Shown piece after piece: positions 1 to 64,000 of a stretch of DNA of 64,000 nt (its first letter is position 1; every line of letters begins with the position of its first letter). The DNA comes from Owenia fusiformis. Lineage: Eukaryota > Annelida > Polychaeta > Sabellida > Oweniidae. The translations under genes were made by a program, and so were the position numbers. Location: NCBI GenBank assembly GCA_903813345.2, contig CAIIXF020000006.1:28465936-28529935 (forward strand), read 5' to 3'. The notes beneath the pieces are model-generated. The model ran no database searches and was not told the origin of the DNA. It saw nothing but the letters and a program-made list of their open reading frames with translations.

Positions 1-674
1 TAATGTCTCTAGTGTGCCATCCCCATTCTCCATGGACAACATGCTACAGAGCTCACTACGACGCAGGATCTCTGCGTCTCCGTCACCCACAGACCAATCA
101 AATGAAGGGAAGGTGGCTGAGAGCAAACTTTCAAAATCCAAGGAAGGATTTCTGAAACAGACTGAGGTTTGTGATTTGCTTTTGAAGTCCCATCATAATG
201 TTTGTGAATCTGTATTAATGTTTGTGAATCTGTATTAATGTTTGTGAATCTGATTTAACTCTACAATCACATAAATTTGACTGATGAGCAGTTATGCTTT
301 ATCAACAACTTATCATGTATTGTTTCTACTAAAACCCCAAAAAATCGACTATTACCTTTATTGCATGTACATGTAGCATATTTTGTATTCTACCGAATAG
401 ACCTTTGCTATAAATGTATATTTGAAGCCTTAATACTGAAATGAATGATTACACATAATGTGTATCCTTCCAGGCATGTAGGCAGACCCTACTGAGCCAT
501 ATAGAGTCATCCAATACTGTACACACTGTGCTGGACCTGCTCCAGTCACTAACGCCATCTATTATGGAGAACTACCAGAAGTTGTCCCCCTTAGGAAGTG
601 CTAGCAGAGTACAAAAGGCACTCAGTGACTTGCATACACTGCCTAAGAATGTGGAATCAACTGATCAATTAATG
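1..674 (+). CDS. UBR4: UBR4 exons 1-2 of this window
   Basis: Exons 1-166 (left edge cut; the frame starts at base 2) and 474-674, joined in phase 0. They encode a Ser-rich linker ([12 protein letters not shown]) followed by a helical stretch beginning [12 protein letters not shown] see no domain motif. The linker sits just before the propeller-like block, so it probably follows the UBR box that lies upstream of the window (inference). Confidence 0.88.
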
Positions 675-3600
675 GTATGTCCATCGTTCTCATTTTCTAC
701 ATCTGTGTCATACAACCAAAATAATATTTATATTTAGTATTTTCATCTTTAATATTTGAAAAATCATCTTCAGTTAAGGGCAGGGTCAAAATATCAATGT
801 TCATATGTTACATACAATGCAAGTACAATGTAACATGTGCATATGAAACTCAAGATATTAAGTCAAAATATTAATATTTTCAGACCGCCACACTTGGTTC
901 CCAGGAAGGTGCTTTTGAGAATGTTCGTATTAACTACACAGGCGACCAAGGCCAGCAGATTCGTCAACTCATCACGTCACATGTGCTACGACGTGTGGCT
1001 ATGTGCTGCCTAATGTCACCCCAGGGCAAACGTCAACATCTGGCTGTGAGTCACGAAAAAGGAAAAATAACAATTCTACAACTCTCTGCTTTGTTGAAAC
1101 AGGCAGATTCCAGCAAGAGAAAACTGACTTTAACAGTGAGTGAAGTTTCCATCTAAGGCCTAGAGTATGAAAATAATATACATGTAAATGATCAATTTTA
1201 AACCTTCAGATATGTCAAATGTCTAGACCGTAATTGTAAAGAGAAAGAATCCCTAGTATGTAGAGATAAAATATTCTGAACATTTATTGTATACAATTTT
1301 GTCTGAACATTTATTGTATACAATTTTGTTTGATCCATTTTAGTCCTATTAACTTAACATGCGTGTTTTTGTTTACAGAGGCTAGCATCAGCCCCCATAC
1401 CATTCACTGTACTCAGTATCACAGGCAACCCTTGCAATGAGGACTTCCTTGCAGTATGTGGACTCAAGGTATGTTACCATAAATACTCTACATTGAACTA
1501 TATTCTGGAGAAAATGATTGTAGTTAGAAAGCGAGCTGAGTAAAGTCATTGAATGCTAGCAGAAGGACAATGGTTCTGCTTTAGTGTATTAAGTCCAAGA
1601 ATATTCAATTTCTGAATGGGTACATACATGTGATATTTTAGAAGAAATAATGATAATTTCTCACTTTACATATTTTTTCACAGATGTGTCACTAATTCCA
1701 ATCATATATGGATGTTGAGGTTATCATGAAGTCCATGTGCTCAATATTTGTGAATTTCATTTCAGGAATGCCATGTGCTCACATTCAACAGCTCTGGAAG
1801 TGTATCTGATCACTTGGTGCTTCATCCATCTCTGGAGACAGGCAATTTCATCATCAAAGCGGTGTGGTTGCCAGGCTCTCAGACAGAACTGGCTATAGTT
1901 ACAGCAGACTTTGTCAAGGTACTATTCTGAATGTTTTGATATTGACATATTTGAATCACATATGTTTCATTTGAAATTATGTAGTTTTTGAAAATTTACA
2001 AAAAAAATAAATATGTATCAACTGTTCACTTTTATTATTCTTTTTTTTTCTTTTATTCTTTATTCCTACCCACACTTGTGAGTATAAAATAGTACATATA
2101 CATACAATGATAATACAGTTTAGTTTAATTCACTACCACCAATAATCTTCATCAATTTACTTAATTGCACAGAATATTTAATATTTGACAACAAACTTTT
2201 AAATTTTAACATATTTGGTTGTCTATTGCATTTACTTTTTTATTTTAGAAATTGAGTTTTTAATTTATTTATCGAAGATTAATTCAATTTTATGTAAACA
2301 AATATTTTAACAGTGAATACATGTCTATGTGTGCACACTGAGTTTTACAATTACAAATTATACAGGTACTTAGATTAGTCACATGTTAAGATTGGCTGTC
2401 ATCTATTTTAAATTATTTTCCAGATCTATAATCTTGCGGTCGATGCGATCAGTCCACAATTTTACTTCCTGCTACCAAGCGGCAAAATCCGCGACACAAC
2501 GTTCATCTTCACTGAAGATGGTCACCACATGTTGCTGATGTCATCAAGTGGCTATGTCTACAGCCAAACGATGGAAGAATCCAGCAGCGCAACTCACGGG
2601 CCATTTTACATTACGAACATTCTTGAAATTAAGCATGCTGATTTGAATGAGTCAAATGGTCAGGTTGCTGGGGGTGGTGTGTCCCTGTATTACTCGCATA
2701 CACTGCAGTTACTATTCTTTAGTTACAGCCAGGGAAAGACATTCATTGCTCCAATAAACAAACAACTGGATAAGCTTGATATGATGTTCCAAGTCACGTT
2801 GAAAGGGTATGTAGTAATCAAAATGTTTAATTCATGAAGGGAATCCTGCCAGAGTCATTTATTTCTATACCATATCTGCGAGTTTTTATGTAAAATCTAG
2901 TAAACCGATTCCTTCATCATCAGTGTTTGTTCTCAATCTTAAATTATAACAATTTTTCAAACTCAATACAAATAATTATAGAATTTCTTGATGAAAAATA
3001 ATAATTTTTATGATTCACAGAAAATAACCCTTGCACTTATTATCGTTATTATATTTTAGAAGAGATGGCAAGGGAGCTCCACCACTTGTCCAGTGGACAG
3101 AAGTGCCGAACCACCCAGGCCTGGTGTGCTCTATGACACAGTCCAACAGTAACCCTGTGGTGTTTATGCTAAAACCTGATGGCATCTCAGTACAGGAAAT
3201 CAAAGTCATGCCTGCTAAAGCAAAGGTAATGAAGGCTTCGGGTAGTGCCACATCATGAGTGGAATTTTCCATAGGAGTAGTGGAATTTTCCCCTTGGTGG
3301 TTAACTTTAACTTAGTAGTTAACAGTACATGAAATCTAAGTTATGCCTGCTAAAGCAAAAGTAAGGAAGGCTTCAAATAATATTCTCTCAAGGTCTCACA
3401 AACAATATAAAACAATCCCATTTTTCAAAGATATGTACACTGGTAAGAAAGTCACATCATGAGTGGAATTTTCCATATGAGTAGTGGAATATTCCCTTTG
3501 GTAGTTAACTTTTCCTCTTGTAATTTTCTGTTTTCGCAATATTCAATCAAGTTTATTTATGCAACCTTCAAACAATATAGGTTATCATTTATAACATCTG

Positions 3601-6600
3601 TACACCACTAGTAAAACTTCCTGAATTATTCCATCTGGCTTTAAAAACTAAATATAATGTAACAATCAAAGGGGAGGACATAAAGGCCACATAAATTAAT
3701 GCTAAATCGGTTATAATACAAATTAAAATGTTTAACTGAACGTACAAATCAAGGTCACATTTTGTACCTATTTATCAAGAAAAGAAATACTAATATCATA
3801 TCTTTTTATACACTTTATTTATTTCTTCAGAGAATCAGTTTATTTTATCCAGACTTTCGACTTGTATCCACAAGTCTTTTTCAAGTGTTTAAGTAATTAT
3901 ATAAACGGGAGAGGTGAACTTACATAGATCTATATTTGATATCATTAAATGTATTCCACATTCTAGATCCAAGACATGGTTGCTGTACGTCACCCAACAT
4001 CAAACAATGAACAACACAGAACTACATTGATCTTGCTATGTGAGGATGGCAGTTTAAGGATCTACATGGCCAACCCTGACCACACCAACCACTGGATGTC
4101 ACCCCTTTTACAGCCACATAATGCTATTGCTATACTCAAACCTACCAAGAAGAAGAAAAGCGCTAAAGCGGGTATGAGGAATATATGATTGCTACCTCTT
4201 ATAATTGCTATGTTTTTTTCTGAGTTATTATCAACAAAAAGTGCTGTATTGTTTTGTTTTTTTAATATGTATTCAGAACAATATTGTTGAACAGTAAAAT
4301 GAAATAATGAAATCATGAAAAAATCAAGAACTGAGACAAGTTTGGGATATTCCCAGTTTAAATATACATTAAGTATTTCACACACAGCCACTTAAATGGT
4401 CCAGAGAGAAGACTACGCATCATAACTCACAAGAACGTCCTGTCCAAACTCCCATATTGAACAACCCATTTTTATCACACAACAAATCTGTTTCAGGTCG
4501 GCCAGCAGGCTCAGTTAACTTCCCAGTGGATTTCTTTGAGTTTGCCCAGCATACAAACACTGTAGAGTTTGGAGGGAATGATGTCCTACAAATCTACAAT
4601 GCGCAACAGATCAAACACAGACTCAACACAACTGGCATGTACATTGCAAGTTCAAAGGTAAGAATTCAAAATTACATTGTAATTACACTGTAGAGTTTGG
4701 AGGGAATGATGTCCTACAAATCTACAATGCGCAACAGATCAAACACAGACTCAACACAACTGGCATGTACATTGCAAGTTCAAAGGTAAGAATTCAACAT
4801 TACATTGTAATTACACTGTAGAGTTTGGAGGGAATGATGTCCTACAAATCTACAATGCGCAACAGATCAAACACAGACTCAACACAACTGGCATGTACAT
4901 TGCAAGTTCAAAGGTAAGAATTCAACATTACATTGTAATTACACTGTAGAGTTTGGAGGGAATGATGTCCTACAAATCTACAATGCACAACAGATCAAAC
5001 ACAGACTCAACACAACTGGCATGTACATTGCAAGTTCAAAGGTAAGAATTCAACATTACATTGTAATTACACTGTAGAGTTTGGAGGGAATGATGTCCTA
5101 CAAATCTACAATGCGCAACAGATCAAACACAGACTCAACACAACTGGCATGTACATTGCAAGTTCAAAGGTAAGAATTCAAAATTACATTGTAATTACAC
5201 TGTAGAGTTTGGAGGGAATGATGTCCTACAAATCTACAATGCGCAACAGATCAAACACAGACTCAACACAACTGGCATGTACATTGCAAGTTCAAAGGTA
5301 AGAATTCAACATTACATTGTAATTACACTGTAGAGTTTGGAGGGAATGATGTCCTACAAATCTACAATGCGCAACAGATCAAACACAGACTCAACACAAC
5401 TGGCATGTACATTGCAAGTTCAAAGGTAAGAATTCAACATTACATTGTAATTACACTGTAGAGTTTGGAGGGAATGATGTCCTACAAATCTACAATGCAC
5501 AACAGATCAAACACAGACTCAACACAACTGGCATGTACATTGCAAGTTCAAAGGTAAGAATTCAACATTACATTGTAATTACACTGTAGAGTTTGGAGGG
5601 AATGATGTCCTACAAATCTACAATGCGCAACAGATCAAACACAGACTCAACACAACTGGCATGTACATTGCAAGTTCAAAGGTAAGAATTCAACATTACA
5701 TTGTAATTACACTGTAGAGTTTGGAGGGAATGATGTCCTACAAATCTACAATGCGCAACAGATCAAACACAGACTCAACACAACTGGCATGTACATTGCA
5801 AGTTCAAAGGTAAGAATTCAACATTACATTGTAATTACACTGTAGAGTTTGGAGGGAATGATGTCCTACAAATCTACAATGCGCAACAGATCAAACACAG
5901 ACTCAACACAACTGGCATGTACATTGCAAGTTCAAAGGTAAGAATTCAACATTACATTGTAATTACACTGTAGAGTTTGGAGGGAATGATGTCCTACAAA
6001 TCTACAATGCGCAACAGATCAAACACAGACTCAACACAACTGGCATGTACATTGCAAGTTCAAAGGTAAGTGTTCAACATTACATTGTAATTAAACATTG
6101 TCTTTTATTTTGTAACATTAAGTGGTGCTTTAAATGCTCAAATATTTTGTTGCAGTATGTACATTGCAAGTTCAAAGGTAGGAATTTATTTTCTTGTTGT
6201 AGTCTCCAACTTTTTTGTGGATGGTGTTTGGTAGTCGATGTTTGGTGTTTGGCATTTGGCAGTGGGCAATCAGCTTTCCCCAGTCGGCATTAGGCATCTG
6301 TAACAAATAGCAGATGGTGACATTTTTCATGTTAATGCCTTGGATTTTGTTATATTAAATGGTGCTTTTAATGCTCAAATATTTTGTTGCAGTATACACA
6401 TATTTGACATGTAAATGTTGATGATATACTATGTGTACATTTTAATATATGTAATTTTTACTTACAATTTCCAGCCATCTGGTTTCACTATTGAAGTGAC
6501 CAATACAACAGTCAGTAATGTAATGGTTGGAATTAGAGTGCTGGTTGGCAGTCAGAGTGTGGAGAGAGCACCTACATATGTGGAGATGTTTGGCAGAACA

Positions 6601-9600
6601 GTGCAGGTATGTATTGAGTACAGTATGATCGTGGCATTGATCATTTTATTTTCATAATTTAATCTATATTGCGAACCAGAGATATTTGACAGAACAGTAC
6701 ATGAATGCAAAGCATTGGAAAAATTAGGCCAAGTGTAGGAAATGTATGTCCCTGCCCTTGTCATATTAACAATAAAGCCTTTCCTTCCAGGTGAATGTGA
6801 CTAAGGCTCGCTGGTATGACATCCCCTTCACAAGGGAGGAATCTCTATGTAATGTATCATATTTGCAATGTTCTATTCCAGGTGAATGTGACTAAGGCTT
6901 GTTGGTATGACATCCCCTTCACAAGGGAGGAATCTCTATGTAATGTATCACATTTGCAATGTTCTATTCCAGGTGAATGTGACTAAGGCTTGTTGGTATG
7001 ACATCCCCTTCACAAGGGAGGAATCTCTATGTAATGTATCATATTTGCAATGTTCTATTCCAGGTGAATGTGACTAAGGCTCGCTGGTATGACATTCCCT
7101 TCACAAGGGAGGAATCTTTATATAATGTATCATATTTGTAATGTTCTTTTCCAGGTGAATGTGACTAAGGCCCGCTGGTATGACATCCCCTTCACAAGGG
7201 AGGAATCTCTATATAATGTATCATATTTGTAATGTTCTATTCCAGGTGAATGTGACTAAGGCCCGCTGGTATGACATCCCCTTCACAAGGGAGGAATCTC
7301 TATATAATGTATCATATTTGCAATGTTCTATTCCAGGTGAATGTGTCTAAGGCTCGTTGGTATGACATTCCCTTCACAAGGGAGGAATCTCTATATAATG
7401 TATCATATTTGCAATGTTCCATTCCAGGTGAATGTAACTAAGGCTCGCTGGTATGACATTCCCTTCACAAGGGAGGAATCTCTATATAATGTATCATATT
7501 TGCAATGTTCTATTCCAGGTGAATGTGTCTAAGGCTCGTTGGTATGACATTCCCTTCACAAGGGAGGAATCTCTATATAATGTATCATATTTGCAATGTT
7601 CTATTCCAGGTGAATGTGACTAAGGCTCGCTGGTATGACATCCCCTTCGCAAGGGAGGAATCTCTACAAGCTGACAAGAAGTTCAACCTGATAAGTATGT
7701 GCCATTTCTTAATGAAAATTCTAGCCAATTAAGTAAATCTAAATTTAAAAAACAGTCTTTATTTCTAATGCTTTTTACGTAAAATAAAGTTTTGTCATTT
7801 CTCAAAACATCTGGAACCATCCAGGGTGTGTAGGTTTTGATTTTTTCACTAAGCAAAGTATTAATACATCTGCACCTTGTTTGAGGTTAACATATTTGAA
7901 AAGGCCTAAATATTATCTCTCTAGTGGTACAAAAGAAAGAAAGAAAGAAAGAAACAAACAAACAAACAAACAAACAAACAAACAAACAAACAAACAAACA
8001 AACAGTAAATGTATGAGATGCATTCAATTATCTTTAAGGGTATCTGCATGGCAGTATTGTTGGAGACATTTGAATTTCAAGTATTCAAGATATTTTAAAA
8101 AACATACATACCCTGCATGCATTCTGTAATAGAGCACTCTGCATATTATATGGATGCATCCACCTTACTTCCAGTTGGCCCCAGTGTTGACCCAGCTGGA
8201 ATCACCATGTTAGACTCACTGAAGATATATACTAAAACTAAGGAGGCATTTGGGTGGCCAGAGGACACAGAGGATTTCCCAGAGCCTGCTGGACCGAAGC
8301 CCGTAGTGGTGCCATCTAGTAGTAATAGTAGCACAGGCAGAAATGGAAGTAACGACACGGAGAATTCAAGTTTTGTAGCACCACTGCCACTGACATCTAT
8401 TGACAGGTATGAACAACAAATATGGTAAACCTAATTGGGATTAACATTTTTTTAAAAACTTGAGTGTGAATGTGTAGAATTATGGTCCTCTGTGGATTTG
8501 TTCTCTCATTTGTATTGTTTACTTGGCCGATTGAGTATAAAAGTATACGGAAAATAATTGTAATTAGATCCCTGGAAAAGTGAATATAGAGAGGGACACC
8601 AATACAACAAGAAAATACATAAGACAAAATGCATCAGTTTTTCACAGATTTTATTCTGAATGGCTGCCCACCACCCAAATGAAAATATTTTGCTAAATTG
8701 ACTTCAAGCGGAGATATTTACATAATATAAAGGGTATCCATAATGTCTCTACACTTTACATAGACTGTGTATTGTAATTGTTAAGAGACTTTATGGACAC
8801 CCTGACTTTACGGACACCCTGTATTATTATGTCACTACCACAAGTGATGACATATTATTACAGTTTCCAACTTCTTGTGGATGGTGTTCGGCGGTTGGTG
8901 TTCAGGGTTTACCAGGGGTCCTTTTCTGTAATGCCTTGGTCACATTTGCTCCAATTTTCACTACGGCGCCTGGTCGATTGAGTATTTTGTTCAGAAATGT
9001 ATTCAGTTTTGAACAAAATTCTCAATCGGCTGGGCGGCGGCCGATGAATCGCAGCAAATGTGACCCAGGCATAACACATGGCAGTTAGTGACATTTTGCA
9101 TGTTAATGGTTTATCTTCACTTGAATGTATTTCAGACTTCTCAGTAACTCATTGGAAGTGTTAGATGGATGTTTTGCTTGTTGTGCTAACATAGAAGAAA
9201 GAGACCCCGTCAGATCTATTGCATTGGATATCAGCACAAACCTGCTGACTCTGCCTACTCCACCACCAGTCCAACAACACACTAAATCATTGCTGGCGTC
9301 CCTTCATAGCAACAATATAGCCTACCATAACCACAAGGTATGTAATGTTGCAACATAATAACCTACAATAACCACACGGTGCGTTACATTGCAACAATAT
9401 AGTCTACCATAACTTCTAGGTATGTATACCATAGCAACAATTTAACCTACCATAACAACAAGTTATTGTAGGTATGTTACATAGCAACAATATGGCCTAC
9501 CATAACAACAGAGAAGTGTAACATAACAAGAATGTTACATCTCATTACACTCACAATATTTTCAAATGTTGTTTGGCTTGACACTCAACACCAATATATT

Positions 9601-12600
9601 ACACTTAACACTGTACAATTGTGGCATCTCACATTTCTTGTTAAAACTCTTCATTGAAATAGGAATATTTACATGCATATATAATCTGTGTGTATATAGT
9701 AGGGCTGGTAGGGAACTGTATCTGTATCTACCTGTTCATTTTTAATAGACTTTGGAACTTCTATCTCACTTGTTTTATATACATTAGAATTTGAAATAAA
9801 TGAATCAGAGTTGACTCTATATATTGAATGCCTTTTATAGAGGCCAGTTCTTAAGTCTTTTCCATTCTTTGCCAGTCTGTTTATCTATATAAATGATACC
9901 TTGGCCTAGATATGATTAAGACAACAAAGTAACAATATGTTTTGCATGTAAAATTAAGCAAATGGAGAATTCTAAAAGTGAAAGTGTCATGCTTGAAGTT
10001 TTTCCCCTAGAAACACAACTACAGTGCCATCTATAGCAAGGTGTCAGTTGTAGCACACTGACATTGTCTGGTATGTTAGCTTTATTCTCTGTATTTGATA
10101 ATGTGAATGTTTCCATGCTGATCACCAACTAACGCATGTCCTTCATGATTAACTACACATGCTTTTGGTTGAACTAAGCCATCAGATTTTGTCATCAGGT
10201 ATTGAAGGAATGTTCCATTAGGTGACAACAAGTGCACTCTTTTGTTCAAAGAGTCAATCACTATGACATTGTCTGCATTGTCTGTACATATTCCAGCAGG
10301 GTGATATAACTGGTTTTGCCCACTTCCCTGTGTGCCATATCTAAACACTACATCACCATCTCTGGTGATAGCTGTAACCCTATGGGCCAGATAATCAGAC
10401 ACTATCACCACATCCTTGCTATTGGTAGCTATATACAATGGATACTCAAACAAACCTAGAGTTGACTTGGCAAGTATATCACCAGATGTTATATCCACAT
10501 GATATATTGACTTATCCCCAAAGTCACTGACAATTAATTCATTTTTAGAGTTCACACTTAATCCAAGAATATGATTCAATTTTGGTACTTCCATTTGTCT
10601 AACATGAGAACCATCTGCTTTAATGAATCTAATAAAGGGTATTTTGCTTGTTGTAAACCCTATAAGCTTACTCTTTGTTGTGATGACATTGGATACGTAA
10701 TAATTAATTTCAAAGTATTTTATTTGCTCCAATTTGCTGTTATACATATAGACTGATCCTTCCTCAACTGTGATAAGTTTGTCATTGTCAAACATCTGAA
10801 GGCTTTGTATATATCCATTTAGCTTCTTTGACACTAATACCTCAGGTTGGATAACCTTTTTCACATGGTGATCTAGAGATGACAGACAGATACCAGCAAT
10901 GAGAACAGCTACAGCTAATACTATGAGAAGAAAGGTGAAGATGTCTTTAGTCATAGCAGTGTCCTTTATTGTGACTTCCTCAAGTGTGATCGCATCAGTC
11001 TTTACAGTATCTTTCACTGTTACTTTCCCAAGTTTGATTGTTATTTTTCCAAGGCTTTCAGAATAGTTTTTGATTTTTCCAGGCTGTGTTTTAATGTGAA
11101 GAGTTTTGCCGTTGAAGTCAGGTTTAGGATTTTGTTTCCATTGCTTTCTTTTTCTGTGGATTTCATTTGTGATATTAGCCAACTCTGCATTGTTAGTTTT
11201 GTCTTTCATTGTATGTAGTTGGTCAATGGTGTTTTCAATGTTGGCTTTCTTGTCTTCAATATTCTTAATGTGATCTTCTGCTGGATTCGTACAATCCTCA
11301 ATCTGTTTAATTACATCATCAATTCTACTGGTGTAACTTTCTCTAATAGTAAGTATAGCAGCATTCATCTCATTTGTTAATACATCAGTGGCATTATTGA
11401 GAGTTCTTTGCATGTTATCTCTGTACAGTTTAGCTTGTTTAATTGCAGTGTCAAAAACATCTACCCTGTTTTCTCCATCTTTGAGAAGCTCATCAATAAG
11501 TATTTTGTTGTTTTCTGCTGCCTTGTGTATGTCCACATATTTATGGCCTTTGTGATTGATTGCAATGCATTCAGAGCAGATAGCACTATTGTCATCCTCG
11601 CAGAACCAATTCAGAACATTGTTTTTGTGTTTTGGACAGTTAACTTTGGGTTCTTTCATGTATTCATATAACATTTTCTCATCTTCGATTTTATCATCTG
11701 TCAGGTTCAATATGGCATGGCCACTTACAAAATTATCATGCAATTGTCTGCATTTAGCACATAACACTTTACTACAGTTAATGCACATAACTCGTGCTAT
11801 TTTGTCAATATTCTGGATAGCACATACAGCGCATGTAGGTTTGCCATCTTGATGAAATGTCTCAAACAGCTTACTGGAAGTATCATCTTGTATCAAGCTT
11901 ATCTTGAAATTCTTTACCCCTCCTTCAGGTATCATATGTTCCTCTCTACAGCCAGGGCATTTTAACTGGAAGCCTCTTTGTCCATCCTCCACAAGTTTGT
12001 CTAGGCATTCCACACAATATATATGCATACATGGAAGTATCCGTGGACTTCTCAAAGTCTGGTTGCATAATTTACAGACCAGTATGTTCAAATCTTGCGA
12101 TGTTGCGGCACTCATTGTTTCATTAGTTTTCAAGTTGAATGTGATTTTAACATGTGATTTGGGCGTTTTACATCTAAAAGAACAATGTAAAGATAACTAT
12201 ATCAACAAGTTCATTGTAAATGGTACGAGTTTGTATCTCAGTATATTTTGTTAAATATTAACAAAAAAAACAATAGGCTGACTGATAATTCTGTTACTAT
12301 TAAAATGTACTGCAATTGTTCAAGGACCACACATGGCAATCTTTGAAAAACATTAAACATTGAAGAACTTACAATAAACTAAATGGCACAATAATTAGAT
12401 AACACAAAGGGCAATAATTAGATAACACAATTGGTAATAATTAGATATTACATAAGGCAATAATTAGATAATACAATTGGTAATAATTAGATAACACAAA
12501 GGCCAATAATTAGATATTACATAGGGCAATAATTAGATAACACAATTGGTAATAATTAGATAACACAAAGGCCAATAATTAGATATTACATAGGGCAATA

Positions 12601-15600
12601 ATTAGATAACACAATTGGTAATAATTAGATAACACAAAGGGCAATAATTAGATATTACATAGGGCAATAATTAGATAACACAAAGGGCAATAATTAGATA
12701 ACACAAAGTGCAATAATTAGATAACACAAAGTGCAATAATTATTAGATAACACAAAGGGTAATTATTAGATAACACAAAGTGCAATAATTAGATAACACA
12801 AAGTGCAATAATTGAAAACTAAAAAAATCTAGAATAGTATGAACCATCAATTTATTAGATAAATAGATAAATATAACAACACAAACTATTTCTTATATGG
12901 ACCAACTTAAATAGTAATTAAAAATATATATATGTATATATATGTATATGTATTCAAGGAATTTTGACTTGTGATAATTATTAAAATCATTGTTTTCTGC
13001 CATAAATGCAGCATTGACTATATATGTATTGTACATATTGTATGTATTGTATGATGTGTATTTCAGGACCAGGCCCAATTAGCACATGTTGTGCAGTGCC
13101 TCAACCAGTATGGCAGTAACCTTGACCCCGAGGCATTCCAACGTTTGGTTGTTACTGCCAGGTCAGTTGCCGTGGCGAGGCCTGCTAACCTAGTGAGATT
13201 TGCAGAGAAAGACAGCAGTACACTGGTCAGTGAGTCAGGTAGGTTTCTGTGTGTTACATCATCATTTCTGACACATATTACTGTGAATATTATGTAACCA
13301 TGTTTATTCCATAGTTAGCATGATATTCATTAGATAACATGTGAAAATAAAAACGGTATTTTTGTAATCAGTGGTAAAATATGATATTTTTGACAAATTT
13401 TCGCTTAACCATAGCATACAGTTTTTAGCCATGACATACGACGTCGTATGCGATGGTTAATGGATTTTTGCTACTTCAGACTCAAAACGAGGCTAAGTGT
13501 CAACATCGCCAGATCGTTTGGAAAATTCGAATTAAATGACTTAATTTCCGACAATTCTGATGATGACTTTAACTATGGAATAAAAAGAACATCCTATGAT
13601 TTACTCGTGATATGATTTTAATCCACTCATGGATATTGATATCTGCACTCTCTCGCTACGCTCGCTCGTGCAGATATCATATCCATTCGTGGATATATAT
13701 AACTTTTATTGACATCTTGTATCTAAAAATAAATAAATATCTAAACTACAAATACTAACTAAAGCAAAAGTACAAAAATATATACGAGATATACAAAAAC
13801 CCAAAATAAAGGTAGTATACATCATGATGAAAGGACAAGGTTACATTTAAAGTGTGGTGCACATACCCTGCATTCTGACTACAAATTCTTAAATGAATGA
13901 TAAATGAATTTTCCAATGTGTCTTTGTAATGTTAAGTTTTTACTTGAAATGAGATTGACAAATAAATTTTCACTATTGAGGTCAAAGTTACTTAAAATTT
14001 CACGAGCCTTAGTGTACAATAATTGTCTATGCTCATCATTCTTTGTACAAGTTAAAATGAAATGACATTCATCCTCTATATGTTTACAGGTATTGCATAA
14101 CCTTTCCTCTCTAGGTTTTGGTTTTGGCTTTGCATGTCTTCCAGTCTCAATCGCCAATCGATGAGAACTCATTCGAAATCTACTTATCGCCAACCTATAC
14201 TTTTTATTATCTAATTTCAAATATAATTCAATTCTAAAATCTTTTTTGAACAATTTATACGTTCTCAGTATAGGATAAATGTTCAAATCATTTTTCCATT
14301 TTTCTACAAATAATACCTTCAACTTCTTTTCTACCATGCTCACTAGATTGTCAGTATTCAGATTTTGGTCATTCCAATAATCCAATAAATCACATTTTCT
14401 GAGTATATTATAGACCTTGCTAGACCAACTTTTGAATCCTAACTCTTGAATATCTCTATCATATAAATAGGCTTGGTTTAATACATTGGATTCTAGAAAT
14501 GTTAGAAGTCTAAGCCAATATTTTATAATATAACACTCAAATTTGATTGACAATGGGTACCTGCCTAGATCACCATACACAGCAGGGCTTGCAGTTTGTG
14601 ATTTGACACCTAATGTTGACTTTAAAAAAGACAAATGTATGGATTCAATTGCTTTCATTTGTTTTTTATCATACCATATTTCACATGCATAAGATAAAAT
14701 TGGACTGACCAAAGCATTAAACAGATGAAGAGCTACATCTGGTGGCACATCATTAAACTTTTTATATTGCTGTTTTATCTTAAAAAGAGCCTTTCTTGAT
14801 TGTTCTTTAAGATATTTAGTGTTCATATCAAAACTTTTGTAATTGGTGAGAATGAGACCTAAATATTTGTATTCATTAACACATTCCATACTTTTATCAT
14901 TAAATTCAAATTTGAAAGATCTTTTGGAATTGAAGATTAATGCTTTAGTTTTCATTATATTGACAATTAACCTATTAGTCTTACAGAAAGCAAAAAGTGC
15001 GTCAAGTAATGTCTGCAATCCTTCACTGGATTCTGAAATCAATATGAGGTCATCTGCCCATAGAAGGTGGTTAAGCCTCTTATCATTTAAAATTACTCCA
15101 CAGTGCGTTGGTAAATATAGTGCAAGATCATCTATAAAGTGATTAAATAAGAAGGTACTGAGAACACTCCCTTGTAAAACTCAAACATCTGTATTAAAAT
15201 AGTCAGATACTCCATTTTTCAACTTAAGACAAGACTGAGATTTGAAGAACATACTGTCAATGATTTTGTACATTTTGCTATTGGGGTTTACACCGCTCTT
15301 ACAGAGTTTGTATAGCAGGATTGACCTATCAATATAGTCAAACGCTTTCTTGAAGTCAACCATACATGTAAAAAGAGGTTTTTTAAGCAGTTTAGATTTG
15401 TTAACTAATGTCTGTAATATAAATATGTTATCGATTGTTCGGCTATTTTCTTTATATGCACCTTGCAGAGGATCTTGAGAATTTTGTACCTGTGCATTAA
15501 AAACAAGTCCATTTTGAATTACAGAATCAAATATATTACCAATACAAGCTAATACATTTATACCCCTGTAGTTATCTGCTTTAAAATGACTCCCTTGTTT

Positions 15601-18600
15601 AAAGAGAGCACTTAGCATACCAATGCTCCAGTTACGTAGGTATTCACCGCTGTCGAAAATTACATTAAAAAGTGCTGTAAAATCTGGAATAAGTACTTCA
15701 CAACTCTTAATTATGTTTGATGGGATACCATCAATGCCAGCTGATTTATGAGAATTTACTTTTTTTAAAGCATTGTACACCTCAATTTGACTAATTCTGC
15801 CATCTATAATATTATAACAAAGATTTAAATTAATGTCATCAGAATTATTTTGAATGCTATCTTGAATAAATTCATTCATCTTTTGAAGTGTATCATTATC
15901 AAAATAATCCATGTTTGGAGGCTTTGCCAGATTTTGAAAATAGGTTAATAAATCCTCAGGGGGTACTGATATATCTCTAATTATATTTCCTGGCATTGCA
16001 TTAATTAATTGCATTAATAAGTTTCCAAAAATCGGTTGAAGATTTAGACCTATTTACTACCAAACTGTCTAACATTCCTGCTTAAAACCTTCTTTTTTCC
16101 CGCTGTTTAGTTTGATTGTATTCTTTGATAAGTTGGTTAATATGAGTTTCATCAAGTTTAGTTTTGATAGCATCATGAACTTTTCTTTTCAACATTTTAC
16201 ATTCATCAAGCATTTATAGGAAATTTACTGCTTTTGTTTGATTTTAATTCTTTAAGTTTAAATGTTCCCTCACAAGCATGATGTATTACATTTAAAAGTT
16301 TACTTAATAGTTCATCTGTCCCAATATTAGAACAGCCCAATTCAGTATAGAAAGTGGTCAACAATTCATTACTAGTTTGATCACTAAGTTTTTGGATGAA
16401 TTCATTTGTCTGTGCCGCTTCCCATTTGTATGACTTAAAAGAATTAATATTAAATGTATTCTTTCTTTGATCTGATACACTAGCTTTAAAACGTGTTTTT
16501 CCTGATTTTGTTAGTGAAAGTGAAAAATGCAAAGGGGCATGATCAGATTCTACCCTTCTATCATGTACTTTAAAATCTGATATCAATGGAATTATAATAG
16601 GTTGAATTACTACATAGTCAATAACAGATTTGCCAAGGTCAGAGTTTGATTCACAATTATGAGTGAAGTTCCGATAACAAGTGTACTTTCCAACTTCTTT
16701 GTCACTATAGAGACGCCCATTGAGTATTTTCATGTTTGCTGATTTACATAATGATAAAAATTCTCTCCCGTGTGTTTGCGAAATTGCCCTTACATTTTTA
16801 TCCATAGAGTTGCGTGTTCTGAAAAGATCATCAATTTTGTTTCCATTTTCTTGTCTAAGCATTGACTCATTAATGCTAAAAATATCTACTGGTAAATCAC
16901 CATTACTACCAAGTATATCTATGTTACTATCAGTAAGATTAGCTGTTCGGGCATTCATATCACCACAAATTATTGTCTTCCCCAAGGTTTGATAATGAGC
17001 TATTGATATTTCTAGTATGTCAATATTATTTGGCCCTGTTGCAGATTCATACACAGAGCCTTTAAATGGCAAATAGATAAAACATATAAATAAATCTTCT
17101 TCAATATTAAAATTAGTGGCACTTAATTTTATCCAGACGAAAAAGTCATGAGATTGTGGAAGTATATCAATACCACCTGTACTATATTCATCACTGATCA
17201 ACACTGCAAGCCCACCTGAGTTATTGAAATGCACTCATAAATCATAGGATATCCTCTATTTATAGTATGGTCAGAGCAATATCAGGTATATAATATCAAG
17301 TGATAAGCCACTTATTTGGGACAGGCATGATATCAAGGATGATATCATGATTAGAGGGCTGATGTCAGGGATGATATTGATATCATTTTTTACATTTTTT
17401 CCAAAAATGATTCATATAAGTCTTTTTTCAAAAAATTTTAAGTTTTTCGAAATTCTTATTTTTCCAACATTTTTCATTTTTTCAAAACACTTTCAATTTT
17501 GGACTTTAAAAATAATTTTCATTTTTCAAATTTTTTTTAAGGTATTATGTTTTTCTTTTTCCTATATTTTCAATGCACATTAGGATGGGATAATATGTAA
17601 CTTTAATATTCCTAAGAGTCAAACATTTTTTCTCATTCAACAGAGGACTTAAAGTAGATATTGCTCTTGACCATGGTATAAGGTTGTTGCTTAATACCAC
17701 ATGGATTCTGGAAATATTTTATAGGCTAAACAACAGCCAGCAAAATGTAGAAATGAAATCTACATGATAAGACACGAATCAGTAAAGTGTAAATGTTAAT
17801 AAAATTAAATATAATATCAATCAATTTAACATGGAAAATTCAAAAAATGACTGTATTTCTTCAGCCCTGGAGATGACTGATATTGAGATCGAGGGTGATG
17901 ATCAGATGAATGAATCCAGTGCTTCTACACCTAAGACTATTGTACCAGAGGCTGATACATTGAACAACTGTTTGACAACCACCAGAGAGGAGATGCAACA
18001 CTTCATGGCCCAGTTGCTTGATGCATTCTGGAGGCTACATGGCTCTAAGCCTGCCAACCCTGCTCTGGCTCCAGTCTGTATGCCTGGTGAGTCAACTAAC
18101 GTTTCCTTTAAATTAGAATTTTCTGAAACGTTTTGTTATTTTGTTGATCAAGTTGTTTATGGGAGATTTAACTGGAAAATGTAAGTTCAGTCTGATTATC
18201 TTTGGGTCGACTAATCATTTAAAAACCTCTAGAATTTTCTGGAACTTATAGAATTAATAAATTGTTAATTGTGAAAGAGTTTGTGTGAGTCTGTATGCCT
18301 GGTGAGTCAACTGATCAGTTAACAAAATTTTGGAACTTTTAGTGCATTGTATATAGTGTTATAAATGTCTCCTGTGAGAGAGTTTGTCAGAGTTTTGATT
18401 TAGTTCAATTAAATGATGGCATAAAGTTTTTATTTCTTTATTGATCTGTTTTGATGACAAAAAATAAAGTTTATTTAATTCAAGTTCAAATCATTACATT
18501 GCGATCTCGTAGTTGAGGGAAAATCCTACAGGTAACATAAACCAGTTTGATGAGACCATACTAGTATCACAGATTGCAAAGAATGGCAGGAATACATTGT

Positions 18601-21600
18601 TATTTTATTTCTAGGTTTGAGCCATGTTGAGGCAACAGTGAGTGCATTGGTTGAAATAACCAATGCACTCACCAGAGGAGCGTACACCTGGCAGCTAAAC
18701 TGTATGCTAGGATGTTACTATCATTAGAAATACAATAATACTTTATTCATCTATTTTTCATCTATTTCTAGGTTTGAGCCATGTAGAGGCAACAGTGAGT
18801 GCATTGGTTGAAATAATGCATGCATTCACCAGAGGAGCGTACACCTGGCAGCTAAACTGTACGCTAGGATGTTACTATCATCAGAAATACAATCATACTT
18901 TATTCATCTATTTTTCTTCTATTTCTAGGTTTGAGCCATGTAGAGGCAACCGTGAGTGCATTGGTTGAAATAATGCATGCATTCACATCATACAACCAGA
19001 GCAGCGTACACCTGGCAGCCAAACTGTACGCCAGGATGTTACTATCATCAGAAATACAATCATACTTTATTCATCTATTTTTCTTCTATTTCTAGGTTTG
19101 AGCCATGTAGAGGCAACTGTGAGTGCATTGGTTGAAATAATGCATGCATTCACATCATACAACCAGAGGAGCGTACACCTGGCAGCTAAACTGTACGCTA
19201 GGATGTTACTGTCATTAGAAATACAATAATACTTTATTCATCTATTTTTCATCTATTTCTAGGTTTGAGCCATGTAGAGGCAACAGTGAGTGCATTGGTT
19301 GAAATAATGCATGCATTCACATCATACAACCAGAGGAGCGTACACCTGGCAGCTAAACTGTACGCTAGGATGTTACTATCATCAGAAATACAATCATACT
19401 TTATTCATCTATTTTTCTTCTATTTCTAGGTTTGAGCCATGTAGAGGCAACCGTGAGTGCATTGGTTGAAATAATGCATGCATTCACATCATACAACCAG
19501 AGTAGCGTACACCTGGCAGCTAAACTGTACGCTAGGATGTTACTATCATCAGAAATACAATCATACTTTATTCATCTATTTTTCTTCTATTTCTAGGTTT
19601 GAGCCATGTAGAGGCAACCGTGAGTGCATTGGTTGAAATAATGCATGCATTCACATCATACAACCAGAGTAGCGTACACCTGGCAGCTAAACTGTATGCC
19701 AGGATGTTACTATCAGATGACTTGAGTGTTTCATTCTCTTGTAAACAAGCCATGATACGTGTACTCAGACCCCGACATAAGAGACGCCGCGTCTTCATCC
19801 CATCACCTCCTAGATGCAGCACACCAGGTTTGTACCCATAATGCAATTCATTTATTTCAATATGCATGTATTTTGTGATACATGCAGATAATCTTCTCTT
19901 ATATCATGGTGATAAACTAGAATTGCATTAGTTTTCTATCCCACCTCCTAGATGTAGTACATCAGGAATGTGCATACAATATTATCCATTTTTTATTATG
20001 ATCACGTGTACTTCGTACGTTTTTATACAAGTCTTGATCCTGCCCTAGCTCTATTGCAACAGTATTGGTTATATATAGCGCTACCATGGTGATATACTAG
20101 TGTTGTTGCATTAACTCTCTGTAGGTGCGGGGGGTAACAATGGTGATGACAAAGGTGATGATGCCCCTCCCCCTCCACCCCAAGGGGGTGCAGGTGTGGT
20201 TGAGCTCCCAGCCCCCATGGCCATTGCAGAGGAAGGACTTCAGGAGATTCCTGTACCTTATGAAGTTGTGGTGAGAATAAACAAACATTGTTTTGCATTC
20301 TTGCATGTGAAGTGCAACTGTAGTTTATCTTGTGCCTCTTACCAATATTTATTTATAAGTATTATTAAATTTCTTATTTTAGAGAAGGTTTTATTTGCCT
20401 TCTTTATATTTCAAAACTGATCACTGTTTAATTATTATCTCCAGGAGTCGTTGGTTAAGAATTTGTCTCTTGTTTGATAGGTAATGTGCTATATAAAAAG
20501 GTCATAAGTTCTAGCCCCACAAGATGCACTAGCCTCTTCGAAAACCTTAATCCAATTAAATTATAATGCCCCTATAGGAGTAGAATGTTTGGTTAAGAAA
20601 CAATTTCCTTTTGTTTAAGAGGCACTGCGCTATATAAAAAAAAACTTATATTCATTTAATGTGTCCGTATAGGAGCCAGGAGAGGCTATGATGATGGAGC
20701 CCCCAGCACAGGCAGGCAACCAGAACTCTTTAGAAGCATTGATGAATGCTGTTGGGGGCCTACCTCCTATGTTAGATATACCACCAGATGCTGATGATGA
20801 GGCCATGGTGGAACTGGCTATTGCACTCAGCCTACAAGAACAGGTATGTTGAGGAGAGGCAGGGCATAGTGTATACAATTCATATGCAGTTGTGTAGAGT
20901 ATCCAAGACTGAATAGACCGATGTCAATGCTTTGAAAGATAGGGTCACAATTTAGGAAATATGCATCGTAAAAATTGTGGCAACTGGCTGCTTTGTATTG
21001 TGCAGCTGACCCACCAAAATAGACAATAAGCTGAAATCACAACTTTGATAAAATAAATACAAGCCAGAAAAAAGATTTTGTCATGCTTGTAACGGAGCTG
21101 CCTATCTAATCAGATCTGTATGGGATAGAAGATAGAATAGAAGAAGATAGATAGACGACAAAGTATAGGCCTTTATTTAGACTATTTAAGAAGTATTTAT
21201 TGGTTTACATATTTATGCAAATACATGCATTGTTTTAGCCTGGTAGTCAAGCAAGTCGTCTCAGTGGACTACAAGGTTTTTCCCTTGGGGGTCAGTCCAA
21301 CGCTGGCCCTGATGGGGGTCAGTATTCTGACACGACTGCCTCTGCCCCAGGGAGTGATGATGAAGTAGGCAGTACTGCCGCTACTGATGGATCCACTCTC
21401 AGGACTTCCCCAGCAGAGCATGGGGGTAGTGCAGGATCAGAGAGTGGGGCTAGTGCAGTGGATTCCCTGGCTGATCAGGGTAATGGTAAGACAAGATATG
21501 TACTCACTGTATGTAGTCACTTCATCAAATCATATCAGAATATATGTACTCATCCATCTCAGTATCCTCTGCTATTTAACATAGTATACTTTAAAAGCCC

Positions 21601-24600
21601 AATTTTTCAAGGTGGCCTAATTTCCACTATTTTCGCTGAAGAGGCTAGACCGTGAAATTAAAACCACAGTGAAAATTTGATGTAACATTCAATTGGATAT
21701 TTCTTCAAAGAGTGAAATTTAATGCCCATGAAACATTTCAGATTGACAAAATAGTGAAATTTTTTGTCAGCGAAAATGTGGGTTTTACCAATATTCGCAT
21801 CTCATTTTGATGTCAACACCATTGCCTAAGTATTCATAGTACCTTATGTTTAGTGAGTGGTCGTAGCAGTGCATATGAAGACAACCAACCAGAGAACACA
21901 ACAGCAGGTGTACGCAGTGAAACATCCAGCCTGGGAATGCCCAGTTCCTCCATGCAACCTGAGGCAGACCTGAATGACACTGATATGGACACTGAACTGG
22001 ACACATCACACAGGTATGACACACCACATTGCATTGGTATGACACATCACATTGGTTTGAGAGTAAAACTGTCCCCTTAAAAGACCCCTTAAAGGCCCCT
22101 TAAATGTATGTAAGAAAGTGTCCATAAAAAAGACCCCTTAAAGGCCCCTTAAATGTATGTAAGAAAGTGTCCATAAAAAAGACCCCTTAAAGGCCCCTTA
22201 AATGTATGTAAGAAAGTGTCCATAATGAAGATAAAAATGAGCAATAAAAGGTTCAGGTATATCATCAACAAAATAGTGACCAATAAAGAAATGAACATAT
22301 AAAATTAGTAAGCTTAAAAAGGAGAAAGGTCATAGAGCATTACAAAACACTAGGAAACATTGAACAAGACATGACGAAAACCCATGAATATCTTGAACAA
22401 TGGTGTAACATAGGCAGAAACAATGTATTTAATCAGTAGCACTATATCACATTGAACTGTTCTTGTATTGCAGCCTACACAGTCTGAGACTGTCCCTCCT
22501 GGAGCACCTCATGAGCTACATACCCCAGCTACACCAGGTGGGCGGAGTCCGAGCCATACCCTTCATGCAGGTTAGTTAATTAAGTGTCTTGTCTTGAGTC
22601 ATCATCAACGATGCAAATGCAAAACTTATATGTGGGGTCTCATCATAATTTTCTGACCCCGGGTTCTGCTGATGCTGACCTCTGACCTCATGCACATTAG
22701 TGTCTCGTTAAGATGAACTTGACATGATTTTTTACCACAGCTTCAACTTTTGTTGATCTTTGACTTGGAGTGTGAGTATGTCATGTGCATTATTCTCTCA
22801 TAGTAATAACAACTGGATATTTCACCCTAGGTTCTGCTGATGTTGACCTCTGACCTTGACAGTGAGGAGCAGAAGGACAAGGCCACCCTGGATACTCTCC
22901 TTACAGCTCTCCTGAGGGAGATGGAAATATCTAGGAAGGTAAGGTTTCATAAGGGAGATGGAAACATTAATGGAACTGTATGATCAGAAAGTATACAATA
23001 TCTTTCAATTGACATTCTTTCCAGACTTCAGGTCAGATGTATTCTTGAAAAAAAAACCAAGAAAAAATCCATTTTTTTAAATTTCTCTCATGTCTGATTA
23101 GTTAGGTTTCAAAAAGGATTAAGTGTAGTCTCTGTGATGCACACTAGCGCTGAATGTTTTTTTTCAACAATTTCCTCATTTGTTCCTTTGTATTTAAGGA
23201 GTTGAGTGGAGTCAGCTGTCGTACCCATCGCCATGAGTTCCAACTGATTGTGATGCGACTGCTAAGTGTTCTCATGTCTCGTATCAAGGCGGGTCCTAAA
23301 CCTGAGGTAGAGTTAAATATTGTTAACCTTGTTAAAGTTAATCAAATCAAATCATCAAATCATACAAAAAATATTTGTTGGGTGAATATTTGAAGGCTGA
23401 AATAATTTTTTTACACACATAACATCTTTTATTTATTGTCTCCCAATTGCTTGTTGAATTGCTTGCAGTTAAATGATTTCTTTTTGATGCAAATAGAAAC
23501 ATTCATAAAAATTTATGTATCATCGGAATTATGTGGTAATAGAATGGGGCCTTTTCCCATCAGGAGCTGATTGGACCAAAATTCAGTAGGTTGCATCTTA
23601 AAGGTACAAGTAGTAATGAAGAGTATTCATGAATATTCCAGTGGTCCTCATTCATAAGCAGTAGCACTGGAGCTGCCCTGTTGTCTTGTGATGCTATAGA
23701 CTTCTGCCTGCGAGTTCTAAAGAGTTTACTGGAGTATTGGAAACAACTCCCTGCTGAAGAGGTAAATGAACAGTCACCACCCTATGCAGACAGAGCCTGT
23801 GGGAAATATTGGGTGCGGCGCAAATGAGCGGAGGGTGCGGAGCTAACGGTCATTTTTGAATTTAAAATTGGGATATTTCTGAAACTAAGCCGTTTTGGGA
23901 CTTCAAATATACCAAGATATGTGTATTTGACACCAAATACCAATAAAATTGTGAAAATAGTAGTGCAATTCATTTAATAGCGACGCAGTATGCCTTAAAC
24001 ATTTCCCAGACCTATATATTTTGAGACTATCCTTTTAATACTGCGTCCCCAGCATTCATAAAAAATGGTGTTCAAGATACACTACCCATGCAAATTATTT
24101 TTGCATCTTGGAAGCCAGGCAGTATCTGTGTGATTTTATAAAAATTCGGAAATGTTCTTCAGATATGAGCCCCCTCTAAATATTGGGTGCGGAGCTAGGT
24201 TTATGGAGCTGCTCCGCACCCAATATTTAGAGGGGGCTCATATCTGAAAAACATTCCGAATTTTTATAAAATCACACAGATACTGCCTGGCTTCCAAGAT
24301 GCAAAAATAATTTGTATAGATAGTGTACCTTGAACACCATTTTTTATGAATGCTGGGGACTCAGTATTAAAAGGATAATTTCAAAATATACTAGGTCTGG
24401 GAAAGGTTTAAGGCATACTGCGTCGCTATAGAATGAATTGCGCTACTATTTTCACAATTGTATTGATATTTGGTGTCAAATACTCATATCTTGGTATATT
24501 TGAAGTCCCAAAACGGCTTAGTTTCAGAAATATCCCAAATTTAAATTCAAAAATGACCGTTAGCTCCGCACCCTCCGCTCATTTGCTCCGCACCCAATAT

Positions 24601-27600
24601 TTCCCACAGGCTCTGTCTGCATAGGGTGGTCACATATACAATAGAATCTGAGAAAGTTAACATGATGCCAATTTTTTTTTTTTTTGATAATGAAATTGGG
24701 TTATTATTTCTCAAGAGTTATAAATAGTTTAATACTGAACTAAAATTGGATTTCAACCTATCCTTGTGTTTTTCATAAATAGATAAATATTTCGTGATAC
24801 ATTTAAGATGTTGACCTTTGTGTTCTTCCTTAATTTTTCAGGATGAGGGGAGTGTGTTACCAGGACAACTACTAAAGCCCCACCCAGCAATATCCCCACC
24901 TGATATGTCCCCATTCTTCCTACGGCAGTATGTAAAGGGGCATGCTGGGGATGTGTTTGATGCCTACCCTCAATTGCTAACAGAGATGGTCCTGAGACTT
25001 CCCTACCAGGTAGAACTACATTGATATGTGTCTTTAAAATTTTGAATCAGGTAATTTGTCTGAGGTCATTTTCAGAATTTTTACCTGCGCAAAATCTCAT
25101 TTTGGATGAAATCTTATAGAATAATTAACTTTCCTTTTAAAATATGCTGTATCTGAAGACCAAAGTTCAACATGAGCAATGTTAATTGTTAATTTTCTCT
25201 TTGAAATAAGTTGTACCCGAAATCTGAGTTCAATGCTGGCAATTATATGTGTGTGTTTTAGATGAAGAAGATAGCTGACAGTGTGGCTAACCTACACACA
25301 CCTGTCTTTGACCAGGACTGGTTCTACCTCCTGGCTGAGTATATGATGATTCAACAGGCCCCCTTTGTAAGGAGACAAGTCAGGAAGGTAATACAAGTTA
25401 TCAGCATTTTGATTAATAAAAATCAAGATCAAGGTTATGCCTTTGATTGAGACTGAATTTATGGAATATTTTGTCGTGTTGATTGCTTTGTTTTTTCTGC
25501 AGTTCTGGAACACTCCATTGTGATTGGAAAACCAAAGTCTGTCTAAATTATATAGAGTGTTGTTTTAGAGTTCAGGTTTGCACTATTTACACTTTGTTTA
25601 CTGATTTTCTCAATAAATGATTATTTCTTCAATTCTCCTGTTTTTTCTTTCAGCTGCTTCTGTTCATATGTGGCTCAAAAGTAAAGTATCGCCAGTTACG
25701 TGATCTCCACTCTTTAGAGTCACACATGAAAGTGATTCGTGGAATGTGTGAGAAGGCGGGGCTAGACTTGAGTGATGAGACTGGAGGTACCAGCATCATT
25801 ATGGTCTACGACAACCTGCTTACAATGGTTTGTAAATTTTCCAGATTTCTGAAATAAAGCTTGTATTATGCAAAATTTAAGGTCCCTTTATTTGACATTT
25901 CCTATTGAAGTATCATACATATACTGTATATAGAGCAAAATATTGTCATGTGAAATCCAGTTTATCCCTACTGGATCAAGATTTCATGAAGAAAAAGTTC
26001 AAGTTGGTTTTGTGTTTCTGTTATAGATGGAGCACCTAAAGGCATGTGTAGAGGTTGCTGGTTGTCGCACGGCAAATTGGCAGAAATTCTGTCAACGCGA
26101 AGGAAGTAAGTAAAACATGTCAGATCTTGTTATCGCCTCTTAATGTTGCTTTATTTGTTGGTACAGCAGACAGTGAACTTAAGTCTTATTCTATGTCATA
26201 ATCAATGTTCAAATGTGTAAAGATATAAACCAGTTTCTTGTATCTGATATGAATCAATGAACCAAGAGAAAGTGTTAAAACATTGATAGGTGTTTGGATT
26301 AGAAGTATGTTCGCACATACCATGGTTTTACTTTATTTATGAAAATGAATGTCCTTTATCTCTGGTTCACCCTGCACTTTCAGATGTGATCCAGTTCCTG
26401 GTACAGACCAGTATAGCACTTGATGAGGGATTGTCCTCCTGTATACTGCAACTCCTGCAGTATGCTATATGCGGCAACAAGCCCAGCCAGACTACGGGAG
26501 GATCATCAACACCCAGTAAAGGAAAGAAACAAGACAAGGATAAGGATAAAAATGAAGGTACTGTATTAATCACACTTAAGTGAAATCATAAGTTGACAGG
26601 AATTTAGCATTAAGATTAAAGGAATACATGAAGGGAAGGACAAAACTAACAAATCAAGTAAATCTGGAAACAAAATATTACCATTCACTTTTTGTCTGAA
26701 ACTTTCAACGAAAAATACTTTTTGAATATAATACCATGTCTTATACCATGTTAGGAATCACATCAGCGCCAAGACATGCCCAATGAAGAAGTTGATATTT
26801 GGACATGGGTTGGTCTGTGGTGTAAAATGTTACCATATTTCATTTTATATTTGTGGTTTGTAATCATTTTGTACTTTGGCCTTATAGCTGAGGAAGACAG
26901 CCAGAAACACGATGAGGCTTTGTGTATGACATTGGTACAACAGGTCCATAAGAACATCAGCCATGAACTACTAGTGCGCTTCATACGCGCCTTCCTCCTG
27001 GAGTCCAACTTCTCTTCTGTGAGATGGCAGGCACATGCTCTTGTTCTCAATATTTATAGGTAAGATATGCTCTTACTCAATATTTATAGGTAAGAATATG
27101 CTCTTACTCAATATTTATAGGTAAGAATATGCTCTTACTCAATATTTATAGGTAAGATATGCTCTTACTCAATATTTATAGGTAAGAATATGCTCTTACT
27201 CAATATTTATAGGTAAGAATATGCTCTTACTCAATATTTATAGGTAAGAATATGCTCTTACTCAATATTTATAGGTAAGAATATGCTCTTACTCAATATT
27301 TATAGGTAAGAATATGCTCTTACTCAATATTTATAGGTAAGAATATGCTCTTGTTCTCAATATTTATAGGTAAGAATATGCCTTCGTACTCGATGTTTAT
27401 AGATATGTACTGAACATGCACTTAAAATTAATAGTTAAGACTAATTCCCATACTCAGCATTTTACAGGTAAGTGAAGTTCATGCCCTCTATAAATTGTAT
27501 TCAGAATTGACTGACAAGTACATACCCTTGTGCTTAGTAGTTATGGGCAACAACATTCCCATTTATTCAAAAGCACTTACCTCAAAACTCAACTCTATAT

Positions 27601-30600
27601 ACCTTGTGAAAGTGGAAGACCTTTGGTACCTCTAAAAATGTTGCACTTGTATATCGGAAATGGGAAGTGTTCCACTTACTGAAGTTCATTTAAGAATAAG
27701 TCAATAGGTTGCTGGAATTTGAAAAAGCATTTCACGAATAGAGGTGCTCCACTACAGGTTTTACTGTATTCAATTCTATGTATATTGAAAATGTAAAAGA
27801 TTTTTTGCTAATAATTACTACGATACTGTTACTCCAGGAACTCTACGCTGTCACAACAGGAAGGAATCCTAGACTTGCTATGGACCCTCGGCCCTGAGCT
27901 ACCTGATCATGGACGTAAAGCAGCACAGTTTGTGGACCTTCTTGGTTACTTCGCTCTCAAGACTCCTCAGAGCTCTGAGAAGAAGGTGAGGAATTATGTT
28001 TTACATGTATGAGACTATAGGTTGATGAATATCTGAACTGTTTAATACGTTGATAATTATCTGAAATGTTTAATACGTTGATAATTATCTGAACTGTTTA
28101 ATACGTTGATAATTATCTGAAATGTTTAATAGGTTGATGAATATCTGAACTGTTTAATACGTTGATAATTATCTGAAATGTTTAATAGGTTGATGCTTAT
28201 CTGAACTGTTTAATAGGTTGATAATTATCTGAACTGTTTAATAGGTTGATAATTATCTGAAATGTTTAATAGGTTGATAATTATCTGAACTGTTTAATAG
28301 GTTGGTAATTATCTGAAATGTTTAATAGGTTGATAATTATCTGAACTGTTTAATAGGTTGATAATTATCTGAACTGTTTAATAGGTTGATAATTATCTGA
28401 ACTGTTTAATAGGTTGATAATTATCTGAACTGTTTAATAGGTTGATAATTATCTGTACTGTTTAATTTTTTTAACCAAGTACTTAAAGTTTGTTTTTATT
28501 TTTTTTAAAGTTAGAATCATTTCACACGTAATGATTCCTGATGTGCCATTTACATATTGCATGAAGTGATGTTTTGTATTGATAGATTTACTCTATGACA
28601 TAATACTGTATGTTGTCATTCATTAAAGTTTACAATGGTATGTTGTAGCTTAAGCAGTATGTCGAGAAGTCAGTGTCAGTACTTAGGAAACAGAATGAAG
28701 TTTTGTCCTACCATCCCAATGCCAGTATATACAGGTACAAAATATTTGATAGAAATTAGATAATGTTAATGGTTTTTAGGAAGTCATATGTCTAGTACTA
28801 AATTTGCAATTTGTTCATGATATTTCTATGATTTATGCATGATAGTCCAGTTTATCCATGGTATTTCAGTAATTTATTCATGATGATTCAATAATTCATT
28901 CATAATATTTTAGAAAAAATTTTCAAAATATTTTTAAACAATTTTCAGTGATGGATTGCTGAAATTTCAACATGGTGTACATTATATTTTGGCAAAATAA
29001 TTATAAGAAGTCAACAATACATTCATTATTTTTCGAAAAAATACTCATCATATTTCAACAATGTTTTCACGATATTTTAGCATGCTGCAGGGGTTGGTCG
29101 AGTTTGATGGTTACTACCTTGAGAGTGATCCATGTCTTGTCTGTAACAACCCAGAGGTCCCTTTCTCAGTAAGTAGCAAATAGTCACTTAATATTTATTA
29201 CATACTGTATTAAAAGGGGTTCAGATAATAAAAAGAGGTTATTCACCGATAGGGATTTGATATGGGGGATATCACAAAGATGACACCAATATTGATATCA
29301 TCGGAGGGATAATTCCCCATATCAAATCCCTATTGGTGAATAATGACCTTATACTATGATCAAGACCAATATCTACCTAAAATCCTCTGTTTAATGAGAG
29401 AAAAATGAAAATTTGAAAAAATTCTCATTTTTGAAAAAATAAAAACTTGAATACATCCCTATTTCCAAATATATGATTTATTGCTTGCTATTATATACCT
29501 GATATTGCTCTGACCATGGTATAATAGTCAGTAACATTTATCTGCCCTTAAAAATAGGTTTTAAAACTTAAAACTTGTGAATGTATCAGTTGGTCAATAT
29601 TATACCCCTTTAAATATATTGTGTGCATCCATCTTTGTGTGCAATTTAATTGCTTTGTCATGTTTCAGTCTCTTCAGAAACATTAAATGTTAATTAAATT
29701 TATTTTTCATTGGTTGATTCTCTTCCAGAACACAAAACTGTCCGCAATCAAAGTTGACTCGAAGTTCACCACGACAACACAGATTGTAAAACTAGTCGGC
29801 AGTCACACAATTTCTCGTATATCTCTGCGTATTAGTGACTTGAAGAGAACCAAGATGGTACGCACTATGTCTATCTACTACAACAATCGATCAGTACAGG
29901 CTGTCGTGGAACTGAAAAACAAGTAAGAATTTGTGAAACTATTTCATTGTGATATTGAAATCAGAGAAAGTCTAGTAGTAAAGTGAAAGAATCTAGATGC
30001 AGCAATGTTGTTTCTTAAAAAGCGTCGGTTATGTTTCCTGGTTTTGAATTATTTGACAGTATACAAAAAATAGATTTGAATTCACATAATCATAATTAAC
30101 AACATTTTCAAGAAAAGCTTCTCTGATATGAAGATGATTTTAACTTTTCTACACAAATTTAACATTTAATCGATGCTAGGCTAACTTATTTCTTTTTTTA
30201 ATTGATATGGTATCAAATCATCAAAATTATGCATTTTCAGACCTGGGCTCTGGCACAAAGCCAAACGAGTGACCTTGACCTCTGGGCAGACGGATGTGAA
30301 AGTTGACTTTCCATTGCCATTGGTTGCTTGTAACCTGATGATTGAGTATTCAGAGTTCTATGATAACTTCCAAGCATCTTCGGAAACTCTCCAGTGTCCC
30401 AGATGTAGTGCCTCTGTACCTGCCACCCCAGGGGTGTGTGGCAACTGTGGGGAGAATGTCTTTCAATGTCACAAGTGCAGGTACAACCCAATTTTTAAAT
30501 TGTAATTAAGTCACTTTTTTTTATTTCACCAGAAGTGGTGGCATGGTATAGTCTCTAACTTTTTCTTGGATGTTGTTCAGTGATCAGCATTCAGCTTTGT

Positions 30601-33600
30601 TGTTTGTGGTTTGGGTTCAGCCTTCAGTGATCAGCATCAGTAACAAATAGCAGGTAGTGACATATTTCATGTTAGTCCCTTGTATTTATATCTACTGTAA
30701 TAATGAGAATATCTACTGTATAATATCTAAAGTATAATAATAAACCCTCTTGGAAAGATATAACAAACATGATATTTGTCAGTACAAAAAATTATTTAAA
30801 GTCCCCGATAAATCGGGCTATGTATACCGCCGTGTTTACATAAGGGGATTAGAAGAGTTTATTTTTTATTTAGGTATGCAAGCTATATCAATATTAGGCC
30901 TTCATGCATGTACTCGTGTGTACAATCAGCATGCCCTTCAATATTATATAAACCAGGCTATTCAAGTACTACATAATGTACACTATTTATGTGTGTACTA
31001 CATGGGAATACAGTTCCCTGGGAAACAAAACACAAATACTTTTTATATGTTCAAAATGAGCCATTTGATTGATGCATACACTTAATAGCTTCATAAATAA
31101 TATCTACAAAGTATATCTAATAGTAATTTTCAATTTCAATGGTAAAACTTGCCTGGTTACGATAATACGGGAAATCAACACGGGACGAAGATTGTTCACC
31201 TCCCTGGCTTACCTCTGAAGCCTGTACCTTGTAATCTCTTTATATAGGTTAGCGAGAGCGCTGCGCCTGCACAGTTTTAAACTTTGGCGCACACTTTAAG
31301 CATTTGTATTTTATTTATATCCTATGCTGGGGAAACATGTTCATCACTATTTTATTGATAAAATAGTGAATACTAAGAAAAGTACATGTCAAGCATGAAT
31401 TGAACACAAGGGGTTTGGCTGCAGGTATTCCATCCATAATTAGAAATTAAAAATTATTTATATCTCTTCTTTCTCTCTCAGAGCCATTAACTATGATGAG
31501 AAAGATCCTTTCCTGTGCAACGCTTGTGGCTTCTGTAAGTACGCTAAGTTTGACTTCACGCTGATGGCCCGTCCCTGTTGCGCTGTAGACCCTATAGAGA
31601 ATGATGAAGATCGGAAGAAAGCAATCTCAACCATCAACAGTCTACTTGAGAAAGCTGATAGGTTGTATAAGCAGCTTCAGATGAATAGACCCGCTTTGGA
31701 TAGTCTCTTGATACGCATCAGTGAACATGCATCAGAGAAACAGGTAAAACACAAATAAGTTTAGATTCAAAACATTCCTTTTTGTTGTCAGTTTTCTTAA
31801 CTCTATTGTTTTCTTATTATTTTAATGCCATGATCTCATTGATTGAAAAATATGAATTTTTTGAAAGCTGCATGTACTGCTTTCAAAATGTTAAAAATTG
31901 ACCTCAGATCATGAAATTGTTATTTTATAGGATGAGGGTGCGACCACTACAAGTAATGCAGTTGGAAATAATGTCAACCGAAGTATTCACCAGCTGGCCC
32001 AGAAATACAGTGCTGACTGTAAAGCTACCTTTGATGAACTAAGCAAAATTATTCAGGTATTATTCAGAATCACATTGCTCGTAGATTTAATAGATTGAAT
32101 CAAGGATGTAAAATGAAGATCTGTTTATTTATTTAACAATATTGCCATAGTAACATTGTGAATTGCAATTGAAACTAGTATAGGAATGTTGAACTTTTCG
32201 GAAACAGGCTTTTGGGCTATTAACAGTTGGGCCATCTTAATGTAGCCTTGCAAATTAAATGCATGAGCTGGTCCCATGTAAATCCAAATATGCAACATTT
32301 TAATAGACCATCTTTATTAAACTTATTTGCGCACTCATTCCTACTTGAGCTACTCCTGTTATATGTTCACTGATCACTTCAGCGTGTGATGGCCTCTAGA
32401 AAGGAGTTAGTTGAATATGATAGACAACAGAGAGACACAGTCCTTGCTTTAGAAAAGGAAACCCCAAATACTCCTGTAGCAACACCAGATGCTAGTCCAA
32501 GGGTTCATGCTGCCAAATTGTTTCCTCCAACAACACAAACTGGAGCAGAGCCTCACAAGTAAGCCATTTTACACATTTTAAACCTACTCTCTATGTACAG
32601 GGTGTCAAATTGCATTATGCCCCCCTCCCTGCCACAGCATGAACTAGGAGAGGTACACACATATGCTAGTTGACACCCTGTATATATAGTACTATATACA
32701 GTATGTTTTATCATTTCCACTGAATAGATGATGTCAATTTTTGTTGACCATGAGGAAAAACCATGAAATCAATATTATATTGATAGTTGTTCTGTCTTGC
32801 TGATTTTAGGTCTGGTACTAAATGTTACGGCTGCGCCAGTGCAACTGTTGAACATTGTCTCACTTTGCTCCGTGCCCTTGCAACCAACACAAACATACGC
32901 CAGATACTATGTCAGTATGGTCTCATACAAGAACTTGTCGACTACAATCTTAGGCTGGGCAGTCCACAGGTTTGTTAGAATACATGATAGTAGAGTCTAC
33001 ATTTATTGTCTATCGATTTCAATGTAAAATTTTGGGACCAATTCTCATCAGTATATTATGACATCAAGTCATATACTTGTAAGACATTATCTGAATTTTT
33101 AGGTGTTGGCTGTTATTTGCTCTCATTGGCTGTTGGATGCCATCATAGGCTATTTAGGCCCCCATGGGCTTGTACATGCTCTCTTTATGTGTTGTAGGGC
33201 CTCATCGGCTATTGTATGCCCTAGTTGGCTGGTAGAGTGGTTTATATGAAGTATCTCACCAGATATATAACATCTCCCTACACTACATAATCATCAAATG
33301 GATATTGAAGAAAAATGTAATCAAAATTTAATTTGATCTTATTAATGACACACAGCTTATTCTTTCCAGGTGCGTACAGATGTCAGGTCTCTCCTATGTC
33401 TACTCACCAAGGATAATAGGACCGCCACTTTGGAGCTAAATGATATGATCATGGGCAAGATAGACAAAGCTGTCCGTGGTCACCTCTCTAATCCTGACCT
33501 GGTAAGTGATGAAAGTGATAGACATTGATGTTAAGCTATAGAGGTTATTTACAGAAAAGTAAAACCGGTGTAAGTGAACCATCTGTGATGCCTCTAAAAG

Positions 33601-36600
33601 ATGTTCCACTTGAGGGGTGTTCCACTTACAGAGGTTAATTAACAATAAGTCAATAGGTTGCGTGGCTGTGAAGAATGTTCCATTTATGGAGGTGTTCCAC
33701 TTCCAGAGGTGTTCCATTTAACAGGTTTTACTGTTGTTTAGAAATAATTATTAGGTACTTGTACTGGTCAAGTCATTGTTGATTGGGCACTCAATTGTGT
33801 TTTTGACATTGCAATGTCTGACAGGCCTTCATTGATTTATTGACCGTTCTTTAATGATGCTGTTGATTGTGTAATAAGGATGTTTCAGGGGGGCATCTGC
33901 AAGATGATGTTGATAGCTGTCAAAGTTCACATTGTGTTACAAGTTGTGCTCTGATTGTGTTTCTTGTGCTTTGGTTGTGATATTGATTGTGCAATGATTG
34001 TGTTTCAGGGTGCATCCGTTAGACATGAAATGATGTTGCTAGCTGCTACAGTACAGAGAGAAGATAGCTGTTGGGAACTCCGAGTCAGATGCGGTAAGTT
34101 ACCAATTCAGTCAACCAAACACGTAATCAGAGCAATAAAGAGATTTGTCACAGATACTGTATAGCCCATATATAAGAGAACCCCATAATGTCACTCAAGA
34201 GTCCAGAGTTAACATTCAGATCATAAAAAAGGTTTCCTTTTGCAAATTTGAAGAAATTTCTAGATTGGTTATTTTTCAAAAAAAAATGTGAACAGCATGT
34301 TGTATTTTAACATTAATCCCTCAATTCAGGCTTCAATCTAGAAATCATGCCTTTCATTTATAAATGTTTATCCTCGACATTTTCTTTCTCTACATTCTAA
34401 CATTTCCCTGTATTTGTAGTCGTGAAGCTGTTCCTGACATCTATAGAGATGAAGAAGCCTGTATTCATGGAGTCCATCACACTGCCATGTCTCTGCATTC
34501 TACAACACCTTATCAAACCTGATGCTACTATTAAGAAGGGAAAGGTACATCTCCACACTTACACTGTCATTTCTTCACATTGTCTGTCTGATATTTTTGC
34601 GTGCTTGTTTAAAAAGTGTATGAGAGTCTAGAATTGCTCCAATTTGGTGATGAAGAAACTTTCTGAAGTTTCACTGCAATGCATTCCCCCTAAGTAACTG
34701 ATGTATATCTACTGGGTGTGAGGCCGGATTCAGCCGAGTGAGCACCTCTTGCTTTATACACCCCATCCACAGATCCACAGCGTTATCCAAAATGGAACAC
34801 CTGTGACATACACAGCCAATATAATTCGACGCCATTTCGGCATCAAAAAAATTTGGCACTGTTCCGGCACCAAAACCTCTCGACACCAAAATTTGCTACC
34901 GGACTAGACAGTCCATTTGGTGCCGAAACGGCACCGAAATTTGGCACCGAAAGGGCGTTGAAAATCAGATTGCATTTTGGGGGTGGAACACCTTCTCCAA
35001 GGTTCGTGAATGTCCTTGGTTGTCACATGAACGCAATCATAGCAGACATATTCAGTTGGTCAAAATTAGACCGAGATAAAGGTCACCACTATAGTATATC
35101 TATAGTATGTATGTATGTCTGTTTCTAGGATAAAGCCATGGAGACATTGAGTAGCATAAAGTCAGTTGATGCTGGACTACAGGTTGACGTCAGGAAGTGG
35201 TTGTCAGGTGACCTGAGCCACACCTACCAACAGTGGAGACAGAAACAACCAACCAAAGGTCAGTATCTCATATCGTCTAACAAAATGCACAAAATACATT
35301 TAGAATTAAGTTTTTGTTGCACATTTAGTTCCATTTTTGCTTGCACCCATTGATACATTATTCAGTTGCTTTTAGTCGCTTACACCCATTGTAGATAAAT
35401 TAGCCTAGAAATAAGTTCTGCTTGTAAAGTTTAGTTGCTTGCACCTTTCTTTATAGTATATCCTAGTATACTATACAGTTTGGTATATCTACATACGACA
35501 TGTGATTGCATTTCTTCACTCCTTAAACACCAAACAATAATTAAGCATATTAATATGATGAATTTAGTTCTAGCCATCATTGTTTTAGGGCATAAGTATT
35601 ACACCACCTTGGTAGAAGCCTCTGGTAAGCCTGCTTGAACTCTATTGCAGTCCTTCTTTATATACCAGTGTTCTTGTCCTCTATACAATCATTACAATTA
35701 CCCAACACCTTGTTGCTCTAAACAATAACCCCAACATGTTCCTCTATACAATCACCCTGTCCTTACATGTTCCCTTATACATCAGCATACCCCTATTTTA
35801 ATCGTCAAATCTCATCTAACAAGTTTGCGTATTGTTTCTATGATCATTTCATAAAAATCAAACACCAAATACCCTTGTTTGGTGTTATGTCATATTTGGA
35901 TTGGCTGTTCTATCTAATGCAACATAATAACAATATCTCAACACACTATCACTAAATAATCATATAGATTGATGCATTATGGGAAACATCCTCCTTTCCA
36001 GTAAAACCTAAGTTCATTTGACAATAAATGGTATCAAATCACTTCATCGTATCATCAAATCACTTGCAAATGTCCATTTAAGGAAAACATCTTTGTTAAT
36101 AATGTTCTAGTTAGACTGTATAAATATGAAAGCACAATACAAGGTCAAAAAAGCTATAACAGCAAAGAAAAAGGCTTCAATGAGTACAATGCATAATTGA
36201 GTATTAGTTTTAAGCTTGCATTGTTCATTCATGCTCCAAGTACAATATGGTATAATTTAAAACATGCTCAAATATTTTAGACAAGTCAAAGGTGGATAAG
36301 AAGGAAGGAAAGGGTGACAAAAAGGAAGGAAAACCTGATAAAAAGGAGAGTAAGGAGAAGAGGGAAAGCAAGGAGAAGGCAAGGGCGAAGTTTCTCATGG
36401 AGAAATATGGAATTCGATGGAGGAAGAAAGTCAAGCAAGGTAAGCTATGGATATTTCATATGATACTGCACTTGTTGGATTATGGTTTTTAGGACAGTTG
36501 TTTTCTATTCAGTGATTCCAATTCTTATTAAGAAACAATCTTTATAGAGAATGTATTGCAAAAGTCATGGAATGAAAATATAACTCTTAAGATAAACAGT

Positions 36601-39600
36601 TAAAGCGTACAAAGGCAAGTTTTACACTTGTGTATTGGATACATTGTTAATTATTAAAGCCTTGTGAAGGAATTAGAATACTAAACAATGGTGTTTCTAT
36701 TCTGTCACTTACTTCCGTCTTAATTCTGTGACATTGCCTAATGTTGACTATAGAAAGCTTAGTACCCCTAATTAAGAAGGAATAAGAAAAGCTAAAAATG
36801 ATTATTCCAGGTGAAGTCCTTCCTCTGAAGCTCCTGGACAGCAGTTGGCTAGAAAATGCACTATTTTCTGCAAGTTCCCGTGCTGCGCGTCAGACTGTCA
36901 GCGCCATCTGTGAGACAGTGTGTAATACGCAGACAGAACGCAGGAGAGCCATCATTGACAAGTTCACTGGGTAGAAAAAAAGATTTTTCAATATCAGAAA
37001 TAATTTATTTGGAACTTTAAAGTAATCTGTTGTTTTATTTTCAAATTGATATGTGAAGGATCTGCCATATACATGTATATACTTTTTACCTCATGGGCTT
37101 ATTGTATTAGTTAAGAGCTAGTAGTTATAGTAAGGTTGGGCAGGGACATGTAAAGAAGTAGAGGGTCAATTGGGATATAGGAATCTCAGCATATTTTTAT
37201 GTCACCTCCACAAGTGGTGACATGCTGTTATAGTCTCCAAGTTTATTGTTGTGGTGGTTGGTGTTCATCGTTCAGTGGTTAGTGTTAGGCATTTGACATC
37301 TGTAAAATGATAGGTGGTCACATTTTGCAGGTAAATGCCTTGTTATATATATTCATTTAATTATACATTGTACATTCTACATTTTAGATACCTAGATAAG
37401 ATAGGGACTGCTGGAGAGAATGCCAGTGACTTCCTCGCCCTCTATAAGAAACTCATCACTCCAAACCATTGGAAGGTCTATTTGGCTATTAAAGGGGTGT
37501 TGCCTCACATTGGAGAACTTATAACCAAGGTTAGTCTATTTGGCTATTAAAGGGGTGTTGCTTCACATTGGAGAACTTATAACCAAGGTTAGTCTATCTG
37601 GCTATTAAAGGGGTGTTGCCTCACATTGGGGAACTTATAACCAAGGTTAGTCTATCTGGCTATTAAAGGGGTGTTGCCTCACATTGGGGAACTTATAACC
37701 AAGGTTAGTCTATCTGGCTATTAAGGGGTGTTGCCTCACATTGGGAACTTATAACCAAGGTTAGTCTATCTGGCTATTAAAGGGGTGTTGCCGCACATTG
37801 GGGAACTTATAACCAAGGTTAGTCTATCTGGCTATTAAGGGGTGTTGCCTCACATTGGGGAACTTATAACCAAGGTTAGTCTATCTGGCTATTAAGGGGT
37901 GTTGCCTCACATTGGGGAACTTATAACCAAGGTACATTCAAATTTGAATTTTCGTTTTTATTCAACATTTCAGACATACACATAGTGAATGTATAATAGT
38001 GATTTGCTTGAGACCCTCTCTGACCTGTTAGCCTATATCACAGATTATGGATTAATCAATCCTTGTTTCACATTTGCAGGAGATAGAATACATTGAGCAT
38101 CTTGAAGAGACTACACTAAGCTCTGACCTGACACAGGGATATGCCCTCAAGTCCCTCACTGACCTGTTAGCCTATATCACAGACTATGAACTGATCAAGC
38201 AGCACTACAAGAGCAAACTTGTAGGGTTTGTACTGAATGGATACCTATCTCTACGCAAGCTTGTGGTGCAGAGGACTAAGCTGATAGATGAGACACAGGA
38301 TAACCTACTTGAACTCCTTGAGGAAATGACTACAGGTCTTTATAATACATAATTCAATACCCTAGAGTATCCTTGTATATAAAGCCAACGGTTTCCGGCT
38401 TAGTGAGCCATTGGAATTGTTGTGTAGGCATTCGTCTGTTTGTCATACATTCCTTTATAAACTACCTTCGAATAGTCTTTTCTGTAAATCATGATTTCTT
38501 TTTTTCACACATTGAGCCCAACTAATGGTGCTAGAAAAGACTATATCTTGAAAAACACATTGAATGAAAACAACACTTTTAATGTCAACCTTGTACTGTG
38601 TTTCAGGTACAGAATCTGAGACAAAGGAGTTCATGGCTGTATGTGTAAAGACAGTGAGCAAATACGGCATGGAGGACCTCATATCTCCAGTATTCATCTT
38701 TGAGAGACTCTGTAGTCTTATATTCCCCGTAAGCATATTGGTGAACACTTGTACACCTGTTAAGAGAACATTGTTTTTTTAGTTTCAGTGAACACCTTTT
38801 TTGAATATTTCAATTCGTGATCTGTATGAATGGCTCTCTTGGTCTTTACTTCTGTGTTTATTCCACTCTCGCTCATGTACATAGTTAACCAAAGAATGTA
38901 ACCCAAACAAATGTAAATAACCCAATCATTGACCATAGATTTAAAGGTCATGTTTGGCACAATTAAACCTTGTTCAATTTTCTTACATTTTCTATCAAGT
39001 TTCATTTGTTTGTTCCAAAGGGTTACTATTTTATGGCCATTTTACTGAACATGCTGAATCCATGTTGAATGACTGAGTTGTAAACATTTGTTTTGGTTGA
39101 ATTTTGTTGCTCACCCTGTATTATACACTTGAATAATGTTAATACGAATATGCTCCAATTCGGTATCCCACATAAGGTATGAGTACCGTAATCCAACACC
39201 AAATTCGAAAATTCAGAACAATACTTTGCACATATGGCGTTCGTGATCAACTATAAAATGCTTACCCCCCATAGTGTTATATATCAAAATGTACCTGTTC
39301 ATATAGGGGTTCAATTGATCAACATTAAATTATAGGGAGTCAGGTTACTTTTTGAGATATCAGCGTCCATTTATTGTAACTCGCGTTTGCTACCATTTCC
39401 TCAATTCTGAGATGACGGGCAAACGCGTAGTAAACATGCTCACGCTGGAACTATTTTGATCTACATCGCTATTTTCGTAATTCAAATGAAAGTTGAACTC
39501 CTCCTCTTTATTTTGATACCAAATAGTGGCATACTAGGTACCCTAGAAGCCAACTATGGCGTTATTTAGAACAAAACCACAAGTTTTTAAATGGACTATA

Positions 39601-42600
39601 TAGGGGTCATACCTTTTGGCGGATGGATATGGAACCTCATACCATAAGTTTAATATTCTCATCAGATTTTTGTTATGTTTATTAGGAGGAGAATGACGTG
39701 GGAGAGTTCTTCCTGTCTTTAGAGAAGGACCCTCAACAGGAAGACTTCCTGCAGGGTCGAATGCTTGGGAACCCTTATAACAGCAATGAAGCAGGATTAG
39801 GACCCCTTATGAGAGATGTCAAAAACAAGATATGTCAAGGTAATATTTGAAAAGAAATTGTTAAAAAACATCTAGTGAATTTTACTATGGACCAGCAGAG
39901 AATTTCTTTCACGACCATGTCAGCTTGACAGCAAAATAACATAAGAACCGGTCCATGATTTAATGTCTATTGATCTGTACATCAGAAATCAGGCTTGTAA
40001 CCAGATTTTGCCAATGAGGGTTCACTTTTAAAAATTCCAGGGGAGTTCACGTTTGACCATTTTGGCCCAAAGTCACTTGAAAAGTGCTCAGAATGATAAA
40101 AAACTGCATGATTTTGAAAGAATTTTTGGCCAGGGGGTGGGGGTTCTTTCGCACCCCCTCTCTGACTATGGGTCTGGAAGTTCTTTTGTTATATCCTAAA
40201 CTTGATCGAGCATTCTATACATTAGGTTATAATTTAATTGACCTGCTTACCCTCAGTACAGGTTACTATAGCAATCTCTTCTCTACAGCTATAGCTATAA
40301 TATTTTAGCATTGTATGTGTAATTACATAAAATATATCTTATGAAAAAATAAGAGGAATATGTGAAAAAAATCACAAAATGAGAGCATTTTTATCAGAAG
40401 ATATGGATTGCCCCTTGTATAGTAATGAACTTTTTTTTGCATTTTTATCAGAATATATGGATTGCCCCTTGTATAATAATGAACCTTATCAATTGTAGAC
40501 TGTGAGCTAGTGGCCCTGCTGGAGGATGACACTGGCATGGAACTGCTTGTTAACAACAAGATCATCAGCTTGGATCTGGCAGTGAAGGATGTCTACAAGA
40601 AGATATGGGTGCCAGACCATGGAGAGAGCATCCCAATGAGAGTTGTCTATAGGATGAGAGGTCTCCTTGGTGATGCTACTGAAGATATGGTCAACACATT
40701 GGATTCTGGGAAAGGTGAGAATCCTGGGCTCAACGTTTTGCATGATGGGAAGAGTGAAGTATTATCAATAAAATTTATAGCTAAAACCTCTATAATATGT
40801 AAATTAATGTACAATTAAATGTTTCTGGCGTTCGGTGGTCATCATTCGGAGGTCAGCATTTGTAACAAATGGCAGGTTGTAACATTTCGCATGTTAATGC
40901 CTTGTTATATTTAAGTATTTATCTTCATATATATTTATTGTATGTACATGTTATTATGTTGTAAAATCGTTATTAAACTTTCACACATGTAATTTATTCT
41001 CTTCCAGATGAGGATGTGAATGAGGAGGAAGTATATAAGCTTGCATCAGTTATGGCTGAGTGTGGGGGACTGGATATCATGTTGGCAAGGTGAATATGAA
41101 TACTTATGGCACCATCAGAAAGTAGTAACATATTGTTATACATTTTTCTGTAGTCTCCCACTTTTTATGGACGGTGTTCAGAGGTTGGTGTTCAATGCTA
41201 GTTGTTGTTGTTTGGTGTTCAACATCTGTCACAAATGGCAGGTGGTGACATCTGTCACAAATGGCAGGTGGTGACATCTACATGTTGATGCCTTGTCTTT
41301 CTGCAATGAACTATTTTCATGGTACTGTACTCGTAATAACTGGTACTTGTCAGCAGTGACATCTATAACAACTTGTGCATTACACATTTAATTTGTATCC
41401 CATTAGTTGATACACAGAGGTCATCATTGACGCATACACATCCTTTACATACATAGTCCTATGTTTTAAGTTTAAAAGTTAAGTTATTTTATGATAAGAT
41501 AAAGAGTTAAAACCAGCTGTGGAGGCTTTCAAGCATGAATGTCTTGTTTTAGACTTTGAATGAGGGTGGAAGCCTGTATATTATGCAATAGGCATATCTT
41601 TTTGTAATTGCAACTATAGGTGGTGATATTTTGTCACATTAATGCCTTGTCTACACCCTCGTAATCATGAGTAACCATGTTAAACTATTTTCATCAAACT
41701 CTCTTACAATTTAATTTTTTTCTTCAATGTTAACAGACTGAAAGGCCTTCGTGATGTCGCATCAGGAAAGCAGCTACTGACAGTCCTGTTGAAGTTGTTC
41801 AGCTACTGTGTCAAGGTGAAGGTGAACAGACAGTTGCTGATCCAACCCAAGATGAACACCATTAGCACCATGCTACGTGCCCTCAATCTGGTGAGTCATC
41901 AGGGTATCACTTGAAAGCCCAATTATCTAAAAACCATGAAGGCTGTTTATTTGTATATAATGAACAAGTACACGTATATACATGTAATTAATAATATTGT
42001 AAATAAATGAAACACAAAAAAAGGATCTTCTACACATTTAGAAAAAGTAAAAGGTAAAAATTATGGGAATGTCATTTTAATCCACATATTTTAGCAATTT
42101 TTTTATTTTGAACTATGTATGTATTCAATGATCATGTGTAAATCCTCATTAAGTTTTGAAAAATATTACCCATTACATTATGAAGTGTTTGTATTTTTTA
42201 TCTTGAGAGTTACATGAGGACACTCAGAATGTTGATCTCCTATAGAAATTGATGAAAAACAATACCCCCCCCGCTTCTTTCTTATAAGTGCCTCCTACAT
42301 AGTGAATGACTGGGCAAACCTTTAACTTAAGAAAGTGCAAATTGCAAACATTAATAGTACAATACAATAGTACTTCTGTCAATGAAGCTTTTACCTGTTC
42401 TTTGAATGATGATTTATTATCGGAGACCATGAAAATCTTGCAGGCCTGTAGCCAGCTTCCCAAACAGGGCCAGGTTCTCTCTTAAAAAAATTCCAGTGGT
42501 GTTCATATTTGACTTTGGCCCAAATAGTTGCATCCTCCGAATGCAGGGTTCCAGACATCATCCACTAAGGTCCTTCCTTCTTAGGTACGAGTTCTGGAGG

Positions 42601-45600
42601 CCTGTGTTCGGAGGATGAAATAGTCGCAAAAGTGCTAAGAATGGTGAACAAGTCTATGATTTTGAAAGAATATTTAGCCAATTTCCAGAACCGCCCCCCT
42701 GGCTACGAGCCTGACTTGGTGGGTTCCAACACTTTCATGTGGTTCATTTTAGGTATACAGCTGTATGTTTTTTAAACCCAGTAAAATAACAAAAATAGAG
42801 GTCAGGTATATTGTACCATAAACAGGAACCCTACAAACTCTATACCACTCGGATTGACTGATGTAACAATCTTTTCTGGGGTTGTAGAGTTGGCCGAGCA
42901 GACTAGAGCACTGGACACGCTCAGCTTGGCACTGTCGCCATAACCATGAGGTCATGAGTTCAAGACGCGTGAGCTCCTTGTGTTTATTCATGTTAATTCT
43001 ATGTTCCAGGCCTTATTAGCTGAACAAGAAAGCAGTGCTGCCACTCTTGGTCAGACCCTTACAGAACAGATTTTACAGATCATGGAGACGATCCTTGTTG
43101 AAGCCAGTAGTGAACCACCAGAAAAGTACAAGGTAATTTCCCAATGACTTGCCACATGGGAATCAATGTCTCTATTCCAACTTCAAAGAAATTGCATTAA
43201 ACAGGTTGAAATATGATAACCTGGTTTTGAATCAATTTTTGATGTTCAATATAAAATACTTCGGGGTCATTTCAGTTGCATTGAATGCCTTGGAGATTTC
43301 TTTTATATTACACTGCCTGTATTGATAAAAGTATAAAACAAGTTTGCTTTCTTCGATGGAAGCCCATGCCAAAATATTTATTTATCAAATTTTACAAATA
43401 AATTCTCATTTGTTGACATTTCGTTTCCTTGTCCTCTTGCAAATGGTGGTCTCTATTAAAGTTGCTGTTGTTGCCCCTGTTTTTGTTTTTGTTCTTTCAT
43501 ATTTCGAAGATTTGTTTTTTGGATTCAAACAGTTTTTCTTCCCATTCTTTGTCATGCATAGTCTTATTCGTGAATGTCTTTGTTTGCCACCACTTGTCGC
43601 ATCATTTGCTATGCACTTTGTATAATTGCTCCACATGCTCCATTGCTCCAAACGATTCTCAAGACTACAATTGCTGCATCGTTTAAGTTCCATAATATCG
43701 CATTCATATTTGCCCAGTTTCCAAGAACAGCTTATTCCAGCCTGCCACATGCTACAGTTCCTTCCTATGCCACATGGGGAATACACAACCTGTCCTAAAA
43801 TTAGAACCTAGATTATTGTCCGTGTCTTTCAATTTCGTGATAAGAATGTGAGCTGTGCTAATAAGTAATTTCCACCTAAGTGAAGAGAACATGGACCAAC
43901 TGAAAATCAACCAAAAACCGTGCTATAATTCTGGTTAAGCATGTTGCAATCTGTATGATTGTGTCTTTTACCTTTTGGAATGTTTTCTTGTGGATCCGTC
44001 TTTGTAACTGTCATTTCATCTGGAGTTGTCGTTCCATCAGTCATATCATCAGGAGCTGATGTTGGAATTGTTTTTGTATCTGGAGTTATTAGCATTAGAA
44101 ATAAGGATGATATTTATTTACCAAACAAGCTTTGAGCCTAGGCAGCATATGTAGGTGAACCAAATCAAATCAAATAAAAAAACATCATTTGCTATGATAA
44201 ATCATTGCATTGATAATTTGTTTAATATGATAAAATATATATGCTATATATAATATATAATATACAAGACCAAACACACAGAAGTTTGAGAAATTAATGA
44301 ATTCAAACAAAAATATACTATACTCTAAACACAGTGGTGTCCGACGATCAAAAAATCCATTTATTCTCTCATTTGGCCTATATAATAAGTTTGGCCGATG
44401 CCTAAATCTAGGGCCACCTACCTTTTGTCAGTTCATCACAGGAAATTGAATAGAAATCCCTTCTCTCATATCACACAAAACATTTCTCTCTCGCATTCGT
44501 CTCAAATTTCAACATGGAAGAGATTCTAAGAAAATAACGTCATTGACGTCATTTAGAACAGAATGGTTTCCCCAAAATGGGAGGAGATTCCATGAATTTT
44601 TGTCAAGAGTTTGAACTTCTATGAACTCTTGAGGTCATTCAGACAGAGGGCAAGAGAAGATTTTCTGAAGAAAATGACTTAGTTTCTTACAACATTTGGA
44701 TCCAATTTCGAGTATCACTATTACTGACTATGGAATGGACATGCATTTGACTTCAAAAAATAAGGCAAGTAGATATGAGTAAGTAGACCAAATGATTCAT
44801 TTGAGGCATTTAAACTTTTCCAAAAATTGATTTTTTTGACTGTCGGACGGGAAGGTTTTTAGAGTGTAATAAAACTTTTTAATCGAGGCTGGGCAGGAAA
44901 ATGTACTTATATAATGTTATTTTAATGTTTGTTACTGTCTAAGTTAAGTTTGTCTTTTGTACTCTAATACCCTATAAGGGGTGAATTGAGAAATCAATAA
45001 ATAATTAAAAAAATATATAAAATAAACTTATTAAGTCAATTGTTGGAAGGTTAATTTTCAGCCTTAAAGAGCGCAGTTTTTAGCTTTTTGCATTTTGGTT
45101 CAACCATGGAACTTATTTTATGAATGGTTCCCCAAATTGAGAAAAATAGTTTGAAAGAACAATAGGGAAACATTTAAGTTTGCTAGAATCCCATCATCCA
45201 GAGTCAAAGTGACCTTGCCCCTTTTTAGTTGACAAAATCATTTGATATTTTCATAGCTGAAGTTAATGTGTGTTTGCAGCATATAATGCCAGTGCAACTG
45301 TTCATAGAGGCTATTGAACAATTTTATGAGTTCCTTTCTTCTACATCTGATTTGATATTGGGGTTGATGTGTACATTTTAAGTGACATTCTTATTGCGAT
45401 TACAAGCAAAGAGTTTCTGACAATTTTTTAAAAACATAACACGTCAAACATTTAAGGAATTGACTTTTCATAATGGATAATTGTTAATTTTGAATATTTT
45501 TTTGTATCTTGTTTCCATGATACAAAGGAAAAACATATTCAAACAAGTCACTTGAAATCTAATATTCAATGAGATTCAATTCTCAAAGATTCAATAATTA

Positions 45601-48600
45601 CATTGAGGGAAATTAGATCGCCTTGAAATAATAATCATGTATAAAAGCTTCAATCAAATTTGGATGACTTTTAAGGATGCACATGCCTTATCTACTGTCA
45701 TTTTTATGTGGCCATCTGATTTCCAATGGCAACATTTTCCAACCTGTTGGTTGGTTTATGTTAGGTTTATACGAGTGGGTACTACAGCTATACTGATGAT
45801 TACCTTTTTGATGGCATTGTTTGCATTTTCTGTGTTTATCTTTTGATATGCATTCATCACATTCTTTCAGCTTTCTATCAACACACTTGCATGCTATACA
45901 GTTACCATTCTCTTCAAATGTTTTGTCATCTGTACATGATGAACAACTTTTGAGCACTCCATCGTCACATCTAAACAGTGTGCAATTATGATGAACTAGT
46001 ATTTTAATGTACATATTGCTAATTTCACATTGACACGGCACACAATTTTTCAATGCTCTGTCATAACATCCACATCGTCAACATTCTCCACTGTTATCAT
46101 CACAATCTTTTTCTGTGTCTCAGTTTCACAATTGCATTGTTGACAGTTGGTTATCTTTTTATTCTTACATCTACAAGCTTTACAGACACCATCTGCACCT
46201 ACCAATGTTTGTGCTAAGCCTTTCTCTCCTTTACAGGTATACTCTTTACATTTTCGTATTTTTCCTTTCCTACACTTGCAGTCAAAACAAAACCCATTTC
46301 GAACTCTATTTTTGGAGTTTCGTTTTCACAATAACTTTGTGCATTGGCCCATTTTGGCATGTGGTCTTACCTCTATTTGGAGCCTTTATTTTGGTTGTTC
46401 TTATTGGACCTAATGTGCTAGTTGGAGCTGTTCTAGTTTCAGTTGGACGAGCTGTTATTTTAATTGGAGCTTTCCTTGTAGTCTGAGCCACTATTATGCA
46501 TAAAACAATTGCATGTATCACAGCACAGTATCATAGTTAGCAAGTTTTGAAAATATTCAATTGACAGATTTTCTAGATTACTTTGAAGTCTTGTGGAAAC
46601 ACCTTTTTAATAAAAATTAAGGTTCACACATTTAGTCATACAGGCGCTTTTTTGTTGTTTTGATCTATAAGAATTAAAATTGGATTTATTATCCCATCGA
46701 ACGAAGTTCGGAGGGATATAGGGAATGCCTCCGTCCGTCCGTCCGTCCGTCCGTACTTACGTACGTCCGTACGTACATACGTGTGTACGTCCGTCCGTCC
46801 AGGCAATAACTCAAATACCGTTGGCCTGATTTTGTTCATATTTTGTACACATATACCCAATGGGAGTAGAAGTTCTGCTCGAAAACCGATTTTCAAAATG
46901 GCCGCTCATTTAAAAATGGCGGCCATTTTAGTGCCGATTTTACAGTAATTAAGGGACTGCATATAAAACTGTAATACCAATATGTTTTAAATGTAAAAAA
47001 GTTATATAGGACATTGATTAAGCTAGAAATGTAAATAAAGAAGAAATACACGCCAGGCATCTTGAAAAATGGCCGCCTTTGCACGTCATTTTACGATTTT
47101 TGCTGTAACTTGAAAAGTAGTGGAGCGATTTTGTTCATATTTGGTATGTGAATACTTTAAGCATGGCACAATGTCTAATGACATTTTTGGTAGTAGGTGG
47201 CCATTTTGAAAAATGGCCGCCATTTTTATGTGTGTTATTTAACATTTTTTACTGTAAGTCAGAAAGTAGTGGAGCGATTTTGTTCATATTTGGTATGTGA
47301 ATACTTTAAGCATGGCCCAATGTCTAATGACATTTTGGGTAGTAGGCGGCCATCTTGAAAAATGGCCGCCTTTGCACGTCATTTTACGATTTTTGCTGTA
47401 ACTTGAAAAGTAGTGAAGCGATTTTGTTCATATTTAGTATGTGAATACTTTAAGCATGGCTCAATGTCTAATGACATTTTGGGTATTAGGCCAACATTTT
47501 GAAAAACGGCTGGCATTTTTATGTGTGTAATTTTACATTTTTTACTATAACTCAAAATGCAGTAGAGCGATTTTGTTCATATTTTATATGTGAATACTAT
47601 AAGCATTTCACCCTGTCTAATGACACTTTGGGTAGTAGGCAGCCATTTTGAAAAATGGCCACCATTTTTACATTTTTTACTATAACTTGAAAAGTAGTGG
47701 AGCGATTTTGAATGGTGGCCTTTCTTATGGGTTTTATTTTATGATATTTGCTAGGCTATATATTTTGTTTATAAAAATGCCAGCCATTTCTGTTCGATGG
47801 GATTCGCTACGCTTTGGCGTTGCCGTTGTTCTGGTTTACTTATATTTTTTGTATATATGCAGAACAATTATAAATTAAAACATTACACTGTATATTGTTT
47901 TTTAAATGTCATATTCCAGTATTTTAAAGCTTTCTGTTAAAAAAAGTCAGACTAAATGACATCATATCACAATGTTAAAAGTCCCAAAATGCTGATTTTT
48001 AAGGAATGAAGATATTAACAATTTTATAATGGGAGGTTATTTTCTGAGATTATTTTAAAATAGCATATACTCTATTATGGATCTCACTGATGTATTACAG
48101 TTAAGTGAGGATTACCTTCTGTGTTTTGGCATTGTTTACATCTCTTTTCTTTACTTCCTGCCAAACACACATCACACTCCTTCAGCTTACCATGGTCGCA
48201 CTTGCACGCTATGCAGTTACCATTTTCCTGGAATATAGCACCTTTCCTCCCTCCACAAATACATGCTTTACAGTCCTTAAGTGTTCCATCCATGCACTTA
48301 CACTCATTACATATACCACCATCTACTCTGGTTTTTACTTTCTCAGTGGTAGTATCACACTGGCATGGGCTACAGTTCCCCAGATATTCACCCTCTTGGC
48401 ATTCACATTGTTGACAGTCTCCACTTCTGTCAATCTTCTTCACATTTTTCTCAGTATCATTGCAACCGCATTTGTGGCAATTCCTAATTTTTCCACTAAT
48501 ACAGTGGCAAAATCTACAGGCACGTTCTTCATTTATTGTTATAAAGTTTTTTTGTGTTTTTTTTGTTGTAACTTTACAGGTACATCTATTACATTCATAT

Positions 48601-51600
48601 ATCTTTCCTTCTCTGCAGCTGCAATTACAGCAATCGCCATTTTCTAGCTCTATTTTTGTAGAATTGTTTTCACACTTTGTTGTTCTGTCAACATTTTTAG
48701 CCCATGACTTACATGTCAAGGGATTCATTGGTTTTCTTGTTGTGGAAGGCTTTGTTCTGGCTGTTGTGCTTGTAGTCGGATCCTTTGTTGTGCTTGTTGT
48801 AGTTGGATATTCTGTGCTTGTTGTAGTCGGAGCCTTTGTTGTGCTTGTTGTAGTTGGATATTCTGTGCTTGTTGTAGTTTGAGGCTTTGTTGTGCTTGTT
48901 GTAGTTGGATATTCTGTGCTTGTTGTAGTCGGAGCCTTTGTTGTGCTTGTTGTAGTTGGATATTCTGTGCTTGTTGTAGTCGGAGCCTTTGTTGTGCTTG
49001 TTGTAGTTGGATATTTTGTTGATGTTGTAGTTGGAGGCTTTGTTGTACTCATTGTAGTTGTGGGATTTGTTGTAGTCGGAGCCTCTGCTGTGTATGAAGG
49101 AATGGAATGTATTGAAGTACTAATTCTGAACTAATTTCAATTATTAGTGTGACAGTAAACGTAATAAGTCAAATATGAATATCTTTCTGTGCCACAATAC
49201 TACAATAATGACTAATAGTAGAGCAAAATAGGGTGATATAAATGACCACCTTTGAACTAAGGTTCCAATATACCGTTGCAAAGCTGAAAGGGTCAGCTCT
49301 AAGAATCTGACCTCCATTTGAATTTTTTGATTTGAATGTATTTTGATTGAAAAAGCATGATTGATTTCTAAATTTTACCCATTGTTGATGAAAGGGTTAA
49401 TAGCAAAAATTCGAATGCAGGTTGGATTCTTAAAGCTGACACTCTCAGCTTTCCAACAGTGTGTTGGAAAAAATCATTAACTTGGAGGCCCTATTTTGCT
49501 CAAGTATAAAGGTGTTGTGATTTTTGTATGTTCATTTTGTTTTGTGAATTCATATTCACTATTATAGTCAGTTGAGATCAGAATAACTTAATGGATCATT
49601 TGCTCAATATAGATTGACATAGGTGGCAGCATGTGTGTCGGTTAGGCCAGAATACTCTTCATAATATGTAGACAACTGGCAAAAGTCACTTAATTTCTTG
49701 GTTTATCAAGTATTTGCATTTGGATTGTCTAAAACACCATTCCAATATGATCTTTTTTACATGCTGATTGTGATTAAAAGTGACAACGAACTTTTAAATA
49801 TTTTTTAACATTGTGTCAATGTGAATTTATCCTGACCCTTTTCAGAAAATTTGAGAATCCTGGAAATTACACCCTGAATTGAAATATGCCATCAAATAGA
49901 AGAAAATGTGTGTCTTTAAAGGTTAAAAATGCAGATCTCTTAAAATATCATTAAAAATGAGACTTCAATGTGATTTCAAAGCTATTTAGCTATTACTGGT
50001 GGACAGATCATCTATAATTTAAAGATTAACTCTATGGGAAAGAAATATGAATTAATTCTAAATGTGGCATTTTCGCAAATGGTGTCCTCTTTAGAATATG
50101 ACTTCCTTATTTTTAGATTTCATATTTTGACTTACTCTCTGGAAGATACTCTAATACAATTTGTAAAAATTATAGAAATTAAAAATGAAGCCTTTTTGAG
50201 AGTTAGATGCTGATTCCTACCTTCTGTTTCTCCTTCTTTGCAGAGTTTACACAGCTTTGATGAATCCTTATTTGGACATTGCACACATTCTGCCTGTTTA
50301 TTTTCTTTGTTACATCTACATGCTACACATTTTCCATTATCCATGAAGTCCATACCTTTCTGGTTCTTTCCACAAAGACATTGAGTACAGTTTTTCAGAA
50401 CTCCATCAGTACATTGGCATTTGTAACAATTTTCATTTATTTCTATTTTTGTCTTCTCATTTTCATGTTCACAAGGACATGGTCTCTGTAGCATTATTTC
50501 ATGAGAATATATACAGTCACCAGTCTTGTCATTAATTCTTCTATTACTTACAGTTTCAGTTGTTGTATCAATTACTGAGCTAGTTGAAGTCATGTCTGTG
50601 GTTGGTGTGTGTTCCGAGGTTGTTCTGGTATGTTCTATACATAGGACACAATTTTTTAGAGCTCCCTTGGTACACATGCATTCGTAACAACTTCCTCCTA
50701 CGTCTATTTCTGTTATATTATCATTATTCTTACAACTACATGGACTTTGCATTCTTCTGTATAATTTTATACAGTCCCCATTGTCCTCGATTATTATCTC
50801 ATCTTCCGTTTTAGTTGTGGAATCAATTGTGGTTGAGGTTGGAGCTTCTCTTGTTGTTGTAGTAGCTCTTGTTGTTATTGGAGCCTTTGTTTCTGTTGAA
50901 GTGGTAGTAGTGATAGTGGTAGTAGTTGGAGCTATTGTTGTGGTACTTTGGAACTCTAGATAATCATGAAAATCTTCTTCTTTTGGTAGCTCTGGAGGAT
51001 CTTCAGAATATTGAGAGCATGATGTACACTCTTTACAATCTTCATTTGTCAACTTTTTAGTTGGACCATAGTTTTTACAACACATGTCTTCACATGTCAT
51101 TTTTCTACGGCTAGTGTCACAAGTACATTGTACACATTTGCCTTCCTCCGCAAATGTGATTGGGCTTGTTGTGGCTTTGCATGTTCGTTTTTTCATGCAT
51201 TTTGTCGTTAATTTGCATTGATGGTTATCTTGACTTATGCATTCACATACTGTGCAGCCATCAATGTCATACCACTTCCCATCTTCCTTTGGGTGGATGT
51301 ATCCAGGTGGATGCTCACATGTTATGTACTCACAACATAACGAGTACAGATTCCCAGGTCCTGTTCTACATTTATATGAGCTTGGACACGGCCTACTGCC
51401 CCCGCCCCGGCACCCCCATGGCACCTCCTCATACTTCATCCACATATTCTTACAATTAGGCATATCCTTTTCGATTTTGTACTGGCAGCATTTGAATCCT
51501 TCACTTTTTGAGCACTTGTACGTATTTGGACATGATCTATAATCTCTTGGGTTGCATTTCCAATCTGAATCTATATCTAGGCAGCCAGCATTTACATCCG

Positions 51601-54600
51601 ATAAATGTGTAATTAAGACTAACAGTAGCACAAAGAAATCGACACTTTTGATCATGTTGATTGTTGATCTCAAGCTATACTGTGCTGTAGCAATAAAAGC
51701 TTGACTTTACAAAGGCAGTTGATCACCTCGCAAAATATCATTTATTTCCTTATTTTCCCCATTTAATACTTATATGTCATTGTTTACCATACGTCTGATG
51801 TCATGTTTCATGACAGTAATCAGACAGTCATATTATGTATCATGAATTTCTTTGAGTTTTGGGATTTTCGTGATATTTGTTGAAAATGTTTGTTAGGGTA
51901 TGAATATATAATTAATAAATGCCAATATATTTAGTATTGAAACTGCATTATACGTATAAACACCTGAACAAATAAAGAATTACTTTATGCATAAGTATAC
52001 TGATATAATGTATTTGTTTCATATCATTATTTCCTTTAGTTATCTCTTCCCGTAAATGTTCTTGATGTGGATAGTTGATGTTGATCCTCTTTGATTGACT
52101 ACCCACAAAGTGTTTTCAAGAAAGGGATTTATATCTATATGATTGTTTTTGTATGTGGGATTTCACCATAGGATTTTCTATAAAGGATTTTCTTTACATG
52201 TACTTTCTATAACAGATTTTCAAAATAAAGGATTTTCCAGTAATGATTTTCAAAAAGTGAATTTCTATGTAGGATCTTTTAAGAAGGATGCATGCTCTTA
52301 ACATTTCTGACAGTTGTTTAATTTCCCAATGACTTGCCACATGGGAATCCATGTCTCTATTCCAACTTGAAAGAAATTGCATTAAACAGGTTTATAACCT
52401 GGTTTTGAATCAATTTTTGATGTTCAATATAAAATACTTCGGGGTCATTTCAGTTGCATGAATGCCTTGGAGATTTCTTTTATATTACACTGCCTGTATT
52501 GATAAAAGTATAAAACAAGTTTGCTTTCTTCAATGGAAGCACATGCCAAAATATTTATTTATCAAATTTTACAAATAAATTCTCATTTGTTGACATTTCT
52601 CATTTTTTATTTTTCCTTGTCCGCTTGCAAATAGTGGTCTCTACTAAAGTTGCTGCTGTTTCCCCCGTTGGCGTTTTTGTTCTTTCATATGTTGAAGATC
52701 TGTTCCTTGGATTCAAACAGTTTTTCCTCTTATTTCTTGTCAATGCCGTGCATAGTCTTATACGTGAACGTCTTTGTTTGCCCCCTCTTGTCGCATCATT
52801 TGCTATGCACTTTGTATAATTACTCCACATGCTCCATTGCTCCAAACGATTCCCAAGACTACAATTGCTGCATCGTTTAAGTTCCATAATATCGCATTCA
52901 TATTTGCCCAGTTTCCAAGAACAGCTTAGTCCAGCCTGCCACATGCTACAGTTCTTTCCTATGCCACATGGGGAATACACAACAGCCTGTCCTAAAACTA
53001 AAACCTAGATTATTGTCAAAAGGAACAACAATTTGTCAAAAAGAAAACAAAAGGAAAAAATTTAAGTTTGCTAAAATCCCAATCATTCAGAGTCAAAATG
53101 ACCTAGCTTACTTTTACCCCTTGGTGATGAAAGGGTTAATATCTAATTTTGCATTCAGCGAACATTTGAATGTAGGCTGGATTCTTGAAGCTGATACTCT
53201 CAGCTTTCCAATGGTGTATTGGAACCTTAGTGCAGAAGAGGTAATTTAAAAGTCATTAAGGAGCGCACTTGGAGGCTCTATTTTGCTCAGGTATAAAGGT
53301 GTTCTGATTTTTGTATGTTGAATTCATATTCACTATTATAGTCAGTGAGATCAGAATAACTTAATGGATCATTTGCTAAATATAGATTGATATAGGTGGC
53401 AGCATGTGTGTCGGTAAGGCCAGAATACTCTTCATAATACCATGTATGTAGACAACTGGCAAAAGTCACTTAATTTCTTGGTTTATCATGTATTTGCATT
53501 TGGATTGTCTAAAACACCATTTGAATACGATCTTGTTGACATGCTGATTGTGATTAAAAGTGAAAATGAACTTTTAAATATTTTTAACATTGTGTGAATG
53601 TGAATTTAGCCTGACCCTTTTCAGAAAAGGACAGGTGGCGGTAAACCCCTCTTTTAGCCCCCCTTCAAAACAAGTATATATTGACATGGAATTGAAGAGG
53701 AAGTATGACTTATTACTTAAAATATGATTTCTGAGAGTTTTGACATTTGACCTTGACTCTAGGGTGGTTTAAAGGTGAACTTCGAGAGATGCTATTTTTC
53801 CAAATTTTACCATTTTCTGATACAAAAAATGAATGCGATTGGCTTAATTTTGATTGAGACTGATAATAAGACCTGTGAATGGAAATAAAAATATTTTTAA
53901 TAAATGCTCACGGGCAATAAAAATCCCCATATGGGCATTTTTAGGGGGACTAAATTTTCTTGTTTCAAAAAAGAATGTTCTTGTTGCCTTTTGAGACTCT
54001 AAATGTATCCTAAGCATGTTTTAAGAGTTGGGATGTGATTATTATTTTAAATGCCCATGGGCAATTACCCAAATGCGAGTAGGTAGTTACCAGTTTCACC
54101 ACCAGGTGGCTGATTCGGGTCAATTAACATGGCAGGTATATAAGAAAGTTCCCTTAAACTTGAATATTATCAATTTAAGTGGCTCAATTTTAATATAACC
54201 CTTATGTGTCTGATACTTATACCAATGAAAATATGTCCAGTAAAGCAAAATATTATCTGTCCACTAAAAGAAAAGATATTTCATTTTTTGTGATTTTATA
54301 GCATGGGGTCTATGGGGAATCTCCCCGAGCTAGAAGTCACCTTTTCAAAGAAAATTAATTTTTCAAAGTTGATAAACACTTTTTAAAACCACATTTTTAG
54401 AAGTAATTTTACATGTAGATTTCAAATATGATATTACTTTGACTGAATTTTGAATTCTTAATGACGTAAATCAGGATTATTTCTACTCGCATCTGGGTTA
54501 TTAGGATAAAATGATAAAATGCACAAAAGGGCACTTCAATGAGAATGGATTTTCTTATTTCAATTGCTTCTCGCCAGTTTTCTAAACATGTTTGTTATAT

Positions 54601-57600
54601 TCTAAATTGTTATAGGGTCACTTTAAATAAATGCCCATTGGCATTTGGAATTAAATGTCTGTGTGGACACTTAATTTTAAAGTTATTTGCCAATTTGTAC
54701 TTCCCATATTTGAAACACAAATAATTCAGAGAAATCCTCTTTCAATATATCATAAAATATAAGGCAGCATCATGTATAAAAGGATTGCCTAAAACAATTT
54801 CTAATAATTCCCTAATAAACAAACACTCCATTCAACGCCATTCAAATATTTTTTATAATTAATGTCACTAAATTCTAGGTTTTCAGAAAAAACAAAATGT
54901 TCCAATGTACTCTGTACTTGTAATGCATATAAATGATAAAGGGAAACTATTGTAATCTTGGATTATATTGTTGTGAAGTGAAATGAGTTCCTAAAGATTG
55001 ATTAAAAACTACATGTATATAAGCTTCAGTATTGTCTTCATTAACAAGGTCATCTGAATCAAAGGGTTGTTGCTTGCTTTGCCACAATGTGTTATTGCAT
55101 CTTCACTATTAAATAATATTAAAACCCTTTTAATAAATAAAGGTTTTGAAGTTTTTAATATAAGGCTCTTCTTCAGAATGCAACATATAATTAATTTTGA
55201 ATGGCCTAATCTGTACATACAGTAATGTAGTGTACATGTATGCCCAGGTTAGCAGCCATATTGAAAACATAAACCAGTCAGCCTTATTTTCATCACAAAA
55301 CTTAAGTTTTAGTGGTGAGCCCAAACTCCCACAACAATGATATTTGCAGAGAAGCTACTTTACTGTCTCTGCATTATACAGTTTCAATATCTTTTTTGTG
55401 GGAGTGTGGGCTGATGGTCAAATTTTCAATGAAAGGGAATGAGCACCATGCTAAAACTTGATAACAAATTGAACGAAAAATGACAATGTTTTCTAGATTT
55501 GCATAGGTAAACTACTTACATCGCTTGATTTTGATGTTCTACTCCAAATGCTTGTATGACGTATGTTCCATATAATAAATTCTATATAATGATAAATTTT
55601 GATATTATTTTAATGGTAAACATAGTGTGTACCCACATTCAGACAGCTTTGTGATAGGGGTTCTTACTGCCAATTTTTCAAAGAAACTGAAAACTTGTGC
55701 CACTTTTTGAAATTGCACGTCTCAAGAAAAAAGGTTTAGCTACAACTTGCAATCGGTTTTAAAAGTAAATGGAAGAATGAGTTTTTTGGAAAAAGTATAA
55801 GTGGACCAATAGTCTGTTAAATGGACCTGTTCTTTGAGAATCCTGGAAATTACACCCCGAATTCAAATATGCCATCAAATAGAAGAAAATGTCTGTCTTA
55901 AATGGTTAAAAATGCAAATCTCTTAAAATCTCATTAAAATGAGACTTCGATGTGATTTCAAAGCAAATGGTGTCCTCTTTAGAATATGACTTCCTTATTT
56001 TTAGATTTCATATTTTGACTTACTCTCTGGAAGATACTCTAATACAATTTGTAAAAATTATAGAAATTAAAAATGAAGCCTTTTTGAGAGTTAGATGCTG
56101 ATTCCTACCTTCTGTTTCTCCTTCTTTGCAGCGTTTACACAGCTTTGATGAATCCTTATTTGGACATTGCACACACACTGCCGCGTTTCTTTTGTTACAT
56201 CTACATGCTACACATTTTCCATTATCCATGAAGTCCATACTTTTCTGGTTCTTTCCACAAACACATTTAGTACAGTTTTTCAGAACTCCATCAGTACATT
56301 GGCATTTGTAACAATTTTCATTTATTTCTATTTTTGTCTTCTCATTTTCATGTTCACAAGGACATGGTCTCTGTATTATTATTCCATGAGAATATATACA
56401 GTCACCAGTCTTGTCATTAATTCTTCTATTACTTACAGTTTCAGTTTGAGGATCTTCAGAATATCGAGAGCATGATGTACACTCTTTACAATCTTCATTT
56501 GTCAACTTTTTAGTAGGACCATAGTTTTTACAACACATGTTTTCACATGTCATTTTTCCAAGTTTAGTGTCACAAGTACATTGTACACACTTGTCTCCCT
56601 CTGCAAATCTGGTTTGGTTTGTTTGACCATCACATGTTCGTTTTTTCATGCATTTTGTCGTTAATTTGCATTGATGGTTATCTTGACTTATACATTCACA
56701 TTTTGTGCAGCCATCGACGTCATACCACTCCCCATCGTCCTTAGGGTGGATGTACCCAGGTGGATGCTCACATGTTATGTACTCACAACATACCGAGTAT
56801 GTATTCCCAGGTCCTGCTCTACATTTATATGAGCTTGGACACGGCCTACTGCCCCCGCCTCGGCACCCCCATGGTATCACCTCGTACTGCATCCACATAT
56901 TCTTACAATTAGGCATGTCCTTTTCGATTTTGTACTGGCAGCATTTGAATCCTTCACTTTTTAAGCACTTGTACGTATTTGGGCATGGTCGATAAGCTCT
57001 TGGGTTGCATTTCCAATCTGTACCTGGATCTAGGCAGCTAGCATTTGCAGCATTTACATCCAATATCTGTGTAATTAAGACTAACAATAGCACAAAGCAA
57101 TTGACACTTTTGATCATGTTGATTGTTGATCTCAAGCTATACTGTGCTGTAGCAATGAAACCTTGACTTTACAAAGGCAGTTGATCACCTTGCAAAATAT
57201 CATTTATTTCCTTATTTTTTTCATTTATTACCAATTTGTCATTGTTTACCTTACCGTCTGATGTCATGTTTCATGACAGTAATCAGACAGTCATATTATG
57301 TATCATGAATTTCTTTGAGTTTTGGGATTTTCGTGATATTTGTTGAAAATGTTTGTTAGGGTATGAATATATAATTAATAAATGCCAATATATTTAGTAT
57401 TGAAACTGCATTATACGTATAAACATCTGAACAAATAAAGAATTATTTTATGCATAAGTATACTGATTTAATGTATTTGTTTCATGTCATTATTTTCTTT
57501 AGTTATCTCTTCCCATAAATGTTCTTGATGTTGATAGTTGATGTTGATCCCCTTTGATTGACTGCCCACAAAGTGTTTTCAAGAAAGGGATTTATATCTA

Positions 57601-60600
57601 CATGATTGTTTTGTATGTGGGAAAATTCACCATAGGATTTTCTATAAAGGATTTTCTTTATTTTCTTATTTCTTTCTTTTACAAACGCCACTTTTTTTTT
57701 CAAGACACTATAACTTTTTCATTTTCCAACCTACATACCCCAAACTTTGCAGTTATATAGAGTTAGGGGTTCTTAGTAATAATTTAATGTAACAAGTCCT
57801 TCAACTTGGATAATATTTGATCTAAAAGAGGAGTTCAATAACGCAGATGCGAGTAGGTAGTAACCAGTTTCACCACCAGGTGGCTCGCTGGGCTCAGATA
57901 GCATGGCGGGTATAGTAGAAAGTTCCCTTTAACTTAAATTACATCTGTTTTAGTGGTTCAATTTTCATATAACCCTTATGTATCTAATAGTTATGCAAAT
58001 CAAAATATGTCCAGTAAATGAAAATGTTATCTGACCAATACAAGAAAAGATATTTTACTTTTTGTGATTTTGTAACATGGGCTCTATGGAGAATCAACCC
58101 GAACTAGAAGTCACACTTTCAAAAATAATTAAATTTTCAAACTTGATAAACAATTTTCGAAACCATATTTCTAGACGTAATTTTACATGTAGATTTCAAA
58201 TATAACATCGCTTTGACTGGATTTTGAAAATTTAATGGCGTAAATCAAGATTTTTTCTACTCGCATCTAGTCAATTGGTCCGCCACCCTATTTGATGATA
58301 GATTTTAGTTTTAGTCGCCTTGCTGATATAGCAGTATCAATGGAATGTTAGCTAAATTTTTTTCAACATGTCTTAATTGCCAGCTTTAGTTGAGCAATTT
58401 TTTAAATTGGGTGCCTTCTTACAATCTCCTGGGGACCTTCCCATACCCTATACTCACTGGGGTTTACACCAGGGCTATTAGCTTGGCGATCATCAGGCCA
58501 TATCAGTTCAGGAACATTTTGCAAATTATGCTTATTTCTCATGGCACACCACATGTTTAAGTGAGACGCTGGTGACATATATTATTCAAGTAAAAGTGTA
58601 CAATTCATGATCCATGACTAGATAACAACTTCAAGTTTCATTTGGTATGCAAATTATGATTTTGTACCAAAAATTAAAAAAGTTATAGCATTTTGAAAAA
58701 AAAGTGGCGTTTTTTTGGCCCACCCTGTATTAATGATTTTCAAATTTTAATAAGGGTGTTCTAAACATTGTTGTAAATATGTGACGTGACAAATTAGTAG
58801 TGATTGCGTAGTAATGCAGGGATTAAATCAAACTGTTTTTCCAGATTTCAAGATATAAAGATAAGGATTTTACATAAATCATTTAACTCCCAACCTATAC
58901 TAAAACAGAGGAACACTTCTTTTGCAAACGTTTCATGCTACCCTATAGAAAATCTGTTGGAACCCTGCCAAGAGGGTTAAATTCTGGAGTATTTTGACCA
59001 AAAAAGCACATGTTGAAAAGAAGATCTGGGGAGACCTCAGTGCTGCAATTTCTACATTTAATTTTAATGCTCTGTAGATTTTTGGCTTAAACATTTGCTA
59101 TTCATATTTAATTATCAATCTCCAATTTTCCATGTTATTGACGTCAGATCATTTGTATTAAAATGATTGAAATAAATGGCAATATCATGTTATCGAAGGA
59201 TAAATAAACAAAGTGTGCTGTGTGATGTTTTTATGTAAATTAATTCACGAGATCAAGTTATTTATGGTATTAATAAATTGTCCAATGATGTCATGGTCAT
59301 GGATATCTCCTTGCATCCCCCCCGAGTAAAATGTGATAGTGATTATGTTTAAAAATAGAAAATAAACTAAAACAGAATGACACCATCAAGCAATGAAATT
59401 AACAGGCAAGTCAACATTCTCATTCAAATGCATTAGAGAAAAGTATAGAATATTGCAAACAATGTTATTTCATAAGTTGAAGATTTCATGACTGAGCTAG
59501 ATATTATTTTATTTTTGTTTTATTCAGGAGTACTGAGAATTAACATTTTATATATCTAAAAATACAGTTGGCTTATCATCCTTTTGGATGTAAACAGCCA
59601 TTTTATATCATTATTTAAACAGATGGCTGAGGTTTAATATTAAATATTCGAAAGAAACAGATGACAGATCCATAAATAAAGGCATATGGATGCATTTTAA
59701 TGTGTCATGACCCGAGGACGCCCCAGGGGAATAAATAACTAATGACTGCAAGCATAGGTCCAACAAGCCAGATGAAGAAATTGAAAGAAAGTGTGCTAAA
59801 TTCGATGCCCCGAGTGGGGATCAAACCCAGTGTAACATTAATATATAATAACAACCATTTACGTAAATGCTCAAAGTCAATAAAATCCAGAAAATACTTT
59901 TATCAGATAATTTTCTTAATGGATTTAAGCACTGGGCACAATGCTTTGTTTATCAAATGAATCATTGAAGCTAATTGTTGCATGCTTGCTTGCTTTAGTT
60001 GAGACCGAAGGGGGAGGTATTACAAGTGATATAAAGCATCATATCATGTGCTTAAAGTCTTTTAACACATGACAATACTACAGTTTTATATTATAAAGTA
60101 AAATAGAACTCAACTGCAGGCAGGACATTTTGAAATCTGACAAACTCTATTCAGCTTCTAGATGGTTTTTCTAAAAGTGTACATTCTCTCTTTAAATCTA
60201 ATTTTAGGAACATATGAAATTAAATGTAATTGAAATTGCAGGAGTTCTCTGCTCTCTGTGGGGACAAAGACCAACTGATGATGCTACTAGACAGGATAAA
60301 CAGCACGTTTGTTCGCTCCAACAAAGACGTCCTCCAGGCTTTGATGAAGCTCATTCCCTTCCTTGCCTTTGGGGATGATGACAAAATGAAAGCTCTTATT
60401 AACCACTTCAAGCCGTACTGTGACTTCAACAAGTGAGTCTGCTTTGAATATACGTGTTATTTTATGAGTCAGCATTGAGTATACATGTTATCCTACAAGT
60501 CAGCATTGAGTATACATGTTATCTTACAAGTCAGCATTGAGTATACATGTTTTCTAACAAGTCAGCATTGAGTATAAATGTTATCTTACAAGTCCGCATT

Positions 60601-63574
60601 GAGTATACATGTTATCTTACAAGTCAGCATTGAGTATACAAGTTATCGTACAAGTCAGGATTGAGTATACATGTTATCGTACAAGTCAGCATTGAGTATA
60701 CATGTTATCGTACAAGTCAGCATTGAGTATAAATGTTATCTTACAAGTCAGCATTGAGTATACATGTTATCGTACAAGTCAGCATTGAGTATACATGTTA
60801 TCTTACAAGTCAGCATTGAGTATACATGTTATCTTGCAAGTCAGCATTGAGTATACATGTTATCTTACAAATCAGCATTGAGTATACATGTTATCTTACA
60901 AGTCAGCATTGAGTATACATGTTATCTTACAAGTCAGCATTGAGTATACGTGTTATCTTACAAGTCAGCATTGAGTATACAAGTTATTGTACAAGTCAGG
61001 ATTGAGTATACATGTTATCATACATCTCAGCATTGAGTATACATGTTATTGTACAAGTCAGCATTAAGTATACATGTTATCTTACAAGTCAGCATTGAGT
61101 ATACATGTTGTCTTACAAATCAGCATTGAGTATATATGTTATCGTACAAGTCAACATTGAGTATACATGTTATCTTACAAGTCAGCATTGAGTATACATG
61201 TTATCTTACAAGTCAGCATTGAGTATACATGTTATCTTACAAGTCAGCATTGAGTATACATGTTATCTTACAAGTCAGCATTGAGTATACAAGTTATCGT
61301 ACAAGTCAGGATTGAGTATACATGTTATCGTACAAGTCAGCATTGAGTATACATGTTATCGTACAAGTCAGCATTGAGTATAAATGTTATCTTACAAGTC
61401 AGCATTGAGTATACATGTTATCGTACAAGTCAGCATTGAGTATACATGTTATCTTACATGTCAGCATTGAGTATACATGTTATCTTACAAATCAGCATTG
61501 AGTATACATGTTATCTTACAAGTCAGCATTGAGTTTACATGTTATCTTACAAGTCAGCATTGAGTATACATGTTATCTTTCAAGTCAGCATTGAGTATAC
61601 ATGTTATCTTACAAGTCAGCATTGAGTATACATGTTATACTGCTGCATGTATACATGTCTTACAAGTCAGCAAAGTGTTCAAGTAGTAAATTAATTTATA
61701 ATTAAGTCGGTGTCAAATATATGTATATAGGTAGTATCTTATAAGTCAGTGCTGAATACATTCATGTCAGTATCATTTAGTCAGCATTGGATATATACAT
61801 AGTAGCTTGTAATACAACTACTTTCCAATTTTAGAAACATTAAAACTGTATAATTACATGTTATCTTACAAGTCAGCATTGAGTATACATGTTATCTTAC
61901 AAGTCAGCATTGAGTATACATGTTATCTTACAAGTCAGCATTGAGTATACAAGTTATCGTACAAGTCAGGATTGAGTATACATGTTATCGTACAAGTCAG
62001 CATTGAGTATACAAGTTATTGTACAAGTCAGGATTGAGTATACATGTTATCGTACATGTCAGCATTGAGAATACATGTTATCGTACAAGTCAGCATTGAG
62101 TATAAATGTTATCGTACAAGTCAGCATTGAGTATACATGTAATCGTACAAGTCAGCATTAAGTATACATGTTATCTTACAAGTCAGCATTGAGTATACAT
62201 GTTGTCTTACAAATCAGCATTGAGTATATATGTTATCGTACAAGTCAACATTGAGTATACATGTTATCTTACAAGTCAGCATTGAGTATACATGTTATCT
62301 TACAAGTCAGCATTGAGTATACATGTTATCTTACAAGTCAGCATTGAGTATACATGTTATCTTACAAGTCAGCATTGAGTATACAAGTTATCATACACGT
62401 CAGGATTGAGTATACATGTTATCGTACAAGTCAGCATTGAGTATACATGTTATCGTACAAGTCAGCATTGAGTATAAATGTTATCTTACAAGTCAGCATT
62501 GAGTATACATGTTATCGTACAAGTCAGCATTGAGTATACATGTTATCTTACATGTCAGCATTGAGTATACATGTTATCTTACAAATCAGCATTGAGTATA
62601 CATGTTATCTTACAAGTCAGCATTGAGTTTACATGTTATCTTACAAGTCAGCATTGAGTATACATGTTATCTTTCAAGTCAGCATTGAGTATACATGTTA
62701 TCTTACAAGTCAGCATTGAGTATACATGTTATCTTACAAGTCAGCATTGAGTATACATGTTATCTACAAGTCAGCATTGAGTATACATGTTATCTTACAA
62801 ATCAGCATTGAGTTTACATGTTATCTTACAAGTCAGCATTGAGTATACATGTTATCTTTCAAGTCAGCATTGAGTATACATGTTATCTTACAAGTCAGCA
62901 TTGAGTATACATGTTATCTTACAAGACAGCATTGAGTATACATGTTATCTTACAAGTCAGCATTGAGTATACATGTTATCTTACAAGTCAGCAAAGTGTT
63001 CAAGTAGTAAATTAATTTATAATTAAGTCGGTGTCAAATATATGTATATAGGTAGTATCTTATAAGTCAGTGCTGAATACATTCATGTCAGTATCATTTA
63101 GTCAGCATTGGATATATACATAGTAGCTTGTAATACAACTACTTTCCAATTTTAGAAACATTAAAACTGTATAATTACCTATGTACCATATGTATATGTC
63201 TCGTACCAGATTGTTCAATACGTTTGAGTAAAAATACTCTCATTTCAAAGGTTTTTAATATATATTCACAGTATTTTCACACAACATCCACAAAGCCAAT
63301 TAAAAGTATTTTAGGACATCATGTATAAAAACTATGCATGCTTTACTGTATTAGTTAAGTTTGTCTTTTGTACTCTTATACCCCATAAAGGGTGAATTGA
63401 GAAATCAATAAATAAAAAAATAAAATAAAAATAAAAAATGATGTGAAATACAAACGTACAAGTTTACATACTAAATTGTTTGTGTATTTCTTGTCCTCCA
63501 GATTTGACTTTGAGCATACCCAGGATGAGCAGGTCCACTTAGAATGTTTCTGTGTCATTGCAAATGGAATAGAG
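1..63574 (+). CDS. UBR4: UBR4 (p600) E3 ubiquitin-protein ligase, partial, 55 exons
   Basis: This is the central to C-terminal part of UBR4, a very large N-recognin-type E3 that works with KCMF1 and calmodulin in protein quality control (family knowledge). I joined 55 exons by GT-AG sites; every junction keeps the reading frame, giving about 2,960 codons. Strongly conserved blocks seen by eye include [15 protein letters not shown], a CPRCSAS zinc cluster, [39 protein letters not shown] and [14 protein letters not shown]. The order matches vertebrate UBR4 as I know it, without a clear break. Both ends are cut by the window, so the UBR box and the C-terminal catalytic module are absent. Introns range from about 200 bp to 17.1 kb, and three large ones carry other genes or a LINE on the opposite strand. 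Exon coordinates are in the block entries below. Confidence 0.96.
884..4171 (+). CDS. UBR4: UBR4 exons 3-8, beta-propeller-like region
   Basis: Exons 884-1135, 1379-1468, 1766-1918, 2424-2806, 3060-3225 and 3967-4171. Phases are 0,0,0,0,2,0 on entry, and the last exon ends in phase 1. The translation alternates short beta-type stretches with loops ([50 protein letters not shown]), which looks like a WD40-type propeller. The fold is my inference; the sequence match to UBR4 is clear. Exon 8 ends in a Lys-rich tract ([11 protein letters not shown]). Introns are small, except that the exon 7-8 intron carries a duplicated copy of the exon 7 edge. Confidence 0.94.
3226..3512 (+). repeat. Decayed tandem copy of the exon 7 edge
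   Basis: About 3330-3365 repeats the last bases of exon 7 (the AKAK codons) and the start of its intron. The donor base has changed here (caaaagtaag instead of caaaggtaat). About 3452-3512 repeats the following intron stretch containing gagtggaattttccat, which also occurs at 3253-3310. No open exon survives. Confidence 0.75.
4497..9337 (+). CDS. UBR4: UBR4 exons 9-13, jelly-roll-like region
   Basis: Exons 4497-4657, 6475-6606, 7610-7694, 8175-8406 and 9136-9337, with entry phases 1,0,0,1,2. Key blocks are [64 protein letters not shown] and [12 protein letters not shown]. For exon 11 I chose the last of ten tandem copies of its 5' part, because only that copy (7610) runs on to the QADKK segment and a donor. 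For exon 9 I chose the first of twelve copies, because only it has the full upstream part. Exon 12 contains a Ser/Asn-rich insert. The alternation of beta stretches would fit a beta-sandwich (inference). Confidence 0.92.
4561..6096 (+). repeat. 12 x 128-bp tandem array of exon 9 3' edge plus donor
   Basis: Units start at 4561 and every 128 bp up to 5969. Each contains the last 97 nt of exon 9, a GTAAG donor and about 31 nt of intron. In copies 2-12 the upstream sequence ends cactgtag, so each copy also has an acceptor-like AG. Copies differ at very few bases. Two markers, aattcaaaatt after copies 1 and 5 and gcacaac in copies 4 and 8, show a four-unit (512-bp) higher-order duplication. A further fragment (6155-6178) follows an AG at 6153-6154. 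Confidence 0.95.
6791..7666 (+). repeat. 10 x 91-bp tandem array of exon 11 5' edge plus acceptor
   Basis: Copies of the exon 11 start, each behind a ttccag acceptor, begin at 6791, 6882, 6973, 7064, 7155, 7246, 7337, 7428, 7519 and 7610. Each unit has about 57 nt of exon and 34 nt of intron. Only the last copy continues into the rest of exon 11 and a donor. Copies differ by scattered C/T and G/A changes. Early copies read ctatgtaatg after the exon part and later ones ctatataatg. Confidence 0.95.
7931..8004. repeat. Compound microsatellite (AAAG)n-(CAAA)n
   Basis: About six AAAG units run directly into about twelve CAAA units in the intron between exons 11 and 12. It is translated only by chance. 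Confidence 0.95.
8701..9112. mobile_element. Intronic dispersed repeats between exons 12 and 13
   Basis: About 8706-8825 has the form of a small inverted-repeat element, with gggtatccataatgtc at one end and ggacaccctgta-type ends (twice) at the other. About 8826-9112 is a copy of the dispersed family that also occurs at 6188, 30526, 37197, 40826, 41108 and 41616. Its signature is cttgtggatggtgttc, then a gcag..gtgacat..catgttaatg end. No coding sequence. Confidence 0.6.
9338..9520 (+). repeat. Degenerate copies of the exon 13 edge
   Basis: Three to four imperfect repeats of gcaacaatatagcctaccataacc, followed in some copies by a ggtatgt donor remnant, continue directly from the end of exon 13. 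The region looks like an older version of the exon 9 array. Confidence 0.7.
10082..12133 (-). CDS. Intronless TRIM-NHL protein with an internal membrane segment
   Basis: One 683-codon reading frame lies on the opposite strand inside a UBR4 intron. Order of parts: RING finger (C20-x2-C23 to about C62), B-box 1 (about 100-140), B-box 2 (about 165-200), coiled coil (about 205-330), a strongly hydrophobic segment at about 395-417 ([17 protein letters not shown]), then NHL-type beta-propeller repeats from about 440 to the end (for example [20 protein letters not shown]). RING plus B-boxes predict ubiquitin ligase activity. The hydrophobic segment would place the RING and the NHL propeller on opposite sides of a membrane, which is odd for this family. 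Absence of introns suggests a retrogene or a member of an expanded TRIM set. Met7 is an alternative start. I do not assign an orthologue. Confidence 0.92.
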   Translation of the reverse strand: MKTNETMSAATSQDLNILVCKLCNQTLRSPRILPCMHIYCVECLDKLVEDGQRGFQLKCPGCREEHMIPEGGVKNFKISLIQDDTSSKLFETFHQDGKPTCAVCAIQNIDKIARVMCINCSKVLCAKCRQLHDNFVSGHAILNLTDDKIEDEKMLYEYMKEPKVNCPKHKNNVLNWFCEDDNSAICSECIAINHKGHKYVDIHKAAENNKILIDELLKDGENRVDVFDTAIKQAKLYRDNMQRTLNNATDVLTNEMNAAILTIRESYTSRIDDVIKQIEDCTNPAEDHIKNIEDKKANIENTIDQLHTMKDKTNNAELANITNEIHRKRKQWKQNPKPDFNGKTLHIKTQPGKIKNYSESLGKITIKLGKVTVKDTVKTDAITLEEVTIKDTAMTKDIFTFLLIVLAVAVLIAGICLSSLDHHVKKVIQPEVLVSKKLNGYIQSLQMFDNDKLITVEEGSVYMYNSKLEQIKYFEINYYVSNVITTKSKLIGFTTSKIPFIRFIKADGSHVRQMEVPKLNHILGLSVNSKNELIVSDFGDKSIYHVDITSGDILAKSTLGLFEYPLYIATNSKDVVIVSDYLAHRVTAITRDGDVVFRYGTQGSGQNQLYHPAGICTDNADNVIVIDSLNKRVHLLSPNGTFLQYLMTKSDGLVQPKACVVNHEGHALVGDQHGNIHIIKYRE
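12134..13066. repeat. 23-bp minisatellite upstream of the TRIM gene, rest of intron
   Basis: About 12375-12812 is a tandem array with unit caataattagataacacaaagg, roughly 18 copies, with spacer variants (attggta, taggg, agtg). It starts about 240 bp upstream of the TRIM start codon. 12134-12374 should hold the TRIM promoter, but I see no clear TATA box. 12880-13060 is AT-rich with ATATAT tracts before the exon 14 acceptor. Confidence 0.85.
13067..19827 (+). CDS. UBR4: UBR4 exons 14-16
   Basis: Exons 13067-13238, 17865-18086 and 19597-19827, all ending in phase 1. Blocks are [41 protein letters not shown] and then [15 protein letters not shown] through [20 protein letters not shown]. The acidic linker at the start of exon 15 ([10 protein letters not shown]) differs in length from vertebrate UBR4. 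The 17865 acceptor was chosen because it joins exon 14 in phase 1 and puts ALEMTDIE in frame. An ATG at 17831 in the same frame is intronic. Exon 16 uses the last of seven tandem copies of its 5' half, the only one with a donor (after 19827). Confidence 0.93.
13615..13694. repeat. Hairpin repeat
   Basis: Imperfect arms 13621-13648 and 13668-13694 (atccactcatggat...atctgcac and its complement) enclose a loop rich in ctcgctacgctcgctc. It lies next to the 3' end of the LINE copy. It resembles the end of a foldback element. Confidence 0.75.
13879..16014 (-). pseudogene. LINE reverse transcriptase with one in-frame stop
   Basis: Two open segments, 16014-15181 and 15042-13879, are in the same frame. 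I see a single TGA at 15183-15181 between them, in the VLQGSVLS region. RT motifs are visible: [43 protein letters not shown] and, about 40 codons past the stop, [10 protein letters not shown] holding the catalytic aspartates. The C-terminal part ends with a CNTC..H..C knuckle ([13 protein letters not shown]). Apart from the stop the domain looks intact, so insertion is not very ancient. Confidence 0.9.
16206..17234 (-). pseudogene. LINE endonuclease domain
   Basis: Open for 342 codons. The exonuclease-endonuclease-phosphatase signature is visible as IICGDMNAR (about residues 92-100), VIDYVVI and [11 protein letters not shown] near the C-terminal side. The N-terminal catalytic part of the domain is missing because the copy is 5' truncated. 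The following linker to the RT (16015-16205) reads through only by changing frame, so this copy is not functional. Confidence 0.88.
17261..17680. mobile_element. MITE with about 24-bp terminal inverted repeats
   Basis: Left end tatagtatggtcagagcaat at 17261 and the inverted right end ending ccatggtata at 17680. The interior is T-rich with no coding capacity. A related, shorter copy lies at 29350-29522 in the opposite orientation. Ends begin and finish with TATA, which would fit a TA target (inference). Confidence 0.75.
18290..18315 (+). repeat. Fragment copy of the exon 15 donor
   Basis: gtctgtatgcctggtgagtc repeats the last codons of exon 15 and its GTGAGT donor 215 bp downstream of the original. 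It is a potential decoy donor. Confidence 0.8.
18615..19720 (+). repeat. 7-copy tandem array of exon 16 5' half plus acceptor
   Basis: Copies begin after a ctag acceptor at 18615, 18772, 18929, 19096, 19263, 19430 and 19597. Spacing is 157 bp for the first intervals and 167 bp later; the difference is a short deletion around the HAFTSYNQ codons. Each unit has about 120 nt of exon 16 then a short intron piece ending ttctatttctag. Only the last copy reaches the rest of exon 16 and a donor. Each copy also has an internal gtgagt 23 nt after the acceptor. Confidence 0.95.
20125..22013 (+). CDS. UBR4: UBR4 exons 17-20, low-complexity linker with UIM-like helix
   Basis: Exons 20125-20270, 20673-20843, 21239-21485 and 21854-22013, with entry phases 1,0,0,1. 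The translation is rich in Gly, Ser, Pro and acidic residues and is probably disordered. One island is well conserved: [20 protein letters not shown] in exon 18. Its acidic run followed by a hydrophobic-x-x-Ala-Leu-x-Ser helix has the shape of a ubiquitin-interacting motif. Exon 19 has two possible donors. I chose the later one (GTAAGA, exon end 21485), because it gives phase 1 and joins to [10 protein letters not shown] in exon 20. Confidence 0.88.
20440..20650. repeat. Two related tRNA-like SINE fragments
   Basis: Two similar segments (about 20455-20540 and 20578-20645) share ttggttaagaa, then a ggtaatgtgctatataaaaa-type stretch. The first continues with agttctagcccc, which resembles a Pol III B box. 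Probably SINE debris; weak. Confidence 0.4.
20844..21238. other. Intron without recognisable features
   Basis: The intron between exons 18 and 19. AT-rich, with a short gatagaa repeat near 21125. I see no gene or element. Confidence 0.7.
22073..22225. repeat. Short minisatellite, about 2.5 copies of 58-60 bp
   Basis: Unit begins ccccttaaaggccccttaaa and ends gtgtccataaaaaaga. It lies just after the exon 20 donor. Confidence 0.85.
22474..25827 (+). CDS. UBR4: UBR4 exons 21-27, helical repeat region
   Basis: Exons 22474-22570, 22831-22938, 23199-23306, 23642-23761, 24842-25009, 25262-25387 and 25654-25827. Exon 21 enters in phase 2; the others enter in phase 0. Helical blocks include [66 protein letters not shown] and [16 protein letters not shown]. 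They look like the armadillo/HEAT-type solenoid expected for this part of UBR4 (inference). A large palindromic repeat sits in the intron between exons 24 and 25. Confidence 0.94.
22655..22695 (+). repeat. Fragment copy of the exon 22 5' edge
   Basis: ggttctgctgatgctgacct followed by ctgacctcatg repeats the first 30 nt of exon 22 (start 22831), upstream of the real acceptor. The AG before it is replaced by ccgg, so the copy cannot be spliced. Confidence 0.75.
23774..24633. mobile_element. Near-perfect 860-bp palindromic (foldback) element
   Basis: The left arm (from about 23774) and the right arm (to about 24633) are inverted copies of about 420 bp each around a loop of some 10-16 bp near 24200. 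Outer ends read caccaccctatgcagacaga and its complement. Arms differ at only a few positions. No transposase. It lies in the intron between exons 24 and 25. In RNA it would form a very long hairpin. Confidence 0.92.
26027..27985 (+). CDS. UBR4: UBR4 exons 28-31
   Basis: Exons 26027-26105, 26384-26557, 26888-27059 and 27838-27985, with entry phases 0,1,1,2. They continue the helical solenoid: [24 protein letters not shown], a Lys/Asp-rich insert ([14 protein letters not shown]), [20 protein letters not shown] and [20 protein letters not shown]. The donor of exon 30 follows TATAG at 27059 and is immediately repeated about ten more times in a 31-bp array. Confidence 0.94.
27047..27390 (+). repeat. 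About 11 copies of the exon 30 edge, 30-33 bp units
   Basis: Unit is ctcttactcaatatttatag followed by gtaagaatatg. It repeats the last 16-20 nt of exon 30 and its donor. Each unit therefore reads pyrimidine-rich stretch, AG, GTAAGA with no spacer. The last full copy again has the ttgttctcaatattt form of the true exon. Confidence 0.93.
28008..28468. repeat. 28-bp minisatellite, about 16 copies
   Basis: Unit ggttgataattatctgaact followed by gtttaata, with acg/agg and aactg/aaatg variants. It begins about 25 nt after the exon 31 donor but does not contain exon sequence. Confidence 0.92.
28649..31743 (+). CDS. UBR4: UBR4 exons 32-36, beta domain and zinc-binding cysteine cluster
   Basis: Exons 28649-28734, 29081-29168, 29729-29922, 30241-30480 and 31482-31743, with entry phases 0,2,0,2,2. 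Exons 33-35 encode a very conserved block: [20 protein letters not shown], then [20 protein letters not shown] and [20 protein letters not shown]. Exons 35-36 then carry paired cysteines: CPRC, CGNC, CHKC, CNAC and CGFC, followed by [18 protein letters not shown]. Four or more CxxC pairs in about 60 residues imply a structural zinc module. This is the best conserved part of the window by eye and a good anchor for the UBR4 identification. Confidence 0.96.
29235..29350. repeat. Hairpin repeat
   Basis: Arms of about 33 bp, 29235-29267 and 29315-29350, with aggttattcaccgatagggat and its inverted partner. It directly abuts the short MITE copy at 29350. Confidence 0.8.
29350..29522. mobile_element. 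Second, shorter MITE copy, inverted relative to 17261
   Basis: Ends atactatgatcaagaccaat and gatattgctctgaccatggt are the same inverted repeats as at 17261-17680. The interior shares the aggattttaggtagatatt and tttctctcatt blocks in reverse. About 250 bp of the interior is missing. Confidence 0.7.
30526..31481. other. Intron 35-36: one dispersed repeat, otherwise nothing clear
   Basis: 30526-30682 is a copy of the gtggtgacat family. An open stretch at 30750-31085 lacks an acceptor-donor context in UBR4 frame and shows no family resemblance, so I do not call it. The rest is unremarkable AT-rich sequence. Confidence 0.6.
31931..34544 (+). CDS. UBR4: UBR4 exons 37-42
   Basis: Exons 31931-32056, 32383-32558, 32810-32969, 33370-33501, 34009-34093 and 34420-34544, with entry phases 0,0,2,0,0,1. 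Blocks are [33 protein letters not shown], a variable Thr/Pro linker in exon 38, [60 protein letters not shown] and [15 protein letters not shown]. Helical solenoid with a CYGC pair. All donors are canonical. Confidence 0.94.
33866..33930 (+). repeat. Decayed copy of the exon 41 acceptor and 5' edge
   Basis: A block reading gttgattgtgt..gtttcagggg then gatgatgttgatagctg resembles the acceptor and first 40 nt of exon 41 at 34009. The nearby tgattgtg motifs show further partial repetition. Confidence 0.65.
34545..35128. other. Intron 42-43 with a ggcaccgaaa-rich inverted cluster
   Basis: Between about 34825 and 34960 the motif ggcaccgaaa / tttcggc(a/t)c recurs in both orientations (ttcggcatcaaa, ttccggcaccaaa, ggtgccgaaacggcaccgaa, ggcaccgaaaggg). 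The rest shows no gene. Confidence 0.6.
35129..38728 (+). CDS. UBR4: UBR4 exons 43-48
   Basis: Exons 35129-35258, 36281-36439, 36811-36970, 37388-37529, 38080-38335 and 38607-38728, with entry phases 0,1,1,2,0,1. Exon 44 opens with a long Lys/Glu/Asp-rich tract built on a KKEGK motif. I think it is expanded compared with vertebrate UBR4, and it ends [16 protein letters not shown]. Later blocks are well conserved: [57 protein letters not shown] and [14 protein letters not shown]. The exon 46 donor lies at the first of eight tandem 58-bp copies. Confidence 0.94.
35259..36280. other. Intron 43-44, no recognisable gene or element
   Basis: About 1 kb of AT-rich sequence. A few loosely repeated phrases (gttgcttgcaccc-like at 35337, 35380 and 35440) suggest an old tandem repeat. 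Open stretches here are short and unsupported. Confidence 0.6.
37197..37345 (+). mobile_element. Copy of the gtggtgacat dispersed repeat
   Basis: Begins atgtcacctccacaagtggt, has agtctccaag..tggtgttc in the middle and ends near ggtaaatgccttgtt. This is the most complete-looking of the copies in the window. No coding capacity; class unknown, possibly a short non-autonomous element. Confidence 0.6.
37478..37933 (+). repeat. 8 x about 58-bp tandem array of exon 46 3' edge plus donor
   Basis: Donors follow aacttataaccaag at 37529, 37587, 37645, 37703 and four further sites to about 37932. Each unit repeats the last 52 nt of exon 46 then gttagt. The final copy has gtacatt instead. Length differences come from aaagggg/aagggg and tgggg/tggg variation. 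Confidence 0.94.
38005..38062 (+). repeat. Fragment copy of exon 47 interior
   Basis: ctctgacctgttagcctata followed by tcacagattatgg repeats codons around [11 protein letters not shown] of exon 47 just upstream of that exon's acceptor. It has no splice sites. Confidence 0.8.
38729..39685. other. Intron 48-49, nothing recognisable
   Basis: About 950 bp without repeats, splice-flanked open frames or motifs that I can identify. Confidence 0.6.
39686..43132 (+). CDS. UBR4: UBR4 exons 49-53
   Basis: Exons 39686-39839, 40499-40714, 41008-41089, 41737-41890 and 43010-43132, with entry phases 0,1,1,2,0. Blocks are [79 protein letters not shown] and [19 protein letters not shown]. They match UBR4 shortly before the C-terminal catalytic region. 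The donor after 43132 opens the 17.1-kb intron that hosts the nested cysteine-rich genes. Confidence 0.95.
39985..40180. mobile_element. Dispersed repeat, family shared with 42440-42715
   Basis: Shares gcttgtaaccag, aaaattccaggggagttcac, tttggcccaaag, aagtgct(c/a)agaatg and gattttgaaagaat with the copy at 42440-42715. The second copy ends with the inverted phrase ctggctacgagcctg, suggesting terminal inverted repeats. Confidence 0.65.
40826..41660 (+). mobile_element. Three copies or fragments of the gtggtgacat repeat
   Basis: Fragments at about 40826-40905, 41108-41295 (with an internal 29-bp duplication around atctgtcacaaatggcagg) and 41616-41655. All are in the same orientation as the other copies in this gene. 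They flank exon 51. Confidence 0.6.
41891..43009. mobile_element. Intron 52-53: dispersed repeat and tRNA-like SINE remnant
   Basis: 42440-42715 is the second copy of the ctggctacgagcctg family. 42886-42970 reads gttggccgagcagactagag and later gaggtcatgagttcaagac, close to tRNA A and B boxes. It lacks a clean tRNA fold end, so I call it a tRNA-derived SINE head or tRNA pseudogene, not a working tRNA. The rest is plain. Confidence 0.55.
43406..51655 (-). CDS. Secreted cysteine-rich, mucin-like protein with pacifastin-like and TSP1-like modules (copy A)
   Basis: Nested in UBR4 intron 53 on the opposite strand. Proposed exons: 51655-50221, 49087-48116, 44079-43972 and 43794-43406, all joined in phase 1, giving about 967 residues. 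ATG at 51655 starts a signal peptide ([12 protein letters not shown]). Next come paired cysteine modules with CPNTYKC and CPSSYKC, a VWC-like stretch ([17 protein letters not shown]), then Thr-rich mucin-like tracts. These alternate with CxxCxCxxGxxxxCxxC modules resembling pacifastin light-chain or VWC repeats. The last exon has a TSP1-like core ([12 protein letters not shown]). The TSTEYPTT-type repeat in exon 2 is probably O-glycosylated. AATAAA lies 24 nt after the stop (43382-43377). An extracellular matrix, mucus or inhibitor role is only inference. Confidence 0.75.
44319..44870. mobile_element. MITE-like element with about 40-bp inverted ends
   Basis: Left end actctaaacacagtggtgtc then cgacgatcaaaaaatcc; right end is the inverted counterpart ending gtcggacgggaagg then agagtgtaat. 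About 550 bp, no coding sequence. It lies in the intron between the last two internal exons of copy A. Confidence 0.7.
44933..45020. mobile_element. 3' end fragment of a retroelement
   Basis: taagtttgtcttttgtactc followed by a ccctataaggggtgaattgagaaatcaataaat-type end and an A-rich tail. The same 3' end occurs at 63345-63440, so it is a dispersed LINE or SINE tail. Confidence 0.65.
45804..46490 (-). pseudogene. Decayed exon copy of the cysteine-rich module (copy A locus)
   Basis: A 687-nt segment keeps an AG at its start (46492-46491) and a GTAATC donor after 45804, like the neighbouring exon 49087-48116. It also has the same plan: Thr/Pro tract, CENETPKIE, then [35 protein letters not shown] and [10 protein letters not shown]. 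Reading it needs at least three changes of frame, and a TGA stands where a Cys is expected (near 46080, GEC*RCGC). It is therefore best read as a dead duplicate exon. I describe it as broken and do not join it into the gene. Confidence 0.8.
46691..47803. mobile_element. 1.1-kb element with atcccatcgaac inverted ends and internal tandem repeats
   Basis: The left end atcccatcgaac (46691) is matched inverted at 47792-47803. Near the left end lies a (CCGT)n tract. Inside are four to five copies of a roughly 147-bp unit containing gtagtggagcgattttgttc, gtgaatactttaagcatgg and aatggccgcc. No transposase. It sits in an intron of copy A. Confidence 0.8.
49380..50220. repeat. Intron sequence duplicated in copy B
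   Basis: 49380-49845 matches 53120-53628 and 49846-50220 matches 55836-56108. The duplicate at copy B is interrupted by a 2.2-kb insertion. No coding content. Confidence 0.8.
51656..52320 (-). promoter_or_regulatory. Upstream flank of copy A, shared with copy B
   Basis: About 520 bp upstream of the copy A start codon (51656 to about 52185) matches 57118 to about 57650 upstream of copy B, almost base for base. This suggests both have the same promoter. I see no convincing TATA box. Downstream of 52185 the match is lost at the element inserted in copy B. Confidence 0.55.
52600..57117 (-). CDS. Secreted cysteine-rich protein with TSP1-like C-terminal exon, shortened paralogue (copy B)
   Basis: Paralogue of copy A, upstream of it on the same strand. 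Proposed exons: 57117-56109 and 52988-52600, phase 1, about 465 residues. Signal peptide ([16 protein letters not shown]), the two CPNTYKC/CPSSYKC modules, the VWC-like stretch, [16 protein letters not shown] and one pacifastin-like pair ([22 protein letters not shown]) are nearly identical to copy A. The mucin tract and one cysteine module inside exon 1 are missing. The exons equivalent to 49087-48116 and 44079-43972 are also absent. The TSP1-like last exon is conserved. AATAAA lies 41 nt after the stop (52559-52554). The acceptor for the last exon is not certain (see findings). Confidence 0.75.
53628..55832. mobile_element. 2.2-kb insertion in the copy B intron, with a nested MITE
   Basis: Compared with copy A (junction near 49845), about 2.2 kb is inserted between cccttttcagaaaa and tttgagaatcc. 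Inside, 54069-54496 is a MITE with ends ccaaatgcgagtag and ctactcgcatctgg, related to 57845-58268. The sequence tta on both sides could be a 3-bp target duplication. No transposase is seen, so the outer insertion could also be a loss from copy A. Confidence 0.65.
57683..58729. mobile_element. 1.05-kb inverted-repeat element with a nested MITE
   Basis: Left arm aaacgccacttttttttt then ctataactttt at 57683-57719; the inverted right arm at 58680-58713 ends in ggcccaccctgta. Between them, 57845-58268 is a MITE with agatgcgagtag ends. Compared with the copy A flank, it is inserted in the upstream region of copy B, about 570 bp before its start codon. Confidence 0.75.
58730..60241. other. End of intron 53, one SINE-like trace
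   Basis: Around 59790-59835 the complement reads ctgggtttgatccccactcg, close to a tRNA B box, so a - strand SINE remnant is possible. Otherwise AT-rich sequence with no gene that I can see. Confidence 0.5.
60242..63574 (+). CDS. UBR4: UBR4 exons 54-55
   Basis: Exons 60242-60432 (phase 0) and 63502-63574 (phase 2). They encode [40 protein letters not shown] and [20 protein letters not shown], ending [10 protein letters not shown] before a GTGAGT donor. They continue UBR4 directly after exon 53, confirming that the intervening 17 kb is one intron. The gene runs on beyond the window. Confidence 0.94.
60433..63000. repeat. 31-bp satellite, about 75 copies, with 1.32-kb higher-order duplication
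   Basis: Unit agcattgagtatacatgtta followed by tcttacaagtc. Block 1 runs from 60433 to about 61640 and block 2 from about 61858 to 62993. A non-repetitive 185-bp segment beginning caaagtgttcaagtag follows each block (61671 and 62992), so block plus tail is duplicated with an offset of 1321 bp. Variant units (cgtacaagtcagga, ttacaaatc, gagtttac) recur in the same order. The array begins at the exon 54 donor. Confidence 0.95.
63001..63501. mobile_element. Tail copy and retroelement 3' end before exon 55
   Basis: 63001 to about 63178 completes the second copy of the 185-bp segment. 63345-63440 ends with the same gggtgaattgagaaatcaat and A-rich tail as 44933-45020. Confidence 0.65.
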
Positions 63575-64000
63575 GTGAGTTTCCGAGAGATCGAGCAAGT
63601 TTTTGAAAACACTAACTTTAATGTTATTCAAGAGTCATTTTCTCAATCTTTTTTTGGCTCATGTTATATAACTCCCAGTCAAGCCTGTTTTAAAAAAATC
63701 AAGAGTTTCGTTACTCCTTATATTATGAAGTACGTCATTTTCTTTTTATTATATTATTGTGTTTATTTTGTCTTCTGAACCATTTCATCGATGGAAATCC
63801 AGAGCTGGTTATACTTTTGGCCAACTGGAAGAGGAGGGAAAACCCCAGAGTTTAGAGTTTGTCCTAATTTCCACCATCTAGTTTCTGAATACCACAAGAT
63901 TGTGTTTAATTGATGTAAACACATACTACATCTTTCTTTATCTTGATGAGAAATAACAAGCTATTACTATTGGTAAACAAGCCAGAAATTAAAATCACAT
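63575..64000. other. UBR4 intron after exon 55
   Basis: Starts with a GTGAGT donor. It stays open for a while in one frame, but this is intron read-through. Nothing else recognisable. Confidence 0.7.

Follow-up and report, generated by a model that had tools for sequence, protein, structure and literature searches.

Mirage-like tandem duplications at exon-intron junctions of a UBR4 gene in the annelid Owenia fusiformis

Minisatellite-type arrays that span exon-intron boundaries have been described in amphioxus, where they are called "mirages". According to the accessible part of the amphioxus globin paper, these tandem repeats span either the 5' or the 3' boundary, have units of 10-160 bp and in many cases carry AG/GT; Adh3 data and globin RT-PCR suggest there that splicing is undisturbed, and array length is unstable. 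The PGBD5 paper, in the sections available, adds PGBD5 and troponin C as mirage genes. In human segmental-duplication genes, minisatellite-type repeats at exon-intron boundaries are thought, in the text accessible to us, to make or change introns (PMC2812944). Intron gain through tandem duplication of AGGT-containing segments is proposed in the Rogers model, with a potato RdRp case, in the available portion of a further source (PMC4974935). The accessible part of an earthworm metallothionein paper describes intronic minisatellites and exon duplications, and no boundary-spanning arrays. A sequence-only reading of the locus analysed here knew of no named process that places repeats at splice junctions in this way; the amphioxus and human cases were already on record. 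The phenomenon has a name although few know of it, and it is unusually frequent here within one gene.

The window is a stretch of 64,000 nucleotides of O. fusiformis DNA, and all features below lie on its forward (+) strand. Positions 1-43132 hold a segment of UBR4, comprising 54 exons of a longer gene, as established by a gene model and by phmmer searches against human UBR4 structures. The model was computed by dynamic programming from codon scores and splice-site matrices, which initially gave 66 exons. Twelve of these were removed by hand: 11 lay within arrays, and the other coincided with a stray copy of a unit (6156-6177). Loci of this kind can mislead gene predictors: array copies accounted for all 12 surplus exons of the automatic model and for still more in an earlier automatic run. 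The 54 exons of the rebuilt model are phase-consistent, encode 2901 amino acids with zero stops and carry the same numbers as in the sequence-only reading. Three parts of the model align in order with human UBR4 by phmmer, from residue 1743 to about 4490-4590, and the last ~70 residues, encoded by exons 53-54, match weakly. G+C content is 33% in introns and 48% at third codon positions, which looks low beside Branchiostoma. A nested LINE with a reverse transcriptase is also present in the window, as are other minisatellites that are not at junctions. Searches of viral and prokaryote contigs yielded no relative of that reverse transcriptase and no match to the 31-bp satellite. Rfam and tRNA scans found nothing.

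At least 10 of the 107 junctions of this gene carry a duplication, namely seven TRF arrays with the splice junction inside the unit and three single copies. Both boundary types are affected, with five of the arrays at donors and two at acceptors. The donor array of exon 9 (4555-6094) has 12 copies of a 128-bp unit, made of 101 bp of exon and 27 bp of intron, that are 99% identical; a stray further copy lies at 6157-6186. Exon 30 has a donor array of 31 bp x 11.5 (27046-27402), in which ATAG|GTAAG recurs in 11 copies, usable as a donor and moderately as an acceptor, and the final part-copy is without the motif. At exon 46 the donor array (37476-37933) consists of eight 58-bp units, 54 bp of each being exonic. 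The exon 13 donor array (9305-9466; 41 bp x 3.9) is decayed to 71% identity, with the donor motif partly gone from its copies. A short array at the exon 20 donor (22002-22052; 23 bp x 2.2, 82%) was absent from the sequence-only list, and its self-comparison score of 27 is under the cut-offs we used (30 and 44). Single intronic copies accompany the donor edges of exon 7 (3188-3374; edge 3188-3239, copy 3323-3374, 90% identical) and exon 15 (18073-18312; edge 18073-18097, identical 25-bp copy 18288-18312). Weaker traces, likewise additions to that list, follow exon 10 (6583-6707), with a partial copy at 6679 that is without GT, and the exon 16 donor (19804-19995), with a decayed copy at 19942.

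At acceptors, exon 11 is preceded by an array of 91 bp x 9.7 (6785-7666), with CCAG|GTGA in 10 of 10 copies, strong both as acceptor and as donor. The exon 16 acceptor array (18606-19715) has 6.8 copies with units of 157 or 167 bp, and CTAG|GTTT in all seven (7/7). The exon 22 acceptor edge (22824-22856) has a decayed 33-bp copy at 22656-22688 (22656-22856 overall; 91%) that has lost its AG. Two further loci proved to be of another kind. The repeat upstream of exon 41 (33932-34006) is intron sequence throughout and stops two bases before the exon, and at exon 47 (38011-38198) it is the exon interior (38150-38198) that recurs, at 88% identity, in the preceding intron (38011-38059); neither holds a junction copy. 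Thus, of the 11 exons claimed earlier to have copied edges, nine (7, 9, 11, 13, 15, 16, 22, 30 and 46) do hold junction copies, and exons 41 and 47 do not. The contention that the arrays arose as independent events appears right, as their unit lengths and sequences differ.

The at least ten junction duplications differ in age, their identities ranging from 71% to 100%. An assembly artefact seems a very improbable source of these arrays. The 99% identity of the exon 9 array would fit such an artefact, and the globin paper, in its accessible part, notes that one draft amphioxus mirage appeared misassembled; against this, the other arrays have internal substitutions, two unit lengths (157/167 bp) and identities of 71-97%. 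Three other origins were rejected. Whole-exon tandem duplication, as for mutually exclusive exons, is contradicted by units that carry one exon edge and not both splice sites; a retrocopy or other RNA-mediated origin by the intron sequence in the units and by breakpoints that lie off the junctions; and a dispersed transposon by the local matches within the gene, 75 of which are direct and one inverted (unmerged counts).

Many of the array units retain their splice signals. Splice-site scores are nearly unchanged in the copies where the motif was found in five arrays: exon 9 (13 copies, including the stray), exon 30 (11), exon 46 (8), exon 11 (10) and exon 16 (7). Conservation of these sites as a sign of selection within the arrays was considered and set aside, since variation, tabulated for exons 9 and 11, is too low for a test. 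Switching to a neighbouring copy would add a stop codon in five of the seven arrays; at exons 11 and 20, where the offset is 91 and 23 bases respectively, it would put translation out of frame. All three duplicated acceptors read AG|GT, compared with 7 of the 50 others (Fisher P 0.005), and therefore the unit itself is a GT...AG segment. As a donor the exon 22 AG|GT scores poorly (1.0), and acceptors 40, 53 and 48 have good dual scores and no array.

Whether repeats favour junctions was assessed within this one gene, post hoc, the gene having been flagged because it looked odd. In a self-comparison of 50-base windows at 106 of the 107 junctions (one at the model end was omitted), 12 junctions had a local score of at least 30, and in 11 of them the match runs across the junction, exon 41 being the exception. 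Reversed and reverse-complemented controls gave no junction out of 106 at either cut-off. At a score of 44, nine of 106 junctions had copies, compared with rates of 2.6% among 1200 intron positions and 4.3% among 1200 exon positions. Seven of 20 arrays lie at junctions where random placement predicts 2.3-2.6 (P 0.003-0.008), bearing out, for this gene, the claim that junction overlap exceeds random expectation, and among arrays scoring 500 or more the figure is five of seven. As regards position, the excess over chance is moderate. Special targeting of splice junctions is so far unproven. Genuine duplication hot spots at splice junctions or AG|GT proto-splice sites, arising for instance from R-loops, nucleosome edges or the step from GC-richer exon to AT-rich intron, would account for these excesses and for the AG|GT at every duplicated acceptor, and yet we regard this reading as unlikely: the units extend unevenly, with an intron part of 4 to 48 bp among the ten measured duplications, which places breakpoints away from the junction itself; the P value depends on threshold, running from 0.0001 to 0.028 across 30 threshold pairs; the evidence comes from a single gene picked for its oddness; and a four- to five-fold exon-biased duplication rate accounts for the count. 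Targeting of splice junctions by R-loops or replication is at most a candidate; exon-biased duplication in which arrays confined to exons disappear would be enough, and so would luck in a hand-picked gene.

The mirage reading accommodates the anatomy of the arrays, and we consider it probable that they are mirages, minisatellite-type repeats that arose from short tandem duplications across splice junctions and then grew. Local direct repeats, varied unit lengths and mostly exonic content point the same way, and the 54-exon frame is intact alongside the arrays, matching human UBR4. A short local tandem duplication would happen to span a splice junction, and the array could then grow by slippage or unequal exchange. 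Duplications wholly within exons would mostly be removed by selection; after a junction-spanning one, a complete exon would stay beside its true neighbour sequence, the extra copies would all be intronic, and exon definition would presumably use the first donor or the last acceptor. At an AG|GT site, an extra GT...AG unit could be spliced out tracelessly if the wrong copy started or ended splicing, and such removal may allow harmless array growth. The polarity of the arrays had been attributed to selection for one intact exon. Selection is unneeded here, because the geometry of tandem duplication suffices: when the duplication crosses a donor, the remainder of the exon borders the first copy alone, and when it crosses an acceptor, the last copy alone.

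The frequency of the arrays asks more of the mirage account. With purely exonic arrays barred, random placement predicts 2.6 junction arrays against the seven observed (P 0.007-0.008), so that the account needs either an exon-biased duplication rate or luck, and is compatible with both. That exonic duplication is commoner than intronic, and that mainly intron-crossing events survive, is a plausible reading, somewhat short of an even chance. The exon share of the unit exceeds one half in nine of ten measured duplications (mean 0.69, Wilcoxon P 0.006), a figure that is based on spans entered by hand and is inflated in old pairs, because the exon copy decays less. Simulated exonic biases of 4-5 give 5.1-5.7 expected junction arrays (P of seven or more, 0.21-0.33), and with a bias of 3 that P falls to 0.11; the units of intronic arrays, by eye, have no GC preference, which speaks against such a bias. 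Chance in a gene chosen post hoc, helped by the ease with which coding sequence is recognised in intron copies, is possible and rather doubtful. The window was flagged for looking odd; where introns are as dense as in this gene, long units will often overlap junctions (1.4-1.5 of seven large arrays expected); and at the loose cut-off of 30 the excess is small (11.3% of junctions, 6.9% in introns). A circular-shift test that preserves clustering nevertheless gives P 0.003, and several lancelet genes carry similar arrays in the accessible descriptions. Among the readings first proposed, a genome-wide habit of this species would agree best with the literature.

How new introns arise is a standing problem in gene evolution, and minisatellites at exon boundaries are a candidate source of them; ten or more junction duplications of varied ages in one gene make it possible to ask about exon-edge preference and AG|GT tolerance. 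As a speculation to which we give little credence, AG|GT exon edges might be preferred birthplaces of duplications, with the dual-site arrays (exons 11, 16 and 30) removed piecewise by recursive splicing; splicing itself would then render such loci safe for expansion and a lasting reservoir from which introns could arise, possibly in a host outside the lancelets.

Compared with known systems, the UBR4 arrays are closest to the amphioxus mirages of Adh3, the globins BflGb6 and BflGb9, troponin C and PGBD5, which, as far as the accessible accounts go, are likewise boundary-spanning minisatellites at a donor or an acceptor. The same accounts share with UBR4 a varied unit length, an array located in the intron and one complete exon. 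AG/GT is kept in many of the amphioxus units they describe, as it is at UBR4 exons 9, 30, 46, 11 and 16, and is partly lost at exon 13. UBR4 differs from the mirages so described in that a single gene has at least 10 affected junctions among its 107; the evidence on instability and splicing in those papers is from amphioxus, whereas the UBR4 arrays are known from the sequence of one haplotype. The human boundary repeats, in the available text, differ from one recent paralog to another and either stay exonic or turn into introns (PMC2812944), whereas UBR4 has mirage-like edge copies in one gene. The Rogers model, as given in the portion available, shares with UBR4 a duplication across the intron-exon boundary and AG|GT cores that yield a GT...AG unit (PMC4974935); it concerns new introns, and the likeness is limited to duplication geometry and AG|GT cores. 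Ordinary intronic minisatellites resemble the UBR4 arrays in unit size, copy number and homogeneity, but the UBR4 units, unlike them, include a splice site together with the edge of an exon.

The UBR4 stretch (1-43132, forward strand) was rebuilt by dynamic programming that scored codons and splice sites. The raw model contained 66 exons, 12 of which were taken out. Eleven of these lay within arrays, and the twelfth sat on a stray copy of an array. The resulting 54-exon model, whose exon numbering is that of the sequence-only reading, is consistent in phase from end to end and encodes 2901 residues with no stop. Three pieces of the model matched human UBR4 structures in order, beginning at human residue 1743; the final ~70 residues match human UBR4 weakly. 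G+C amounts to 32.8% in introns, 47.3% in coding sequence and 48.4% at third positions, which looks low for Branchiostoma. CpG is strongly depleted over 1-43132 (observed/expected 0.30 in exons and 0.33 in introns), and this depletion in exons and introns alike suggests heavy gene-body methylation.

We noticed further elements in the introns and beyond the gene. Intron 13 carries a TRIM-type antisense open frame of 704 amino acids with RING, B-box and NHL repeat (10085-12196, reverse strand). A broken non-LTR retrotransposon lies in intron 14 (13882-17234, reverse strand); its three open frames hold fragments of an endonuclease and a reverse transcriptase, the endonuclease match being under the Pfam cut-off. 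The intron after exon 24 holds a fold-back element of ~860 bp (23773-24633) with arms 91-96% complementary. Several cysteine-rich, secreted-looking open frames occupy 45691-57168 on the reverse strand, two of them similar by eye (50135-51706 and 56023-57168); a Thr-rich open frame at 48770-49060 has an in-frame repeat of 17 residues. Five open frames of this region tested against Pfam at E 0.01 gave no match. A satellite at 60436-62993 consists of 82 copies of a 31 bp unit, and viral and prokaryote contigs contained no exact match to its consensus.

Tandem Repeats Finder detected seven arrays with a splice junction inside the unit (here denoted junction arrays), five of them donor arrays (exons 9, 13, 20, 30 and 46) and two acceptor arrays (exons 11 and 16). 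Self-comparison added a single edge copy for each of three junctions (exon 7 donor, exon 15 donor and exon 22 acceptor), as well as weak traces at two more donors, those of exons 10 and 16. Nine of the 11 exons previously listed as having copies of their own edge were confirmed; at exon 41 the repeat ends 2 bases before the exon, and at exon 47 the duplicated part is exon interior. The array units range from 23 to 167 bp and are unlike one another in sequence, and because both lengths and sequences differ, the events do look independent, as had been proposed. Local copies were direct in 75 cases and inverted in one (at least 36 bits, within 2.5 kb; overlapping matches not yet merged).

A tandem duplication across a donor leaves only the first copy adjoining the upstream remainder of the exon, and across an acceptor only the last copy adjoins the downstream remainder. 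Owing to this geometry, the extra copies always fall on the intron side. Selection for one intact exon, to which the polarity had been attributed, is not required, since intron-side placement is what a boundary duplication is.

Because copies were located by motif, the count leaves out any that lack it, among them the final part-copy of the exon 30 array. Site scores are almost unchanged in the donor copies of exons 9 (n=13), 30 (n=11) and 46 (n=8) and in the acceptor copies of exons 11 (n=10) and 16 (n=7); the copies of the exon 13 array are old and their splice motif is partly decayed. In post hoc comparisons, the junction read AG|GT at all three duplicated acceptors (exons 11, 16 and 22) versus 7 of 50 others (P 0.005), and at 8 of 9 duplicated donors versus 27 of 45 others (P 0.10). 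Array copies at exons 11, 16 and 30 score both as donor and as acceptor, the AG|GT of exon 22 being a poor donor (score 1.0). Such dual scores are not peculiar to arrays: acceptors 40, 53, 48 and 45, which have none, exceed exon 16. If used, the next donor copy introduces a stop at exons 9, 13, 30 and 46, as does the previous acceptor copy at exon 16; the neighbouring copy at exon 20 (23 bases) or exon 11 (91 bases) shifts the frame with no stop. Since a neighbouring copy would bring a stop or a frame shift, splicing in the arrays is predicted to need either the correct copy or re-splicing at AG|GT. The functional copy of exon 11 (7610-7694) encodes Ala (GCA), and all nine intron copies (6785-7603) carry ACA for Thr, which is also the human UBR4 residue; the array keeps the codon that is probably older.

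For arrays with a period of at least 14 and a score of at least 60, random placement of the units along the collapsed gene gave 2.28 expected junction arrays versus 7 of 20 observed (P 0.0026), the others being one purely exonic and 12 intronic. Barring purely exonic placements raised the expectation to 2.61 (P 0.0076), and P ranged from 0.0001 to 0.028 across 30 threshold pairs. Circular shift of the whole unit set around the gene, which keeps clustering, gave a mean of 2.24 (P 0.003). At a self-similarity score of 44, 9 of 106 junctions were positive, versus 2.6% of the intron and 4.3% of the exon control positions (1200 of each); at a score of 30, 12 of 106 junctions (11.3%) were positive, versus 6.9% and 5.5%, respectively. 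The exon control positions overlap the same units as the junctions, and old exon copies stay recognisable for longer because one copy is conserved. The junction excess within UBR4 is real but moderate, and its statistics cover one gene, chosen for its odd look.

The excess would also be accounted for if exonic sequence duplicates more often and purely exonic events are purged. In simulations with purging, a 4-5x higher exonic rate abolished the excess (P 0.21-0.33) and a 3x higher rate gave P 0.11. Exonic sequence makes up most of the unit in 9 of 10 cases, with a mean share of 0.69 (P 0.006; spans entered by hand), which fits exon-biased duplication. Arrays scoring at least 60 number 0.46 per kb in the gene versus 0.24 in the remainder of the window; at scores of at least 200 the contrast is smaller, 0.19 versus 0.14 (8 and 3 arrays). 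Splice junctions are possible targets of duplication.

The observation itself is sound, and the repeat is of an already known kind, unusually dense in one gene. It had been thought to lack a named process; boundary-spanning repeats of amphioxus are already called 'mirages' (PMC3087553, PMC3902484). Amphioxus globin genes are reported to carry tandem repeats of intron-exon boundaries, whose name goes back to the Adh3 case described in 2002. Their units span 10-160 bp, many contain AG/GT, and both length and somatic instability are described; the data suggest undisturbed splicing, and a model of intron gain is put forward (PMC3087553). PGBD5 and troponin C are further mirage genes (PMC3902484). 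Other reports describe exon-intron boundary tandem repeats, with an average unit of 30 bp and novel introns formed, in human genes of segmental duplications (PMC2812944), and a potato intron gained through duplication across an intron-exon boundary (PMC4974935).
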